A DNA stretch of 64,000 nt, taken from the NCBI RefSeq assembly GCF_002733955.1, contig NZ_NVXQ01000030.1, positions 1 to 64,000 on the forward strand, written 5' to 3'. The notes beneath the pieces are model-generated. The model saw only the letters and a program-made list of their open reading frames with translations, made no database searches and was not told the origin of the DNA. This stretch comes from Hoeflea sp. (lineage in GTDB: Bacteria > Pseudomonadota > Alphaproteobacteria > Rhizobiales > Rhizobiaceae). Shown here piece by piece: positions 1 to 64,000 of this stretch. The position numbers and the translations under genes were made by a program. Every line of letters starts with the position of its first letter. Positions within the stretch are counted from its first letter, which is position 1.

Positions 1-303
1 ACCTGTTCCAGCACGACGAAGGATTTTGCGAACAAGTCCCGGAGCGATCTCATCGATCAACTCAGGCGTGGGATTACCCTTATTCGTCAGGATTTCAATC
101 CGCTGGCGATGTCGATGCAGCGCGTCATTTGCCGTGCTCGGATGAAGAGGAGGTCGGAGCTCGGGTGAGGATTTACTTTGCCGCCGCTGGTGCGTGCGGG
201 TGAGAGATTTTTGAGGGTGAACCGAGGTAGCGGAAGGATGCTTCCGCTGTTGCCTTGGAAAGGCGATGACATTGCTTTTGGTAGTGAGATCGGATTTACG
301 CAT
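1..303 (-). CDS. 5' fragment of unknown gene, truncated by window edge
   Basis: A reading frame opens on the minus strand at the ATG complementary to 301-303, preceded by a GGGAGA ribosome-binding site, and stays open for 101 codons to the edge of the window. The translated start is MRKSDLTTKSNVIAFPRQ. The first 60 residues are basic and Pro/Ser/Thr-rich and look disordered. The visible end (IEILTNKGNPTPELIDEIAPGL is its middle part, split here: IEILTNKGNP then TPELIDEIAPGL) looks helical and ordered. It starts about 85 nt after the stop of the upstream PD-(D/E)XK-like gene on the same strand, so the two are probably cotranscribed. The family is not recognised and the C-terminus is missing. 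Confidence 0.6.
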   Translation of the reverse strand, partial: MRKSDLTTKSNVIAFPRQQRKHPSATSVHPQKSLTRTHQRRQSKSSPELRPPLHPSTANDALHRHRQRIEILTNKGNPTPELIDEIAPGLVRKILRRAGTG

Positions 304-388
304 GACAGATTTCTCCCTGCGCCAGATCGTTGGGATCGGCGGGTGTCGTGAACAAAAATGTTGATGTGTGAATGGAGCCAGGTGTGCG

Positions 389-1294
389 TCAGTGCCGGGT
401 TGGCACTTGTGCGAAGCCCAGTTTGATCATCTGTGGATTGCCGGTGACGTCGATGGCACTGGCCTCTTCAAAGGACTGGTTATCCGCATCATCTGATTCC
501 ATGTCATCGAGTTCGGCATCGGACTGATCCGAAGGAGTTGTCGACTGATGGCAGGGCTGCGCGAACGCCTCGCAAGCCAGCTTCCAATTCGCTTCAACCT
601 GAGAATGAAACTCTGCTTGAAGAGACGCGATCGCTGCGCCAGCACCTTCAACTTCGATGAGATGGTCCAGCTGCGAGATATGCCAGATGCCGCCATTCAG
701 ATCGGTCTTCCGATTGTCGGCAGTCAAGATCACGATCCTGACTTCCTTGACGTTCAGGCGTTGATGTTCCTTGTAGAGGAAGTCTGGCAACGAAAGACCC
801 GCCGCTTTCATGCGGTTCTGCAGATCAACAAGCCGAACGCGGTCATATGTGTAGACACTGCGTTTCGTATCCACCACGTGGGCCGTATTCGTGCGTTGAT
901 TGAGAATGACAAAGTCCGGCGTATAGGTCTTGCGGCCGCCCATGTCGGAATCGAACGTTAACGCCCTGAAATTCTCGGCGTGATTCATCTCGACGATTTG
1001 CAGCGCAGTTGGCGAGACTGGTAACCGCAGGTTCTGCGTGAGGACCTTCAGGTCCGTATTGCACCTGGCAACTGCAGCGATGCCGAGTTCGATGAGCCTG
1101 CCTTCAATTGCAGGCAGTGGACGAAGCACAGCGGCAAGGGCATCAATACCACAAGATAGTGCTTGCGCAATGGCGTCTACCGACAGCGAGGGTTCGACGA
1201 GTTCGTTGATGAACGCATCGAACTGCTGCTTCAGTTCCAGAGAATTGGCGGAATGCGCATACACGGATGCAGTGGTTGTCTTGAGTTTGGTCAT
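389..1294 (-). CDS. PD-(D/E)XK nuclease-like hypothetical protein
   Basis: This is a 301-aa protein. The ATG at 1294 is chosen because AGGAG sits six bases upstream; an in-frame start at 1378 has no such site. Residues 126-127 (PD) and 142-144 (DTK), with hydrophobic strands around them, form the pattern PD-x14-DxK of the restriction-endonuclease-like fold, with a possible upstream Glu near residue 107. The N-terminal 100 residues look helical and the last 50 are acidic and low-complexity. Metal-dependent DNA cleavage is an inference from this motif alone. It sits at the left side of the putative integrated element with the edge fragment downstream. A perfect palindrome lies 53 bp upstream of the start. 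No specific family is recognised. Confidence 0.65.
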   Translation of the reverse strand: MTKLKTTTASVYAHSANSLELKQQFDAFINELVEPSLSVDAIAQALSCGIDALAAVLRPLPAIEGRLIELGIAAVARCNTDLKVLTQNLRLPVSPTALQIVEMNHAENFRALTFDSDMGGRKTYTPDFVILNQRTNTAHVVDTKRSVYTYDRVRLVDLQNRMKAAGLSLPDFLYKEHQRLNVKEVRIVILTADNRKTDLNGGIWHISQLDHLIEVEGAGAAIASLQAEFHSQVEANWKLACEAFAQPCHQSTTPSDQSDAELDDMESDDADNQSFEEASAIDVTGNPQMIKLGFAQVPTRH

Positions 1295-1347
1295 GGAAAT
1301 CTCCTGGGTCGAGCGATCACGGCAGCGAGGCAGACACACGGCACGTA

Positions 1348-1366
1348 TGCGGAAATAATTTCCGCA
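1348..1366. promoter_or_regulatory. perfect palindrome upstream of the nuclease-like gene
   Basis: The sequence TGCGGAAATAATTTCCGCA is a perfect inverted repeat around a central A and extends by one further pair on each side. It lies just upstream of the PD-(D/E)XK-like gene. A near copy (one difference in 17 bp) is found at 14183-14199 near the integrase start. This suggests an operator for an element-encoded regulator, which is an inference. Confidence 0.5.
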
Positions 1367-1367
1367 T

Positions 1368-2104
1368 TGGTTGCCCAAAACGAGCAGACAGACCGCTGAT
1401 GTCGGCGAGGAACTGGCGCTATCGCAGCGAAGTGTAACGATCAGCGTCGAGCGAACGAGATGGGTGATCGCAGTGGGTCGCCAGCTCGCGTAATGCGTTG
1501 CCGTGATCGGGCTTCAACAGGAGAGGGGTGCGATTGGTCTTCCACAGGAGGGAAGTTAGCGTTAAGGGTCAACATAGCCCAATTCCTTCTAATCCAAGGT
1601 TGCGGGTCAGGCCTCTGTCGGTGTTGGTAGCACCGGCGGGGGCCGTTAAGTCGTTGCAGAAATTCGGTTTCTGGCAACACGTGATACGTAGTCCGGAGAT
1701 GCCTGTCCGGCAAGACAAAAAAGAACACATCCGGAACAGAGCTCCGGGATGGTTAATGGAAGACGCGGGAGTCTTGGAAGACCAAGCAAGAAAACACTAA
1801 CGCAACAATAATTTTATGTGGTTCGCTTTCAGACTGACTACGATTGAAGCTGTTCCAAGCTGGACTGGGTTGTTTGTGGCTGCTTCTCCGATCTGAGGTT
1901 GGCATTCGTATGACGAGCAATACTGATCATTAATGACTGTTTTGCGCCTTCTAGCCGGTCGCTCGCGATCTTGGACCAAGCTCTCCTCTAAGCAGCCATT
2001 CGCTGCGCTCCGTATCTAGGTCCTGATAGGGCGGAGAGCGGACGTTAGCTACGGATTGCACCAAGGTCTGCTATCCGGACGAAGCGACCGGTTGGCGTTC
2101 GCGG
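1368..2104. other. gene-free stretch in putative island
   Basis: I see no credible coding region here. Open frames are short, lack ribosome-binding sites and have no recognisable motifs. The sequence is lower in GC than the core part of the window. Confidence 0.5.
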
Positions 2105-2578
2105 TCAAGCCCGTGCAAGCTCATCCTGTTCAGGAGCTTCCCAGATTGTCTCGATGTAATCGAACATCGGCCGGGACACCTTTAGCGATCCGTCTCTATC
2201 TGGGCTTGCGTTACGTCGCTCGACGCGATCCCAACGAACAGCGACCGGAACGTCGAGCACGTGAAGCTTGACCGCAAGGCTGTGTTCACCGGCGAACGTA
2301 TAGTAGCTGTTCCGATGGTCCTTCCGCTGAAACCCAAGATCGAGAATCGACGGGACATTCAAGTCCGCAAGTCTGATAATTTGCGACCTGATATGCTCCT
2401 CGCAACGCTCGACCCTTGGCATGAACCACGCCGGAGTAAGCTCTTCGGGAGTATCATCGCCAAACAACGTAGTCATCCACTTATCGATCGAGAAAACGAA
2501 CCCATCGACTTCGTTCGCCAAAGCTTGAGCGTACGTCGTTTTGCCAGCGCCAGTGGAACCGCATATCAAGTGTATCAA
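2105..2578 (-). CDS. P-loop ATP-binding protein (zeta-toxin/kinase-like AAA)
   Basis: This is a 157-aa protein with a Walker A motif at the extreme N-terminus (GSTGAGKTT, residues 8-16). An acidic FSIDKW segment near residue 30 and a second hydrophobic strand ending in LDLGFQRKDHR near residue 100 fit the small P-loop kinase / zeta-toxin-like ATP-binding family (COG4639-like), which phosphorylates small molecules or RNA. The likely start is TTG at 2578; the frame is open a further 27 codons upstream but has no better start. It lies 78 bp downstream of marR on the same strand, so cotranscription is likely. Substrate is unknown. Confidence 0.7.
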   Translation of the reverse strand: MIHLICGSTGAGKTTYAQALANEVDGFVFSIDKWMTTLFGDDTPEELTPAWFMPRVERCEEHIRSQIIRLADLNVPSILDLGFQRKDHRNSYYTFAGEHSLAVKLHVLDVPVAVRWDRVERRNASPDRDGSLKVSRPMFDYIETIWEAPEQDELARA

Positions 2579-2656
2579 GGGAATTATCCGTTCAGAGATT
2601 ATGGGCTCATCGCCACGTTTGCGGTTTCGATCCTCACGGTCTTCGACCGCGAATAA

Positions 2657-3103
2657 TCAGCTGAGGTTGCTTACCGAACCTGATACGAGACGATGTAACA
2701 CGGTTGAAAACTGGTTGAGAGTAGCCTCATCCCAACGATCGTCAAATAGGTAGCCTGCTTGCTTAGCGAAGGTCGCGCGGGTCTCGGACAGCTTCTCTCT
2801 TCCCGCATCCGTAATGACCATGAAGGCCAGTCTCGCGTCGCGTTCGTCCGTGTGGCGTTCGATTAGACCCAACTTCTCCATCGGTGCCGCCATCCTCGTG
2901 ATAGTCGAGGCGCTGATGTGCATACGCTTGGCGAGTTCGACCCGCGGAAGGCGATGCTTCGTGGCCCGCTGTAAATGCAGCAGGACAAAGAACTCGTTCA
3001 CAGAGATGCCGTGGACGGCCGAGAACTCCCCCGCGAGGCGGGCGCGGATTTCGTCCGCGGCTTGAAGCAGACGAAGGGCGGACTGTTCGTACAATTTCTC
3101 CAT
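2657..3103 (-). CDS. MarR-family transcriptional regulator
   Basis: This is a 148-aa winged-helix regulator of the usual MarR length. The recognition region RVELAKRMHISASTITRMA (around residues 55-73) is followed by the MEKLGLIERHTDERDARL wing, a hallmark of the family. MarR dimers bind short palindromes and are usually released by small phenolic or oxidising ligands. The gene diverges from the ABA4-like membrane protein at 3191, and an 8-bp-arm palindrome lies between the two starts, so it probably controls that gene and itself. The P-loop gene follows on the same strand. Confidence 0.9.
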   Translation of the reverse strand: MEKLYEQSALRLLQAADEIRARLAGEFSAVHGISVNEFFVLLHLQRATKHRLPRVELAKRMHISASTITRMAAPMEKLGLIERHTDERDARLAFMVITDAGREKLSETRATFAKQAGYLFDDRWDEATLNQFSTVLHRLVSGSVSNLS

Positions 3104-3123
3104 GACATAAATCTATGCCAATA

Positions 3124-3141
3124 CGCTTGCATGTGCAAGCG
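3124..3141. promoter_or_regulatory. candidate MarR operator
   Basis: CGCTTGCA-TG-TGCAAGCG has perfect 8-bp arms and lies in the 87-bp gap between the divergent marR-like gene and the ABA4-like gene. The TTGC...GCAA core matches the style of known MarR-family sites. Binding is inferred from position and symmetry. Confidence 0.6.
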
Positions 3142-3190
3142 TTATGCGTATAACGGTCGCTGCAATATTTGAAGCAATCGGAGTATCGTC

Positions 3191-3646
3191 ATGGATTTTG
3201 AAGTCTGGTTCTCGATCGCGGGCGTCGTCGCCATGCTTGGTTGGTTGCTGCTTTTGGGCTCCCCATTCATCCCAGCCTGGTCCGACAGGATCGCCGGTTG
3301 GCTGCTGCCTACTGTTCTATCAATCGGCTACATAATGCTGCTGATCTTACCCGCGTCGGGAGGAAGCGGCGGAGGGTTCGGCACGCTTGCCGCCGTCATG
3401 GAGTTGTTTTCCTTCGAGCAGGCGGCCTTGGCCGGTTGGGTCCACTTCCTGGCGTTCGATCTCCTCGTTGGCGCATGGATATGCCGAACGGCTCGCGAGG
3501 AAGGCATCAGCTTCTGGTTCGTGATCCCCTGCCTACCGCTGACGTTCCTGTTCGGACCTGTCGGCTGGCTTGCCTTTCAAGCGGTGCGGCTCGTGTGCTG
3601 CCGGAATACGCCCCGGCCTTTGATAGAGAACACAACGTCCACATAG
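3191..3646 (+). CDS. ABA4-like (DUF4281-type) integral membrane protein
   Basis: A 151-aa hydrophobic protein with about four transmembrane helices, near residues 5-25, 34-55, 80-102 and 110-132. The segment WVHFLAFDLLVGAWICR and the following GISFWFVIPCLPLTFLFGPVG match the pattern of the ABA4-like/DUF4281 family, named after a plant protein needed for neoxanthin synthesis; bacterial members have no settled function. The start is the ATG at 3191. It diverges from a MarR regulator with a shared palindromic operator, suggesting ligand-induced expression. Confidence 0.75.
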   Translation: MDFEVWFSIAGVVAMLGWLLLLGSPFIPAWSDRIAGWLLPTVLSIGYIMLLILPASGGSGGGFGTLAAVMELFSFEQAALAGWVHFLAFDLLVGAWICRTAREEGISFWFVIPCLPLTFLFGPVGWLAFQAVRLVCCRNTPRPLIENTTST

Positions 3647-4002
3647 GGCTCGGAACGGTCCTTCGCGGCAGCGAGCACCAACGACGGCTTTGGGCCGAAA
3701 TCGCCAACGCGGACCTGGCAAGATCGGGCGGGAAGCAGTCAGTCGAAACCTTCAAGCGATGTTGCAAAAATCATAGTTCTCGCGACGCAGTCGAACAGGT
3801 TTCAAATGTTGGGCATTGAGAAGGACACGGTGAAAGTCTCAATGACGCGCTAGTAGCAGCGTTAGGTGCCAAGCCGTCCTCGGCAAAAAGTCTCAATTCC
3901 CTGCCCGACAGTGAACCATCGACAAAAGCGTCAGAATGATAAATCAGGAACCAAATGGGTCCATCACCGTTTCCTATCTGCTCTAACGTATAGGAGATTT
4001 AC
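3647..4002. other. gene-free stretch
   Basis: No convincing gene is visible. The overlapping open frames are out-of-frame extensions of the ABA4-like gene. An AGGAG site at the right end belongs to the ferritin-like gene. Confidence 0.5.
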
Positions 4003-4455
4003 ATGGTTACGATGGTAGGAGATGAATCTGACATCAATGATCTGGTCAAGAACCTGATCCTTCTCGAATACGATGCGATCGCAGCGTATGAATCTTGTAT
4101 CGAACGATTGGACGACGCTGCTCTCAGCACCCAGATTGCCGCATTCAAATCTGATCACACAGAACACCTGTCGGTACTCAAAACCATTGCCGCGGAAATA
4201 GGGATCGAGGCACCGTCCGAGGGAGATATGAAGCAGTATCTTACCACAGGCAAAATTGCGCTTGCTGACTTGCTCGGCGACAAAACCATCCTCAAGGCAA
4301 TGAAGACCAACGAGGACGACACAGTGACGGCATACGAACGCGCTTCCCGTCATCAGGACGCAATACCTGCCTCGAAGTCGTTTTTCCTGAAGGCTCTCGA
4401 AGACGAGCGTCGGCATCGGGAGTGGATGGAGACGACAGCTGAAAGAATTGACTGA
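4003..4455 (+). CDS. ferritin-like four-helix protein (DUF2383/PA2169-like)
   Basis: A 150-aa protein with AGGAG eight bases before the ATG. Its helical pattern contains repeated Glu/His positions: ILLEYDAIAAYESCIE near residue 25, SDHTEHLSVL near 56, DTVTAYERA near 107 and ALEDERRHREWME near 130. This is the layout of ferritin-like DUF2383 proteins (PA2169 type), small bundles that may bind a di-metal centre. The gene stands alone and is followed by a hairpin. A stress or metal role is family-level inference only. Confidence 0.75.
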   Translation: MVTMVGDESDINDLVKNLILLEYDAIAAYESCIERLDDAALSTQIAAFKSDHTEHLSVLKTIAAEIGIEAPSEGDMKQYLTTGKIALADLLGDKTILKAMKTNEDDTVTAYERASRHQDAIPASKSFFLKALEDERRHREWMETTAERID

Positions 4456-4521
4456 CAGCGAAATTTGGCAACTTACTGTCGCCTCTGACGGTACGGAAGT
4501 ACCGCTTTATATGCTAGTACT

Positions 4522-4549
4522 GGCCAGTCGGACGAACACCCGACTGGCC
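4522..4549 (+). terminator. hairpin after ferritin-like gene
   Basis: GGCCAGTCGG and CCGACTGGCC form a perfect 10-bp stem with an 8-nt loop about 70 nt after the stop codon. Only a weak T-rich run (GTTTGCGGTT) follows, so termination is plausible but not certain. Confidence 0.55.
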
Positions 4550-4827
4550 GTTTGCGGTTAAGATTCGAAGGCTCCGAACCGGACAACACACGTCATTGCG
4601 ATAGGGCCAGCAAAATTCCCTCGGAGTCAGCGGACCCCTAATCGGGTAATGGTGTCGGTGTAGAACTTTGCGTCTTTTGGTTGATATTACTTAACTAACA
4701 TTTTATGCACCTTGACAGATACGATCAGGTCAGCACCATTTTACAGAGACAGGCTGGTGATGGGTTCGGGCACTCGGTAGGATGTTTCATGTCTCTGCGC
4801 TGCCGCATTATATAGAGGCGTAAGCTA

Positions 4828-6324
4828 GTGTCTTCTCTCGTTAAACCACCCGCTGAACTCGATCCCATACTGCAGGGAGGCGGCGAATGCGGCGCACTAA
4901 TGCGGTCAATAGATTGGTCATCAAATCCGATTGGAGAACCTTCGGGCTGGACCAGGGAACTCCGTGTGATTGTAGGAGTAATGCTGGGCTCCAAGCAGCC
5001 CATGTTTATTGTCTGGGGACCAGAGCAGACCACACTCTACAATGATGCCTATGCCAAGATTTGCGGAAAACGCCATCCTTCGGCCTTGGGACAAGCTTTC
5101 CGAGAAATCTGGTTTGACATTTGGGAACAGCTCGATCCGATCGTTTCCGATGCCTATAACGGTATTAGTACTTCGATGGACGATATCGAGTTGCTCATGC
5201 ATCGTAACGGTTTTCCGGAAGAAACGCACTTTGCTTTCTCCTACTCGCCCATTCGCGGCTGCTCGGGCGAGGTGCTGGGGTTGTTCTGTCCGTGTGTTGA
5301 AACTACGGCACAAGTGATGATGCAGCGTCGTCTCGAAAGAGAGCGGGGCCACATGCGCCACGTTTTTGAGAGCGCGCTTGGGGCGGTGGCGATTTTGAGT
5401 GGACCCGATCATACCTTTACATTTGCCAATAGTGAATACCAGACGCTGGTGGGACACCGCGCAATCATTGGTGAGACACTGGCCAATGCGATGACGGAAG
5501 TTGTAGACCAAGGGTTTATAGAGCTGCTGGACACCGTCCTGGCAACGGGAGAAACCTACACTGGTCGAGGCGTCGAAGTCGAACTTCAAAGAACACCAAA
5601 CAGTCCCGTCGAGAAGCGGGTGGTGGATTTCACCTATCATGCGATTCGCGGGCCTGCAGGAGAAGCAGAAGGTATTTTCGTTCAGGCCATCGACATCACC
5701 GAACGTGCCGACGCGGAGCGCCAGCAGCAGTTGCTGAACAATGAGCTCGCGCATCGAATGAAGAATCAATTGTCGCTAATCCAGTCGATCGCCAATCAAA
5801 CTTTTCGCTCCGCAAGTGACATCCACGATGCCCGAGCTTCCCTAACAAAACGGATTTCCGTGCTCGCTCGCTCCCACGACATGCTCATCTCCGATGAGGC
5901 TGAATCCGCATCTGTCGGTGCCATTCTGCACGAGGTGATGTCACTGCATGGAAATCCGGATGACGGGACGTTTCGGATCAGCGGACCAGCTGATGTGACA
6001 GTTGGACCGCGGGCGACCCTCTCGCTTTCGCTCATGCTGCACGAGTTGTCGACAAACGCTGCCAAATACGGCGCGCTGTCGGTGGAAACGGGCTACGTCA
6101 CAGTCTCATGGCGTGTAGGCTCGACATCTACGGGAGACGAATTTATTCTGGAGTGGGAAGAGATCGACGGCCCACCCGTAACGAAACCAACCCATAGCGG
6201 CTCAGGAACCAGACTTCTGAAAGCAGGCGTGTCGAACGCGCAATTTTGCCAAGTCGAGGTGTCCTATAGGCCTGCGGGAGTGCATTGCATGATCCGCGTG
6301 GATATAGCCGGGTTGCAATCGTAA
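4828..6324 (+). CDS. HWE-family sensor histidine kinase with PAS domains
   Basis: This is a 498-aa cytoplasmic kinase beginning with GTG at 4828 (GAGG about ten bases upstream). Two PAS-like sensor domains occupy roughly residues 25-160 and 175-295. The HWE transmitter follows: H-box LAHRMKNQLSLIQSI near residue 310, N-box HELSTNAAKYGAL near 405, the diagnostic WEE motif near 446, and a short G-box GSGTRLL near 463. HWE kinases are common in Hyphomicrobiales and often act in light, general stress or two-component signalling. No response regulator is adjacent, so the partner is elsewhere or unknown. No transmembrane segment is visible. Confidence 0.9.
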   Translation: MSSLVKPPAELDPILQGGGECGALMRSIDWSSNPIGEPSGWTRELRVIVGVMLGSKQPMFIVWGPEQTTLYNDAYAKICGKRHPSALGQAFREIWFDIWEQLDPIVSDAYNGISTSMDDIELLMHRNGFPEETHFAFSYSPIRGCSGEVLGLFCPCVETTAQVMMQRRLERERGHMRHVFESALGAVAILSGPDHTFTFANSEYQTLVGHRAIIGETLANAMTEVVDQGFIELLDTVLATGETYTGRGVEVELQRTPNSPVEKRVVDFTYHAIRGPAGEAEGIFVQAIDITERADAERQQQLLNNELAHRMKNQLSLIQSIANQTFRSASDIHDARASLTKRISVLARSHDMLISDEAESASVGAILHEVMSLHGNPDDGTFRISGPADVTVGPRATLSLSLMLHELSTNAAKYGALSVETGYVTVSWRVGSTSTGDEFILEWEEIDGPPVTKPTHSGSGTRLLKAGVSNAQFCQVEVSYRPAGVHCMIRVDIAGLQS

Positions 6325-6624
6325 GGCCCAATTACGACGGTCAGCCACAGTGCGAGTCGCATTAGACACGCCACCGAAATGCTCAACGATCCACAATCTC
6401 GCTTACCTTGCAAAGCATGCCGTCAGCCAAGCAATCAGCGGGTTCTAGAAAGCCACAGAATTTACCCGAACGTTAAAACGGAGGCGCAGAGGAACTTTTA
6501 GTTGGAGTTCACTCGAAGGGCAGCTATGGGCCGCAAGTATCCATGAGCTCTCGGCAATTCGGCGCGAAGCGCGCCATTTTCAGAAAAGGCCAAAGCCTCC
6601 CAGTTCTGTATGTGATTTTACAGA
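6325..6624. other. intergenic region between convergent genes
   Basis: The kinase gene and the minus-strand diguanylate cyclase gene converge here. I see no gene and no clear terminator hairpin with a T-run. Confidence 0.45.
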
Positions 6625-7671
6625 TTACCTTCTGTCCGTCTCCAGCATAGTTTCATGATCATAGATTTTGTGGCGATTGCGGCCAGCTTGCTTGGCCTTA
6701 TAGAGGGCAATGTCAGCTTGGCTGTAGATTTCTTCGTCGCTGGAGGCTTGGGTCGCCAAACAAATCCCAATTGATATTGTTACGCGACCATAATCGACGC
6801 CGTTCTTCTGGTTCCTGAAAGTCGCCGTTTCAATCGCCATCCTGATATTCTCGGCGGTCTCGACCGCAACTGCCAGATTAGCGCCATGAAGGATTATCGC
6901 GAATTCCTCGCCGCCAGTTCGAGCAACAAATACTCTCTCGCCAACAGATTCAGTTATCACAGCGGCAATCTTGCTCAGCACACGATCGCCGACCGGATGC
7001 CCATAGGTATCGTTTAGTTTCTTGAAATGATCGATGTCAGCGATGAGCAGAGCGTGGGAAACCGCCGTTTGATCCACGTCGTAAATTGACGAGAGCCTTT
7101 CGTCGAAGGCACGACGGTTGTTCAGCTTGGTTAGAGGATCAATTCTGGCGAGACGCTTGTACTGATCAAGTTCGGACTTTACCTGCTCCATCGCCTGGAC
7201 GCTTTCCACAATTTGACGAAATACAACCTCGGCCTTTTCGATGGTGTTGCCAGTGACTGATGAGAGAACATCGGCAACATTGTTCAGAAATTCGGCGCTG
7301 GGGGCAGTCGTCGTGGAAATTCCGGCGGCATTCTTGCCGAGCAGATCAGAGAAGTTTTGAAGTGTCGATTGGTCTTGTTCAAACAAGTCGACAAGGTGTC
7401 GAAATTCGTCTGCGATACGTGCATGGGCCCCTTCGGCCACTCTCGCCGCATGATGTCTGGCAAAAAACCTTCTTCCGATGGTATCCAGCTGCGATTGGGT
7501 TGGGGCGTTGCCGATTGCAGCGAATTCCCGCATAAGTGCTGCATCGGTCGCGTTGAGGAACTCATACACGAGCGCATAGTTCCGCGGTAACGCAGAGATG
7601 CCGTACCTTCGCATAACTGAAACAACGGTCACAGCGGTGTCGTTGCTTTGAACCTTTTTCGACGATGTCAA
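6625..7671 (-). CDS. diguanylate cyclase (GGDEF domain)
   Basis: A 348-aa cytosolic protein. The N-terminal 170 residues are helical, with the rhizobial motif RYGISALPRNYALVYEF near residue 22. The C-terminal GGDEF domain (roughly 180-340) contains DIDHFKKLNDTYGHPVGD and an intact RTGGEEF active site, so c-di-GMP synthesis is expected. The RxxD inhibitory site is not visible upstream of the GGEEF motif. The first start is TTG at 7671 with a weak ribosome site, so a slightly later start is possible. No membrane segment is seen. The next minus-strand gene encodes a GGDEF-EAL protein. Confidence 0.9.
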   Translation of the reverse strand: MTSSKKVQSNDTAVTVVSVMRRYGISALPRNYALVYEFLNATDAALMREFAAIGNAPTQSQLDTIGRRFFARHHAARVAEGAHARIADEFRHLVDLFEQDQSTLQNFSDLLGKNAAGISTTTAPSAEFLNNVADVLSSVTGNTIEKAEVVFRQIVESVQAMEQVKSELDQYKRLARIDPLTKLNNRRAFDERLSSIYDVDQTAVSHALLIADIDHFKKLNDTYGHPVGDRVLSKIAAVITESVGERVFVARTGGEEFAIILHGANLAVAVETAENIRMAIETATFRNQKNGVDYGRVTISIGICLATQASSDEEIYSQADIALYKAKQAGRNRHKIYDHETMLETDRR

Positions 7672-8152
7672 AATGCAAGTTTCCCAGAAAAATCAGTCAC
7701 TCCGCGAGCGTAAATTGAAGAATACATATTTAGATTATACTAACCAACGATAGGTCACCAAACGCTGACGGTTCAATAATTAGAGTGGGAAGCGGGCATT
7801 CGGTTGCCGCTTTTGCGTTCAAGACGTCGCGTTAAAGCTCATGGGCATCTTATCGCTTCTTTTGTGCACCAAGTGGCTGATCTGGGATAGCTGACCGGGT
7901 TCCCGGTTTTGATTGAAGCTACTGCAAATGTCAGCAAGAAGAATGTTGCACCGATGTGAGGATAAGGGCGGTCGATATCGGCTTGGACCGAGAGCACCGA
8001 GGAAGTTTTACCAATTTCGGGCGGAAAATTCGACTTGGTGTGAGCGCAAGCAGGTGAGGTTTGCTCAAAATGCGGGCTTCTAAAACGCAAAGAAACCAAC
8101 GCAGTTTTCGGGGTAGCAGCTGTCAACGTGCCAAGCATCTGTGAGGTCTTTT
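7672..8152. other. intergenic stretch between c-di-GMP genes
   Basis: A 99-codon minus-strand frame at 7839-8138 exists but has no recognisable motif or ribosome-binding site. I treat the interval as non-coding, with low certainty. Confidence 0.4.
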
Positions 8153-10330
8153 TTAGGCCGAACGCACATTCAGTCTTGTCTTTGATTGAGCAATCTTCCT
8201 TACCATGTCCGGGATCAGCAATGCGGGGGCAGGCCTAGCGTAATAGAAGCCTTGTACAGAGTCACAGCCCAATTGTTCAACCAACGTGACCTCTTCAAGT
8301 GTCTCCGCACCCTCCACAACTACATTGAAACCGAGACCACGACCAAGGCCAAGAACACCACGCAAAACCTGTTGCTTGCGCTGATCCGTATCGATGTCTG
8401 AGATAAAGCTTCTGTCCACTTTAAGCTGATCAAACGGCAGACGGTTGAGGTAGCCCAGCGACGAGTATCCTGAGCCAAAGTCGTCAAGAGAAAGCTTAAC
8501 GCCGATGGCACGAATTGCAGCAAGCACCATAGCAATCCGACTCTCGCTGTGATCGACAAACACGCTTTCCGTAATCTCTATGTAGATATTCCGACCTGGC
8601 ACATTGTGGCGTTCCAATGCAGCCTTCAGCACATCAATGAAATTGGGCTGCCACAACTGGATGGTGGAAACGTTGACCGAGATATGTTTGAAATCAAATT
8701 CCTGATCACGCCACTTCGCCGCCTGCTCGCAAGCCAAATCGAGAACCAGTGTTCCCAGACCAACAATCTGCCCACTGGCTTCGGCAATCGGGATGAACTT
8801 GCCCGGAGAAATCGGTCCCTCGGCAGGATGAGTCCAGCGAGCGAGCGCCTCGACACCCGCCAAACCGCCTGTTGACGGGATGATTTGTGGCTGGAAATGA
8901 ATTTCGATCTCGCGCTCTTCAATCGCTATCTGAAGCATGCGATCCATTCGAATTTGATCCTGCAACACGTCATTCATTTCCGAAGAGAAAAACATGAATT
9001 GGTCGCCACCGCTGGCTTTTGCCTTATGCATCGCCAAGCCCGCATTCCGATGCGCTTCATCAGCATCTTCAGCATCATGTTGAAGCAAGACAATTCCAAT
9101 CGATGCGGTCAAGCGTACTTCGCCTGCGGCGAGTTGGAACGGCTGACGCAATGCGGTTAGAAGCTTTTCTGCAAGCTCTACGGGTTGAACGGCGGAGCTT
9201 TTGTCGCTGACCAGGATGGTGAACTGATCTGATGCGAGACGGGCAATTTGCGATGTCTCTCCTGCTGTATCAACGATTTGTGTTGCCACCGTTTTGAGGA
9301 GAGCGTCACCAGTTTCTTGCCCATACGCATCATTGATCTGTTTGAAATTATCGAGGTCCAGATGCAGGAGCGTCGATTTATGTTTGCCCGACAGGTTTTT
9401 CAGGAGAGATTTTTTGAGATCGGTGAGATAGCGACTGCGGTTGCCCAGTCCGGTTAGTTCGTCTGCATAGGCTAGATGAGCTAGTTTACCCTGTAACGTG
9501 ACAACTCGTTCAAGGCCTTGCGCCAGAGCACCAATCTCGTCTTCCCTGCTTTTGAAAGGTACCGCGACCGCTGGTGCCTCAGCTGCTAGATCATCGGCGT
9601 ATTTTGCCAGTTGGCGAAGAGGCTTTAGTTCCCTGCTCATGCTCAGCACGCCGAACGCAGCAACCAAAATAAGGATGAGGATAGCAGCAACTACGATCTG
9701 AGTTCGAAGCTCATTCCTCGCTACAACCAGATCGTCGACCCATCCGACATCAACAGCAAGTGCGCCTGCGACAGCACCACTTTCTGTTTGAATAGGGGTC
9801 AAGTAGGCCAACCTTAGCCGCCCCATAACGGGAACTTCACCAAGATGAGGCTGATTATTGATGATGTCGGCATAGGCAGGATGACCGCTTCCAATTGACA
9901 TTGGAGGAGGCATAGACCCATCCGGCCTTCTGAACGTTGTTGCAAAGCGATCAAACGCCCTTGTTTCCGAATTGAGCCTGAAGAGATTGGCAGCACCCTG
10001 ATTTATATGCCCAATTTCTTTCAACAATGTATCGTGCACATCTCGGAATGAGAGCGACATGTCGACTGTATCGCTCTTTAACCGAAGTGCCATCGGCTTG
10101 CCGTCTGGATCATTAATCGCGGAAAACTCTGAATTCAGCTTTTCCGTAAACAGCGCAGTGGCTGCACGTGCCGCTCGATCAATCCGGATGAAAGAATTCA
10201 CCTCCGTGACCTGGGAGAGCTTGAAGTATCCAAGCGATGCGGTGATCAGGATTGACACGGCAACGATAACCAATAGCCGCAGTGTAATCCGCCCTGTCAT
10301 GCCATTAAACAGGGAAACAAATTTCGACAT
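8153..10330 (-). CDS. membrane GGDEF-EAL c-di-GMP phosphodiesterase
   Basis: This is a 725-aa protein with GGAG nine bases before the ATG. Order: TM helix near 15-35; periplasmic sensor region about 36-205; second TM near 208-228 (VVAAILILILVAAFGVL); HAMP-like linker; GGDEF domain about 285-445; EAL domain about 460-710. The GGDEF signature is degenerate (LASDQF), so cyclase activity is doubtful. The EAL domain keeps GVEALARW and SLDDFGSGYSSL, so phosphodiesterase activity is likely. It may oppose the neighbouring diguanylate cyclase. Confidence 0.92.
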   Translation of the reverse strand: MSKFVSLFNGMTGRITLRLLVIVAVSILITASLGYFKLSQVTEVNSFIRIDRAARAATALFTEKLNSEFSAINDPDGKPMALRLKSDTVDMSLSFRDVHDTLLKEIGHINQGAANLFRLNSETRAFDRFATTFRRPDGSMPPPMSIGSGHPAYADIINNQPHLGEVPVMGRLRLAYLTPIQTESGAVAGALAVDVGWVDDLVVARNELRTQIVVAAILILILVAAFGVLSMSRELKPLRQLAKYADDLAAEAPAVAVPFKSREDEIGALAQGLERVVTLQGKLAHLAYADELTGLGNRSRYLTDLKKSLLKNLSGKHKSTLLHLDLDNFKQINDAYGQETGDALLKTVATQIVDTAGETSQIARLASDQFTILVSDKSSAVQPVELAEKLLTALRQPFQLAAGEVRLTASIGIVLLQHDAEDADEAHRNAGLAMHKAKASGGDQFMFFSSEMNDVLQDQIRMDRMLQIAIEEREIEIHFQPQIIPSTGGLAGVEALARWTHPAEGPISPGKFIPIAEASGQIVGLGTLVLDLACEQAAKWRDQEFDFKHISVNVSTIQLWQPNFIDVLKAALERHNVPGRNIYIEITESVFVDHSESRIAMVLAAIRAIGVKLSLDDFGSGYSSLGYLNRLPFDQLKVDRSFISDIDTDQRKQQVLRGVLGLGRGLGFNVVVEGAETLEEVTLVEQLGCDSVQGFYYARPAPALLIPDMVRKIAQSKTRLNVRSA

Positions 10331-11084
10331 TGGTCAATACTCCAGTGACAACGCACAGTATGAGTATCACCGTTTTCTTATGTTAATATTAAGCCAAAAT
10401 ATCCCGAACCGTTCAGTCGGTTCCCCCTCGTCGCCTTGCATTCGCTCAACCCAGTCTTGATTTAGAATTTGGAAAGAGACATTGACGGTTGCTGCACCGC
10501 AATATCACCTGCAGTCGGTGAAGGTCAGCAATGGGCCGGAAGCGCCGGCTCCGGCGGTGTCAGCCAATGTCCGCTTTGTCGCTTGTGCAATGGACAACCA
10601 GTCAGTCAGCAAGCGGTCCCATACCCGTCGCTGAAAACAGTAACCGGTCCATACTTTCGAACCTCTTCTAAGCCTGACCGATTGCCAGGTCAGTGCTTCA
10701 AATCGTTAGACCTTTCCCAAGGCACGCAGGGTCACCGCCGCAACGAAAATGAGCTGCCTACTCCCTTAGGGCCAGGCTCTTGAAGAAAACTGCCGACCCA
10801 AAACCAAGCTGTCGTCAGTACGATCACTGACGACATATAGCAGGAGGCTCCCGGTCACATTTGGTCTCTGCCCGATGAACGTATTCCCCTCTCTCTTCCG
10901 AGAGCAACTAGAATACGTTTCTTGTATAATCTAGGACATAATAACGGCCATATAATTAAGACAACTAAAAATTGTGAAAATAATTTCTGAAGGCAATCCA
11001 AGCCTTATGTCTCCGTTTTAGAATGTATTGTTTTCAGTGATATTGAAAATTGTCGATTTGATACAACCGAATATTTTGGTGTAC
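10331..11084. other. long gene-free stretch in putative island
   Basis: About 750 bases without a supportable gene. The last 200 bases are strongly AT-rich and contain an imperfect GAAAATAATTTCT copy of the palindrome seen at 1348 and 14185, which may be chance given the composition. Confidence 0.45.
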
Positions 11085-11117
11085 AATATTATAGTCTACA
11101 AAAAGTAGATTAATATT
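11085..11117. promoter_or_regulatory. inverted repeat before DUF3102-like gene
   Basis: AATATTA-tag-TCTAC is followed by AAAAA and then GTAGA-t-TAATATT, giving two nested perfect arms just 14 bp before the ATG at 11132. The position over the promoter or leader suggests an autoregulatory operator or a translation-blocking hairpin. Confidence 0.5.
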
Positions 11118-11131
11118 AACTGGAGATCAAG

Positions 11132-12292
11132 ATGGCATCTATAGACAGAAAAGTACAGCGTGCAGCCGCGGCCAAGCAAACGAAGAAAACACGGGCGGAA
11201 AACAACCGTGTCACGAAGAAGAAGGTGGCCGCTGCGCGGGCACCCAGCGAAAATGAAGAACCACTTTCACCTGACGTCCAAGCACGCTTGGCTGAAATCG
11301 TAGAACGGGTCGTCTCGCTGCATCGCAAATCGACCGGCCAGGTATTTGAACTGGGCGAGTGCCTTGCTGAAGCAAAATCCGTGCAACCGGAAAAACGCTT
11401 CGGTCGCTGGCTGAAGGAACATTGCGGCTATACCGTACGTTCAGCCTGGAATTTCATTTCCGTGCATGAACGGCTTGCTGATCACCGTGAACGGCTTGAG
11501 AGGCACGCCGTCGCGTCGACCGCACTTATCGAGCTTGCAAAAGCAGAGCCGGATCAGATTGAATCCGTTCTCGATCTGTATGATGAAGGCAAGAGCCTCA
11601 AGCCTGCGGAAATCAGGGCGCTGATTGGCGGCAAAAAGGATGAGGCTGCAGAGGATATCGATCTAACGCAAGTGGGCGGTAGAGCAGGGCTACAGAAAAT
11701 GGCCGCTGCCAAGCTCAAATCGAGCATCGCGGAGTTTCATCGATTGACCGCCGCTGTCTTGGCTGGGCTGGAAGAAGCTGTTTTGCTTCATGAAGGCGGA
11801 AAGCGTATCGTCATGAGGGCGCTGGCAGCTGATGTCGAAATCAATGCACGCCATGCATCCGATCTTTTCAAAGACGTTGTGGCTCCTTTGGTGCCGGTTG
11901 AGCGTATGCCGAAAGCGAATCTTGAACACGAAAGGTTGGGCCTTGGGACGGGTTGGGGTGCAGTCCAGCACAGCCTATACCGTCTGGGTGGTGCTGGCTC
12001 GTGGCCGGCCCGCGACGAAATGGAAAAATGGGTGTTGGAAGTGGCGCACCCGGCGCTGCGCTTTGCAGTCCATGGGGAAACATATGTTGTCAGCGCAGTA
12101 CCGGCCACTGCTCCCGTCTTGGATGTTGCAAAAGCAGACAGCAATGTCTCGAAGACTGATCAGATTGTGGTCGAGAAGGAACCCGAGGCCGATGAGACCA
12201 AACCAAACATTTCTGACGCCGAGTTGGATGCAACGATCAACAACCTCATGGTGGCCAGCAATGCGCCAGCTGGAGCAAGCATGTCACGATAA
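11132..12292 (+). CDS. DUF3102-like island protein
   Basis: A 386-aa protein with GGAG before the ATG. The first 40 residues are Lys/Arg/Ala-rich and disordered. Residues about 65-125 (GQVFELGECLAEAKS, FGRWLKEHCGYTVRSAWNFI) match the DUF3102 pattern: a helix ending in LxEAK, then a WLxxxxGxSxRTAxxF helix-turn-helix-like segment. DUF3102 proteins are typical of plasmids, phages and integrated elements and may bind DNA. The C-terminal half is mixed, with a disordered acidic end. A nested inverted repeat precedes the gene and a strong terminator follows. It is convergent with the integrase. Role in element maintenance is inferred. Confidence 0.65.
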   Translation: MASIDRKVQRAAAAKQTKKTRAENNRVTKKKVAAARAPSENEEPLSPDVQARLAEIVERVVSLHRKSTGQVFELGECLAEAKSVQPEKRFGRWLKEHCGYTVRSAWNFISVHERLADHRERLERHAVASTALIELAKAEPDQIESVLDLYDEGKSLKPAEIRALIGGKKDEAAEDIDLTQVGGRAGLQKMAAAKLKSSIAEFHRLTAAVLAGLEEAVLLHEGGKRIVMRALAADVEINARHASDLFKDVVAPLVPVERMPKANLEHERLGLGTGWGAVQHSLYRLGGAGSWPARDEMEKWVLEVAHPALRFAVHGETYVVSAVPATAPVLDVAKADSNVSKTDQIVVEKEPEADETKPNISDAELDATINNLMVASNAPAGASMSR

Positions 12293-12347
12293 CGCGGCAC
12301 AGCAGCTTGGCGATTGTGCCACTCAATACCTGATCCAAGCCCTGCCG

Positions 12348-12376
12348 AAGCCCCGCTGAATTCCGCAGCGGGGCTT
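12348..12376 (+). terminator. terminator between DUF3102-like gene and integrase
   Basis: AAGCCCCGCTG and CAGCGGGGCTT form an 11-bp stem, followed by a T-rich run. It lies between two convergent genes and could serve both. Confidence 0.75.
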
Positions 12377-12399
12377 TGGTCTTTCCAATCAGGTATCAG

Positions 12400-14256
12400 C
12401 TAAAGGTCTTCGGGTCGCCGTCGCGTCTTTGCCAACCGATCAAAGTCCAGGCCCCGGAACATTGAGAAGTCAATCTTTGGGTTGAGCGGCAAAGCAGCGA
12501 ACATCTCGGCTTCAGATTCAGTCAGCGTTTTCCATCCATATTTGTTATGATCATCGCCGCCGAGCGCATGCCCTGCCTGCATCCGCCGTTCACGTTCGCC
12601 AATCTTCTTGTCCTCACGTGCCTGGCTAATGTAGTCGCCGCGCAGAGAATGGAAGCGTTCGCCAGGAGACTCTTTGATGCCCGCCTTGTCAAAAAGACGT
12701 CTCATGTACTTCGACGCATTTTTCGCGGGATTTGCAAGTTGCATAAGCTGCGGAAACAGGAAGTTGTCACCCTGCTTTCGGGCCCACTCGACATAGCCGA
12801 TCTCGACCAGAAAATTGTGAAGTACAAAATACCGGCCGCTTTCTGTCGTCTTGATTGGTCGTCGGACCCATTTACCTCCGACCATCGCAATCCCTTCCAC
12901 TTCTGCTACCCAGATTCCGTCGAACTTCTCCGTGATGTCGGTTCCCACTAGATGCGTGAGCAGACCCAGACGGCGGCTGGTCAGCAAACCAAGCAGAGGC
13001 ATCATGACATCGTCGATATACGGCGATTGAACGCCCGTCCGGAAAAGCTGCGTCAGCTTCTTCGCTGACAACGGTTCCGCGGAAACCGCATCCCGGGCAG
13101 CCTTGGGGTACTTAAGCGCCACGTTCTTGACCGGGTTGTCGAAAGCATGTTGTGTGGCTGCATTGCTGAAAACCGGCTTGATGACACCCATGAAACCATT
13201 CCGCAGCGTGTTCTTCGCAATCGATTTCTTACTGAAATCCCGATTGCTGTCGATGATTTCTCTGGCGGTCAGATGAGACGGTTTATCATTATGCTTGCTT
13301 GGCCAGAACTGCATCAAATTGATGAAGGCTTGAAGATCGGTCGGCGTGTAGCGATCAATCGGGTGATCGCCAATCAGTTCCACGAATAGGTTCAGCCGCA
13401 TCTCAGCAGTCTTGATGTCGTCGCTGGCCTCTCCCATGGCGTCGACCCGTTGTGCGAGATATTCACTCGCAGCAGTGCTGAACAACGGTTTGTCTGACGG
13501 CTCACGTTCCACATGTCGCCGATCCTTGTCGACTTCCGTTTTAACATTCGCATTGACGATTCCGGCCCGCGCACTGATCTTGCCCTTGCCTCTTAAGCCG
13601 CTCTCAAGTGTCGGCGTCAGAAGAGAGGCGGGATCGTCCTTTGCTCTCTCGACCAAGCGCCTGGCCAGCAATTCGGCGTTATCTCCGAGTGCCTTGTTGT
13701 AATCTTCACCCGCATCCTTGCGCGCCTTTTCCTTTGCGATCTGCACAAGCCCACGCATCATGGCGAAGTTGCCTTCCTGTTCGGCTGTTGAGGGTGGCGG
13801 TGGTTTGCTGATGTCGTAGAGAGCGGACTTGAGGCTCATGGTCACAGCTTGCCATGCGCGCTGGCCCTTAGTGTCCTCATCAAGGCCACCGAGGTCGCCG
13901 CCCAACATGTCTTCCATCAATGGCCAGAAACCATTCTCGTCATCATTCGTTTTGGACATGGCAATCTCGATTCGTTCAAACTTCTCACGTGCGATTGCGG
14001 CCAGCTTGTCAGCGATCCTGCGGGCCTGAGGTTTTGGGATGACACCGAGGCCAACCCGGAGAGGCCGCTTGAGCTCACCGGCAATCGCTTTGGGCAGTCG
14101 CATCTGAAACATGTAAGCCGAACCTGTTTTGATCAGGTAAAGGCCGGGCGATGATCGAGGGCCGCGTTTCGTTGCCTTCTTTGTGGAAATAATTTCCGCG
14201 TTCGGGGATGATATGCCCGACGACACAGACAACGATACAATTCGATTTTCTGACAT
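12400..14256 (-). CDS. tyrosine recombinase / site-specific integrase
   Basis: This protein of about 618 aa begins with an N-terminal DUF6538-like arm (YLIKTGSAYMFQMRLP near residue 40). It has a core-binding region (about 250-370) and a C-terminal catalytic domain. Catalytic candidates are the Arg in SRRLGLL near residue 429, HSLRG (HxxR) near 536, the GHALGGD His near 566, and the nucleophilic Tyr in NKYGW near 573. ATG at 14256 is preferred over the TTG two codons earlier. The start lies about 90 bp from the 3' end of tRNA-Ser, as expected for an integrase using that tRNA as attachment site. Confidence 0.88.
   Translation of the reverse strand: MSENRIVSLSVSSGISSPNAEIISTKKATKRGPRSSPGLYLIKTGSAYMFQMRLPKAIAGELKRPLRVGLGVIPKPQARRIADKLAAIAREKFERIEIAMSKTNDDENGFWPLMEDMLGGDLGGLDEDTKGQRAWQAVTMSLKSALYDISKPPPPSTAEQEGNFAMMRGLVQIAKEKARKDAGEDYNKALGDNAELLARRLVERAKDDPASLLTPTLESGLRGKGKISARAGIVNANVKTEVDKDRRHVEREPSDKPLFSTAASEYLAQRVDAMGEASDDIKTAEMRLNLFVELIGDHPIDRYTPTDLQAFINLMQFWPSKHNDKPSHLTAREIIDSNRDFSKKSIAKNTLRNGFMGVIKPVFSNAATQHAFDNPVKNVALKYPKAARDAVSAEPLSAKKLTQLFRTGVQSPYIDDVMMPLLGLLTSRRLGLLTHLVGTDITEKFDGIWVAEVEGIAMVGGKWVRRPIKTTESGRYFVLHNFLVEIGYVEWARKQGDNFLFPQLMQLANPAKNASKYMRRLFDKAGIKESPGERFHSLRGDYISQAREDKKIGERERRMQAGHALGGDDHNKYGWKTLTESEAEMFAALPLNPKIDFSMFRGLDFDRLAKTRRRPEDL
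14185..14197. promoter_or_regulatory. palindrome at integrase start
   Basis: GGAAATAATTTCC is a perfect 13-bp palindrome. In 17 bp it differs at one position from the site at 1349-1365. It falls inside the first 30 codons of the integrase gene, so if it is an operator it would act as a downstream roadblock. Confidence 0.4.
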
Positions 14257-14346
14257 TGGCAATAGCCCTTGTTTTGGGCGGCCAGATTCAAAAAAACCTT
14301 ATCTATCAAAAACTTGGGAATGTCCGCTGTGGGTGCCCCGAGGGGC

Positions 14347-14436
14347 TGGCGGAGAGAGAGGGATTCGAACCCTCGAGACGGTTCCCCGCCTACACACTTT
14401 CCAGGCGTGCGCCTTCGACCACTCGGCCACCTCTCC
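14347..14436 (-). tRNA. tRNA-Ser(GGA)
   Basis: This is a 90-nt class II tRNA with encoded CCA. The acceptor stem GGAGAGG pairs with TCTCTCC, the discriminator is G, the anticodon loop contains CTGGAAAG (anticodon GGA), and there is a long variable arm and a canonical GGTTCGAATCC T-arm. The integrase gene lies on its 3' side, so its 3' end is the likely attachment site of the integrated element. Confidence 0.95.
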
Positions 14437-14736
14437 GCATATCCGTCTGTCGGCAAGTACCCGGCCATGCCGGCCGCTGTCAAGGCGGTCGCCCTGCCGC
14501 TGGAAGCTGATGACGACGCATCAGAATTCACCGGTCCGGATCGGGCGGCACTATAGCCAAGACGCTCCTCTTGGCAACCGCTATTTCCAGCTTTGTGACG
14601 ACAATATTACTGCCGGCCCCGGCCATTGCCGCCAACTTGCCATTGCATCGATGATTTGCGGCCTTTATGTCACGGGACTGGGCAGTGCTGCCGGCCATGT
14701 TGCCGGTCTGCCGGACCCATCTGGCGGGAGGACTGC
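14437..14736. other. intergenic region upstream of tRNA-Ser
   Basis: The interval contains the likely promoter of tRNA-Ser and, at its right end, the GGAGG site of the next plus-strand gene. No gene is seen. Confidence 0.45.
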
Positions 14737-15054
14737 ATGCGATTTGTCGCGCGGGTGCTGAGTTTGATTTTCCTGGTGTTTGCGGTGCTGGCCGGGCTGG
14801 TCGACGCGATTCAGACGGTTGCGGCCGGCGAGGTGATTCTGACGCCGATGCTCGAGAGCTGGGGGCTCAACAGTCCCGACACGCTGGCATTCGTTGAAGA
14901 CCTGTTTGCCCGCTGTCTCCCGGCCCCGGCCTGGGACGTTGCTGCGGTCTGGGTTCTCAGCCAGCCGGCTTCGGCCGTCTTCCTGGTGCTGTCGCTGCTG
15001 TTTTATCTCGCAGGCTACCGCCGGCCGAATCCGGCGGGCCGGTTCGCGGCCTGA
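14737..15054 (+). CDS. small membrane protein, conserved-looking
   Basis: A 105-aa protein starting at the ATG with GGAGG seven bases upstream; the open frame extends further but without a site. Two hydrophobic helices (about residues 4-26 and 72-92) flank a loop with the segment SWGLNSPDTLAFVEDLF. It is likely an inner-membrane protein with both ends on the cytoplasmic side. I do not recognise the family with confidence. The core gene msrA-like follows. Confidence 0.7.
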   Translation: MRFVARVLSLIFLVFAVLAGLVDAIQTVAAGEVILTPMLESWGLNSPDTLAFVEDLFARCLPAPAWDVAAVWVLSQPASAVFLVLSLLFYLAGYRRPNPAGRFAA

Positions 15055-15221
15055 AGCCTGAGGCTTTTTCATCCGTCCCCGCTTCCGTGCTGGGCAAGGT
15101 GGAGAAAAAGGTCTTGTTGCCTGCAGCACATCCAGTGCCTAACCTCGCAAGGGCACAGTGATGGGTTCGTCTGTTTGCCACTGAGCATAGCAGCCTGGAT
15201 GCGGGTGGGGAGAAAAGACCA

Positions 15222-15875
15222 ATGTTTCTTGTCGAGATGTTTCAGCGCAAGACCACCATGCCGACGGCTGCGGAAGCGCTGGCGGGCCGCAGCGATCCGA
15301 TCGAGACGGCGGCCACCCATCTGGTCAGCAACAGGCCGCTGCAGCCGCCGTTCCCCGAGGGGTTTGGTGTGGCTTATTTCGCCATGGGCCGGTTCACCGC
15401 TGCCGAAAGGCTGTTCTGGCCCTTGCCCGGCGTCCATGTCACCGCGGTGGGCTATGCCGGCGGGATCACGCCCAACCCGACCTACCAGGAAGTGCTTTCC
15501 AGCCTCACCGGGCACACCCAGACGGTGATGGTGGTCTTTGATCCTAAGCGGATTAGCTATGACGCCCTGCTGAAGCTGTTCTTCGAGCATCACGATCCGA
15601 CCCAGACTATGCGCCAGGGCAATGACATCGGCACCTTCTTCCGCTCGGCGGTGTTTACCACCAGCGAGGACCAGCTGGCCCAGGCGCACGCGGCGCGGCA
15701 GGCCTATCAGGCTGCGCTGAAACAGGCCGGGCATACCGGCAGCGTCGTCACCGAGATCGGTCCGGTGGAGGCGTTCTACTACGCCGAAGCCAGCCACCAG
15801 CAACACGCAGCCCGCAATCCGGGCGCCCGGGCGGCGGCCAGGGGCACCGGCGTCCGATTCCCCGATGCTGGCTGA
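15222..15875 (+). CDS. MsrA homologue lacking all cysteines (likely pseudoenzyme)
   Basis: A 217-aa protein that aligns by eye along its full length with peptide-methionine (S)-S-oxide reductase of the rhizobial type: GYAGGITPNPTYQEVL, GHTQTVMVVFDP, FFEHHDPTQTMRQGNDIGT, FYYAEASHQQH. The catalytic GCFWG motif is instead GRFTA, at MGRFTAAERLFW (about residues 55-66). The usual C-terminal resolving cysteines are also gone and the protein has no cysteine at all. The reading frame is intact and substrate-pocket segments are kept, so it is not a decayed gene by appearance. Reductase activity by the normal mechanism is excluded; a binding or other role is inference. Confidence 0.85.
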   Translation: MFLVEMFQRKTTMPTAAEALAGRSDPIETAATHLVSNRPLQPPFPEGFGVAYFAMGRFTAAERLFWPLPGVHVTAVGYAGGITPNPTYQEVLSSLTGHTQTVMVVFDPKRISYDALLKLFFEHHDPTQTMRQGNDIGTFFRSAVFTTSEDQLAQAHAARQAYQAALKQAGHTGSVVTEIGPVEAFYYAEASHQQHAARNPGARAAARGTGVRFPDAG

Positions 15876-16083
15876 AAGCTGACGGGTTTGCCGGTCGCAG
15901 AGCTGACGCAGCGGCAATTTGGGTTATCTGCAAAGGATGCAAATCGGCGTTGGATTTTTCGCAAAAGCCATGCAAGGATATGGCCTTCCGGCTGAACGAG
16001 GCCGGCAAATTCCGCAGGTCTGCCCAACCGGGCATGCGGGAGGACCAAACAAGATCAACAAGTAACCTACAGGGCTGCACATC

Positions 16084-17076
16084 ATGAAACGCACGCTTTT
16101 GAGCTTCCTCGCAATGGCCGCGATGTCCGCGACCGCGATGGCCGCCGACATCAAGCCGGCAATCATTTACGACCTCGGTGGCAAGTTCGACAAATCCTTC
16201 AACGAAGCTGCCTATGGCGGCGCCGAGAAGTTCAAGGCCGAGACCGGTATCGACTATCGCGACTTTGAAATCGCCAATGACGCCCAGCGCGAGCAGGCCC
16301 TGCGCCGCTTTGCCAAGGACGGCAACAACCCGATCGTCATGGCCGGCTTCTCCTGGGGCGCAGCGCTCGAAAAGATCGCACCCGACTATCCGGACACAGA
16401 TTTCGCCATCATCGACATGGTGGTTGATGCGCCGAACGTCCGTTCGGTGGTCTACAAGGAACAGGAAGGCTCCTACCTGGTCGGCGTGATGGCCGCCAAG
16501 GCCTCCGAGACCGGCACCGTCAGCTTCATCGGCGGCATGGACATTCCGCTGATCCGCAAGTTCTCCTGCGGCTACAAGGGCGGCGTCATGGCCACCAATC
16601 CCGACGCCAAGGTGCTTGAAGCCATGACCGGCACCACGCCGGACGCCTGGAACGACCCGGTCAAGGGCGGCGAGATCACCAAGTCGCAGATCGACCAGGG
16701 CTCCGACGTCGTCTACGCGGCGGCCGGCGGCACCGGCATCGGCGTGCTGCAGACTGCAGCTGACGCCGGCAAGCTCGGCATCGGTGTGGATTCGAACCAG
16801 AACGGCCTGCAGCCGGGCAAGGTTCTCACCTCGATGGTCAAGCGCGTCGACGTGGCTGTCTACAACGCCTTCATGGATGCCAAGGACGACAAGTTCACCT
16901 ACGGCTTCAGCTCGCTCGGCCTGGCCGAAGGCGGCGTCGACTACGCCATGGACGAAAACAACGCACCGCTGGTCGATGACGAGATGAAGGCTGCCGTCGA
17001 AGCCGCCAAGGCCGACATCATTGCCGGCAAGATCACCGTTCACGACTACATGTCCGACAACACCTGCCCTTACTGA
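16084..17076 (+). CDS. BMP-family ABC transporter substrate-binding protein
   Basis: A 330-aa periplasmic protein with a signal peptide (residues 1-21, cut after AMA). It has the BMP/PnrA pattern: IYDLGGKFDKSFNEAAYGG near the mature N-terminus, SFIGGMDIPLIRKFSCGYKGG near 150-170, and VVYAAAGGTGIGVLQ near 205. Relatives bind nucleosides or other small cyclic ligands and feed an ABC transporter. No permease or ATPase gene is adjacent, so the partner is encoded elsewhere. It is followed by a strong terminator and forms a single-gene unit. Confidence 0.9.
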   Translation: MKRTLLSFLAMAAMSATAMAADIKPAIIYDLGGKFDKSFNEAAYGGAEKFKAETGIDYRDFEIANDAQREQALRRFAKDGNNPIVMAGFSWGAALEKIAPDYPDTDFAIIDMVVDAPNVRSVVYKEQEGSYLVGVMAAKASETGTVSFIGGMDIPLIRKFSCGYKGGVMATNPDAKVLEAMTGTTPDAWNDPVKGGEITKSQIDQGSDVVYAAAGGTGIGVLQTAADAGKLGIGVDSNQNGLQPGKVLTSMVKRVDVAVYNAFMDAKDDKFTYGFSSLGLAEGGVDYAMDENNAPLVDDEMKAAVEAAKADIIAGKITVHDYMSDNTCPY

Positions 17077-17115
17077 GGCAGGGTGTCGGCGCAGTTGCTG
17101 ACCTGACAACCGATC

Positions 17116-17143
17116 CGGCCGGGCTCTTGCCCGGCCGTTTTGT
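17116..17143 (+). terminator. terminator after BMP gene
   Basis: CGGCCGGGC and GCCCGGCCG pair across a TCTT loop, then TTTTGTT follows. This is a textbook intrinsic terminator 40 nt after the stop codon. Confidence 0.9.
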
Positions 17144-17206
17144 TGCGTGCCCGGCTCTTCCCGGGCTATAGCCCGCATAACGCACACCAACAGGAATGCT
17201 GTACCC

Positions 17207-17830
17207 ATGGCCGATATCCGCACCCACAAGGGCGATCTGTCCGAACAGGCAATGGCGCGTTACACTGGCGACATTGCGGTCGACACCGAAACCCTGGGCC
17301 TGGTTCCGCACCGCGACCGGCTCTGCGTGGTGCAGCTATCGCCGGGCGACGGCTCGGCCGACGTGATCCAGATCGCAGCCGGGCAGAAACGCGCGCCTAA
17401 CCTTGTGGCCCTGCTCAGGGACCGGAAGAAGCGCAAGCTGTTCCATTACGGCCGTTTCGACATTGCGGTTCTGTTCCACACCTTTGGCGTCACCGCGACG
17501 CCGGTGTTTTGCACCAAGATCGCCTCGCGGCTGACCCGCACCTACACCGACCGTCACGGCCTCAAGGACGTCACCCGCGAGCTGTTGGAGGTCGATCTCT
17601 CCAAGCAGCAGCAATCTTCCGATTGGGCGGCGGAGACGCTGACCAAGGCGCAGCTCGATTATGCCGCCTCCGACGTGCTGCATCTGCATGCGCTGACCGA
17701 AAAGCTGACCGAACGGCTCAAGCGCGAGGGGCGCGAGGCGCATGCCAAGGCCTGTTTCGACTTCCTGCCGACCCGCGCCCAGCTGGATCTGCTGGGCTGG
17801 GACGAGACTGATATTTTTGCGCATAGCTGA
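17207..17830 (+). CDS. RNase D-like 3'-5' exonuclease
   Basis: A 207-aa DEDDy exonuclease domain without the HRDC domains of full-length RNase D. Motifs: AVDTETLG (Exo I, D-x-E) near residue 25, FHYGRFDIAVL (Exo II Asp) near 83, and LDYAASDVLHLHAL (Exo III, Y...D) near 150. Such short forms are common in alphaproteobacteria and trim RNA 3' ends. The ATG at 17207 is selected because the domain begins shortly after it. Confidence 0.9.
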   Translation: MADIRTHKGDLSEQAMARYTGDIAVDTETLGLVPHRDRLCVVQLSPGDGSADVIQIAAGQKRAPNLVALLRDRKKRKLFHYGRFDIAVLFHTFGVTATPVFCTKIASRLTRTYTDRHGLKDVTRELLEVDLSKQQQSSDWAAETLTKAQLDYAASDVLHLHALTEKLTERLKREGREAHAKACFDFLPTRAQLDLLGWDETDIFAHS

Positions 17831-18162
17831 GTGGTCTATGCCCGCCGGGGATGCTGTCTGCTATAGAACTGTTCTCTTACTTGGAGGCACTTTTCGCAAA
17901 CCGCCGTTGGTTTCGCGTGAGGCACTTATATACATGTTATTTTCACGCGCAGCATTCGTGCCGAATTTCAAATGTTGAACCAAAACAGGAAGTTAGAATA
18001 CTCACGACCAAGTAATTGATTGAAAATATGTTTTTCCGTTTCCTGTTGAAATTTCGACTATGGAATGCCATAATAAGTTTGGCAGGCAAGCGCCGGATTA
18101 GTCCCGAGTTATCTTATGGTAGCAGCATTCTTAGCGATGTGGATCAGGGACCCGGGGGCCTG
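17831..18162. other. AT-richer gene-free stretch
   Basis: The base composition shifts to AT-rich. An inverted pair AACAGGAA / TTCCTGTT about 55 bp apart is present. No gene is supported. It borders the DUF3800 gene and may mark the edge of an accessory patch. Confidence 0.4.
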
Positions 18163-18975
18163 TCACCTTTTTTGCATATTGGAAATGAATCTTTTCTGGT
18201 CATCATTTAGTGGTGATTTCCACGGGGGAGGAATAAGCGTGAGTCCGTGGTTGGAAATTGTTCTTTTCACATGCAGATACCTAGGTTTAAGGCTGAGCGC
18301 GTAACGTGGCTCAACATTCCCATACTTATCCGGCTCCAATGCGCAGAACGTAGCACTTGTTACGACATCAGCGATTTGTAGTCCTGCCCTGACTGCGTGG
18401 TTCTCGACGCGAATGTCGGCCGGGTCGAACACTGACCAATCTATTGACCTTATCGGCTTCAGTTTCTCCTTTCCATCCCGCATGAACTCAAAATACTTAC
18501 GCATTTCTTGGTAGTCCGTCCCTGAACGCCGTGAAAAGGTCACGTGCAATTTTGCGGGTTCTCCGTTTGCCTTTAAAGCGCAAGCCTGTGTGAGGCGCTC
18601 CAATAGAAATCGGATCAGATAGTTGTATAGGTGCTGTTTCTTCTTGAAGGAATCGATTTCCTCGCTGTCCAGAATAGTTTCTTTATTGGATGCAACGACA
18701 CACACGCCAATCGGCTTTTCTGCTATTTTCTGACAGGTGACCAATCGCTGAGCATGGTTGAGATTCCGAAAGTGAATTTCACTTTGATTTTTCTTCTCGG
18801 CAAATAACGACAAAATTTCGTCTCGCCAAGACGGGATATGGACGTCATGGATATCTGCTGCGATGACTCCTCCGAGACATAGCCATCTTGATTGGCCAGT
18901 GGTTCCAGGTTGGCGTAATTTTCCAAATCCTTCGTCACCAGCTTCATCTACATATGCGAAATACTTTTGGGGCAT
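18163..18975 (-). CDS. DUF3800 domain protein
   Basis: A 270-aa protein starting at the ATG at 18975 (MPQKYFAYVDEAGDEG). The N-terminal YVDEAGD and the C-terminal NHAVRAGLQIADVVTSA segments are the two conserved ends of DUF3800, a predicted RNase H-like-fold family whose Asp residues could bind metal. Members are common in defence islands and accessory regions; activity is not established. Base use is visibly different from the flanking core genes, suggesting acquisition. The much longer open frame upstream runs through repeats and is not used. Confidence 0.8.
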   Translation of the reverse strand: MPQKYFAYVDEAGDEGFGKLRQPGTTGQSRWLCLGGVIAADIHDVHIPSWRDEILSLFAEKKNQSEIHFRNLNHAQRLVTCQKIAEKPIGVCVVASNKETILDSEEIDSFKKKQHLYNYLIRFLLERLTQACALKANGEPAKLHVTFSRRSGTDYQEMRKYFEFMRDGKEKLKPIRSIDWSVFDPADIRVENHAVRAGLQIADVVTSATFCALEPDKYGNVEPRYALSLKPRYLHVKRTISNHGLTLIPPPWKSPLNDDQKRFISNMQKR

Positions 18976-19210
18976 GTCGCTATGAAGAAGAGTAAAGATT
19001 AAGAGAGTCAAGTCGACGAATTTGACAGCGCAGGAAATGCTGTTGATACGAACAAATGCGAAGCCATTCCGCCGCGCGGTGAAGTAGGCATGCAGAAGCG
19101 ATGCCGCGCAAACAATTCGCCGGGGTTTGACCATGCCAGTCCGGAGGGCCGCGCGTGGGCATTGCCTTACGGAAAATAGGTAAAACGGTGGCGCAACCTG
19201 CGCACGGCCC

Positions 19211-19260
19211 GAATGTCGCCGGATGATGTCCGCATCCGACAGGCAATAACTGCTTCGCTG
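19211..19260. repeat. interspersed repeat, copy 1
   Basis: This 50-bp segment matches 21681-21730 at 40 of 50 positions, including TCGCCGGATGATGT and AACTGCTTCGCTG. Both copies are intergenic and on the same strand. Confidence 0.7.
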
Positions 19261-19707
19261 GTCCGCTTGAGGGTTTTCACCCGACGCGGAGGTCCAAGGG
19301 TTTCCCCAGGCCGCATCCCGGACAGGGGCTGCGGCGGAAGCGTTTGGCGCGGTCTCCGGCACGAAGCATCTCCCCATCCCTGGAGAGGACGGGGCAGATC
19401 TCCGCCACAGGCCCGGTCCGTTGTCCGGCCCCGCCTGCGTGAGCAGGCCGAACCCGAGGACGTCCCGGTGGCCGGCTGACCTCACACGTTGTTGCGAACA
19501 CGAAGGCCGCCGACGGAGCCGCACTTGTCACCGCCTCCTTCCAGTCCCTGCCGCACGTTACGGCAAAGCCCGAAAGGCATTCCTCCCACCTGAACCGAAG
19601 CGTTCGCGATCCATCCGGCAGCGGGAGCAGGGGAATCATCGCATGGATTTTATGGGTGGGGATGAAATTGTGGGAGTAGATCTCACGGTCGCCCTGAGAC
19701 ACCGTCA

Positions 19708-19726
19708 TGCCGGACTTGTTCCGGCA
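19708..19726. repeat. short intergenic palindrome
   Basis: TGCCGGA-CTTGT-TCCGGCA is a perfect 7-bp-arm palindrome, one of a class of intergenic palindromes common in alphaproteobacteria. Confidence 0.6.
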
Positions 19727-19819
19727 TCCAGCTGGCGAGCGTCCGCGAGCCGGTAAGCCGTTGCCAAGCTTGGGTTTGACGAGAATGTTTCCAGCACCCG
19801 CAGAAGCGGGTGCTGCTGG

Positions 19820-19840
19820 ATCCCGGATCAGGTCCGGGAT
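19820..19840. repeat. short intergenic palindrome
   Basis: ATCCCGGA-TCAGG-TCCGGGAT is a perfect 8-bp-arm palindrome, related in style to the one at 19708. Confidence 0.6.
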
Positions 19841-19923
19841 GACGGTCGGAGATATTTTCTTCCTCTCCCACAAGAGAAGAGGAGAGGTGTGTCCTGCCCC
19901 CACCCGGTTTGGCTGCGCTGGCG

Positions 19924-20214
19924 CTAGGCGTATTGCCTTATTCCGGAATAATCGTTCTTCTGCAGGGCAAGGGCCGCGTCATAATGCGCCTGCAGGCTGA
20001 GCCACGTATCAACCCCCATCCCGAAAAGCCTGTCGAGACGATGGGCCGTATCGGCTGTTACAGAGCGGTTTCCAGCCACGATCTCGGATATCCGGTTAGC
20101 GGGCACGCCAATCATGGTCGCGACTTTGCGAGCAGACAGACCATATGGCTTCATGAACTCTTCAAGGAGCATTTCGCCGGGGTGTGTCGGCAGCCGGTTT
20201 GTAGGTAAGCGCAT
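19924..20214 (-). CDS. higA: HigA-type antitoxin (XRE family)
   Basis: A 96-aa protein with the HigA start NRLPTHPGEMLLEEFMKPYGLS and a helix-turn-helix at about residues 27-65 (ARKVATMIGVPANRISEIVAGNR is its core, split here: ARKVATMIGVP, ANRISEIVAGNR). HigA neutralises HigB and represses the operon. It lies 12 bp downstream of the HigB-like gene on the same strand, in the usual higB-higA order. The pair sits in a repeat-rich accessory patch. Confidence 0.9.
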   Translation of the reverse strand: MRLPTNRLPTHPGEMLLEEFMKPYGLSARKVATMIGVPANRISEIVAGNRSVTADTAHRLDRLFGMGVDTWLSLQAHYDAALALQKNDYSGIRQYA

Positions 20215-20226
20215 TGCTGTAACCTC

Positions 20227-20508
20227 CTAGTGGTAGTCTACTATCTCGACCAGCGAGGCCAATCCGTCTTCAAACCGGAAACAGATCCTGTACTGGTCAT
20301 TTATCCATATGGCCCATTGGCCAGAGCGGTCTTTTGTCAGCGGGTGCAGCTTGTTGCCCGGCGGGCTTCTGAGCTGCTCGACCGAACTAACACTGTTGAT
20401 CTGATCAAGTTTGCGCCTCGCTGTCTTGCAGAGACCGGGCTGCAGGCCTTTGACAGGATCGCCATTGAAAACAGCTTCGGTATCCGCATTGGCAAACGAC
20501 ACGATCAT
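20227..20508 (-). CDS. higB: HigB-type toxin (RelE/ParE fold)
   Basis: A 93-aa protein starting at MIVSFANADTEAVF. The segments ARRKLDQINSV, LRSPPGNKLHPL and GQWAIWINDQYRICFRFEDG are the standard HigB pattern, an mRNA interferase acting on translating ribosomes. The in-frame extension upstream to 20637 has no support. It is cotranscribed with higA. The upstream region contains ACGT-ATC-ACGT, a short palindrome that may be part of the HigA operator. Confidence 0.9.
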   Translation of the reverse strand: MIVSFANADTEAVFNGDPVKGLQPGLCKTARRKLDQINSVSSVEQLRSPPGNKLHPLTKDRSGQWAIWINDQYRICFRFEDGLASLVEIVDYH

Positions 20509-20617
20509 ACGTGATACGTAATGCGTACAATGTCTTTTGTCAATCTTGGCGTCAAAGCAACGGCGTGCGGGGAGATGGTTTTCGGGTTCATCTCCCCTGC
20601 CGGGGGCAAGTTGGGTG

Positions 20618-20977
20618 TCAGCGCCGCGGCCTGACAATGCCGATGCGCAGCATCACCTCACGGGGAATGCCGTAAAAGCCCTGCACGTCGCGGGAGGCAT
20701 AGAGGCCGAAAGCCTCGCGCTGGATGATCAGCGACTGCGTCAGCTCGGCGGCCTCCTGCAGCAGGTCTTCACGGTCGCGATTGGGGTTTGGCGTATCGTC
20801 ATGGCGCTTGAGCGCCTCGAGCGCCTCTTCCAGCCGCCTGCCGATCCGGCCAAGGGCCGACGCAGCCTCCTGCTTCGCTTCATGGGCAAAGGCATCGATG
20901 GTGTCGTCGCCCTGCCTGAGGGCCAGGCGCAGCCGGTCCGAAAGTTCCATGCGTGAGATGTGTTTCCGGCGGCGCAC
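20618..20977 (-). CDS. DUF6665-like small protein
   Basis: A 119-aa protein beginning with GTG at 20977, or at the ATG at 20950. The pattern EAASALGRIGRRLEEALEAL then SLIIQREAFGLYASRDVQGFYGIPREVMLRIG resembles the DUF6665 family of alphaproteobacteria: a long helix followed by a QREACGL-like motif. Function is unknown. It is predicted cytosolic and helical. It lies upstream of higBA on the same strand. Confidence 0.6.
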   Translation of the reverse strand: MRRRKHISRMELSDRLRLALRQGDDTIDAFAHEAKQEAASALGRIGRRLEEALEALKRHDDTPNPNRDREDLLQEAAELTQSLIIQREAFGLYASRDVQGFYGIPREVMLRIGIVRPRR

Positions 20978-21161
20978 GTAGTCAATGGCGGTGGGCGAAA
21001 AAAACGTCTTCCGCTTTCAACAGCCGGCCTGCAACGGCAGCGCCCTGAGCGCCGGGCAAGAAATTTCGCGCCCAGGTGAAACTCTTCCGGTGCTCTGCCC
21101 GTCCTTGAAGGGGTCGACGCACTCCGCGTGATGCAGTGCAAAGCAAGAGAAGGATATCGAG

Positions 21162-21581
21162 ATGAAGAAGACCCTTACCGCCGCCGCCGTGATTGCCGCT
21201 GGCCTCCTCGCAACCCAGGCTTTCGCCGCCAGCCATGGTGCCATGGCGGTGATGGGCGAAGATCAGGATGTGTCGGGCGGCACAGTCACGGCGTCGCAGA
21301 TCATGGCGGCGGCCAATGGCTGGCTCGTGGTCCATCGCACCGATGCAGACATGAAGCCCGGCCCGGTGGTGGGTCATGCGCCGCTGAAGGCCGGTGAAAA
21401 CTCCGATGTCACCGCCATCCTCACCGAACAGGTCGAGAGCGGCGAGATGCTGATGCTGATGCTGCATGGCGAGGACGGCGGCACCAGGACCGGCATTTTC
21501 GAATACACGCTCGGCGCCAAGGAAGACGGCCCGGTGCGCGTTGACGGCAAGCTGGTGATGACCGTCATCACCGCGAAGTAA
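21162..21581 (+). CDS. secreted DUF7282-like protein
   Basis: A 139-aa protein with a signal peptide (residues 1-22, ending AFAA) and GAGAAGGA before the ATG. The mature part has the pattern QDVSGGTVTA, NGWLVVHRTD, LMLMLHGEDGG and DGPVRVDGKLV, as in DUF7282 beta-sandwich proteins of unknown function. It is probably periplasmic. It is a single-gene unit with its own terminator. Confidence 0.7.
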   Translation: MKKTLTAAAVIAAGLLATQAFAASHGAMAVMGEDQDVSGGTVTASQIMAAANGWLVVHRTDADMKPGPVVGHAPLKAGENSDVTAILTEQVESGEMLMLMLHGEDGGTRTGIFEYTLGAKEDGPVRVDGKLVMTVITAK

Positions 21582-21615
21582 GCCGCTCCAACTGCCACCC
21601 CTGTTGGCAGCACCT

Positions 21616-21647
21616 GGCGCCCAGGCTTCGGCCCGGGCGCCTTTTTT
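21616..21647 (+). terminator. terminator after secreted protein gene
   Basis: GGCGCCC and GGGCGCC pair around a short loop, followed by TTTTTT. Confidence 0.85.
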
Positions 21648-21680
21648 GTCTCGGTGTCGCAGGGGAAGCTGCCGAAACCC

Positions 21681-21730
21681 GATCTTCGCCGGATGATGTT
21701 CGACTTCAACAGGCAGCAACTGCTTCGCTG
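21681..21730. repeat. interspersed repeat, copy 2
   Basis: It matches 19211-19260 at 40 of 50 positions. It lies between the terminators of two transcription units. Confidence 0.7.
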
Positions 21731-21784
21731 TTTCGCTCCAGGGGTTTGTCTCGACTTTGAACGGCAGCGTTTGGTCGGAGATTC

Positions 21785-21985
21785 CTGCGCGGACCCTCTC
21801 CCCCTTGGTGGGGGAGAATGCGAATTTCAGCATCTTGGCTTCAGCCAAGTGCTGGAAATTCCAAGAGAGGGGGATGCTGGTTCGGCACAAGGACATCCCC
21901 CTCACCTGAAAAATCCATGACTTGGCGCTCACGCACCAAGACCATGATTTTTCTTCCTCTCCCACAAGGGGAGAGGGGGAAGCCA
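21785..21985. repeat. intergenic element with nested inverted repeats
   Basis: A strong hairpin with AATTTC...GAAATT ends and CTTGGC-TTCA-GCCAAG centre spans 21823-21860. It is flanked by CCTCTCCCCC-type segments that are approximately inverted at 21793-21815 and 21955-21980. The layout resembles a miniature palindromic element inserted between terminators. Confidence 0.5.
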
Positions 21986-21993
21986 TACCCCAT

Positions 21994-22022
21994 CAAAAAA
22001 CCCGCCGGATCGCTCCGGCGGG
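21994..22022 (-). terminator. terminator of rpsA unit
   Basis: On the minus strand AACCCGCCGGAGC and its partner form a long GC stem ending in TTTTTT, 30 nt after the rpsA stop. Confidence 0.9.
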
Positions 22023-22052
22023 TTCGTGTCTTGACGGCAGATCCGGGAAGGA

Positions 22053-23759
22053 TCAGTCGTCGCTGTTCTGCTTCTTCAGGGCTGCACCCAGAATGTCGCC
22101 GAGCGAGGCGCCCGAGTCGGACGAGCCGAACTGTGCGACGGCCTGCTTCTCTTCGGCGATTTCCAGCGCCTTGATCGACAGGCCGACCTTGCGGTCCTTC
22201 TTGGAGAAGCTGGTGACGCGGGCGTCGACCGTCTGGCCGACCGAGAAACGCTCCGGGCGCTGCTCGTCACGGTCACGCGACAGGTCCGAGCGGCGGATGA
22301 ACGAAGACAGGTCTTCGTGATCAACCAGAACCACCTCGAGGCCACCGTCGGTGATTGCAGTCACCTTGGCGGAGACGACAGCGTTCTTGCGCAGTTCGCC
22401 GGAAGCAGCTGCGTCGCCGATCGAGTCCTTGCCAAGCTGCTTGATGCCCAGCGAGATGCGTTCCTTGTCGACATCGACGTCAAGCACGACGGCCTTGACC
22501 ATGTCGCCCTTGTTGTACTCCTCGATGACCTGTTCGCCTGGACGGTTCCAGTCGAGGTCGGAGAGGTGAACCATGCCGTCGACATCGCCTTCGAGGCCGA
22601 TGAACAGGCCGAATTCGGTCTTGTTCTTGACTTCGCCTTCGACTTCGGTGCCGGCAGGGTGGCTCTGTGCGAACACTTCCCAAGGATTCTCGAGCGTCTG
22701 CTTGAGACCGAGCGAAATGCGGCGCTTGTTCGGGTCGACTTCGAGAACGACCACGTCAACTTCCTGCGTTGTCGACAGGATCTTGCCGGGGTGCACGTTC
22801 TTCTTGGTCCAGGACATTTCCGAAACGTGGATCAGGCCTTCGATGCCTGGCTCCAGCTCGACGAATGCGCCGTAGTCGGTGATGTTGGTCACGGTACCGG
22901 TGATGCGCTTGCCGGCAGGGTACTTGACGCCGATGCCATCCCACGGATCGCTTTCCAGCTGCTTCATGCCCAGCGAGATGCGGTGTGTGTCCTGGTTGAT
23001 CCGGATGATCTGGACCTTGACGGTCTGGCCGATCGACAGGATCTCGGACGGATGGTTGACGCGGCGCCATGCCATGTCGGTGACGTGCAGCAGGCCGTCG
23101 ATGCCGCCAAGATCAACGAACGCACCGTAATCGGTGATGTTCTTGACCATGCCTTCAACGGTCTGGCCTTCTTCGAGGTTCTGCACGATTTCCGAACGCT
23201 GTTCGGCACGGCTCTCTTCGAGAACGGTACGGCGCGAGACAACGATGTTGCCGCGGCGCTTGTCCATCTTGAGGATTTCGAACGGCTGCGGGATGTGCAT
23301 CAGCGGCGAGACGTCGCGGATCGGACGGATGTCCACCTGGCTGCGCGGCAGGAAGGCCACGGCGCCGTCCAGATCGACGGTGAAGCCGCCCTTGACCTGG
23401 TTGAAGATGACACCTTCAACACGCTCCTGCGCGTTGAACTTCTCTTCGAGACGAACCCAGCTTTCCTCGCGGCGAGCCTTCTCGCGCGACAGCATGGCTT
23501 CGCCAAGGGCGTTTTCGATGCGCTCGACATAGACTTCGACTTCGTCGCCGACCTTGAGCGTGCCGTCCTTTGCCTTGGCGCCGAATTCCTTCAGCGGTAC
23601 GCGGCCTTCGACCTTGAGACCGACGTCGATGATGGCGACGTCCTTCTCGATGGCCATCACGATGCCCTTGGCGACGTAGCCTTCAGCAAGGTCCTGCGTG
23701 GCGATGGATTCAGCAAACAGGGATGCAAAATCCTCTGTCATGGTTTCAGTGTTAGACAT
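22053..23759 (-). CDS. rpsA: 30S ribosomal protein S1
   Basis: A 568-aa protein with six S1 RNA-binding domains in tandem, recognisable by repeated ITDYGAFVDLGG..GLLHVTDM-like cores and the spacer RISLGMKQL / RISLGLKQT. S1 delivers mRNA to the 30S subunit. Length is normal for alphaproteobacteria. AGGAGAATTC precedes the ATG. The minus-strand order aroA, isomerase, paiB, cmk, rpsA includes the cmk-rpsA linkage conserved in many bacteria. The 137-bp gap after cmk is large enough for a separate promoter or leader. Confidence 0.98.
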   Translation of the reverse strand: MSNTETMTEDFASLFAESIATQDLAEGYVAKGIVMAIEKDVAIIDVGLKVEGRVPLKEFGAKAKDGTLKVGDEVEVYVERIENALGEAMLSREKARREESWVRLEEKFNAQERVEGVIFNQVKGGFTVDLDGAVAFLPRSQVDIRPIRDVSPLMHIPQPFEILKMDKRRGNIVVSRRTVLEESRAEQRSEIVQNLEEGQTVEGMVKNITDYGAFVDLGGIDGLLHVTDMAWRRVNHPSEILSIGQTVKVQIIRINQDTHRISLGMKQLESDPWDGIGVKYPAGKRITGTVTNITDYGAFVELEPGIEGLIHVSEMSWTKKNVHPGKILSTTQEVDVVVLEVDPNKRRISLGLKQTLENPWEVFAQSHPAGTEVEGEVKNKTEFGLFIGLEGDVDGMVHLSDLDWNRPGEQVIEEYNKGDMVKAVVLDVDVDKERISLGIKQLGKDSIGDAAASGELRKNAVVSAKVTAITDGGLEVVLVDHEDLSSFIRRSDLSRDRDEQRPERFSVGQTVDARVTSFSKKDRKVGLSIKALEIAEEKQAVAQFGSSDSGASLGDILGAALKKQNSDD

Positions 23760-23896
23760 GAATTCTCCTGGTGACCGCGCACGTGGCGTTCGGTCGGATG
23801 CGCCTGGTTGGTGTTGTTCGGACCGGCGATGCCTGTCTGTCCCGGACCTCCAAGAGGCGGGACACGTACGGCGCGGGACAGGCTCGCTGGCTTTCT

Positions 23897-24544
23897 TCAG
23901 CGTTCGAGCGCAGCATCCACGAGACGCCGGGCAGCTTCGAACGCGGCTTCTATACCCATTTCGGTGGTATCTAGCAAGTGCGCATCGGCAGCTGGCCTGA
24001 GCGGAGAATCGGCGCGTTCGCTGTCACGCGCGTCGCGTTTCTCGATATCGGCCTGAATCGAGGCCAGGTCGGCGGACCCGCCATTGCCGGTGATCTCGTC
24101 ATGGCGGCGTTTGGCCCGCACCGCAGGGCTTGCCGTGACATAGAACTTGATCAGCGCATCCGGACAAACGACGGTGCCGATATCGCGGCCATCGAGCACC
24201 GCGCCCGAGGCTGAGCCGGCAAAGGCCCGCTGCGCCTCGACAAGCGCCTGGCGCACCTGCGGCATCACCGCGACCCTGGAGGCAGCCTCGCCGATCTCGT
24301 GCACCGAGAGCACCGTGCGGTCGAGACCCGACAGATCAAGCGCGCGCGCGGTCTCGGCGGCCACGCCCTCGTCATCGAGCGGCAATCCGCGATCCAGCAG
24401 GGCTTTCGCCGTAGCGCGGTAGGTCAGCCCGGTGTCGAGATGCTTTAGCCCGTAATGGACGGCGAGTTTTCGCGACAGCGTGCCTTTTCCGGCCGCCGCC
24501 GGTCCGTCCACCGCGATCACGATGTGCTTTGCTTGAGAGGTCAT
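23897..24544 (-). CDS. cmk: cytidylate kinase
   Basis: A 215-aa kinase that phosphorylates CMP and dCMP. It has the P-loop [17 protein letters not shown] at residues 12-28, the [12 protein letters not shown]-binding segment, and the [14 protein letters not shown] and KRRHDE motifs. Its ATG overlaps the paiB stop as ATGA, so the two are translationally coupled. Length is normal. Confidence 0.97.
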
Positions 24545-25188
24545 GGCTTCACCTTGTCATTGTGCAGGCCGCCACGATCGCCGACCAGCCCGGCCATGGC
24601 CGTCTCGCCTTCGGCCGCCAGTCCCGCCTGAACCCCGCGCCGGTCGGCTTCCGGCCGGTTCTGGCTGACTTTCCATTTGCCGGTCAGCTCCGTGACGGCA
24701 ATCTCGATGCCGACGATGCCGCGCAATTGTGCGGCCACGAAGGCCTCCGGCGCGTCATTGACTTTCCAGGCCTCGGGCCGCTCCGCCTCGTGCCGGTCCG
24801 TGAGTTCGCTTACCTGCGGGCCGAGCCAGTCGGCCCCCTCGTGAACGCTGGCGCTGCCGCGGGCCTGGACCATGGCATAGTTCCAGGTCGGCACCACCTT
24901 GCCGTGCTCGGCCTTGGAGGCATACCAGGACGGCGTCACATAGCTGTCAGCCCCCTGGAACACCACCAGCACATGGGCGCCATCCCGGATCTGCCGCCAT
25001 TGCGGATTGGCCTTCGACAGGTGAGCCCGCAACACCGTGGCGCCGTCTTTGACAGACACCAGAAACGGCACCGGGTTGGCCATCGCTTCGCTGCCAGCGG
25101 TCGAGATCAGCAGACCCAGCGGATGCGCCTCAATCAGCGCCCGCAGCACGGTCTCGTCTGTTTCCTCGAACTGTGGTGGTGAATACAT
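24541..25188 (-). CDS. PaiB-type FMN-binding protein
   Basis: A 215-aa protein with the PaiB signature: [11 protein letters not shown] start, HPLGLL near 22, [20 protein letters not shown], and [22 protein letters not shown] near residues 105-126. The family binds FMN or haem in a split-barrel fold; B. subtilis PaiB is a negative regulator of sporulation and protease genes, but the role here is unknown. It lies between the isomerase and cmk and overlaps cmk by four bases. Confidence 0.9.
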
Positions 25189-25260
25189 CAGATCAGGTCC
25201 TGTGCAGAAATGGCCGGCCGCTCCGCATCGCGCGGAACGTCAATGCGGCAGCCGGCGATT

Positions 25261-27320
<2,060 letters not shown>

Positions 27321-27480
27321 CTATCACAGCCATTGGCGAAGCGTCATCCGGCCAGCTACGATTTTTGGCCAGAATGGCTTTGACAGCCGCGTTCAACATC
27401 ATTATGGGGTCCGGACCCGCCGAAACGGGAAGGCAGGTTTTCCAACCTTGGTCTTCCTGCCAGTTCAAGAGGCTTCGACA

Positions 27481-27885
27481 GTGGCAAAACCGGAACTTGG
27501 AACAAAACGCACTTGCCCCGAAACCGGGCGCAAATTCTATGATCTGAACAAAGATCCGATCGTCTCTCCCTATACGGGCAAGACGTATCCCATCTCGTTC
27601 TTCGAAGAGACGGCCAAGATTGCCGTAGTCGAGAAGGAAGAGGAAGAGGAAGAGGAAGAAGTCGCAGAAGTCGAGGAAGAATCGGCTGACGTGGAGATCG
27701 TTTCGCTGGAAGAGGCGGACGACGAAACCAAGGTCAAGGGCAAGTCGGATGATCTGCCGGATATCGACGATGACGTTGAAATCGACGATGACGATGACGA
27801 CGACACGTTCCTGGCCGACGACGATGATGATGATGACGACGATGTCAGCGACATTATCGGCGTCAACGACGAAGACGACGACTAA
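27481..27885 (+). CDS. FYDLN-acid (TIGR02300) family protein
   Basis: A 134-aa protein starting with GTG (AKPELGTKRTCPETGRKF). The N-terminal 50 residues contain FYDLNKDPIVSPYTGKTYP, the family hallmark with two possible zinc-ligand positions. The rest is extremely acidic, with runs of Glu then Asp. Function is unknown; the family is largely confined to alphaproteobacteria. A longer open frame extends upstream but overlaps the aroA promoter side and is not used. Confidence 0.92.
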   Translation: MAKPELGTKRTCPETGRKFYDLNKDPIVSPYTGKTYPISFFEETAKIAVVEKEEEEEEEEVAEVEEESADVEIVSLEEADDETKVKGKSDDLPDIDDDVEIDDDDDDDTFLADDDDDDDDDVSDIIGVNDEDDD

Positions 27886-28059
27886 GGTGACCGGTCCTGA
27901 TTTGCGCTGAAAGCCGCCTGGTTTTCAAAACTGCAAAAAGGATTGATTTTTCATCTTGATCTTGTGCGGCAGCAGAAGTATGAAGCCGCACCTGCCCGCC
28001 ACTTTCGAGTGTCAGGCAACTCGCAGGGATCGGTTCTTGACTTCGATCCTTCGCGTCCC

Positions 28060-28135
28060 GGGGCCATAGCTCAGCTGGGAGAGCGCCTGCATGGCATGCA
28101 GGAGGTCAGCGGTTCGATCCCGCTTGGCTCCACCA
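28060..28135 (+). tRNA. tRNA-Ala(GGC)
   Basis: A 76-nt tRNA with encoded CCA. The acceptor GGGGCCA pairs with TGGCTCC, the D-arm is TAGCTCAGCTGGGAGAGC, the anticodon loop ATGGCAT has anticodon GGC, and the T-arm is GGTTCGATCC. Confidence 0.97.
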
Positions 28136-28388
28136 TTTTCCTTCCACGTAATATCCATAACGTCCGGGTTCGAACCCTCTTGGCGCGATTCGTCTGCCGG
28201 GGCTCGCAAGCCCGCCGCGGCCGCTCGAATCGGGCAATGTCATCACGGCTCTGGGATGCAGCCTTCGGTGTCAGGTGCAACTGTTTGATAACCACACCGT
28301 GCAAAACCGGCCGTCAATCTCGTCGCTTTTACCGGTATTGAAGAGTTTTCGGCCGATTGTCTCATGGGACAGAAGTGGGGAAACAATC

Positions 28389-29828
28389 ATGGATGCAGTA
28401 AGCGACAACCGGCATGTGCCGCTTTGCATTGATCTCGATGGAACGCTGATCGCGACAGACACGCTTTGGGAGGGCCTGGCCTCGGTGCTGATCCGCAGGC
28501 CCTGGCTGCTGTTTGCCGTTTTTGCCTGGGCCCTGTCCGGCAAGGCGGTGCTCAAGCGCGAGATCGCAGCCCGCTATATTCGCGATGGCGCCGAATGGCC
28601 CTATCGCGCCGAAGTCATCGAGCGGATCAGGACTGCCCGCGAAGCCGGCCAGCCGGTCTGGCTGGTCACGGGAGCCGCCGAATCAACGGCGCGAACCATT
28701 GCCGATCATCTCGGGCTGTTCGATCGCGTCCTGCATTCCTCCGACACCGAGAACCTCACCTCGCGGCGCAAGCGCGAACGTCTGGTCTCCCTGTGCGGAG
28801 ATGGCGGTTTTGACTATGCCGGCAACAGCCGCGACGACCTGGAAGTTTTCGATGCGGCGCGGCGCGCCATCATTGTCGCCCCCGACCGCTATGCCACCCG
28901 CTGGGGCAACAGCCACGATGCAGAGATGCTGCCACTGGCCAAGACATCGCCCGTGGCCATCCTCAAGTCGATTCGCGTGCACCAGTGGCTGAAGAATGTG
29001 CTGATCGCGGTGCCGCTGATCCTGAACCACGAATTTGCCAATTTCAATCTGGTGCTGGCAGCGATTGCGGCGTTCTTCTCGTTCAGTTTTCTCGCCTCGG
29101 CCGTCTACATCGTCAACGACATCTCCGATCTGGCCAATGACCGGCTGCATCCGCGCAAGCGCTTGCGTCCGCTGGCTGCCGGTTCGGTGTCGATTCCGGT
29201 CATCAGTGCCACTGCGGTGGCGCTGCTTCTGGCCTCCATCGGTCTGGCCAGCCTGTTGCCGCCAATGTTCTGGGGTGTCCTGGCGCTCTATGCGGTGATC
29301 ACGACGGTCTACACCTTTGTGCTCAAGCGCAAGCTGCTGGTCGATGTCTTTACGCTGGCAGGGCTTTACACCGTGCGCATCATCGCCGGTGCGGCGGCAA
29401 CCGGTGTCGATCTGTCGTTCTGGCTGCTGGCATTCTCGATCTTCTTCTTTCTCAGCCTGGCGCTGGTCAAACGCTATGTCGAACTGGACGAGCTGGCCGA
29501 GGATCCGGAAAGCCGGCTCAAGGGCCGCAGCTATGTCGGCAGTGACAAGGACATGATCGGCCAGGCAGGCGTTGCAGCCGCGTTCTCGGCGGCCATGGTT
29601 CTCGCACTCTATGTCGACAGCAAGGAAGTGGCCTCGATGTATCCGCAGCCGGCGCTGCTGTGGCCGTTGTGCCCGCTGATCCTCTACATGCTGCTCAGAA
29701 TCTGGATTCTCGCCCGGCGCTCGCAGATGCATGAGGATCCGGTCGTGTTCATCATGCGCGACTGGCGCAGCCAGGTGACCACCGTCGCCGGCGCGGCCCT
29801 TGTGCTGCTGGCCGCAGTGCAGCTGTGA
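28389..29828 (+). CDS. HAD phosphatase-UbiA prenyltransferase fusion (decaprenyl-P phosphoribosyltransferase-like)
   Basis: A 479-aa fusion. Residues about 10-190 are a HAD phosphatase (CIDLDGTLIATD, LVTGA, DYAGNSRDDLEVF). Residues about 200-479 are a membrane UbiA-type prenyltransferase with eight or nine helices and the NDISDLANDRLHPRKRLRPL motif. Related fusions transfer phosphoribose to polyprenyl phosphate, and the HAD part would remove the phosphate, giving polyprenyl-phosphoryl ribose. The ATG at 28389 is chosen after GGGGAAA. The next gene overlaps by GTGA and is DprE1-like, which supports this reading. Confidence 0.88.
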   Translation: MDAVSDNRHVPLCIDLDGTLIATDTLWEGLASVLIRRPWLLFAVFAWALSGKAVLKREIAARYIRDGAEWPYRAEVIERIRTAREAGQPVWLVTGAAESTARTIADHLGLFDRVLHSSDTENLTSRRKRERLVSLCGDGGFDYAGNSRDDLEVFDAARRAIIVAPDRYATRWGNSHDAEMLPLAKTSPVAILKSIRVHQWLKNVLIAVPLILNHEFANFNLVLAAIAAFFSFSFLASAVYIVNDISDLANDRLHPRKRLRPLAAGSVSIPVISATAVALLLASIGLASLLPPMFWGVLALYAVITTVYTFVLKRKLLVDVFTLAGLYTVRIIAGAAATGVDLSFWLLAFSIFFFLSLALVKRYVELDELAEDPESRLKGRSYVGSDKDMIGQAGVAAAFSAAMVLALYVDSKEVASMYPQPALLWPLCPLILYMLLRIWILARRSQMHEDPVVFIMRDWRSQVTTVAGAALVLLAAVQL

Positions 29829-31165
29829 CGCCGGTGGGCTCCGAATTCGAAAGCTGGGGCAGGGTGCGGCGGAAGCCGCGCGCGGCAGCTGATCTCACGG
29901 AGTTCCAGGCAACCCCGTCCGGCGGGTTCCTGCCTTTCGGCAATGGCCGCTCCTATGGCGACACGTGCCACAATGATCAGGGCCGGCTGCTGCCGCTGCG
30001 GCCCGGGGCCGCCATCAGCGCCTTCGATCCCGACACCGGTCTTCTGACCGCCGATGCGGGTGTGCTCTTGTCGGAGATCCTGGCCGCGGTGATGCCGCAC
30101 GGTTTCTTTCTCGAGGTCACGCCCGGAACCGCGCAGGTCACGCTTGGCGGCGCCATTGCCAATGATGTGCACGGCAAGAACCATCACCGCCGCGGCACCT
30201 TTGGCCGCTCGGTGGAAAGCTTCACGCTGCTTGGCAGTGACGGGGTCCGCCGGAGCTGCTCGCCGGAGGCCAATGCGGCCCTGTTCAACGCGACGATCGG
30301 CGGCATGGGGCTGACAGGGATCATCGAGCAGGCGACCATCCGGCTGATGCGGGTGCCCTCGGCCAATGTGCGCCAGACCGCGTTCCGTTTCGCCGGCATT
30401 GACGGCTATTTCGACGCGATCGACGACATCGACGCGGCGCATGAATATTCGGTCGCCTGGATCGACCAGCTGGCGCGCGGCGGCAATCTCGGCCGCGGTG
30501 TGCTGATGGCCGGAGATCATGCCGAAGACGGCGGTCCGGCAAAACCACCCTCGGCGCCAAGTCTGTCGGTTCCGTTCTCGCCGCCGGTCAATTTGCTCAA
30601 CCGGCTGACGCTCACCGCGTTCAATGAACTCTACTACGGCCGCGCACCGAAACAGCCGCAGACCGGTGTCGTGGCCTGGTCGTCCTATTTCCATCCGCTC
30701 GATGCGATCACCGGCTGGAACCGGCTTTACGGTCCGCGCGGGCTGTTCCAGCACCAGAGCGTCTACCCGGCCGAGACAGCGCGTGAGACCACCGTGGCAC
30801 TGATCGAATGCGCCCAGCAACACGGGGCGGCGTCCTTTCTGACGGTGCTGAAACGCTTTGGCGATGTGCCGTCGCCGGGGCTGATGTCGTTTCCGCGTCC
30901 CGGTTTCACCCTGACGCTCGATTTTGCCAATTCCGGCGAACGGACACTGAAGATGCTGGACGCGCTCGACGAGATCGTGATTGCGGCCGGCGGCGCGCTC
31001 AACCCCTACAAGGACCAGCGCATGTCGGCGCGGATGTTCGAGGCCTCGTTCCCTGACTGGCGCGCGATGGAGGCGATGCGCGATCCGGCCCTGATGTCGG
31101 ATTTCTGGCGCCGCACCGCCATGGCGCTGGAACCCCAAAGCAGCAAGCAGGCTGCCCGCGCCTGA
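29825..31165 (+). CDS. DprE1-like FAD-dependent oxidase
   Basis: A 446-aa FAD-linked oxidase (VAO/PCMH type) starting with GTG inside the upstream stop. Motifs: GNGRSYGDTC near residue 38, NDVHGKNHHRRGTFG near 114, and GGMGLTGIIEQATIR near 158, which match DprE1, the enzyme oxidising decaprenylphosphoryl-ribose at C2'. The reductase partner DprE2 (an SDR) is not adjacent. With the HAD-UbiA gene it forms a two-gene unit for lipid-linked pentose, possibly arabinofuranose donor synthesis. Confidence 0.85.
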   Translation: MTPVGSEFESWGRVRRKPRAAADLTEFQATPSGGFLPFGNGRSYGDTCHNDQGRLLPLRPGAAISAFDPDTGLLTADAGVLLSEILAAVMPHGFFLEVTPGTAQVTLGGAIANDVHGKNHHRRGTFGRSVESFTLLGSDGVRRSCSPEANAALFNATIGGMGLTGIIEQATIRLMRVPSANVRQTAFRFAGIDGYFDAIDDIDAAHEYSVAWIDQLARGGNLGRGVLMAGDHAEDGGPAKPPSAPSLSVPFSPPVNLLNRLTLTAFNELYYGRAPKQPQTGVVAWSSYFHPLDAITGWNRLYGPRGLFQHQSVYPAETARETTVALIECAQQHGAASFLTVLKRFGDVPSPGLMSFPRPGFTLTLDFANSGERTLKMLDALDEIVIAAGGALNPYKDQRMSARMFEASFPDWRAMEAMRDPALMSDFWRRTAMALEPQSSKQAARA

Positions 31166-31312
31166 CACCGATCTATGGGTCCGCCACGCCTCATAATGGC
31201 CGCCTGTTCCGCGCAGCTTGCTTGCCAGCATGCTCAGGGCTGACTAAGTGATGGACCGGATCTTCACCAGCCTGATCCGGACGCTGCATCCAACCGCGAA
31301 GGACCTCGACCC

Positions 31313-32302
31313 ATGGCGCGAATCTGCATACTCGGCACCGGCGCCTGGGGAACCGCGCTCGCAGCCGCTTTCGTCCGCCAGGGCCATGATGTGCGCCTGT
31401 GGGGCCGCAACGCGGCCACCTGTGATGAGATTTCCCTGAAGCACAGCAATCAGGCCTATCTCGGCGATGCCCGGCTGCCCGAAAACCTGGCCGCCACGTC
31501 CGACATGAAAGCGGCGCTGGAAGATGCCGAAATCGTTCTGTTCGTCGCCCCGGCGCAGTCCACCGGCGAGGTCGCGAGCCAGGCCGCAGCCCACCTGCCC
31601 GAAAGCGCCTGCCTGATCGCCTGCGCCAAGGGCATCGACAACAAGACCGGCCAGACCCAGGGCGAGGTGATCGGCGAAAAGCTGCCCGATCACGTGGTCG
31701 GGGTGCTCTCGGGCCCGAGCTTTGCCGCCGACGTGGTGCGCGGGCTGCCGACGGCGCTGACGCTGGCGCTTCCCGAACAGGAGATGGCGCAAGCCCTGGC
31801 GGAGGATCTTTCCGGCGACGCCATCCGGCTTTATGCCTCCGATGACACGGTCGGCGCCCAGATCGGCGGCTCACTCAAGAACGTGATGGCGATTGCGGTC
31901 GGCATCTGCCGTGGCGGCGGCATGGGCGCCAGTGCCGAGGCGGCGCTGATCACCAGGGGCTACGCCGAGCTGGTGCGGCTGGGTGTGGCCATGGGCGCCC
32001 GCCCCGAAACCCTGATGGGCCTGTCCGGCCTTGGCGACCTGGTGCTGACCTGTTCCTCGGAGCTGTCGCGCAATTTCTCCTATGGCATCGCCGTTGGCCG
32101 CGGCCAGGATGTGTCCGGTCTGAAACTGGCGGAAGGCGTCCACACGGTTTCGATCGCCAACGAGCTTGCGGCCAGGCACGCGATCTCCTGCCCGGTGATG
32201 CAGACCGCCGGGCTGGTTCTCTCAGGCAGGATGTCGGCCGACGAGGCCCGCACCACGCTGATGTCGCGCCCGATCAAGGCCGAGCATGGCGAAGCATTCT
32301 AA
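31313..32302 (+). CDS. gpsA: glycerol-3-phosphate dehydrogenase [NAD(P)+]
   Basis: A 329-aa cytosolic enzyme reducing DHAP to sn-glycerol-3-phosphate for phospholipid synthesis. The Rossmann motif is ILGTGAWGTALAAAF, followed by LSGPSFAADV, a catalytic Lys region GGSLKNVMAIAVG, and MGLSGLGDLVLTCSSELSRN. Length is normal. It starts at ATG 31313, 147 bp after the DprE1-like gene. Confidence 0.97.
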   Translation: MARICILGTGAWGTALAAAFVRQGHDVRLWGRNAATCDEISLKHSNQAYLGDARLPENLAATSDMKAALEDAEIVLFVAPAQSTGEVASQAAAHLPESACLIACAKGIDNKTGQTQGEVIGEKLPDHVVGVLSGPSFAADVVRGLPTALTLALPEQEMAQALAEDLSGDAIRLYASDDTVGAQIGGSLKNVMAIAVGICRGGGMGASAEAALITRGYAELVRLGVAMGARPETLMGLSGLGDLVLTCSSELSRNFSYGIAVGRGQDVSGLKLAEGVHTVSIANELAARHAISCPVMQTAGLVLSGRMSADEARTTLMSRPIKAEHGEAF

Positions 32303-32459
32303 CCGTGCCAAACCTGGCTGAAGCCCCCCCCATTTCTTGATATCCGCTCATGCCGACGATCGCATGAGAGGACTTTTCACCTTTACTGGCATTAGTGCGT
32401 CAGTTTACAAAAAGTTCCCCGGCACAAACAGCTAACAGCCGCGTCAATCGGAGTATACC

Positions 32460-34709
32460 ATGGTCTCAAGCCACACTATCACGCCTGTCATTCTATGTGG
32501 TGGCGCGGGATCTAGACTCTGGCCGATGTCCAGGGATTCTAAGCCGAAACAGTTTCACCGGTTGGTTAATGAAAAGACTCTGCTAACAAACACACTTCAA
32601 CGCGTCGGCCACAAGGGCGAAGGCCTACGCTACCTGCCGACACGTGTTATCGGGGGCATCGCTTTTGAGTCGCTGCTAATCGAGCAGGGTGAAACCAGCA
32701 GCGTCGAGGTCGAGCGCTACGTGCTTGAGCCGCTGATCCGCGACACCGCGGCAGCGATTGCGGCCGCGATCGCTGATCTGGTGGAAACCGATCCCGACAG
32801 GATGGTGCTGGTACTGCCTTCAGACCACCAGATTTCCGATGTCGCAGCTTTCTTCGGCGTGATTCGCATAGGCGCTGAGGCGCTGTCCGAACGCGGCGGC
32901 ATCATGACCATCGGCATTGCGCCGACACGGCCCGAAACCCAGTACGGCTACATCGAGCGCGGTGCCGGTGACGGGCCGGTCTATGACGTGTCGCGGTTTC
33001 GCGAAAAGCCCGATCTCGAGACCGCCGAGACCTTTTTGCGCTCGGGCCGGTTTTTCTGGAATGCCGGTATCTTCATGTTCCGCGCGGGCGAGATGGGGGC
33101 GGAGCTTGCCCGGCAGCAGCCCGAGGTCTGGGCCCAGGCCAGGCTTGCGGTCGAGCGCGCCGAGGTCGAAGGCAAGTGCTACCGCCTGAACGAGGAGGCC
33201 TTTGCCGCCAGTCCGAAGATCTCGATCGACTATGCGGTGATGGAGAACGCGCCCAGCATCGGCGTGGTCGCCGCCAGTTTCGACTGGAACGATCTTGGCT
33301 CGTGGAACCAGCTGCATGACGGCTCGCCGCTGGACGCTCACGGCAATGCCCGCTTCGGCGATGTGCTGACCATCGACGTCAACAACAGCTATTTGCGCTC
33401 CGAGGACAGGCTTCTCGCCGTCGCCGGGCTCGACAACATCATCGTGGTCTCACAACCCGATGCGCTGCTGATTGTTCATCGCGACAAGTCGCATCTGGTC
33501 AAGGACATTGCCGGCCAGGTCAAGAAGACCGGCGAATGGCCGCCACTGGCGGTGGCGCATTCGGGCCGTCCGGTGCCCTCGCCGCGGGTGATCCGCAAAT
33601 GGCTGTTCGAGGCCGCTCTGCCGCTCTGGGCCGGCGCCGGTGTCGACCGTCAACATGGCGGTGTCTACGAGGCTCTCAATCATGATGGCAGCCCGGCCGA
33701 TCTCGGTTACAAGCGGCTCCGGGTGCTGGCGCGGCAGATCTACTGCTTTGCCAATGCCGAACTGCTGGGCTGGGAAGGGGATGCACGCGAGGTGCTTACC
33801 CATTGCTTCACCACGCTGACGGAGACCGGCTGGCATCCCGACGGCGGCTGGATCCATCTCTGGAATCCTAATGGGTCCGTCAAGGATCCCCAACGCGATA
33901 CTTACGATCAGTGCTTCGTGCTGCTGGCGTTGGCTTGGCTGTGGAAGGCGACAAAATGGCCTGAAGCGCGGGTCTGGGCAGAACGAACCATCGCCTATAT
34001 GGATGATCATCTGACTGATCGGGTCAATGGAGGGTTTTACGAATCGAGTCTGTGGCTTGATTTCCGCCGCGCCAATCCGCATATGCATTATCTAGAGGCG
34101 ATGCAGGCTTGGTACGAGGTGACTGGCGAGCGCGCCTTCCTCAACCGCGCTCAGACAGCAGTGGATCTCTTCACCTCGGTGTTTTTCGATCCTGAAAGCT
34201 GGAGCGTCACCGAGCACTTTGAGCGCGACTGGTCAGTGCGCAAGGACAAGCCCTCCCGCGTCGAGCCGGGGCACCATTATGAGTGGGTATGGCTGTTGTT
34301 GCGCCAGGCACAGTTTGCAGATCAGGCGGAACTCAAAGAGTACTGCCGCAAGCTCTATGCCACCAGCCATGCTTTCGGTCATGCCCGCGGCACAGACGCG
34401 GTGTGCGATTCAATGGCACCTGACGGGTCGGAAATGCAGGGAACGGCCCGGCTCTGGTGCCAAACAGAGGCACTGAAGGCCGGCCTTTCGGCCCGTGCTG
34501 AAGGCCTGCCGGGCGATGAGACCTTGTTCATCCGTATGTTGGATGTCATCTTCAACCGTTATCTGACAACCCCGGCGCCGGGCGGCTGGTACGATCAGAT
34601 TGACTCCAACGGCCGGGTGATCTCGAAAGTCATGCCGACGAGCACGTTCTACCATGTGTTCTGTGCGCTGGTGGAATACCTTACATACGAGGAAATACTG
34701 CTACCATAG
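32460..34709 (+). CDS. mannose-1-phosphate guanylyltransferase fused to AGE-type isomerase
   Basis: A 749-aa bifunctional protein. Residues about 10-350 are a sugar-phosphate nucleotidyltransferase (GGAGSRLWPMSRDSKPKQF, LPSDHQI, FREKPDLETA, FFWNAGIFMF) making GDP-mannose. Residues about 375-749 are an N-acylglucosamine 2-epimerase (AGE) fold (RVLARQIYCFANAELLGW, GHHYEWVWLL), which in such fusions probably acts as mannose-6-phosphate isomerase. The usual cupin isomerase domain is absent. The phosphomannomutase gene follows 61 bp downstream, completing fructose-6-P to GDP-mannose. The first 80 codons use more AT than the rest. Confidence 0.9.
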   Translation: MVSSHTITPVILCGGAGSRLWPMSRDSKPKQFHRLVNEKTLLTNTLQRVGHKGEGLRYLPTRVIGGIAFESLLIEQGETSSVEVERYVLEPLIRDTAAAIAAAIADLVETDPDRMVLVLPSDHQISDVAAFFGVIRIGAEALSERGGIMTIGIAPTRPETQYGYIERGAGDGPVYDVSRFREKPDLETAETFLRSGRFFWNAGIFMFRAGEMGAELARQQPEVWAQARLAVERAEVEGKCYRLNEEAFAASPKISIDYAVMENAPSIGVVAASFDWNDLGSWNQLHDGSPLDAHGNARFGDVLTIDVNNSYLRSEDRLLAVAGLDNIIVVSQPDALLIVHRDKSHLVKDIAGQVKKTGEWPPLAVAHSGRPVPSPRVIRKWLFEAALPLWAGAGVDRQHGGVYEALNHDGSPADLGYKRLRVLARQIYCFANAELLGWEGDAREVLTHCFTTLTETGWHPDGGWIHLWNPNGSVKDPQRDTYDQCFVLLALAWLWKATKWPEARVWAERTIAYMDDHLTDRVNGGFYESSLWLDFRRANPHMHYLEAMQAWYEVTGERAFLNRAQTAVDLFTSVFFDPESWSVTEHFERDWSVRKDKPSRVEPGHHYEWVWLLLRQAQFADQAELKEYCRKLYATSHAFGHARGTDAVCDSMAPDGSEMQGTARLWCQTEALKAGLSARAEGLPGDETLFIRMLDVIFNRYLTTPAPGGWYDQIDSNGRVISKVMPTSTFYHVFCALVEYLTYEEILLP

Positions 34710-34770
34710 TTGTGCAACGCTCCTATTGCACGGCGTGAGAGCTGCCTTCAAACATTAGAGAAAGACTGAA

Positions 34771-36189
34771 ATGGCTGCCAAATTCGGAACCAGCGGGCTT
34801 CGCGGCCTTGTCGGAGAGCTGACCGACGGCACGGCGGCAGCCCATGCAAGGGCCTTTGCCCGCTATCTCAAGACAGCCGCGATGGCGCCTGCAGGGGCGC
34901 CGGTGTTCATCGGCCGTGACATGCGCGCCTCAAGTCCGCTCATCGCCGCCCAATGCGCCGCAGCTGTTTTCGGTGAAGGGTTGGAGCCGGTGGATTGCGG
35001 CGTGCTGCCAACCCCGGCGCTGGCGCTGCATGCCATGGGCCAAGGCGCAGCGGCGCTGATGATCACCGGATCGCACATTCCCGACGATCGCAACGGCGTC
35101 AAGTTCTACCGTCCGGACGGCGAGATCGACAAGACAGACGAGGCTGCGATTTCAAGCCTTGCGCCTCAGTGCCACGCGGCTCAACCGCCGGCGCCGCAGC
35201 TGATGCGGGACCAGTCGCTGGACGCCAATGCAGCCTTCATCGAGCGCTATTACGGCTTTGCGCCCGATGGTTTGCTGCGCGGGTTGCGCATCGGTCTTTA
35301 TGAGCACAGCTCGGCAGCGAGCGAGTGCCTGGCCGCCATTCTCGAGGCCGCCGAGGTGGACGTGGTGCGGCTCGGAAAATCCGATGTCTTCATTCCGGTC
35401 GATACCGAGGCGGTCTCCGACGAGACCAGGCGCCTGGCTGCCGGCTGGGTCCGCTCCGAAAAACTTGACGGGCTGGTCTCGGCCGATGGCGACGGCGACA
35501 GGCCGCTGGTCGTCGACGAAACCGGCCAGGTGCTCAGGGGAGATGCGCTGGGCCTTATCGTTGCGCGCTATCTGGGCGCCGATGCCGTCGTCACCCCGGT
35601 GACCTCGAATTCGGGCATTGAGCGCGGGTGCCAGGCCGAGGTCAGCCGCACCAGGGTGGGTTCGCCCTTCGTCATTGCCGGCATGAGCCAGGCGCTGGCC
35701 GAGGACCGGCAGCGGGTGATCGGTTTTGAGGCCAATGGCGGCGTACTGACCGGCAATGCGATCAAGGCAGGGGCAGCCGTACTTGCAGCCCTGCCGACGC
35801 GCGACAGCGTCTTGCCGATCCTTTGCGCCTTTGCCGCAGCGCGGATCGCCGGGCAATCCCTGTCCGCCCATGTCGCCGGTCTCGGCCTGCCGGTCGCCGC
35901 CAGTGACCGGATCGAGAATTTCCCCACAGCAACCAGCCAGGCCCTTGTTGCCGAGCTGTCGAATGATGCTGCGGCGCGGGCAGCATTCTTCGAGCCGATG
36001 GGAGCCGTCGCAGCAACCGATCTGACCGATGGTCTCCGGGTAACGCTGCAAAATGGCGACATTGTTCATCTGCGCCCCTCAGGCAATGCGCCCGAACTGC
36101 GGGTCTACAGCGAAGCCGCAACGGAAGCCGATGCCCAGGACGTGATTGCCAGAGCCATCGCCCGGATCAGGCAGCACACCGGCCAGTAA
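34771..36189 (+). CDS. phosphomannomutase
   Basis: A 472-aa alpha-D-phosphohexomutase. It has MAAKFGTSGLRGLVGEL at the start, an active serine in ITGSHIPDDRNGVKFY (near residue 100), the metal loop SADGDGDRPLVVDE near 235, and a C-terminal phosphate loop RPSGNAPELRVYSEA near 435. It should convert mannose-6-P to mannose-1-P for the neighbouring guanylyltransferase. It is convergent with the QuiC gene. Confidence 0.93.
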   Translation: MAAKFGTSGLRGLVGELTDGTAAAHARAFARYLKTAAMAPAGAPVFIGRDMRASSPLIAAQCAAAVFGEGLEPVDCGVLPTPALALHAMGQGAAALMITGSHIPDDRNGVKFYRPDGEIDKTDEAAISSLAPQCHAAQPPAPQLMRDQSLDANAAFIERYYGFAPDGLLRGLRIGLYEHSSAASECLAAILEAAEVDVVRLGKSDVFIPVDTEAVSDETRRLAAGWVRSEKLDGLVSADGDGDRPLVVDETGQVLRGDALGLIVARYLGADAVVTPVTSNSGIERGCQAEVSRTRVGSPFVIAGMSQALAEDRQRVIGFEANGGVLTGNAIKAGAAVLAALPTRDSVLPILCAFAAARIAGQSLSAHVAGLGLPVAASDRIENFPTATSQALVAELSNDAAARAAFFEPMGAVAATDLTDGLRVTLQNGDIVHLRPSGNAPELRVYSEAATEADAQDVIARAIARIRQHTGQ

Positions 36190-36219
36190 GCCGGGCGCGC
36201 GGTCAGCCTTTCGCAAGTC

Positions 36220-38136
36220 CTAGTATTTCGGCATGCCCTTGGGCCGCATGTGCCGTTTTTGCGCGGCGATGCGGAACTGGGCGTTGGGCGCGCCATAACC
36301 GCGATAACCGCCGCGCCGCTCGACGATCTCGAAGAAGAAGCCTTCTCCGAATCCGGGAGAGTAGAGCTGAAAATACTCGCCCTGCTCGTCGCGGTCATAC
36401 AGCGCGTGCGCCTGTTTCAGCTGCTCGATGAAAGCGCTATCGAGATCGAACCGGGCTTCCAGATCGTCGTAATAGTTGCCAGAGATTTCAAGCGGCTGAA
36501 ACCCGTTGGCGGCAAGCGCTGCGGCGGTGGCGAAGATATCGCTTGTTTCGAAGGCCAGGTGCTGCACCGCGGACCCGAACCGCTCGGCGATGAAGTGGCC
36601 GGCCAGTGTGCGGCGGTTCTCCGCGCCATTGAGCGTGATCCTGAGAGAGCCTTCCGCATTTTCGATCACCTGGCTGCGCACCAGCCCTGCCGGGTCGACC
36701 ACGTCGACCATCGGGGTTTTCTCGGTCTCGAAGATCGAGGTGTAGAACAGAAGCGAGGTCAGCATCTCCTCGTAATTCATCGTCTGCGCAACATGGTCGA
36801 TCCGCGTCAGACCGACGCCGGCTGAAGTTGCCTTGTCGCCGCGCTTGTCAGTGCTCTTGTCAGCCACCGGCTGGAACTCGATGTCCCAGACCTTGGCCAG
36901 ATCGCTCTGCTCGTCGATGAAATGGATCAACCCGCCGCCAAGGCCCCGGATCGCGGGGATCTTCAGCTCGCCGGGCCCGACCGGCTGGTCGAAGGGTTCG
37001 GCATCCAGTGCCTTGGCCCGTTCCACCGTCGCCTCGGCGTTCTCGACCCTGAGCCCGATGTCGCAGACATTCATGCCGTGAACCACATGCGAAGCGTGGG
37101 CGAAGCCGTCGCGCTCGGTGTTGATGACGATGTTGATTTCGCCCTGCCGCCACAGGTCGACATCCTTCGACACATGCCGCCGCGCGCGCTCAAATCCGAG
37201 CGTGTGCAACAATGTGCCGAGCTCCCTGGCTTCTTCCTCATCGGCGGCAAATTCGACGAACTCGACACCGCTGACGGCAATCCGGTCCGGCATCTCGGGA
37301 GAGGTGAGCCTGATGTCCGGCTCGGCGCGGCGCACCCGGTCCATCAGGTAGACCAGCGACCGGTGGCCGTCGACGGAGATGAATTTCGGCGAGCCGCCGC
37401 GGAACTGGTCGTTGAAGATTTCCAGCGACAGGGTGCCCTCATAGCCCGTGGCCGCGACCGCGCGCATGAAGCCATAGACATCAAGATCGCCTTCGCCGGG
37501 CATGTTGCGGAAATGCCGGCTCCAGTAGAGCAGGTCCATGTCGATCTGCGGCGCATCTGCGAGCTGCACGAAGAAGATCTTGTCGCCGGGAATCGAGCGG
37601 ATCGATTCCGGATCGATCTTGCGCGCCAGCGTGTGGAAGGAGTCGAGAATGATGCCGACATTGGCATGGTCCGCCCGCCGCACGATCTCCCAGGCATCGC
37701 GGTGATCATTGACATGCCGGCCCCAGGCCAGCGCCTCGTAGCCGACGCGGATGCCGCGTTTGGCAGCACGCTCGCCGAGGTCGTGGAAATCCCGCGCCGC
37801 CCGGTCGATGCCGCCCAGCGAGGCGGGTGAGACATTCGAGCAGATCAGCACCAGGTCGGCGCCAAGCTCGCCCATCAGGTCGAACTTGCGTTCCGCGCGG
37901 TCGAACACCTTGCTCCGCTGCGGCTCGGGCATGCCCTCGAAATCGCGGAATGGCTGGAACAGCGAGATCTCAAGCCCGTAGTCGCGCACCATCTGCCCGA
38001 CATCCCGCGGACTGCCGTCATAGGCCAGAAAGTCGTTCTCGAAGATCTCGACGCCGTCAAAGCCCGCGGCGGCGATGGCCGCGAGTTTTTCGCGCAGGTC
38101 GCCGGCAATCGAGACTGTGGCGATGGCGGTTTTCAT
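36220..38136 (-). CDS. quiC: 3-dehydroshikimate dehydratase, QuiC type (isomerase/HPPD-like fusion)
   Basis: A 638-aa protein of two parts. Residues about 1-275 form a sugar-phosphate-isomerase-like TIM barrel with Glu/His metal ligands (VGYEALAWGRHVND, ILDSFHTLAR, LSLEIFND). Residues about 290-630 form a VOC/HPPD-like domain (RIDHVAQTM, VQHLAFETSDIF, FFFEIVERRGGYRGYG). This architecture is typical of QuiC enzymes that dehydrate 3-dehydroshikimate to protocatechuate. The ATG at 38136 overlaps the upstream TRAP permease stop (ATGA), tying it to uptake of the substrate. Confidence 0.9.
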   Translation of the reverse strand: MKTAIATVSIAGDLREKLAAIAAAGFDGVEIFENDFLAYDGSPRDVGQMVRDYGLEISLFQPFRDFEGMPEPQRSKVFDRAERKFDLMGELGADLVLICSNVSPASLGGIDRAARDFHDLGERAAKRGIRVGYEALAWGRHVNDHRDAWEIVRRADHANVGIILDSFHTLARKIDPESIRSIPGDKIFFVQLADAPQIDMDLLYWSRHFRNMPGEGDLDVYGFMRAVAATGYEGTLSLEIFNDQFRGGSPKFISVDGHRSLVYLMDRVRRAEPDIRLTSPEMPDRIAVSGVEFVEFAADEEEARELGTLLHTLGFERARRHVSKDVDLWRQGEINIVINTERDGFAHASHVVHGMNVCDIGLRVENAEATVERAKALDAEPFDQPVGPGELKIPAIRGLGGGLIHFIDEQSDLAKVWDIEFQPVADKSTDKRGDKATSAGVGLTRIDHVAQTMNYEEMLTSLLFYTSIFETEKTPMVDVVDPAGLVRSQVIENAEGSLRITLNGAENRRTLAGHFIAERFGSAVQHLAFETSDIFATAAALAANGFQPLEISGNYYDDLEARFDLDSAFIEQLKQAHALYDRDEQGEYFQLYSPGFGEGFFFEIVERRGGYRGYGAPNAQFRIAAQKRHMRPKGMPKY

Positions 38137-39428
38137 CCCGGATAGCCGAACATGCGTGGCAGCCACAGCACAATGCCGGGGAACAGGATCAGGCAGGCAA
38201 GCGCCAGAATAAGTACGCCGAGGAAGGCCCAGATTTCGCCGATGATCTCGCGCAGCGGGATCTGCGTCACTGCGTTTATGACAAACAGCAGGATGCCGTA
38301 GGGTGGCGTGATCAGGCCGATCATGCAGTTGACCACGGCGACGACGCCGAAATGCACGAGGTCGATCCCCAGTTCCCTGCAGGTCGGCAGGAACAGCGGG
38401 ATGATGACCAGGATGATCGTCGTTGCATCGAGCACGCAGCCGAGAAGCAGGAACAGCACATTGACGCCGACCAGGAAGACCAGCGGCGAGACATCAAGCC
38501 CGACCAGCGCCTGGGCGACGATGTTGGGGATGTTCTCCGAGGCGACCACATAATTGAGGATCAGCGCGCCGCCGATCACCAGCCCGACGGCGGCGGAGGA
38601 GCGGGCGCTGTCGACCAGAATGTTGTAGAGCGCGCGGAAGGAAAGCGCCCGGTAGAACAGGCTTGCGAGCAGCAGCGCATAGGCTGCCGCCACCGCTGCA
38701 GCTTCCGTCGGCGTGGTGACGCCGCCATAGATGCCGTAGAGCAGGATCGCCGGCATCAACAGTGCGGGGAAGGCATTGGCGGTATGGCGCGGCAGATCCC
38801 TAAGCGGCACCGGCTCCTCGATGGCGAAGTTCCGCCGCGTCGAAATGAGGGTGTTCATCCCCATCAGCACAGCGCCCATGAACAGGCCTGGCACGATGCC
38901 GCCCAGAAACAGGAACCCGATCGAGGTGTTGGAGACCAGCGCGTAAAGCACCATCGGGATCGAGGGCGGAATGATCGGGCCGATGGTGGCCGAAGCCGCG
39001 GTGATGGCCGCTGCGTAGCCGCGGGTGTAATGGCCGCTTTTGGTCATCATGCCGATGATGATCTTGCCGATGCCGGCAGCGTCTGCCACGGCCGAGCCGG
39101 ACATGCCCGAGAAGATCAGCGAGGCGACGATGTTGACGTGGCCCAGGCCACCGCGGAAGCGGCCCACGGCGGCGACGCAGAACTGCAGCAGCCGCTCGGA
39201 AATAGTGCCGGCATTCATGATGTTGGCGGCGACGATGAACAAGGGCACCGCAAGCAGGATGAAGCTCTGGTAGAGCCCGTCCATCAGCACCTTGCCGGCA
39301 ATGCCGACGCCCTGGCCGTTGACGCCGAGATAGACAAAGGCCGAAATCAGGATCGCATAGGCGATCGGCAGGCCGATGCCGGCCAGAAAGAACAGGCTCA
39401 GCAGGCAGAGCGCGAATTCGAGGGTCAT
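38133..39428 (-). CDS. TRAP transporter large permease (DctM)
   Basis: A 431-aa protein with about 12-13 transmembrane helices. Family segments include LLAVPLFIVAANIMNAGTIS, FSGMSGSAVADAAGIG, IGPIIPPSIPMVLYAL and TPPYGILLFVINAVT. It forms the channel of a tripartite Na+-driven uptake system with the DctQ and DctP partners upstream. It overlaps both neighbours by four bases. Confidence 0.96.
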   Translation of the reverse strand: MTLEFALCLLSLFFLAGIGLPIAYAILISAFVYLGVNGQGVGIAGKVLMDGLYQSFILLAVPLFIVAANIMNAGTISERLLQFCVAAVGRFRGGLGHVNIVASLIFSGMSGSAVADAAGIGKIIIGMMTKSGHYTRGYAAAITAASATIGPIIPPSIPMVLYALVSNTSIGFLFLGGIVPGLFMGAVLMGMNTLISTRRNFAIEEPVPLRDLPRHTANAFPALLMPAILLYGIYGGVTTPTEAAAVAAAYALLLASLFYRALSFRALYNILVDSARSSAAVGLVIGGALILNYVVASENIPNIVAQALVGLDVSPLVFLVGVNVLFLLLGCVLDATTIILVIIPLFLPTCRELGIDLVHFGVVAVVNCMIGLITPPYGILLFVINAVTQIPLREIIGEIWAFLGVLILALACLILFPGIVLWLPRMFGYPG

Positions 39429-39988
39429 GGTTTCGCGGCTCCCTCATGCCCCGGCTGGTCGATGTCGGCGCCGTGGCGGAATGCGCTGATCGCGCGCCAG
39501 CCATAGCGTGCGGCGACGACCACCAGAAACAGCATGTAGACCGAATAGAGGTCGCGCATCCGCACCCAGTCGCCGAGCAGATGGCTCAGCGTGGCGGTCT
39601 TCTTCAGCCGCAGGATGTGGAATTTCGACCAGGTCGGCTCGATCGACCACAACAGCCCGGCGCAGACGGCAAGGCCACCGATGATCGCGAACCAGCGCCG
39701 GGTTTTCGGACTGACATGGCCATAGATGATGTCGAAGGTGACGTGATCGCGTTCGCGCACCACGAAGGCAGCACCCCAGAACACGATCCAGACCCACAGC
39801 GCCAGGCAGAATTCCAGCGTCCAGCCATACTGGCTCGGTTCGAGGAACGGGAAGGTCTCGCCCAGCCATTGAAGCTTGGCCGAATAGCGGATGCCGATCT
39901 GCAGGATGAAGGTCAGAAACATGGCGGCCATCATCATGGCCGCCACAAATTCGGTGCCGCGGAGAAACCATTTCACGAATGTTTTCAT
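39425..39988 (-). CDS. TRAP transporter small permease (DctQ)
   Basis: A 187-aa membrane protein with four helices and the DctQ pattern (FILQIGIRYSAKL, EFCLALWVWIVFWGAAFVVRERDHVTFDI split here: EFCLALWVWIVFWG, AAFVVRERDHVTFD). It pairs with DctM. Its stop overlaps the DctM start, and DctP ends 36 bp upstream. Confidence 0.94.
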   Translation of the reverse strand: MKTFVKWFLRGTEFVAAMMMAAMFLTFILQIGIRYSAKLQWLGETFPFLEPSQYGWTLEFCLALWVWIVFWGAAFVVRERDHVTFDIIYGHVSPKTRRWFAIIGGLAVCAGLLWSIEPTWSKFHILRLKKTATLSHLLGDWVRMRDLYSVYMLFLVVVAARYGWRAISAFRHGADIDQPGHEGAAKP

Positions 39989-40024
39989 GTCAGGTCCACC
40001 GCAGCTTCAGAAATACAACCCGGA

Positions 40025-41029
40025 TCAGTTGCCGAGCGCGTTGATCTTGTCGAGCACGCCTTCGGGCCAGCTGGCGGCAAATTCCGAGCCGACATACTGC
40101 GCCTGGACGTGGGTGCGGAAGGCATCGAGGTCCGGCTCATAGATGTCCATGCCCTGTTCGCGCAGGAACGAAACCAGGTCCTCTTCCTTCTTCAGCTGGG
40201 CCTGTCGGCCGCTTTCGGCGGCATCGTCGGCAGCCTTCTGCACCGCTGCCTGCTGTTCCGGTGTCAGCTCGTCCCAGACCGCCTTGGAAAAGGCGATGTA
40301 GTTGAGGTCGACCAGGTGCGAGGTCAGCACGACCTGCTTGGTGACTTCGTAGAACTTGGCGTCGACCACGGTCGGCAGAGGGTTGTCCTGGCCGTCGACC
40401 GAGCCGGTCGAGAGCGCAGTGTAGATCTCGGTGAACGACATCGGGGTCGGGTTGGCGCCCAGCGCCTTGCCGAGGAACTGCCAGGCGTCCGAACCGGGCA
40501 TGCGCAGATTGACGCCGGCCAGGTCTTCCGGCTTCATCACCGTCAGCTCATCCTTGCTCTGGCGCAAGTTGACGTTGCGGCGGCCCAGATACATGACCGA
40601 AAGCAGCTTCACGCCGAGTTCGTCTTCCACCTTCTTCTTGAACGGGTCCATCAGCGGATCGTTGAAGACGGCAACCTGATGCGCGGCGTCCTGGTGAACA
40701 TAGCCGGTGGCGAAGATCGAGAATTCGGGGAAGAACGTCGCCAGTTCCTGCGCCGAGGCGATCGACATTTCAAGGTCGCCCGAGGCGATCGATTCCAGTT
40801 CGCTGCCCTGCGCGATCAGCGAGCCGTTGTAATGCGGCTCGTAGGTGGCGAAATCGGCCACTTGCGGCGCAAACACTTCAGCGAGCGCGACCGAGCGCTG
40901 ATCGGTTTCCGATGCCGGTGTCGACATGCGCAGCGTGATCTTGTCGTCTGCAAGGCTTGCGGGCGCGAAGCCGGCGATGCCGACCGAGACAGCGCAGGCG
41001 AGCAGCGTGCGGCGGGTAATGCTATTCAT
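40025..41029 (-). CDS. TRAP transporter substrate-binding protein (DctP)
   Basis: A 334-aa periplasmic protein with a twin-Arg-like start (MNSITRRTLLACAVSVG) and a signal peptide to about residue 27. GGAGGAG precedes the ATG; the longer frame to 41095 is not used. The solute-anchoring Arg lies in VNLRMPGSDAWQFLGKALGANPTPM (split: VNLRMPGSD, ALGANPTPM), followed by TALSTGSVDGQDNPL. DctP proteins bind carboxylates. With quiC downstream, quinate, shikimate or dehydroshikimate is the likely ligand, as an inference. Confidence 0.94.
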   Translation of the reverse strand: MNSITRRTLLACAVSVGIAGFAPASLADDKITLRMSTPASETDQRSVALAEVFAPQVADFATYEPHYNGSLIAQGSELESIASGDLEMSIASAQELATFFPEFSIFATGYVHQDAAHQVAVFNDPLMDPFKKKVEDELGVKLLSVMYLGRRNVNLRQSKDELTVMKPEDLAGVNLRMPGSDAWQFLGKALGANPTPMSFTEIYTALSTGSVDGQDNPLPTVVDAKFYEVTKQVVLTSHLVDLNYIAFSKAVWDELTPEQQAAVQKAADDAAESGRQAQLKKEEDLVSFLREQGMDIYEPDLDAFRTHVQAQYVGSEFAASWPEGVLDKINALGN

Positions 41030-41128
41030 GGTATTTCTCCTCCCAATGACAATCCGGTGGCTTCCGGCCCTGTCGGATTTTGCAAAACCTGTCACAAAGG
41101 ACAGGCGTTTTCAACATACATTCTGCAT

Positions 41129-41141
41129 TTCGTAGGATATT
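41129..41141. promoter_or_regulatory. candidate GntR site in TRAP promoter
   Basis: TTCGTAGGATATT shares 9 of 13 positions with the symmetric TATGTAGGACATA upstream of the GntR gene. It lies about 100 bp before the DctP start. Confidence 0.4.
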
Positions 41142-41158
41142 TGCTGAAATCCCAGATT

Positions 41159-41839
41159 TTATATCTGGGCGGCGGCCTCCTTTCGGGCATTGATGATGAA
41201 CTCGACTCCACCCAGAATATGCGTGCTGAGGATCTCCTTGGCCTTGCCCGTATCTCGCGCAAAGGCGGCCTCGAGCAGCGCCGCGTGTTCGCGCGCGCCG
41301 GGCTCTCCCCGGAAGGCCAGTGTCAGGATCTGGTAGCGCAGATACTTGTCGAACAGCTGGCCGTGCAGGTCCATCAGCGTCTTGGAGCCGCACCCGGTGA
41401 TCAGCGCGCGATGAAACCCCCAGTCCGCCCGCTTCCAGTCTTCCCGCGCCGTCATGTCGCCGGAAATCATCCTGTCTTCGAACCGGTGCAGCTTGTGATG
41501 CGCCGCCACCACCTGTGATTCCCAGTCCAGGTCGCCATTGGCAAACGACCGCGCCACCGCGTGGTCCTCGACCAGCAGCCGCAGTTCTGCCACTTCCCAG
41601 AGATCGGCATCGGAGACGCTGGCAACCTCGAAGCCCTTCTGGCCTTCCGCGACGACAAGGCCGTCCGAGGTCAGCCGGTTGAGGATCTCGCGCAGCGTGG
41701 TGACGCTGACATTGTAGCGCTTGCGCAGAGGTTCCAGGCGCAGCTTCTCGCTGGGGCGCAACTGGCCGAAAATGATGTCATCCCTGATATGGCGGTAGGC
41801 GCTGTCACCTATCGTGTCGTGACGTGCCGCTTCAATCAC
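41159..41839 (-). CDS. GntR-family regulator (FadR subfamily, FCD domain)
   Basis: A 226-aa regulator starting with GTG at 41839 after GGAGG. The winged helix occupies residues about 12-75 (RLEPLRKRYNVSVTTLREILNRL is its core; shorter form LRKRYNVSVTTLREIL). The FCD ligand domain occupies about 85-215 (ELRLLVEDHAV, DWGFHRALITGCG). It is placed upstream of the TRAP-quiC genes on the same strand and divergent from the oxidoreductase, so it is the probable local regulator. Confidence 0.92.
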   Translation of the reverse strand: MIEAARHDTIGDSAYRHIRDDIIFGQLRPSEKLRLEPLRKRYNVSVTTLREILNRLTSDGLVVAEGQKGFEVASVSDADLWEVAELRLLVEDHAVARSFANGDLDWESQVVAAHHKLHRFEDRMISGDMTAREDWKRADWGFHRALITGCGSKTLMDLHGQLFDKYLRYQILTLAFRGEPGAREHAALLEAAFARDTGKAKEILSTHILGGVEFIINARKEAAAQI

Positions 41840-41877
41840 GCTGTCACCTCCTGGTGTTCATCTTGACTGCATGAGAA

Positions 41878-41890
41878 TATGTAGGACATA
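41878..41890. promoter_or_regulatory. candidate GntR autoregulatory operator
   Basis: TATGT-AGG-ACATA is a perfect short palindrome of the kind bound by FadR-type GntR proteins. It lies about 40 bp upstream of the regulator start, between the divergent genes. Confidence 0.5.
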
Positions 41891-42076
41891 AGAAATAATA
41901 TAGGCAATTCGCTCTCAGGAGCAATCGAAACCTGATCGGAGTCCAGCCATTTCTTTCTGTCCCCCGCAAAAGCAGCGTGGTTCTTCATGCCGGCATCTCG
42001 AAGGTGAAGATTGCCTCGCGCAGCAGCCGCAGCGCTGCGGCTCCAGTCGGGCTTCGGCCTCAATTCCAGCTGCGCA

Positions 42077-43111
42077 ATGAAAAAACCGGTCAGGATTGCT
42101 ATCGCCGGAGCCGGGCTGATCGGCAAGCGCCACGCCGAGGCCATCGCCGCAACGCCGGGCGTGGAGCTGCATTCGATCATCGATCCGTCGCAGGCCGGAC
42201 GCGCCCATGCGGATGAGATCGGGGCAGACTGGCATGCGTCGCTGGCCGCACTGTTTGAAAGCGGCAAGCCGGACGGGGTGATTCTGGCCACCCCCAACCA
42301 GCTCCATGTCGAAAACGCGCTCGAATGCGTCGCCGCCGGTGTGCCGGCGCTGATCGAGAAACCATTGGTGACCGATCTCGCCGCCGGGCAGGATCTGGTC
42401 CTGGCCGGACAGCGCGCCGGCGTGCCGCTGCTTGTCGGACATCACCGCCGCCACAATCCTCTGATCGCCCAGGCCAAGGCGCAGATCGAGGATGGTCTGC
42501 TGGGGACGCTGGTCGCCGTCCACGGCATGTTCTGGCTGATGAAGCCGGACGACTATTTCGAGACCGACTGGCGGCGCCAGCCGGGAGGCGGCCCAATCTT
42601 TCTCAACCTCATTCACGACATCGACCTGTTGCGCCACCTGATCGGCGAGATTGTCTCGGTGCAGGCGCTGAGTTCCAATGCGGTGCGCGGCAATCCGGTC
42701 GAGGAGACCGCGGCCCTTGTGTTCCGCTTCGGCAATGGCGTGCTCGGCACTTTCAGCCTGTCCGACACCATCGTCGCGCCCTGGAGCTGGGAGCTCACGG
42801 CATCGGAAAACCCGGCCTACCCGCCGACCGGTCAGTCCTGCTACTTCATCGGCGGCACCCATGGCTCGATGGAGCTGCCCAATGCGAAAGTGTGGAGCAA
42901 CCCGGCGAAGCGAAGCTGGTGGGAGCCGATTTCGGCAACCCGCTATCCTGTCGGCCGCGAAGACCCGCTGGTGTGCCAGATCGAACAGTTCGCCCGCGTC
43001 ATCCGCGGCGAGGAGGCGCCGCTGGTGCCGGCGTCGGAAGGGCTGAAGACGCTGCAGGTCATCGATGCGGTGCAGCGATCGGCCCTTTCGGGCCAGGCGG
43101 TGGCGCTTTGA
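42077..43111 (+). CDS. Gfo/Idh/MocA-family oxidoreductase
   Basis: A 344-aa NAD(P)-dependent dehydrogenase. Rossmann motif RIAIAGAGLIGKRHAEAI, then ATPNQLHVENAL, ALIEKPLVTDL (the conserved EKP near residue 93), GHHRRHNP near 120 and GGGPIFLNLIHDIDLLRHL near 170. The family oxidises polyols or sugar acids. Next to an AroE paralogue and a QuiC/TRAP group, it may oxidise quinate, shikimate or a relative. The ATG at 42077 fits the domain start but lacks a strong ribosome site. Confidence 0.9.
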   Translation: MKKPVRIAIAGAGLIGKRHAEAIAATPGVELHSIIDPSQAGRAHADEIGADWHASLAALFESGKPDGVILATPNQLHVENALECVAAGVPALIEKPLVTDLAAGQDLVLAGQRAGVPLLVGHHRRHNPLIAQAKAQIEDGLLGTLVAVHGMFWLMKPDDYFETDWRRQPGGGPIFLNLIHDIDLLRHLIGEIVSVQALSSNAVRGNPVEETAALVFRFGNGVLGTFSLSDTIVAPWSWELTASENPAYPPTGQSCYFIGGTHGSMELPNAKVWSNPAKRSWWEPISATRYPVGREDPLVCQIEQFARVIRGEEAPLVPASEGLKTLQVIDAVQRSALSGQAVAL

Positions 43112-43112
43112 C

Positions 43113-43144
43113 CCGGCAACGTCAATCTCCGGCAACGTCAATCT
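43113..43144. repeat. 16-bp tandem duplication
   Basis: CCGGCAACGTCAATCT occurs twice head to tail, with a degenerate third start (CCGGCAGAGGCAAT) following. It fills the gap between the two dehydrogenase genes. Confidence 0.85.
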
Positions 43145-43187
43145 CCGGCAGAGGCAATCGAGGCAGCGGCAAATTGGCAGCAATGAC

Positions 43188-44021
43188 ATGATATCAGGGA
43201 CAACACGTCTGATCGCCCATCTGGGTGTTCCCACCGAATCCTTCCGCGCGCCGCTGATCTACAATCCCTGGTTTGAATCCCGGGGCATCGATGCCCGGGT
43301 GGTGCCGATGGGCTGCGAGATCGAGGATTATCCGGCATTCCTGCCGCTGCTGTTCCGGCTGCGCAACGTGGCCGGCGCGCTGGTCACCATGCCGCACAAG
43401 GTCACGACCGTTGGCCTGCTGGACGAAGCCAGCCCGGCAGTGCTGATCGCTGGCTCCTGCAACGCGGTCAGGCGCGACGCCGATGGCCGGCTTGTCGGCG
43501 ACATGTTTGATGGGGAAGGTTTCGTCCGCGGCATGAGGCGCAAGGGCCGGGATGTCGCCGGCAGCCGGGCGCTCGTCATCGGTTCCGGCGGCGTCGGTTC
43601 CGGTATCGCCGCTTCGCTGGCCCAGGCGGGGGTTGCCGAGATCGGGCTTTATGACAGCCGCGAAAGCGCTGCCGAGCAGCTTGGCCAGAGATTGCGCCGT
43701 CATTGCCCCGGGATCGGCATCCGAACCGGCTCAAACGATCCCGCCGGATGGGATGTGGTTGTCAACGCCACGCCGCTGGGGATGAACCTCGGCGACCCGA
43801 TGCCGGTGGATGTCGACCGGATTGATCCGGCAGCCTTTGTCGGCGAGGTGGTGATGAAGCAGGCTGAAACACCGTTTCTCGCCGCTGCCCGTGAGCGTGG
43901 CTGCGTGACCCAGATCGGTGCGGACATGCTGTTCGAGCAAATCCCGGCCTATCTCGAATTCTTCGGCTTTCCAACGGCAACATCGGATGAGCTGCGTCAG
44001 ATTTCACAGCTGAGCTATTAG
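43188..44021 (+). CDS. shikimate/quinate dehydrogenase-like protein (AroE family)
   Basis: A 277-aa AroE paralogue. The N-terminal substrate domain has LIAHLGVPTESFRAPLIYN, a catalytic Lys in TMPHKVTT near residue 68, and a conserved Asp in GDMFDGEGF where biosynthetic AroE usually has NTD. The Rossmann motif is GSGGVGSGIAASLAQAG. The departures from the canonical motifs and the catabolic neighbours suggest a degradative shikimate or quinate dehydrogenase rather than the housekeeping enzyme. The start is the ATG at 43188; the longer open frame runs through the tandem repeat. Confidence 0.85.
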   Translation: MISGTTRLIAHLGVPTESFRAPLIYNPWFESRGIDARVVPMGCEIEDYPAFLPLLFRLRNVAGALVTMPHKVTTVGLLDEASPAVLIAGSCNAVRRDADGRLVGDMFDGEGFVRGMRRKGRDVAGSRALVIGSGGVGSGIAASLAQAGVAEIGLYDSRESAAEQLGQRLRRHCPGIGIRTGSNDPAGWDVVVNATPLGMNLGDPMPVDVDRIDPAAFVGEVVMKQAETPFLAAARERGCVTQIGADMLFEQIPAYLEFFGFPTATSDELRQISQLSY

Positions 44022-44069
44022 GCTTCCCTATGTATAGGCCAGCCCGATGCCGTGTCGGATCATCGGTTT

Positions 44070-44091
44070 TGTTTGCATATTGTGGCAAACA
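44070..44091. promoter_or_regulatory. inverted repeat upstream of the SEDS-PBP locus
   Basis: TGTTTGC-ATATTGTG-GCAAACA has perfect 7-bp arms with an AT-rich spacer, 143 bp before the first gene of the unusual locus. It may be an operator. Confidence 0.45.
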
Positions 44092-44233
44092 GGCGTCATC
44101 CGGCAAGCTTATGCAGTGGCGGAACAGGCCCCGCCGTTGATTTCCGCCTGCATGTCGATACAGTCTTTCCCTAACGTTGGCTGCACCAAACCCCAAGTGC
44201 AGTCATCGCGATGATCTGCTATGGGAGGATCTT

Positions 44234-45157
44234 GTGGATACGGTTCCCGGACAGGCGAGAACATTGAGGTTCGAAGAGGTGTGCTACGGCAAGCCGGTGC
44301 GCACGCCAGGCGGTCCCTTGCACGAAAGCGCCCTTTATGGCGTCAATTCGGTCACCCCGGGCATCGACAATCCGCTACGCTACATCCCGGCCAATTTCCT
44401 CGGCAACACCAATCTCACCTCGAGCATGATAGATCCGGAATTTGCCGGCCGCGGCGCCCTGATCGTCAAGGCGGTCGACGAGGGGCTGGCCATCATGCGC
44501 ATGCGCTACCGCGCCGAGGCCGGAGAGGGCGAAGGCGGGCGCCAGTTCCTGCTCTCGCGCACGCTGCTGTTGCCGGGCATCCAGTATTGGCACGAAATCC
44601 CGCCGGGGCTGTTTTCCTGGTGCGAGCAGGGATTGTCGGCTGACCCCTTCGTCTTCGATCAGCCCGCTTCGCCGCCTGTGAAGGCGGTTGATCTGCAGTC
44701 GTTTCAGCCGCGGGATGTCAGCTGGTTCGACAATCTCAGCCAGCATCGCCAGATCCAGCTGGGCTCCGCCTTCCAGGCGATCACCAGGCGGGTCGGCTGG
44801 ACCGTGTCGAGCATGGTCGCCGAGGAAGAAAGGCAAAGACCGGCCGCCCTGATTGCAGCCGATCTGGACGTCATCTCCTCCTTGCCAAGAAAGTTTCCGC
44901 TCAGGGATGGCGATGCGGACCAGTTTGTCTTGAACCTGGGTCTTGAGCCTCGGCTGACGCCGGGGGCTGTGAGCTATTTTCCCGGTCACCGCGGCAGCGC
45001 GATAGAGGCTCCCGACCTTCACGCGCTGCGAATTGCGATCATCAGCAGCGAGGAAAATCAGCCCTCCGACCCGCCTGAAAACCAGGTCCGCGGAGCGTCG
45101 GACAGCCTTGACCGCAGGATTGGCAGGGAGCCCATCCCCTTGAAGTGGCTTTCATAA
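44234..45157 (+). CDS. unrecognised protein, first gene of SEDS-PBP locus
   Basis: A 307-aa protein starting with GTG at 44234, five bases after GGGAGG. No signal peptide or membrane segment is visible. The N-terminal part (TLRFEEVCYGKPVRTPGGPL, ALYGVNSVTPGIDNPLRYI) and a central LLSRTLLLPGIQYWHEIPP look like a globular alpha/beta domain. A distant resemblance to the GTPase-associated N-terminal domains of prokaryotic NTPase systems is possible but unproven. A 134-bp AT-rich gap separates it from the ATPase gene. I do not recognise the family. Confidence 0.7.
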   Translation: MDTVPGQARTLRFEEVCYGKPVRTPGGPLHESALYGVNSVTPGIDNPLRYIPANFLGNTNLTSSMIDPEFAGRGALIVKAVDEGLAIMRMRYRAEAGEGEGGRQFLLSRTLLLPGIQYWHEIPPGLFSWCEQGLSADPFVFDQPASPPVKAVDLQSFQPRDVSWFDNLSQHRQIQLGSAFQAITRRVGWTVSSMVAEEERQRPAALIAADLDVISSLPRKFPLRDGDADQFVLNLGLEPRLTPGAVSYFPGHRGSAIEAPDLHALRIAIISSEENQPSDPPENQVRGASDSLDRRIGREPIPLKWLS

Positions 45158-45291
45158 TAATTTCAGCTAATTATATTGCATTTTAATCATTTACTTTACC
45201 GCTATTCAACGCGCCTCCAGCTGTTGCGCTAAGGATTTATAAACTATATCGTTCGGGTTCGTATGGGGTAAGTACTAGCGTTGGGTCTTTA
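45158..45291 (+). promoter_or_regulatory. AT-rich leader, candidate promoter of the ATPase-SEDS operon
   Basis: The 134 bp between the first two genes are strongly AT-rich against GC-rich surroundings (AATTATATTGCATTTTAATC region). A promoter here would drive the six following genes. Exact -35 and -10 elements are not assigned. Confidence 0.4.
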
Positions 45292-48200
45292 ATGTTGGAT
45301 TGGGATCTAAGTAACCCAAAGAAAACGCATCTCCGAATAGAGAATTGTTCCGTGATCTGTGATCTTGGTGAATTCTCTCGCGTAGTTACGTTGTCCAGCT
45401 CAACTCTGGCCGCCGATGAAACGCTTAAGATATCCGTCGCTGGTTACATTGAAGAGGCGCCGTGGTTGAGCGCCACACTCCGCAATTTGGATAGCGGTGA
45501 GTCTATACTTCAATATGAATTGGGAAAATCGAAGAATATCGATCTGGCTCTGGAATGCTCGCGCGAGCCGACCGAGGACGAGATTGAATATGCTTCCCGC
45601 GAGCAGTTTACGCTGTCGATCACGCTGCAAACCAAGCGGGCCGACGGCCAGTCGCAAAACCTCAAGGTCGAGCTCGCCGGACCGCGCCTGCAAACGCTGA
45701 AATGGCAGCCGCCGGTGGTCCAGACCCGGCAGGCGTCGATCCCCGAACTCAGTCGCGTCGAAAAGCAGGAACACACCGATGTCGACCTGTTCACGATCAA
45801 CATCAGGCAACCCGTTACCCGGCTCGAATATGGCGGGGCGCCGACCAACCTGATTGTCTCGGGCCGGTTGAGCAGCCGCGTTGATGGTGAAATCAGGGAA
45901 GTATCGGCCAACTTCATGCAAGGCGCCGCCGCTGTCCGCTCCACCGCGGGGATGGCCTGCGAGCTGCGTGCTGGCGACGAGGTTTCGATCCCCTGCATCG
46001 TCTCCATCAACGAGATCTTCGAAGCTGCCGACAGCGCCGATACCCTGCAGATGCAATTCGACTGGAGCTGCATTTTCAGTGACGAGGCCCAGGCGCCGCT
46101 TACGGGCGCCTATGACTTCGACCTGCAGCTCAGGCAGGGAGAAATCCTGGCTCTGAAATACCGGGACGCCTCAGCGGTCCCCAACATGATCCGCAGTGAA
46201 ACGCCCTTTGCGGAGCGCTTTCCGCTGGAGTTTTCGGTCCCGATTTCCGGAGGCGGGGTTCAGTTCGAGCTTGGCGATACCATCGAGTTCGACGTTGTCT
46301 GCCTGGACGACAGCTGGAATGTCGTGGCCCATGCGCACATCCTGCCCGAGGGCGAGAAGACGACGCTGGCCAGCCGCGAGGATTTCAAGCTGGTGCAGGA
46401 CATCGAGGTCGATCATGTCGGCGGCGGCAAGATCCGGATTCCGTTTCACAACACCACCCTCGACGAGACCGGCGATACCGACCGTTACCAGCTGTTCATC
46501 CGCTTCGAAGCCCGGCGCCTGAAGGTCCGGGCCGGCATGTCGCTGGTGGCCGAGGACGATTTGTTCGAGCACAAATACGGCATGGTGGCGGTCGATATCG
46601 TGCTGCGCCAGCGTGACCCCAAATATCTCATCTGCCTCGATTACGGTGCCTCGGCGATTGCGGCCTGGTTCGGCCGGGTCGAGCGAAACCTGGCGCGGCA
46701 GCTGATCCCCCTGGGCTCTTACGCCTACAGCCTGGCTGGCGCCCATCCGGAATATGACCCGAACAAGAAGCGCTGGCAGAATGTGCTGATCCCGTCGACG
46801 ATCGGGCTCAATCCGGCCAAGCATGTGCGCTCGCGCAAGGCGCCGCTGTCCTATGGCAACCTGTCCTATGTCGGCACCAAGCTGCAGGCTGCGGAAAAGC
46901 GGATGACGCGGTTCGGCCGCACCTATGATGTCTCGATCCCGGTTGACCGGGACTTCGTCACCGACGGGGAAGCGTCCGCCTATCTCGAACTTCAGACGCT
47001 TGTCATCCCCGATCTCAAGCGCATGCTGATGAATTCCGAGCCGGGGTTCAAATACCGCATCAAGCAATCCGTCATCGAGCGCACCGGCAATGGCCTTCAG
47101 TCCACGCGCGAGATCAATCTTGCGGCCCTGACCCGGGACGCCTTTCACGAGCTCGGCTCCTACATGGTCCCCAACGCGCTGTTTTACGCGCATGACCAGC
47201 TCGATGGCCCGATTGTCAGCGAATTCGGCGACGAGCGTTTCGACCAGTGGCTCGAATGTGCCGACAATGATGTCCAGGTGGTTGTGACCCACCCCAGCGG
47301 CATCGCCCATCACAAGCGCGAACTCTACAAGAATGCCGCCAGATCCTTCGCGCAGGGCCTCACCGGAACCCAGGACACCCGCGCGGCGCGCGAGCCCAAA
47401 TTGATCCCGGAAGCGCTTGCGGCGGCCTATTTCGGCATTTCCCGGTCGCAGGGCCGGCGTGGCGAGACCGAGGTTTTCGCCTGCATCGATATCGGTGCCA
47501 GCACCGTCGACGCCAGCCTGATCGAAGTCAAAATGCGGCACGACAGCATCGAAAGCTGGAAGGTGTTTGCCCATTTCGGAGCCACCATCGGCGGCGCCAA
47601 TCTCGATGAAGCCCTGCTTGCCGTTCTGATCCAGAACCTGCGTGAGCTGTTCTCCTCGACCGAACCGGTGTTCGAGGATCTCGAACTCGATCATCGCTTC
47701 CTGCGGGACGAGGCGCTCAAGACCGCGCTGCTGCCGCGCATCCAGGAGGCCAAGCGGGCGCTGTCGGAAACGCTGATGCGCTATGCCGGCGCGGACAACG
47801 AGTATCGCTGGGCTGAAGAGGGAGAGGGCAGCTGCTTCGCCGTCGAGCTCAATGACATTGTTCGCAGCGCCTCGCCCGGGCAGCCCCTGAGCGAACGCGA
47901 CACTCCGATCCCCGGCTCGAATGACAAGGTGCAACTGCGCGTCCAGACCACCTCGTCCGGCGGTCAGTCGGTCTGGATCGAGATTTCGCCGGATTTGCTG
48001 GATGCGACCGCCGAGATCACCAACCCGGTCCGCGGCAACCCGCAGACCGTTGCGCGCACCCTTGGCTATGCCGTGCCGGCAATGCTGATCCGGGAAGCCC
48101 GGCGCCTGAACCTGGGCGATCCGCAATGGGTGGTCACCGGCCGCGCCAGCCTCTGGCCCTCGATCTTCTCCGGCATCGGCCGCACGGCGCAGCTGCTTGG

Positions 48201-48690
48201 TCAGCCGCGTGATGCAGCGCCGATGCGGCCTTTCAGCCCCGATGACATGAAGAATGCAACGGTTTATGGCGCGGCACGGCTGGCGACTTCGGGCCTGGAA
48301 GTCACCGACGGCGCCGACCATTCCTATGCGCTGGTGCTGCACGACGATGGCCGCGGCGTGGTCTCCGAGATCGAGTATCTCGACACCCGTTCGCGCTCGG
48401 AAGGCAACAAGAGCGTCCGCTTCCTGCCCAACCGCTGGCTGAGCCGGGTTCTGCCCGGGCTGGATGATGTCGGCAGTGACAACGACATCACCCGCGACGA
48501 GATCGTGCGCCTGTTCGGCACCTTCGGTCAGAAGGTGGTGGTCGACCAGTCCCAGGTCAAACCCGGCGGGCTGGCCGGAGGCCAGGATCAGCATGTCGAG
48601 ATTTCCTGGAAGCGCAGGAATTCGGATGTCGAGTTCACGGTCGGCGATATCATCGTCCGCCAACCCCGAAGTCGGCTGGCGGGAACCTAG
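45292..48690 (+). CDS. giant actin/Hsp70-fold ATPase
   Basis: A 1132-aa cytosolic protein. Residues 1 to about 435 are beta-rich and of unknown family. From residue 446 the sequence has the ASKHA (actin/Hsp70) signatures: phosphate-1 LICLDYGASAIAAWFG (446-461), phosphate-2 CIDIGASTVDASLIEV (731-746), a GATIGGANLDEALL segment near 768, and an adenosine-type WVVTGRAS near 946. It is much larger than MreB or DnaK. In the operon it precedes a membrane coiled-coil protein, a PBP and a SEDS protein, so a scaffold or regulator for envelope synthesis is inferred. Size and layout recall SrfB-type proteins, but homology was not established. Confidence 0.75.
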   Translation: MLDWDLSNPKKTHLRIENCSVICDLGEFSRVVTLSSSTLAADETLKISVAGYIEEAPWLSATLRNLDSGESILQYELGKSKNIDLALECSREPTEDEIEYASREQFTLSITLQTKRADGQSQNLKVELAGPRLQTLKWQPPVVQTRQASIPELSRVEKQEHTDVDLFTINIRQPVTRLEYGGAPTNLIVSGRLSSRVDGEIREVSANFMQGAAAVRSTAGMACELRAGDEVSIPCIVSINEIFEAADSADTLQMQFDWSCIFSDEAQAPLTGAYDFDLQLRQGEILALKYRDASAVPNMIRSETPFAERFPLEFSVPISGGGVQFELGDTIEFDVVCLDDSWNVVAHAHILPEGEKTTLASREDFKLVQDIEVDHVGGGKIRIPFHNTTLDETGDTDRYQLFIRFEARRLKVRAGMSLVAEDDLFEHKYGMVAVDIVLRQRDPKYLICLDYGASAIAAWFGRVERNLARQLIPLGSYAYSLAGAHPEYDPNKKRWQNVLIPSTIGLNPAKHVRSRKAPLSYGNLSYVGTKLQAAEKRMTRFGRTYDVSIPVDRDFVTDGEASAYLELQTLVIPDLKRMLMNSEPGFKYRIKQSVIERTGNGLQSTREINLAALTRDAFHELGSYMVPNALFYAHDQLDGPIVSEFGDERFDQWLECADNDVQVVVTHPSGIAHHKRELYKNAARSFAQGLTGTQDTRAAREPKLIPEALAAAYFGISRSQGRRGETEVFACIDIGASTVDASLIEVKMRHDSIESWKVFAHFGATIGGANLDEALLAVLIQNLRELFSSTEPVFEDLELDHRFLRDEALKTALLPRIQEAKRALSETLMRYAGADNEYRWAEEGEGSCFAVELNDIVRSASPGQPLSERDTPIPGSNDKVQLRVQTTSSGGQSVWIEISPDLLDATAEITNPVRGNPQTVARTLGYAVPAMLIREARRLNLGDPQWVVTGRASLWPSIFSGIGRTAQLLGQPRDAAPMRPFSPDDMKNATVYGAARLATSGLEVTDGADHSYALVLHDDGRGVVSEIEYLDTRSRSEGNKSVRFLPNRWLSRVLPGLDDVGSDNDITRDEIVRLFGTFGQKVVVDQSQVKPGGLAGGQDQHVEISWKRRNSDVEFTVGDIIVRQPRSRLAGT

Positions 48691-48707
48691 AGGGGCACTG
48701 GGAGGTG

Positions 48708-49517
48708 ATGGGTATCGAGTTCACATCCGCATTTGCACAGATCATCTTCCTGGTGCTGCTTGCCGCCTTTGTGATTGCCGGGGTCTGGCTGTTCCGGCGG
48801 CTTCGCACCAACGAGGCCCAGCTGGCAGCCGTCCGGCGGGAAAACGGCAAGCTGCGCAATGAAATTGCCAACATCACCGGCTGGACCGCCAATGGCCGCC
48901 TGCCTGAAGACTGGCAGGAACGGTTGCGCAATGACAAGGCCGCAGCCGGCGTTGCGCATTCGCCTGCCGGCCCCGATGCGCCCGCGGAGCCGGTGCTCCT
49001 GGCCGCGCACCATGCCCTGGCTTCGGTCGAGCCGCCGCACTTCGCCTCAAGCGACAGCGCGGACGAAGTCAGCCGCGCGCACCGGCGCAACATAGAGCTG
49101 ATCGAGGGACTGGCCGCCGAACGCATCGATCCGGTTCCCGCACTTGCCAATGGCGACATGGACAAGCTGTTGTGCTTCTGGCGGCGGCTGGAGGCCTATT
49201 TTCCCGATCGCGCAGAGACCGACGCCTATGGGCTGGCCGCCTATGCTGTGCTTGATCTGTTCAAGCGCCGGGAGGTTCAGATCATCGCGCCACGGCCCTT
49301 GTCGGTGGAAAGCGTCAAGAACTGTGTCTTCACCACCGATGACAGTGAAAAACTCAGGGACATTTCCCGCATCCGCACAGCGGCTTTCGCGGCGAGTTCC
49401 CGCTTTGCCAATCCTAAGGTGGGAGAGGAGCTGGTGATCGATTGTGAACGCCCGGGATGGAACGGGCCGAACGGGCGCAAGAGCCCCAGAATTCTGATTC
49501 TGGATCGGTCATGGTAG
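48708..49517 (+). CDS. membrane-anchored coiled-coil protein
   Basis: A 269-aa protein (ATG at 48708; a GTG one codon earlier is possible). One transmembrane helix at about residues 8-28 is followed by RRLR, so the bulk should be cytosolic. A short coiled coil (NEAQLAAVRRENGKLRNEI) follows, then a linker and a globular C-terminal domain from about residue 125 (LLCFWRRLEAYFPDRAETDA). No family is recognised. It could anchor the ATPase to the membrane. It starts 18 bp after the ATPase stop. Confidence 0.75.
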   Translation: MGIEFTSAFAQIIFLVLLAAFVIAGVWLFRRLRTNEAQLAAVRRENGKLRNEIANITGWTANGRLPEDWQERLRNDKAAAGVAHSPAGPDAPAEPVLLAAHHALASVEPPHFASSDSADEVSRAHRRNIELIEGLAAERIDPVPALANGDMDKLLCFWRRLEAYFPDRAETDAYGLAAYAVLDLFKRREVQIIAPRPLSVESVKNCVFTTDDSEKLRDISRIRTAAFAASSRFANPKVGEELVIDCERPGWNGPNGRKSPRILILDRSW

Positions 49518-49532
49518 GGCGCGGATACATTC

Positions 49533-51044
49533 ATGACACTTGGTAATCCAGTTCGCTTCAGCGATGAGTCCGACCGCCCGGTCATCATGATTCCGGTCAA
49601 GCTGGATTTGCGGGACAACCAGGCGTTCTGGCGCCGCAATGTCTTCGGTATCCCCAAGCGTGGATTGCTGGGCTGGCTGTTCAACAAGGGCTCCAAGGCG
49701 GCGCGGGAATATCCTTGGGTGGTCGGCGGCAATCCAGATCCGGGCAAGAGGACGCGGCTGTTCCAGGTCGCGCGCGGCTCGGTGGATGAAGTCCTTTACA
49801 ATATCACCGACAAGCTGGTGATCGGCACCGCCAATGGCAGCGAGGTGGTCGAGGTGGCGTTTCAACACCTGACCTTTGTCTCGGGCCCCAGCGGGGTCTG
49901 CGATACCGCCTCCGACATGGGGCTTGAGGAGCGAATCTCGGAAAGCCTGGCGTCGACCCTGAAAGGCTATTTCGATCCGACGATCGGGGTCCGGGTCGAC
50001 TGCATGGTCAACCCGTCGCTGCCGGCCAACCAGCTCAACATGTATCTCGGCCAGGGCGTCTTCGTGCCACGGCGCGGCGAGCGGCCGATCGGCTGGATCC
50101 GCTATTACCCCGATCCGGCAAAGCGCGAGGAGTACAATCAGCCGCAACTGCTCGATGGCCGGCCGGCGGGCCTGTACAAGGGGCAGGGTGGCCTGGTGAT
50201 CGGCATCGGCGAAGGCCTGTTGCACGCCCAGATCGACCTCGGCTCCGACGAGGATGTGCAGTCCCCCTTCATGTTCATCAACAAGGAAGCGGTGTTGACG
50301 CCGGTCAATGAAGAACCGCGCGGCGGCGGCGTCGACGCCAGTCTTTCGTTCTGCCGCAGTCACGGCAACGAGCCTGTGCCCACACAAGTTGCGCGCACCG
50401 ACGAGGCCTGCGACGTCGCCTGGAAGATCGATTTTGTCGGCACCGCCCAGATTCCCGGCAGGCTCGAGATCTGTGTCGATTCGCGCAAGTCGCGGCTGCA
50501 CTGGAAACCCACCACCGGCTGCAACGCCGCGATCAGCTCGCTGCTGTTCGATTTGCGCGATTTCTCCCATCGCGACGTGGACCGTGTCTGGATCGATCTC
50601 GACCGGGACAACATCCTGACCGCCTACGCGCTGCAGGTCGCACGTGTCTCGTTGGTCTGGGACTGCGAGAATGAAGAGCAATATGTCTATGAATGGGGCC
50701 AGACCAGTGCCCCGTTCAAGACCCCGGGTAGCGTCGGGCTGAAATGCCGGATGATCGAAAACAACATGATCGAGGTCGGGCGCGCCGATGGCGAGCCGTT
50801 CGGCTATCTCGAATTGCCGGAAATTCCGGAGAAGGTGATCTTCTCGGACACGTTCCAGTCCTTCAGCGGCTACCATCTCGACTGGCTCGATCAGTGCGGC
50901 CGTATTTCCTTTGGCGACACCGTGCTGTCGCTGGGTGAGGCCTATGCCGAGAAATGCTCCGGCATGCCGATCGCCAGGTTTGAACCCGGCGAGCCGCGAA
51001 AAGTCGTCGGACCCCTTGTGCTCACCCCTTATGAGGGAGGCTGA
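49533..51044 (+). CDS. unrecognised beta-rich protein of SEDS-PBP operon
   Basis: A 503-aa protein with no signal peptide or membrane helix. Many short hydrophobic strands separated by turns (GLVIGIGEGLLHAQIDLGSD, GRLEICVDSRKSRLHW, VGLKCRMIENNMIEVGRADG) suggest beta-sandwich domains. The N-terminal PVIMIPVKLDLRDNQAFW and GLLGWLFNKGSKAA are distinctive but not recognised. It lies 15 bp after the anchored coiled-coil gene and 5 bp before the PBP gene, so it is certainly cotranscribed. It probably acts in the cytosolic part of the complex. Confidence 0.7.
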   Translation: MTLGNPVRFSDESDRPVIMIPVKLDLRDNQAFWRRNVFGIPKRGLLGWLFNKGSKAAREYPWVVGGNPDPGKRTRLFQVARGSVDEVLYNITDKLVIGTANGSEVVEVAFQHLTFVSGPSGVCDTASDMGLEERISESLASTLKGYFDPTIGVRVDCMVNPSLPANQLNMYLGQGVFVPRRGERPIGWIRYYPDPAKREEYNQPQLLDGRPAGLYKGQGGLVIGIGEGLLHAQIDLGSDEDVQSPFMFINKEAVLTPVNEEPRGGGVDASLSFCRSHGNEPVPTQVARTDEACDVAWKIDFVGTAQIPGRLEICVDSRKSRLHWKPTTGCNAAISSLLFDLRDFSHRDVDRVWIDLDRDNILTAYALQVARVSLVWDCENEEQYVYEWGQTSAPFKTPGSVGLKCRMIENNMIEVGRADGEPFGYLELPEIPEKVIFSDTFQSFSGYHLDWLDQCGRISFGDTVLSLGEAYAEKCSGMPIARFEPGEPRKVVGPLVLTPYEGG

Positions 51045-51049
51045 GAGCC

Positions 51050-53887
51050 ATGAAAGCCAGATTGCTCAGCGCCGGCCATTTCAAGATTGTTGTGCTGTCC
51101 CTGCTTGCTGGCATTCTCTATCTCGGGGCTCATTTCTTTGTCGACACCTTCCGCGTCAACCGGATCTGGATGGACCGCGTCGAGATCCCCAGTGCCCTGG
51201 CCTTCGACGCCACCACATTTGATTTTCTGGTCGAGGGCGGTGCGATCTGGCCGGTTCGCGATGGCGTGTCGGTGGCGCTCGGGCACGCGCCTTGCAACAC
51301 GCTCGCCATGCGTTCGCCCGAGACGGTCACCCTGGTCTCCGGCCCCGCCGGCGAAGCGGGCCGCAAATATGTCCGTGAACTGTGTGAATCGGCGCAGGGC
51401 GAACGCATCCGCCAGCAGGTCGCCAATTTCAACCAGAGCTATCGCATCGTTGCTGTTTCGGACAACCGCGAGGCTGACAATGCGCTGAAATCCGATCAAG
51501 GCGTGGCCTGCGCCGACGGCGTAAGCACGGCCAGGCTGTTCGTGCCAGCGCGCTGCCTGCCCAACAAGTGGGACGCGACCATCGCCGCTGACGGCAGGGC
51601 CGTGCAATCAATCACCACGGCCACGATTTCGCAGTTCGACTATGCCTTCCTGGCCAGCGAGACCGAAAGTTTCTTCGGCGACTGGAAAGTCATCACCCCG
51701 GTGATCGACACGCAAACCGGCGAGGCGGGCGAGTACCGGTTTAGAACCACCATGACCTTCGGCGACATGCCGGTCAGCATCCGCACCATCGGCGCGGTGC
51801 GGTCGATCTCGATCAATGGAGCGCCGTTGAACATCGATCAGGCCACCGGGCCTGAGGATGTCGCCGAAGCCGCTGGTCTCAGGCAACTGGCCTCGCTGGC
51901 AATCCTGTGCGCCGATGACACCCGCTCGATCGGCCATCACGTCTCGTGCGAGGGTGAAAACCCGCGCGGGCGGCCGATGGGAAGCCGGATATTCCTGTCC
52001 GAACCGAAGGGACGGGTGGTTGATCTCGAACTGCTCATCGAACCTTCCATCCGGATTGACCGCGGCCTCCGGCGCTACCTCGCCAACCGCCAGAATGGTG
52101 CGCCGGACGTTGCCGGCGAGAAGGTCTCGCTCGGCTTCGGGCGCATTCGCGTTGCCTGCGAGTTGTCGGGTTTTGTCGTCGGCAATTCAGCGACGGGTGG
52201 ACCTGACACCGGCTGCGAGCTGAGCTGGAATGTACCCGGCAACCAGCGTGTGGAGCGCCAATCCGAGCCGTTGACCGGGCTGGAACTCGCCGGTCTGCCG
52301 GTTCTGGATCAGCAAGGTGCGCTGACCCAGAAGGCTTTCCAGCTCGGGCTGGGCGGATTGCTGGGTCTGGGCACGGGCGATTCCGGTTCTGTTGCTGCCG
52401 CGCTGACCCGGACCGGGGAGGGCGAAAACCCGTCGCTGACCCTGATTCCCGATTACCAGGAAAAGGCGCTGGCCGCGCTTGAGCAGAACTACACCTGCCC
52501 GAAGGGAGAGGAACGCTGCGAACGGCGCGCCGATCTGGTCATTCTTGATGCCGACGGCGAGAATGCCGGCAATGTGCTGGCCATTGCCAGTCTGCCGCAG
52601 CCGCGCACCGGCATGTCGTCATGGGACATCGAAACGCTGGAGCTGACGGCCTCCTCCAAGAGCCCGCTGGCGGCCTATGCCTGGCGCAATTACGATCTGC
52701 GCGGCACGCCGGGCTCCGCCTTCAAGCTGATCACGGCGCTTGCGGCAAGCCAGCATGTTCTCGACACCGACGACAAGGCGCTGGAGAGCGTGCTGCTTGG
52801 CACCGCGACGCCGTTGCAGATCGCCGATCTGTTCGGCATCGCCGCGACGCGGCCCTCCTTCAACGGTCGCTGCAAGCCCGACTATGAAGTGCGTGATCCG
52901 AAAAAGATGAATGCCTTGCCGATCCTTGGGGCCAGGGACAGGATCGTCTTTTGCATGGGCAACTCGGCATCCTCCGCCGGCGTGCGCAGCGGCATAAGCC
53001 ACATTCTCGAAACCGGTGTGGAGAGCGGCTGCGGCGACGCCCGCATTCCCCGGGCCGGCATGTGCGAGGCGATCAAGCGGTCCTCGAACCTGTTTTTCGC
53101 AGGCATTGCCATGTATCTCGATGCCGACAAGCTGCTCGATCCGGAAACCGGTTTCGAGCACACCGAGCTGGTCTCCGATCTCATTCTGGCCAGGGAAGCC
53201 GAACGGTTCTTCCCCGCCGCCCGTGATCCCGAAGTGATCAAGCGCAAGAGCGCGCTCGACATTCTCGATGTCAATTATCCCGCGATCGGCCGCGGCCGGG
53301 CAAGCCCGATGATTGTCGAAGCCGGCCTGCCGGTGCCCCCGGGCGAGCCGCGGCGGCTCAGGCTGGCCCGCGGCGGCATCGGGCTCAGCGTCAGCGCCAG
53401 CCCGCTGGCCATGGCTTCGGTTGCAGCGTCGGTCGCCACCGGCAAGATCGTGCGGCCGCACCTTGTTCCGCGGGCTGAACGCGGCCCCTCGGATGATCCG
53501 GTGGAGGGCGAACCGCTGCTGCTCGCGCCACCAGAGAAGCAAGCGCTGGCGGACAGGTTCCTGCGCGAATTGCGCGACGGCATGGGGGCCGTGATCAGAA
53601 AGAAAGGCGGCACCTCGCGCAGCGCCTTTGCCAAGATCCCGGCTGAGCTCAGGGACGCGATCTATGCGAAAACCGGCACAGCGCCGGTGTTCAACTCCAA
53701 TGCGCCGCCCGATGGGCGCTATGCCGCGTGGCTGGTCGGTTATGTCGATCCGCAGCAGGGCCTTCCCGGCATCGACCGCAAGATCGCCTTTGCCTGCCGC
53801 GTGGCGTTTTCACCCAGCTATGGCGGTTCGGTTTGCGGACCGGTCGTCCGGGATTTCCTCCTTGGTCTTTATGAGGGGGAAAAATGA
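51050..53887 (+). CDS. class B-like penicillin-binding protein (transpeptidase)
   Basis: A 945-aa membrane protein with one N-terminal helix (about 11-31) and a periplasmic remainder. The C-terminal transpeptidase domain holds all three motifs: S556-A-F-K559 in GTPGSAFKLITALAA, S678-S-N680 in KRSSNLFF, and K874-T-G876 in YAKTGTAP. The family segments LTLIPDYQEKALAAL and SPLAMASVAASVATGKIVRP also match. The N-terminal 480 residues are far longer than the pedestal of FtsI or PBP2. It should cross-link peptidoglycan made by the SEDS protein encoded next, whose ATG overlaps its stop. Beta-lactam binding is expected. Confidence 0.88.
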   Translation: MKARLLSAGHFKIVVLSLLAGILYLGAHFFVDTFRVNRIWMDRVEIPSALAFDATTFDFLVEGGAIWPVRDGVSVALGHAPCNTLAMRSPETVTLVSGPAGEAGRKYVRELCESAQGERIRQQVANFNQSYRIVAVSDNREADNALKSDQGVACADGVSTARLFVPARCLPNKWDATIAADGRAVQSITTATISQFDYAFLASETESFFGDWKVITPVIDTQTGEAGEYRFRTTMTFGDMPVSIRTIGAVRSISINGAPLNIDQATGPEDVAEAAGLRQLASLAILCADDTRSIGHHVSCEGENPRGRPMGSRIFLSEPKGRVVDLELLIEPSIRIDRGLRRYLANRQNGAPDVAGEKVSLGFGRIRVACELSGFVVGNSATGGPDTGCELSWNVPGNQRVERQSEPLTGLELAGLPVLDQQGALTQKAFQLGLGGLLGLGTGDSGSVAAALTRTGEGENPSLTLIPDYQEKALAALEQNYTCPKGEERCERRADLVILDADGENAGNVLAIASLPQPRTGMSSWDIETLELTASSKSPLAAYAWRNYDLRGTPGSAFKLITALAASQHVLDTDDKALESVLLGTATPLQIADLFGIAATRPSFNGRCKPDYEVRDPKKMNALPILGARDRIVFCMGNSASSAGVRSGISHILETGVESGCGDARIPRAGMCEAIKRSSNLFFAGIAMYLDADKLLDPETGFEHTELVSDLILAREAERFFPAARDPEVIKRKSALDILDVNYPAIGRGRASPMIVEAGLPVPPGEPRRLRLARGGIGLSVSASPLAMASVAASVATGKIVRPHLVPRAERGPSDDPVEGEPLLLAPPEKQALADRFLRELRDGMGAVIRKKGGTSRSAFAKIPAELRDAIYAKTGTAPVFNSNAPPDGRYAAWLVGYVDPQQGLPGIDRKIAFACRVAFSPSYGGSVCGPVVRDFLLGLYEGEK

Positions 53888-56800
53888 AGCTGGTCCGCTC
53901 CATCAGTTCGGTCCTGGGCATCGTCATGCGGCTGGTCTTCTGGCTTGCCACGATGGCCGTGATCTTCTGGTGGATGTTTGCGCTTCAGACGGCGGCCGAA
54001 CAGGCGCCGCAGTTCAGCGCGCTCAAGGATTTGAAGCTGACAATCCCCCGCGGTGAAGAGGTCGTGCTCGGACGGGCGGAATTGCTGCAGCCTGCAGGCG
54101 CGCGCTCGGCGGAGCTGCAGCATGTGCGCCTGCGCGCAAGCGACGACGGGCAATTGCTGATCAGCCGGGTGGCCGAGCTGCGCGGTCTCAATGTCGAATT
54201 CGGCGGCAAGACCGAGGAGGGCTCCAGCGAGCGTTACGAGATCTCCCGCCAGCAAGGCGCCTACACGCTGGTCTCGGCCGGTTCGCAATTCGTAAAGATC
54301 GCCGTCAAAGATGACGACGGCATCGAGTTCGTGGTCGAAGACTGGAGCGGCAAGGCATCGACCGCAGTTGTCTACCGCAATGGCGCGGAAATCCGTGTCG
54401 ATGGGGAGCCGGTCAAGGGCTGTTACGAGCAGAGCACGGTCAGCTGGGTGGTGTCGCAGGCCAACAAGCTGAGCCAGGAGATCACCGGCCGGGTGTCAGA
54501 CCTGCTCGAGCCTGTTGGCTTGAGTGATCTGTTGCGCAGGAAAGGCCGGGCAACGATTGCGGTCCTGGGAGGCGATGTTGATTGCACCATGCACAGCTAC
54601 GCCCTGATCGCCATGCCCCGCGCCAACCCGGAACTCGAATTCATTGTCCGCAAGAACCTTTCCGATGACCGCCTGTTTGTCTCGATCTATCGCGAGGCCC
54701 AGCTGGTTCCGGTCAGTTTCGAGACCTGGGTCAACGGCAAGCGGACCCGCCAGAATTTCGGCCGCACCGGCATCGAGATTCCGGTGGCGTCGATTGGCGA
54801 ACTGGAAAATCCGCCGGTCACGCATTTTACCGCCGGCAAGACCCGCTACGCGATCGAGACGACGCCGGCTCCGGATGGCGGATGGGAGGTGCACATTGCA
54901 CCCAACCGCCGGGTCGCCCTGTTTGACGAGAGCGTCTGTGCAAGGGCGACCGATGAGGTTGAAGAAACGGTCTCGGCCGAAGATTGCCCGCCGCCGCTGG
55001 ACAGCTCGCCCAACGTGCTGCCAAGGGGGGCAAGCATCGAGGTTTCGCAAGTTAAGCTTCCCTCGACCCTCGACCGGCTGTTTGTCAGCTCGCCGGAAGG
55101 TCTGGTGAGCGCGGAAATTCTCGCCCGCGGCGCAGCCATCAGCCTTTGCCTTCTGATCGTGCTGGCGGTTCCCGGCGCCACCATCTGGCGTGCCCATGGC
55201 TCCATCGTCCGGGCCGCGTTTCTCGTTGTGGCGGGCGGTTTTGTCTTGCTGCTTGCGCTTTTGCCGGATCTGGTTGCAATCGCCCGGATGGTCACCGATG
55301 TTCCGGACGCCTCGCGCTGGCTGTTTTACGGATTGGGCGCCACCTGGGTCTGCGCCACCTTTGTCGTCACGCTGGACCGTTCCGGCGGCGCCAGCCTGTC
55401 GGCCTTCTGGCTGGTCCTTACCGGCATCATCGCCATTGGCTCGATCTCGATGTTCACCATGAGCGCGGAAGGCCCCAACACCGACTGGGAGCGGTTTTTC
55501 ATCAAGCACAAGCTTGTCGTGCTCGACATCCTGCCGCTGTTCGTGATGGCCCTGACGATTGTCTCGCCGACGGCGCTGAAGCTCAGGATCGGCAATGATT
55601 TTGCCGGACGTCCTTCCTTCTTCTCGCCGACGATGTGGCTGCTGGCCATCGTTTTCGCCCTGTTCGCGGCCTGGTTCTTCCTCGGAAACCAGACCGGTCT
55701 TGGCGGCTCGATCCAGCCGGTCGAGGCGGGCAAGTTTGCCATCGTCGTGCTTCTGGGCGCGGCCCTGGCGCAATGGCTGATCCGCGCCCGACTGTTGGCC
55801 CAGGCCTGGTTCGGCATCACTCTGATTGCCGTCATCCTGTCGACGCTGTTCCTGATCGCGCTGCTGTTCGTCCCGGCTGTCAAATCCGACTACTCGCCGC
55901 TGATCATCATCGGTTCGGCCACCGCGATCACCGCCGTCGTCGGCGTCATGGCGATCGGCTGGCGGATCCGCGAAGAGGAATATGACGACTTAAGGGACAT
56001 CAGGCGGATCCCGCTGTCCTACGTTCCGGCGATCCAGGACTACCGGATGAGTTACGCGCAGTTCGCCCTGCTGCTGCTGGTGTTTGCAGCCATCATCCTG
56101 GCGCCGCTGCTGGCGCTCGACCGTGCCCGCGAAGTCATGGATGTGGTGATGGCGTCACCGGAATATCTGGTTGCGGCGGCTCTGGCGCTGGTACTGGTCG
56201 CAGCCATGTTGATCAGGACGCTTGCCATCCCGCGGGCGGTGTTCATTCTCATGCTGGGGCTGCCGCTGGCGCTGATGGGCACCTGGGCGGTGATGCGCGG
56301 CGAGGTGCTGATCCTGGCGCTCGCCGTGGCTTGCCTGCTCGTCATCACTTTCGCCGTCGCCATTCGCAACCGGGTCAACTGGACGCTGGCGCGGGTGGCG
56401 ATCGCCGCGCCGCTGGTCGCGCTGGTGATGGCGGTGGCATTGCGGGACGTGCCGGCCAAGGCCGGGCTCGGGGTCGAGGACTGGTCCTGGTTCGATGGTC
56501 CTGACAAGCAGATCACCGAGCTGGAGAAGGTGCTGGGCGAGGGGCGGCGGTTGCCGGTCGAACGCTTGATGAGCTGGGCTGATCTGCGCTTCGGCCGCAC
56601 CGGTGGCTACGAGGAGCCGCGGCAGCTGCTGCTGCGCGACATGAACTTTCACGTGCTCAGATCACGCGCCACGCTGGCAAATGCGCCCTGCGGCATGAGT
56701 GCGGAACTGACGGCGGCGCCTTACAATATCGGCCATGCGGTCGGCTGGCTCGGCGACACGATTTCGCAAGGTCTCGGGATATCCTGCCCGGAAGAGGCGC

Positions 56801-57279
56801 AGACCGCCGAAACCCTGCGCTGCACGCCATCGACGCTCAAGGGGCCGGTCCGGCCCCATTGTGTCCCGGTCGTCCAGAGCGATTTTGCCGCCACCTACAT
56901 TGTCACCCGGCACGGCAATGCCGCGGCTATTTTGCTGATCACGCTGCAGGCCTGCTTCATCTTTCTCGTCATCAATCTCTATCTGAAGCTTCAGGCCAAA
57001 CGGTCGCGTGATCCGGTCGAGACGGGCGCCGATCAGGCGCTGGCCTGCATTGCGCTGGGTGCCGGCATGCTATTCCTGATGCAATGGATCCTGGCCTGGT
57101 CGAATGCCTTCGGGCTGTTGCCGGTCATGGGCCAGCCGATGACATGGTTGTCGGCAGGAACGAGTCATCACCTTTTCATGGCAATACCGGCAGCGCTGGT
57201 GCTCCTCGTGGCGGTTCGCCTTGCAGGGATGAAAGCACCCGTGTTAACAATTCGTATACCACCAAGACGCCGGGGTTAG
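53884..57279 (+). CDS. giant SEDS-family (RodA/FtsW-like) polymerase homologue
   Basis: A 1131-aa polytopic protein. One N-terminal helix (about 10-35) is followed by a periplasmic region to about residue 415, then some 16-17 helices. SEDS hallmarks: IQPVEAGKFAIVVLLGAALA (610-629; QPxExxK pattern), a loop ending QSDFAATYIVTRHGN with Asp1000 at the place of the catalytic Asp, and LLPVMGQPMTWLSAGTSHHLF near the C-terminus (LPvtGxPLPfxSxGgSs pattern). Typical SEDS proteins have about 400 residues and 10 helices. It overlaps the PBP gene by ATGA, matching the SEDS-bPBP pairing. Glycan polymerisation is inferred. Confidence 0.82.
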   Translation: MKLVRSISSVLGIVMRLVFWLATMAVIFWWMFALQTAAEQAPQFSALKDLKLTIPRGEEVVLGRAELLQPAGARSAELQHVRLRASDDGQLLISRVAELRGLNVEFGGKTEEGSSERYEISRQQGAYTLVSAGSQFVKIAVKDDDGIEFVVEDWSGKASTAVVYRNGAEIRVDGEPVKGCYEQSTVSWVVSQANKLSQEITGRVSDLLEPVGLSDLLRRKGRATIAVLGGDVDCTMHSYALIAMPRANPELEFIVRKNLSDDRLFVSIYREAQLVPVSFETWVNGKRTRQNFGRTGIEIPVASIGELENPPVTHFTAGKTRYAIETTPAPDGGWEVHIAPNRRVALFDESVCARATDEVEETVSAEDCPPPLDSSPNVLPRGASIEVSQVKLPSTLDRLFVSSPEGLVSAEILARGAAISLCLLIVLAVPGATIWRAHGSIVRAAFLVVAGGFVLLLALLPDLVAIARMVTDVPDASRWLFYGLGATWVCATFVVTLDRSGGASLSAFWLVLTGIIAIGSISMFTMSAEGPNTDWERFFIKHKLVVLDILPLFVMALTIVSPTALKLRIGNDFAGRPSFFSPTMWLLAIVFALFAAWFFLGNQTGLGGSIQPVEAGKFAIVVLLGAALAQWLIRARLLAQAWFGITLIAVILSTLFLIALLFVPAVKSDYSPLIIIGSATAITAVVGVMAIGWRIREEEYDDLRDIRRIPLSYVPAIQDYRMSYAQFALLLLVFAAIILAPLLALDRAREVMDVVMASPEYLVAAALALVLVAAMLIRTLAIPRAVFILMLGLPLALMGTWAVMRGEVLILALAVACLLVITFAVAIRNRVNWTLARVAIAAPLVALVMAVALRDVPAKAGLGVEDWSWFDGPDKQITELEKVLGEGRRLPVERLMSWADLRFGRTGGYEEPRQLLLRDMNFHVLRSRATLANAPCGMSAELTAAPYNIGHAVGWLGDTISQGLGISCPEEAQTAETLRCTPSTLKGPVRPHCVPVVQSDFAATYIVTRHGNAAAILLITLQACFIFLVINLYLKLQAKRSRDPVETGADQALACIALGAGMLFLMQWILAWSNAFGLLPVMGQPMTWLSAGTSHHLFMAIPAALVLLVAVRLAGMKAPVLTIRIPPRRRG

Positions 57280-57317
57280 TCAGCAGTAAAGTTTGAGTAA
57301 AGGGAGCAGGCGTTGAA

Positions 57318-59546
57318 ATGGACAAGAACAACAATGACGGGAACGCGGTCCTCAGCACGACCCGCCTGAAACAGGGTTTCATCATCGTCTTTGCTGCAGT
57401 TGCATTCTTCATGACTGCATATGCGACAAGCGGCGGCGCGCGCATCTTCATGACCGAGACCTATGCCTGGGTCGGGATCACAGCGCTGGCCGTCGGCTTT
57501 CTGGCCTTTACGTCGCTGGTTCTTGGCGATGGCATATCGTCCAACCGGATCACGCAGATTGCCCTGGTGACGCCGTTCTACCTGGTCGCGGTGGCGATCT
57601 GCTGGATCTCGTCATTTGCTTCCTACCATCAGCAGTTCCTGAGCGTCGGCGGCTCCGATCTGGCCAATGCCGAAACCAATTTGCGGCAGATGGGGCTCTA
57701 TGCGCATGACATCGGCAAGGACATGAATGACCGCTATCTCGATCAGAGAGCTGACTTGCTCGGCGACGAGGCGCTGAAGGATTATTCGGCCCGGATGGGC
57801 GCCCTTACCGACGAATTGCGCGATCGCGACAAGAAACGCGAAATCGCCTCCGAACTGCAGACACTGATCGAGACCAGAAAGGCCCAGTTGCGCAACCGGC
57901 AGGGCCAGCTCACCACTCAGCAGGGCGAAATCGAGCGCGGGCTGGTCAAGGTGGGTACCCAGATCGAAGACCTTGAAACCCTGGTTGCCGCCAAGCAGAC
58001 CCAGACCGCAACCGCGGCCGAGATGGTCGAAAAGCTTGAAGCCGCGCTGAAGGCCGAGGAAGGCGAGGCGGGCGTCTCGCCTGACAGCAAGGCCATCCTG
58101 CTGGCCGATGGGCTGGCCAGCCAGCTTACCAGTGACCCTGCCTGCAACCGCAGACGCCGCGCCGGCACCGGCGGCGGACTGAAAGGCACCTGTTACAACG
58201 CGCTGGGGGAACTGCTCGCAGAAACCCGCGCAGAGCTTGCCAGCGTCCGCAAGGACTACGAGGCAAGCCGCAACCAGTTGCTGGCGGCAAACCAGCGGCA
58301 GGCTTCGCTGCAGGCAGATCTGGTCAACGCTGCCGCCGAGCTTGAAACCACCAAGACCCAGCTCACAGAGGATGTTGCTTCAGGCTACACGCTCGACGCC
58401 GATGGGTTCCTGCAAAGCGTCAACGCCTTCATCGACACGCCGTCGCAGACCAGTTTCAAGCAGACCGCGAGCTATTGCGAGGTGGTCACGGAAGTCTTGT
58501 CGGATCTCAAGTCGGTATCCGACCTTCCCGCCTGCGAACCGCAGGCCCTGATGGCGGTGTTCCGGAAGATCGACACGCTCGATACCGAACAGGCCGCTTT
58601 CGCGCAGGTTTGTGACGAGACCGACCGGCGCAAGCAGATCATCGACAATCTGCGCGGCGAAATGCTGGACGTGAATGGCCCCGAGCGGTTGAAGCCGATC
58701 ACCAGAGCCTATGACCAGATGCGCACCGAAGTGCTCGAAACCTGTCTCGTGGCAGCCGAGCAACGCGGTCTCGAAGGCGGTCCCTACCGCGAGGAGCTTG
58801 CAGGTCTTTACGACCGGATCAACCCGTCGCAAGACGCCATCAGCAAGGCCATCGGCAAGGTCGAGGCGCTGTTTAACGGAAGTGCCTCGGCGCGCGACTA
58901 TTTCCCGGCCTTGCTGGCGCTCTTGCAGGAACTCTCGTTGCTGCTGTCCAAGCTGTTCTGGGATGCCAATGTCGTCTCCAAGTCGACCCGGCGCAAAGAA
59001 GATCTCGACATCGCCGATCTCGATCTCGATGCAAAGCCGAATGATCCGGATTCGGTTCTGGCGGCCAAGAATGTGATCCTCAGCACGGTGTTCGACAAGC
59101 AGGGCTACCTGTTGCCGCATCTCTATGACGAGGATTACTCGCACGAAATGCGCAGCCAGATGCGGCTTATCGTCGACAGTCTTTTCCGCAAGCAGCTGGC
59201 CCGCAAGACCGGTCGCGGCATCCTGATCTCGGAACAGGGCCTGGCCGAAGTCGGCCGCCGTATCAGCCGTCACAATGACGCCGCTGAAAACCGGAGCGCC
59301 GGCCCCGAGACTGTTGCCCCGGACGCTGCAGATGAGGCTGAAAACCCGGGCTTCGAAGCGCAGCCGGAGGCTCCGGCGCCGGGGAACTTCGCCGAGGCCA
59401 AGCCCGCAGCAAAGCTTGCCGCCGCGCAGCCAGGTCTCGCCGCCTCAAGTGCGGAAGTTCTCGATGAAGTGGACGCCAACGCTGCCCAGCGCCCGCGCCG
59501 CCGCAGGCCGGTGGTGGTCAGGCCGAATTTCCGGCGTGAAATCTGA
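57318..59546 (+). CDS. three-TM coiled-coil protein of SEDS-PBP operon
   Basis: A 742-aa protein. Three helices near residues 19-38, 48-69 and 80-100 are followed by long heptad-rich coiled coils (about 130-240 and 290-350), a helical middle with several cysteines, a LLALLQELSLLLSKLFWD helix near 535, and a Pro/Ala/Glu-rich disordered end finishing RRRRPVVVRPNFRREI. No family is recognised. A structural or scaffolding role in the envelope complex is inferred. A terminator follows, so it closes the operon. Confidence 0.75.
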   Translation: MDKNNNDGNAVLSTTRLKQGFIIVFAAVAFFMTAYATSGGARIFMTETYAWVGITALAVGFLAFTSLVLGDGISSNRITQIALVTPFYLVAVAICWISSFASYHQQFLSVGGSDLANAETNLRQMGLYAHDIGKDMNDRYLDQRADLLGDEALKDYSARMGALTDELRDRDKKREIASELQTLIETRKAQLRNRQGQLTTQQGEIERGLVKVGTQIEDLETLVAAKQTQTATAAEMVEKLEAALKAEEGEAGVSPDSKAILLADGLASQLTSDPACNRRRRAGTGGGLKGTCYNALGELLAETRAELASVRKDYEASRNQLLAANQRQASLQADLVNAAAELETTKTQLTEDVASGYTLDADGFLQSVNAFIDTPSQTSFKQTASYCEVVTEVLSDLKSVSDLPACEPQALMAVFRKIDTLDTEQAAFAQVCDETDRRKQIIDNLRGEMLDVNGPERLKPITRAYDQMRTEVLETCLVAAEQRGLEGGPYREELAGLYDRINPSQDAISKAIGKVEALFNGSASARDYFPALLALLQELSLLLSKLFWDANVVSKSTRRKEDLDIADLDLDAKPNDPDSVLAAKNVILSTVFDKQGYLLPHLYDEDYSHEMRSQMRLIVDSLFRKQLARKTGRGILISEQGLAEVGRRISRHNDAAENRSAGPETVAPDAADEAENPGFEAQPEAPAPGNFAEAKPAAKLAAAQPGLAASSAEVLDEVDANAAQRPRRRRPVVVRPNFRREI

Positions 59547-59575
59547 CGCATGTATCTTGTCGTGAGGCAACGAAA

Positions 59576-59610
59576 CGCTGCGCAATCGGGTCGGATGCGC
59601 GGCGTTTTTG
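59576..59610 (+). terminator. terminator of the SEDS-PBP operon
   Basis: CGCTGCGCA and TGCGCGGCG pair (one G-T pair), followed by TTTTT, 30 nt after the last stop. It lies between convergent genes. Confidence 0.8.
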
Positions 59611-59614
59611 TTAT

Positions 59615-60646
59615 CTAGGCTGAAGTCTCGTCTGCCGTCTCCGCGGGCTCCGGGGCAACCGCGGTTGCAGGCTGGAAGGCGATACCGGCCGGATTCCGGT
59701 CCTTCAGAATCCCGCTGAGGATTTCATCGCGCGTGAACAGGAACGGACTGTCCAGTCCCAGCGCCGCAAAGATGAACGGATCGGCCGTCATGTAGGGATA
59801 GCGGACATTGTCCGGCGTCAACGGCACGGGAAAGCGTGAATTGCCGGGATCGAGAATTTCGGCATTGGCATCGATATTTGCGCAGCCCAGTTGCGGATGA
59901 AAACCGTAGCTGGAGGTGGCGATGAACCTCAGATCGATGTCGCGCTGCTGTGACGGGAACGGGCGGAAATCCTTGATGATGTCGAAGGCCGGCCGCATGT
60001 GGGCGTGCAAAATGGCAAGCACGGCCTCAGGCTCTGTGGCGATGTCGCGTGAGCGATTGCCAAACCGCAACAACAGCAGATCAAACATGCTGACCGCGAT
60101 CACGACGCGTTCCAGGTTTTCAAATTCCGGCTTTCCGGCGCGCTCGAAAAAATCCTCGACCTTGTCGATCAACGCCTCGAAGCCTTCGTCGGTGCCGGCA
60201 TTGAGCGCCGATATCACCAGGACGATGCCTTTGGCCTTGGAAAACCACTCATCCAGTTCCTTTGCCTTTTCGGCGTGCGGATTGGTTTTTCCGGGCACAT
60301 CCTCGCTTGGGAAGGCGGCCTCGCCCGGGGCATCACGAACATGAATGTTGAATTGCCGTTTCTGCAAGCCGTCAGCAGACGCAAGCCCGGTCTCGGCAGG
60401 CAGATCAAGCTCAAGGTCAAACCGGATATCGGTTACGCTCTCCGTGGCTTCCGGCAGGTTGCGATAGTATGTCCTAAGTAGTTTTCGGTTTACCCGGTCG
60501 GTTTCGATCTTGATATTGTGGAGTTGTTGGAAGCCGTGGAAGTTCAATTCAACGCATTTTGCGAAGTCGACAAACAAGTTTGTCTTGCCTGATCTCACCG
60601 GTCCCGTGAGACCGACGTGAATTTCGTTGTTATCATTAACAGCCAA
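59615..60646 (-). CDS. P-loop GTPase-like protein
   Basis: A 343-aa protein starting with TTG at 60646 (AAGGGA upstream). Walker A is GPVRSGKT at residues 15-22. The G3-like motif is D105-A-P-G-E109, and where GTPases have NKxD it has S186-M-F-D189, a degenerate G4. Nucleotide preference is therefore uncertain. The DxPGE form occurs in GTPases of SrfC-type and GTPase-associated conflict systems. The C-terminus from about 305 is disordered. It is convergent with the SEDS operon and divergent from the gene at 60726, suggesting a switch subunit with separate control. Confidence 0.8.
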   Translation of the reverse strand: MAVNDNNEIHVGLTGPVRSGKTNLFVDFAKCVELNFHGFQQLHNIKIETDRVNRKLLRTYYRNLPEATESVTDIRFDLELDLPAETGLASADGLQKRQFNIHVRDAPGEAAFPSEDVPGKTNPHAEKAKELDEWFSKAKGIVLVISALNAGTDEGFEALIDKVEDFFERAGKPEFENLERVVIAVSMFDLLLLRFGNRSRDIATEPEAVLAILHAHMRPAFDIIKDFRPFPSQQRDIDLRFIATSSYGFHPQLGCANIDANAEILDPGNSRFPVPLTPDNVRYPYMTADPFIFAALGLDSPFLFTRDEILSGILKDRNPAGIAFQPATAVAPEPAETADETSA

Positions 60647-60725
60647 TTCAGCGTTCCCTTTTGCTGAATTTCATTATAAGTCTTTAAAACCAATAAACCA
60701 TTTGAATAGTACAGGAAAGAGTTCA
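60647..60725. promoter_or_regulatory. divergent promoter region
   Basis: A 79-bp AT-rich gap separates the starts of the GTPase gene and the 849-aa protein gene. Both promoters must lie here or overlap the 5' ends. Confidence 0.5.
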
Positions 60726-63275
60726 ATGGGGTTTCGGGGCGGAGATTGCGAGAATGTCTGGCTGGCCTGGGATGGCGAAGATCAGGCCGTGCTGGGGTAT
60801 TTTGCGTCCAAGGGGGAGGAACTGGTCAAGCACCGCAAGGGTGCGATCGTCTTGTGCCACCTCAAGCCGCACGCGTTTCGCGAAGGCAACCGCTCCGGCA
60901 TAGTCGTCGACATCTTCTCGATTTCGCCCGGTGAAAATTTTCTCAGAACACTCCGGCTGCCGCGCGGAACCCATTCCGTCGAGTTGCTGATCGATGACGC
61001 TCAGACGGCAAAGCCGCTCAAGGCGTTCGAGCTGGTGGGAGAGACCGAAGGGCCTGTGCCCCATGCGCGCTATGGCAACGTCGTCATCGCCCTTCCCGAG
61101 GAGCAAGGCGACGATCCCGACGCCCGCTTTGTCTGGTCCGACAAGCGCATCCATCACGTCAAGAAGCCGCACGCCCATATCGGTTGGGCGGGCTATTTCA
61201 CCTCCTGGCCGGTGCATGAGGACGACGACACCAGCAATGTGGTTGCCGTCACCAGTTTCAGGCTCGAAGTGCCGCATCTTGAAGATGCGCTGCAGATCTT
61301 TCCTGTCGGCTACGACATCACCGAAGCCGAGCTGGTGCCCCGGGATGACACTGCCACTGCAATCACCCGTGCTTCTGTTGAAAACGACCGGGTCCAGAAT
61401 GCGGTTCTGACCATTGAAGGCAGCCGGCCGCTGCTGCACGGGCTCTATTTCCTGCATGTCTCGGCACACAGGCAACGGGCCAATGAGTGGAGCGATATCA
61501 TCGATATCGATCCGGGCACGTTCCAGTCCATCAGCGACAATCTGGTCGACGCCTACCGTCAGCTGCTCTCAAGCTCTGGCGACTGGGATGACGCGGAAGT
61601 TGGCGATGCAGGACAGAACCTGATCGAAATCCTGACCCAGGAGCACCGCTGGTTCGAGCTGTCGCAGCCCGATTATTTCGTCGATGTGTTTCCCAATGAA
61701 AGCGGCGAGAAGGTCAAGCTTTCGGTCTACGAGATTTCCGCCGGAGACCATCTGGTCTTCTACGACACCATGGGGCGCAAGCTCCGGGCCGGTCAGCATC
61801 TGAGTTCCGACAGCATCATCGCGTTCAAGGCCAACACCACCGGCCTGCAGCTGCTGCGCGGGGTCTATACGACCAGCCACAAGAAGATTGCCGAAATCGA
61901 TGCGCACAGGCCGGCCAAGCGGTCGTCATTGTCTGAGCCGAATGATTTTGAATCCCTGCCTGCCGCACTGAGCATCAAGCATGATCAGGTGGCAGCACCC
62001 TATTCGCCGTTCGAGTTCACACCCTTGAAGGTTCATTCGGCCATCTTCTATGGCATGGGCTCTCATGACGGGTCCTTTGCCTGGGAGGCCTTTATTCGCG
62101 ATCCGGCGCCCTGGTTGCTGGCCGACGCCATCAATCCGGATTTTTGGGCCAGCGAGACGGAATTCAGGCCTGCGCGTGACGGCAATATCCTGTTCAGGGC
62201 TCTCAGCCTCCTGGGGCGCGACGAGGCCTTCGTGGCGCTGCCGCAGCTCGAAGACCAGATTGTCGCCGCCTTCCTGATCACGCGCCTGGCCAGAACGCCG
62301 GTGCTCAAGACCTGCATCTACCGCATCAACGGGCTGAGCCCTGCGGGCGATGACCTGAATGCGTTGGCGGAGCTGGTCAACCGCATTGATCAGCGCCTCG
62401 CCGATGAAGAGTTCAGGGAATGGCTGTCCTTCAGTCAGCCCGAGATGTTCGATGCGCTGTGTGAGCCCAACGGGAGCTCAAGGCCGATTGACAGAAGCGA
62501 TCTGAAGAAGCTGTCGGAAGAATTGCAGATCGCCGGGGAAATTTTCGATGCCTTCCACGGCGCCCTCGGCGAATCCGTCAAGCGGCCTGCAGCCAACGTC
62601 TCTGAAACCGGCCGCTGGCAGCCGCAGGGCGCAAGCGAGGAGGTTCTGGAAAATCTGATTGCAACCCTGACCGAATCCGATCTCGCCAGAGACAAGGTCG
62701 CGGGCCAGCACTATGAATCGCTGCTCGCCCAGTTTGGCCGCAATGCCTATTACCGAAGCAGGATCGCAGCCGATATCTACAAGCACTATCCGGATCTGCT
62801 GCCCAATGATTCAAAGAAGCTGATGGAGTTCCTGCGCGGCCTGCTGACCGAATCCGGATGCAATTTCGACATGCGCAATTTTGATGAAAAGCTGGTCGGA
62901 AGCGTGGCCGAGAACATGCAGAATGTCGAAAACTGGCTGCTGCCCAATGCGGTCAACATGCGCAAGATGGCCCAGGTCGAGCTCGACAATGCCTCGATGA
63001 ACACGCCGACGGACGAAAAGAAGAAAGCCGCCATCATCGAGTTCGCCGCCGCCCATGAAATGCAGAAAACCTGGGATGACATTTCCGACATCATCGTGCG
63101 CGCCGAAGATGCCGGCATCAGGGTGCCGACAAAGCTGCGCCGCCTGCAGCTGCTCTGGCCGCGCGAGAGTTCGACGACGCTGAGCGAATTCCTGACCTTC
63201 GAGCACAAGCACAAGCACATTCTTGGTCAGAGGTTGAGCGAAACCTACGGATATGATTCCATTCTTTACGCCTGA
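60726..63275 (+). CDS. unrecognised large protein linked to GTPase
   Basis: An 849-aa protein. The ATG at 60726 follows AGGAAAGAG; the frame is open to 60627, but that would overlap the GTPase start. There is no signal peptide or membrane helix. The N-terminal half is beta-rich (GIVVDIFSISPGENFLRTLRL is one stretch; shorter, VVDIFSISPGENFL) and the C-terminal 450 residues are largely helical. It ends LSEFLTFEHKHKHILGQRL. It may be an effector or adaptor of the GTPase. I do not recognise the family. Confidence 0.75.
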   Translation: MGFRGGDCENVWLAWDGEDQAVLGYFASKGEELVKHRKGAIVLCHLKPHAFREGNRSGIVVDIFSISPGENFLRTLRLPRGTHSVELLIDDAQTAKPLKAFELVGETEGPVPHARYGNVVIALPEEQGDDPDARFVWSDKRIHHVKKPHAHIGWAGYFTSWPVHEDDDTSNVVAVTSFRLEVPHLEDALQIFPVGYDITEAELVPRDDTATAITRASVENDRVQNAVLTIEGSRPLLHGLYFLHVSAHRQRANEWSDIIDIDPGTFQSISDNLVDAYRQLLSSSGDWDDAEVGDAGQNLIEILTQEHRWFELSQPDYFVDVFPNESGEKVKLSVYEISAGDHLVFYDTMGRKLRAGQHLSSDSIIAFKANTTGLQLLRGVYTTSHKKIAEIDAHRPAKRSSLSEPNDFESLPAALSIKHDQVAAPYSPFEFTPLKVHSAIFYGMGSHDGSFAWEAFIRDPAPWLLADAINPDFWASETEFRPARDGNILFRALSLLGRDEAFVALPQLEDQIVAAFLITRLARTPVLKTCIYRINGLSPAGDDLNALAELVNRIDQRLADEEFREWLSFSQPEMFDALCEPNGSSRPIDRSDLKKLSEELQIAGEIFDAFHGALGESVKRPAANVSETGRWQPQGASEEVLENLIATLTESDLARDKVAGQHYESLLAQFGRNAYYRSRIAADIYKHYPDLLPNDSKKLMEFLRGLLTESGCNFDMRNFDEKLVGSVAENMQNVENWLLPNAVNMRKMAQVELDNASMNTPTDEKKKAAIIEFAAAHEMQKTWDDISDIIVRAEDAGIRVPTKLRRLQLLWPRESSTTLSEFLTFEHKHKHILGQRLSETYGYDSILYA

Positions 63276-63462
63276 AATCGACGGTCGCAGGATTTAAATC
63301 CCGGCAATTGCGTGCCGCCGGCCGCAGGCTCGACAGCGGCAGTTTTGCTGCCTGTGCGAAGTCGGGCTCGCTATGTTTTAGCAGTCCCTTACAAATTTTT
63401 CTTGGAACCAATTCCCGCCTTCGATGTTTCCCTGATGTACGAATTAACGAAAGGGAAACACC

Positions 63463-63768
63463 ATGAAAAAGCTCATCGCAGCAACCGCTCTCACCGCCCT
63501 GTTTGCAACCGGCGCTTTCGCCGAAGGCGTTCAGTCCTATAACCGCACCGCCATGGAAACAATGGCCGATGGCGACACCGCCGTCGTTGACATCATGATG
63601 GACGAAGAAGGCAACGATCGCGAAGATGCCGACTTCCAGGCTCGCTGGGACGCTGCTACTCCTGAACAGCAGGCCAAGCTGAAGGACACCTGTGCCCGCG
63701 GCATCGAGGAAAAGGTTGAATTTTCCGAAACAGGCGCTGCCCGCTGCAAGATCGTGACGACCAACTAA
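63463..63768 (+). CDS. small secreted protein
   Basis: A 101-aa protein with a clear signal peptide (residues 1-20, ending AFA), giving a mature acidic protein of about 80 residues with two cysteines that could form a disulfide. The mature part (NRTAMETMADGDTAVVDIMMDE, shortened core METMADGDTAVVDI) is not recognised. AAAGGGAAA precedes the ATG. It has its own terminator. Confidence 0.8.
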   Translation: MKKLIAATALTALFATGAFAEGVQSYNRTAMETMADGDTAVVDIMMDEEGNDREDADFQARWDAATPEQQAKLKDTCARGIEEKVEFSETGAARCKIVTTN

Positions 63769-63823
63769 GGTTGTTTCTCGGTCGGTCGTCCTCCCGGCTG
63801 ACCGCTAAACTGACCTTCCTGGA

Positions 63824-63860
63824 AAACCGGTTGGATGCTTGTCATCCGGCCGGTTTTTTA
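63824..63860 (+). terminator. terminator after secreted protein gene
   Basis: AACCGGTTGGATG and CATCCGGCCGGTT pair across a short loop with two G-T pairs, followed by TTTTTA. Confidence 0.85.
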
Positions 63861-64000
63861 CTTGAATGTTTGGGGGGCGCGAAGCCACGCCAGTAATCTG
63901 CTCAGCCTGCGGCGACGCTGCCCCAAGGAACCGCTTTCACCCTACAGTTTGCCCCAGCGCGGAGCCCACTGTGGACCGATGCGGCCCGCCGACATTGCAC

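Follow-up and report, generated by a model that had tools for sequence, protein, structure and literature searches.

Does a nine-gene locus in the genome of a Hoeflea sp. encode a peptidoglycan synthase of its own and, if so, does it take the place of a missing elongation machinery or serve another purpose? Two SEDS-PBP pairs, one for division and one for elongation, are usually considered in Proteobacteria. The initial annotation of the stretch analysed here (64,000 nucleotides, hereafter the window) proposed another, joined to an actin/Hsp70-fold ATPase and a GTPase in an elongasome-like or conditional wall-synthesis machine. The SEDS-PBP pair and its dedicated gene set, with the ATPase and the GTPase-like protein, are borne out by our analysis, but an actin-like elongasome or a plain substitute for the Rod complex is not. 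We consider it probable, on the basis of sequence comparisons, that the product of the locus is an accessory, NTP-gated peptidoglycan synthase, one that would be used conditionally and separately from the division and elongation pairs; a conditional machine is the form of the earlier proposal that we favour.

A recurrent nine-gene set

The annotated open reading frames (ORFs) are found as described, seven on the plus strand followed by the minus-strand G and the plus-strand H (Table 1). According to their coordinates, the intervals along g0-A-B-C-D-E-F are 134, 17, 15, 5, -4 and 38 bases. A GTG at 48705 is also possible as the start of B, and that of H more likely lies nearer 60726 than 60627, judging from the start positions in relatives. 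Profile, fold and blast work upholds the proposed composition, namely a SEDS protein, a PBP, an ASKHA ATPase, a GTPase-like protein, two membrane coiled-coil proteins (B and F, whose coiled coils are suggested by weak matches to coiled-coil families) and three unrecognised proteins (g0, C and H, all without family matches).

Table 1. The nine genes of the locus, with positions in the window
Gene	Position	Strand	Product
g0	44234-45157	+	307 aa, no detected membrane segment, no known family
A	45292-48690	+	1132 aa, Hsp70-type ATPase
B	48708-49517	+	269 aa, one N-terminal membrane helix, then likely coiled coil
C	49533-51044	+	503 aa, no detected membrane segment, no known family
D	51050-53887	+	945 aa, class B PBP-type transpeptidase, one membrane anchor
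E	53884-57279	+	1131 aa, SEDS protein
F	57318-59546	+	742 aa, three N-terminal membrane segments, then likely long coiled coil
G	59615-60646	-	343 aa, P-loop GTPase-like protein
H	60726-63275	+	849 aa, no detected membrane segment, no known family

The earlier reading hinged on these genes co-occurring in other genomes, and all nine are found together in six loci from four lineages, a recurrence which means that the set is not a chance grouping. All nine are also under purifying selection, with dN/dS values of 0.069-0.142 between the window and Hoeflea sp. L042. Within the six full loci, the G-H-g0 block occurs in three arrangements that differ in place and orientation; H is always head to head with G, and g0, conserved in all six, lies directly behind the G gene in three. 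Such mobility is what two unrelated neighbouring units, an A-F operon and a G/H(/g0) module, would produce, and in two further loci (G397 and G459), which have A, C, D and E, a search of the 36-37 kb analysed detected none of g0, G and H. The presence of G and H beside A-F in all six full loci, across four lineages, argues against this division, which we regard as improbable. In G397 and G459, the protein upstream of A was considered as a relative of H and rejected (hhalign probability, 0.2).

The relatives' loci number at least 59, of which 19 were searched by blast, with gene presence scored on all ORFs, and 14 with profiles. The widest core is C-D-E, which extends to Gammaproteobacteria. 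Of the 14 loci with an E gene, 13 have D as its direct neighbour; the exception is L044, where about 740 bases that include a minus-strand frame separate the two. In the outer D-E loci, none of A, B, F, G, H and g0 is found by blast, and none of A, G, H and g0 by profile, so that these accessory genes are not required for D-E in general. In the sequence analysed, profiles find no E relative in Massilia-type loci, except for a 127-aa frame in L053 (E 7e-4) that we take as chance. As to the settings of these relatives, a kinase and a CHAT protein lie within 8 kb in the G353 locus, a caspase-FGE protein is near that of L044, a kinase adjoins the G672 locus, and in Massilia L046 D stands alone, clustered with an FGE-kinase.

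Sampling closer to the window recovers D from 2 of 101 genomes in the family and from 5 of 397 in the order; one genome of the same genus (G046) lacks it. A occurs in four of the 397, always with D, and the fifth D locus ends at a contig end. In GC content (0.57-0.65), the locus resembles most of the flanking sequence that starts at 14 kb. At limits of E 1e-5 and 1e-20, the plasmid collection contains no match for A or D, and D has none in the phage collection; a plasmid, phage or island origin was dropped on these grounds. On the aroE side, the Hoeflea neighbours are metabolic genes.

The SEDS protein and its transpeptidase

E comprises an N-terminal helix, a two-part β domain (residues ~43-390) that is probably periplasmic, and many membrane helices. 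Its proposed membership of the SEDS family is confirmed by a match that barely passes the Pfam FTSW_RODA_SPOVE cut-off (27.7 against 26.4 bits) and covers only residues 992-1110, at the C-terminal end, and by hhalign, which aligns the E proteins with 12 FtsW/RodA proteins over 141 columns with a probability of 99.1 (reversed control, 0.1). Seven of nine E members match FTSW_RODA in Pfam at E up to 1. The protein carries a catalytic-type Asp1000 in a DF motif, QPVEAGK at 611-617 and LLPVMGQPMTWLSAGTSHH at 1078-1096. The SEDS motifs initially read from the sequence are retained in part: the DF Asp and QPxExxK are present in 14 of 14 E proteins, and the DF aligns with that of FtsW/RodA, the Asp being, from its position, what we take to be the catalytic residue of the large periplasmic SEDS loop. 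The SYGGS signature, however, is altered in all 14, commonly to SAGTSHH and least so in G813 (SFGGSHH). Behind the DF motif, the E proteins have lost the EE pair, of which G739 retains one Glu; the activity could therefore differ.

In a phylogenetic tree, the 14 E proteins form one clade with support 100/100, apart from 8 FtsW and 4 RodA proteins, and E scores far under the NCBIfam cut-offs (rodA, 28.3 of 336.7 bits; ftsW, 22.1 of 337.5), which together exclude it as a RodA or FtsW orthologue. The AlphaFold model of E is weak (pLDDT 59.5); a fold search with it found nothing at or below E 0.001 and listed FtsW only at rank 20. An FHA domain was also considered, given a match to chain 3po8 at E 1.0, presumably the FHA domain of FhaA, and an FHA chain in the fold search at E 0.5 (probability 0.69). 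Pfam FHA matched none of 13 E segments at E up to 1, and the domain was not established.

The assignment of D as a transpeptidase also stands, as it exceeds the cut-off of Pfam Transpeptidase (PF00905; 58.8 against 22.1 bits) and has the annotated SxxK (S556/K559), SxN (S678/N680) and KTG (K874-G876) motifs intact and invariant in six of six D proteins. Sixteen D proteins form one clade with support 100/100, apart from six FtsI and three PBP2, in a tree for which trimming left L046_D with 30% of columns. This, together with a score of 52.9 bits against the NCBIfam MrdA cut-off of 455, excludes D as an orthologue of PBP2 (MrdA) or FtsI.

With both proteins in clades of their own at support 100/100, outside FtsW/RodA and FtsI/PBP2, E and D would represent a third SEDS-PBP pair. 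Their chemistry is well supported by the intact catalytic residues: with its SEDS core, E would polymerise lipid II into a product that D would cross-link. If the two were instead regulatory or sensory derivatives, acting for example in lipid II sensing or transport without peptidoglycan synthesis, the altered SEDS signature and the long extra β domain would be easily accommodated, as would the absence of any solved relative of the full-length E profile at E up to 0.1. We find this very unlikely, as the catalytic motifs are retained across deep divergence and dN/dS is low.

The ATPase, the GTPase-like protein and their partners

A combines a β-rich N-terminal region of ~440 aa with an Hsp70-type nucleotide-binding domain, whose motifs lie near 448-456, 706-714, 731-742 and 948-956. 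Profile and fold searches place it in the Hsp70/ASKHA superfamily by its phosphate-1, phosphate-2 and adenosine motifs, in agreement with the phosphate loops first described, but closer to Hsp70 than to the actin/MreB kind. Its score against Pfam HSP70 is below the cut-off (13 against 20.6 bits; E 0.03), and the A family profile matches DnaK at E 2.3e-4. Among the 50 fold matches listed, of 302 at E up to 0.001, 49 are Hsp70/Hsp110 proteins and none is of actin type; their TM-scores are low (mostly 0.15-0.20 by query and 0.27-0.47 by target) with large rmsd, and the AlphaFold model is itself weak (pLDDT 55.6), with moderate confidence in the 700-1000 region only. Equivalents of the Hsp70 catalytic Asp, Glu, Asp, Thr and Asp are kept in eight of eight A proteins; conservation does not extend to the lysine that corresponds to Hsp70 residue 71. 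No DnaJ or GrpE match was found in Pfam among the nine proteins, and a search for MreB in the window's own genome did not pick up the A region. From the family profile and the fold search, we reject the view of A as an MreB-like protein and, because 49 of the 50 listed matches are Hsp70/Hsp110, an elongasome-like machine in the actin-filament sense is unsupported.

G is a P-loop GTPase-like protein, as its Walker A (GLTGPVRSGKT) had indicated, with a Walker B region, DxPGE, that is invariant in six of six proteins. Its profile reaches E 0.0045 at best, with other kinds of P-loop NTPase as the top matches. No family was found for G, C, g0 or H in Pfam or NCBIfam (E up to 1) or PADLOC (E up to 0.1); the H and g0 profiles find nothing better than E 0.25, and among solved structures the C profile has no match at E up to 1. 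For F, the G353 relative points to a fourth membrane segment near 530-549.

These proteins raise the possibility of a conflict or damage response, in which a GTPase/Hsp70 sensor would answer attack by phages, toxins or predators with emergency wall synthesis or an altered wall. Passages of Kaur et al. 2020 (PMC7159879) give a Walker B Glu, which G has, as a feature of DO-GTPases and describe GAP1-N2 GTPase systems with Hsp70 and protein-kinase themes. Pfam DO-GTPase2 shows sub-threshold hits in two relatives (E 0.012 and 0.12), the distribution is patchy, and the kinase, CHAT, caspase-FGE and FGE-kinase neighbours of relatives described above point the same way. DO-GTPase2, however, never rises above its cut-off (best 15.7 bits against 27), GAP1 in Pfam matches none of the locus proteins, and the best PADLOC match of the nine reaches only E 0.0069. 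Furthermore, neighbours vary between loci and are metabolic on the aroE side in Hoeflea, and the collections searched hold no plasmid match for A or D and no phage match for D, all of which make such a response unlikely. A comparison with PF19993 DO-GTPase loci was set aside, as the sole above-cut-off genome of 123 has an unrelated-looking setting, judged from its gene list only.

Relation to the Rod complex and a proposed mechanism

As for mreB, rodA and mrdA, whose presence or absence the initial annotation had proposed to check, the window's genome has no MreB-grade (limit 1.5e-89), MreC, RodA or over-cut-off PBP2 match; a separate full-length FtsW is present, with another transpeptidase taken as FtsI. 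Of 12 pair-bearing genomes examined, eight lack MreB-grade, MreC, RodA and over-cut-off PBP2 matches, and in seven of these E is the only second SEDS protein in Pfam (in G353, FtsW alone was found). This pattern would be expected if the locus served MreB-less Hyphomicrobiales as a substitute elongasome guided by an actin-like A, but the other four genomes have full Rod sets (MreB, MreC, RodA and PBP2), in G739 beside all nine genes and in G672, G496 and G813 beside D-E. Moreover, D is missing from same-genus G046 and from 392 of the 397 genomes sampled in the order, for which PMC8546619 states that the Rod complex is lacking. The same paper reports PBP1a as the main polar-growth synthase of Agrobacterium. 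With A Hsp70-like by fold search, we rate a substitute elongasome as rather improbable. Simple compensation for a missing Rod complex is unsupported, because pair and Rod coexist in a third of the genomes examined and D is rare.

For the favoured accessory synthase, we envisage that the products form a complex. C would most likely connect E and D, on their cytosolic side, with the switch, in which A would undergo an ATP-driven conformational change rather than form an actin filament, using its own β-rich region without a recognised substrate-binding domain. G, head to head with H and with g0 behind it in three loci, may provide a second, GTP-driven input, and F, a putative periplasmic coiled coil, could form a cross-membrane scaffold with B. 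A and G would then license the synthase under a particular condition, for instance when the envelope is damaged or attacked or at some stage of development. More tentatively, E-D may define a third SEDS-bPBP class in which an Hsp70-fold ATPase and GTPase module replaces MreB or FtsA/FtsZ as the switch, with C-D-E fixed and lineages attaching differing sensor modules (Hsp70 and GTPase here, kinase or caspase neighbourhoods elsewhere); this wider scheme is possible, if doubtful.

No description of this nine-gene system appears among the papers listed by our literature searches, in line with the initial view that no named system has this gene set, and several known systems are similar in part. 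The Rod complex (RodA-PBP2 with MreB/MreC/MreD/RodZ) also unites a SEDS protein, a class B PBP, an actin/Hsp70-superfamily ATPase and membrane coiled-coil proteins, but here E and D are outside the RodA/PBP2 clades, the ATPase exceeds 1100 aa and resembles Hsp70, a GTPase-like protein is present, MreC is unmatched in the window's genome, and G739 holds both systems. In the divisome, the FtsW-FtsI pair acts with the GTPase FtsZ and the ASKHA protein FtsA; the window's genome has its own FtsW and presumed FtsI elsewhere, and G has a Walker A P-loop, which FtsZ is not known to have. Signalling genes accompany a SEDS-PBP pair in the actinobacterial pknB-pbpA-rodA-pstP-fha locus, and some outer relatives here lie near kinases, but Pfam detects neither a kinase nor a phosphatase among the nine proteins, in which no FHA domain is proven. 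DO-GTPase/GAP1 systems, in passages of PMC7159879, share the Walker B Glu GTPase beside large uncharacterised partners and the Hsp70 themes; here, however, DO-GTPase matches stay below the cut-off and GAP1 is unmatched, and the word FtsW is absent from the main text of that paper. The Caulobacter stalk synthesis complex, as described in part of PMC6373972, also provides specialised wall synthesis beside general growth, but uses ordinary MreB, RodA and PBP2 rather than a third pair.

As the system is found in hosts both with and without a Rod complex, its role is separable from ordinary growth. This rare but conserved nine-gene set suggests a form of wall-growth control that is not built on the usual actin-like protein, and a third pair as deeply separate as this one, encoded together with a GTPase-like protein and an ATPase of Hsp70 type, would offer a testable case of non-filament NTPase control of wall synthesis.

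Gene order and conservation

The open reading frames of the window bear out the placement of the nine genes in the initial annotation, with successive spacings from g0 to F of 134, 17, 15, 5, −4 and 38 bases. Promoter-like sites (3, shuffle mean 4.3) and terminator-like sites (19, shuffle 17.4) occur in the region at about shuffle frequency, so operon borders are not definable from them.

Coordinates of the locus genes and of other features (L031, locus of genome G353; L044, Contendobacter MAG)
Feature	Position	Strand	Description
g0	44234-45157	plus	unrecognised
A	45292-48690	plus	Hsp70-type ATPase
B	48708-49517	plus	membrane protein, likely coiled coil
C	49533-51044	plus	unrecognised
D	51050-53887	plus	class B PBP
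E	53884-57279	plus	SEDS protein
E, N-terminal beta domain	53995-54408		residues 38-175
F	57318-59546	plus	membrane protein, likely coiled coil
G	59615-60646	minus	P-loop GTPase-like; after F, head to head with H
H	to 63275, start likely near 60726	plus	unrecognised; after F, head to head with G
Low-GC stretch	1-14000		GC 0.50-0.56
tRNA-Ser	14347-14436
Fused protein	32460-34709		nucleotidyl transferase (ManC-like) and GlcNAc 2-epimerase
Fused protein	36220-38166		AP_endonuc_2/HPPD type, beside the locus
Shikimate-dehydrogenase-like gene	43065-44021		beside the locus
Protein-kinase-like and CHAT (caspase-like) proteins	L031:592-1839 and 2096-4876		upstream of all nine genes, at most 8 kb away
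IS3-like frame	L031:7110-7910		upstream of A
Caspase (C14)-FGE fusion	L044:6052-7563		near the D-E pair

The genes co-occur in other genomes, as had been expected, and all nine are found in six loci: the window, Hoeflea halophila (L041; 83-96% identity across the nine proteins), Hoeflea sp. (L042), a genome of the window's family (G084), one of its order (G353, its F detected by family profile at 3.2e-31) and one of its class not listed under its order (G739). The L041 identities make it probable that the window's genome belongs to Hoeflea. H and G are adjacent and head to head in all six, and g0 follows G in three and precedes A in the three Hoeflea-type loci. A, C, D and E are retained in G397 and G459, and C, D and E in G147 as far as its contig end; a membrane protein adjoins E in G813 and in G147, the latter with a weak DUF4407 match and no match to the F profile. 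The D-E pair is present in G672, G496, G813, a Thiotrichaceae MAG (L043) and L044, with C matched in G672 (1.1e-7, extended profile), G813 (4.3e-4) and L044 (2.2e-4), and not detected by profile search in G496 or L043. In L044, C stands after E and a minus-strand frame separates D from E; the two adjoin in the other 13 E-bearing loci. Eight Massilia-type loci (L045, L046, L048, L049, L051, L053, L064 and L072) hold D relatives with neither E nor any SEDS relative found in the bases examined; in their recurring cluster a giant D-related PBP is accompanied by a kinase family, FGE-kinase in L046, the one of these loci compared with Pfam, and by several proteins without a recognised family. Among the papers listed by literature searches, judged mainly from titles and abstract openings, none describes the nine-gene set.

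Elsewhere in the window, the low-GC stretch lies below most of the rest (0.57-0.66), ends near tRNA-Ser and is possibly a genomic island. The two genes beside the locus suggest a quinate/shikimate catabolic set.

Wall-synthesis proteins and NTPases

D falls in the transpeptidase family as a class B type enzyme (Pfam, 58.8 bits); a profile of six homologues retrieves solved PBPs down to an E-value of 6.5e-11, with SxxK, SxN and KTG invariant in all six. E, likewise assigned to SEDS beforehand, passes the cut-off narrowly, and comparison with a profile of 12 FtsW/RodA proteins gives a probability of 99.1 over 141 columns (reversed-sequence control, 0.1). All 14 E proteins have the DF aspartate and QPxExxK, and an altered SYGGS. 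Because their motifs are conserved, D and E would be expected to carry out wall-synthesis chemistry. E has 17 hydrophobic segments and an additional two-part beta domain, probably periplasmic. Across 13 relatives, its N-terminal beta domain shows an invariant G and H with FHA-like spacing and no significant FHA match.

A is an Hsp70-type ATPase, matching DnaK at an E-value of 2.3e-4 in a profile search. In a fold search, 49 of the best 50 matches (of 302 at E-values up to 0.001) are Hsp70/Hsp110 chains and the remaining one is arginine deiminase; TM-scores are low, and so is confidence in the predicted structure as a whole (pLDDT 55.6; block means 66-86 over 701-1000). All eight A proteins keep residues corresponding to the Asp, Glu, Asp, Thr and Asp of the Hsp70 phosphate loops, while the lysine position is not conserved. 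B has a single membrane segment; F has three at its N terminus, then a likely long coiled coil, and its G353 relative points to a fourth. Walker A and DxPGE occur in all six G proteins, with sub-threshold similarity to DO-GTPase2 in two relatives only. Family and profile searches gave no convincing family match for g0, C or H.

Most simply, the two NTPases, A and G, would gate the wall synthase encoded beside them, since both are encoded with it and A was found in 4 of 397 order genomes, all four D-positive. A response to damage or attack is thinkable, as kinases, a CHAT protein or a caspase-FGE protein are encoded in the vicinity of some relatives, and Kaur et al. (PMC7159879) describe GTPase-Hsp70 and GTPase-kinase neighbourhoods. 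These neighbours, however, are not conserved between loci and no conflict-system profile was matched, so such a response is kept as a rival reading.

Phylogeny and frequency

E forms a single clade (100/100) against FtsW (8) and RodA (4) of the same genomes, as does D (100/100) against FtsI (6) and PBP2 (3); the references are alphaproteobacterial only, so closer SEDS proteins, for example SpoVE types, may exist elsewhere. In both trees G739, of another order, falls inside the Hoeflea-G084-G353 group, whereas the Hyphomicrobiales pair G397/G459 falls outside, a pattern that fits horizontal transfer, or else an early origin followed by extensive loss. The frame upstream of A in G353 resembles, by eye, an IS3-type transposase and suggests mobility.

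Among overlapping genome draws that each include the window's own genome, D occurs in 2 of the 101 genomes drawn from the family (one same-genus genome being negative) and 5 of the 385 from the class (E-values up to 1e-30), and A in 3 of the 398 from the phylum. For D, 22 of 397 order genomes match at E-values up to 1e-3, only five of them beyond 1e-28; the other 17 matches are short, no better than 9.8e-8 and mostly to the KTG end. The named species collection yields at least 59 loci, most matching the transpeptidase part only, as ordinary PBPs would.

Relation to the Rod complex

An earlier paper (PMC8546619) states that Rhizobiales lack the Rod complex (MreB, MreC, RodA and PBP2), and the initial annotation had proposed a parallel wall-synthesis machine in an order many of whose members lack MreB, RodA and PBP2. 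That proposal agrees with 8 of the 12 genomes examined, in which genome searches found no MreC and no PBP2 above cut-off (G147 among them is 84% complete). Each has one full-length FtsW-type SEDS protein, and its MreB matches are weak (best E-value 5.3e-17), in frames whose length suggests DnaK or FtsA. It does not extend to the other four (G739, G672, G496 and G813), which have MreB (E-value 1.5e-89 or better), MreC and PBP2 above cut-off, FtsW and RodA. Because these four genomes carry that set together with D-E, the system is an addition to the Rod complex and not simply its replacement.
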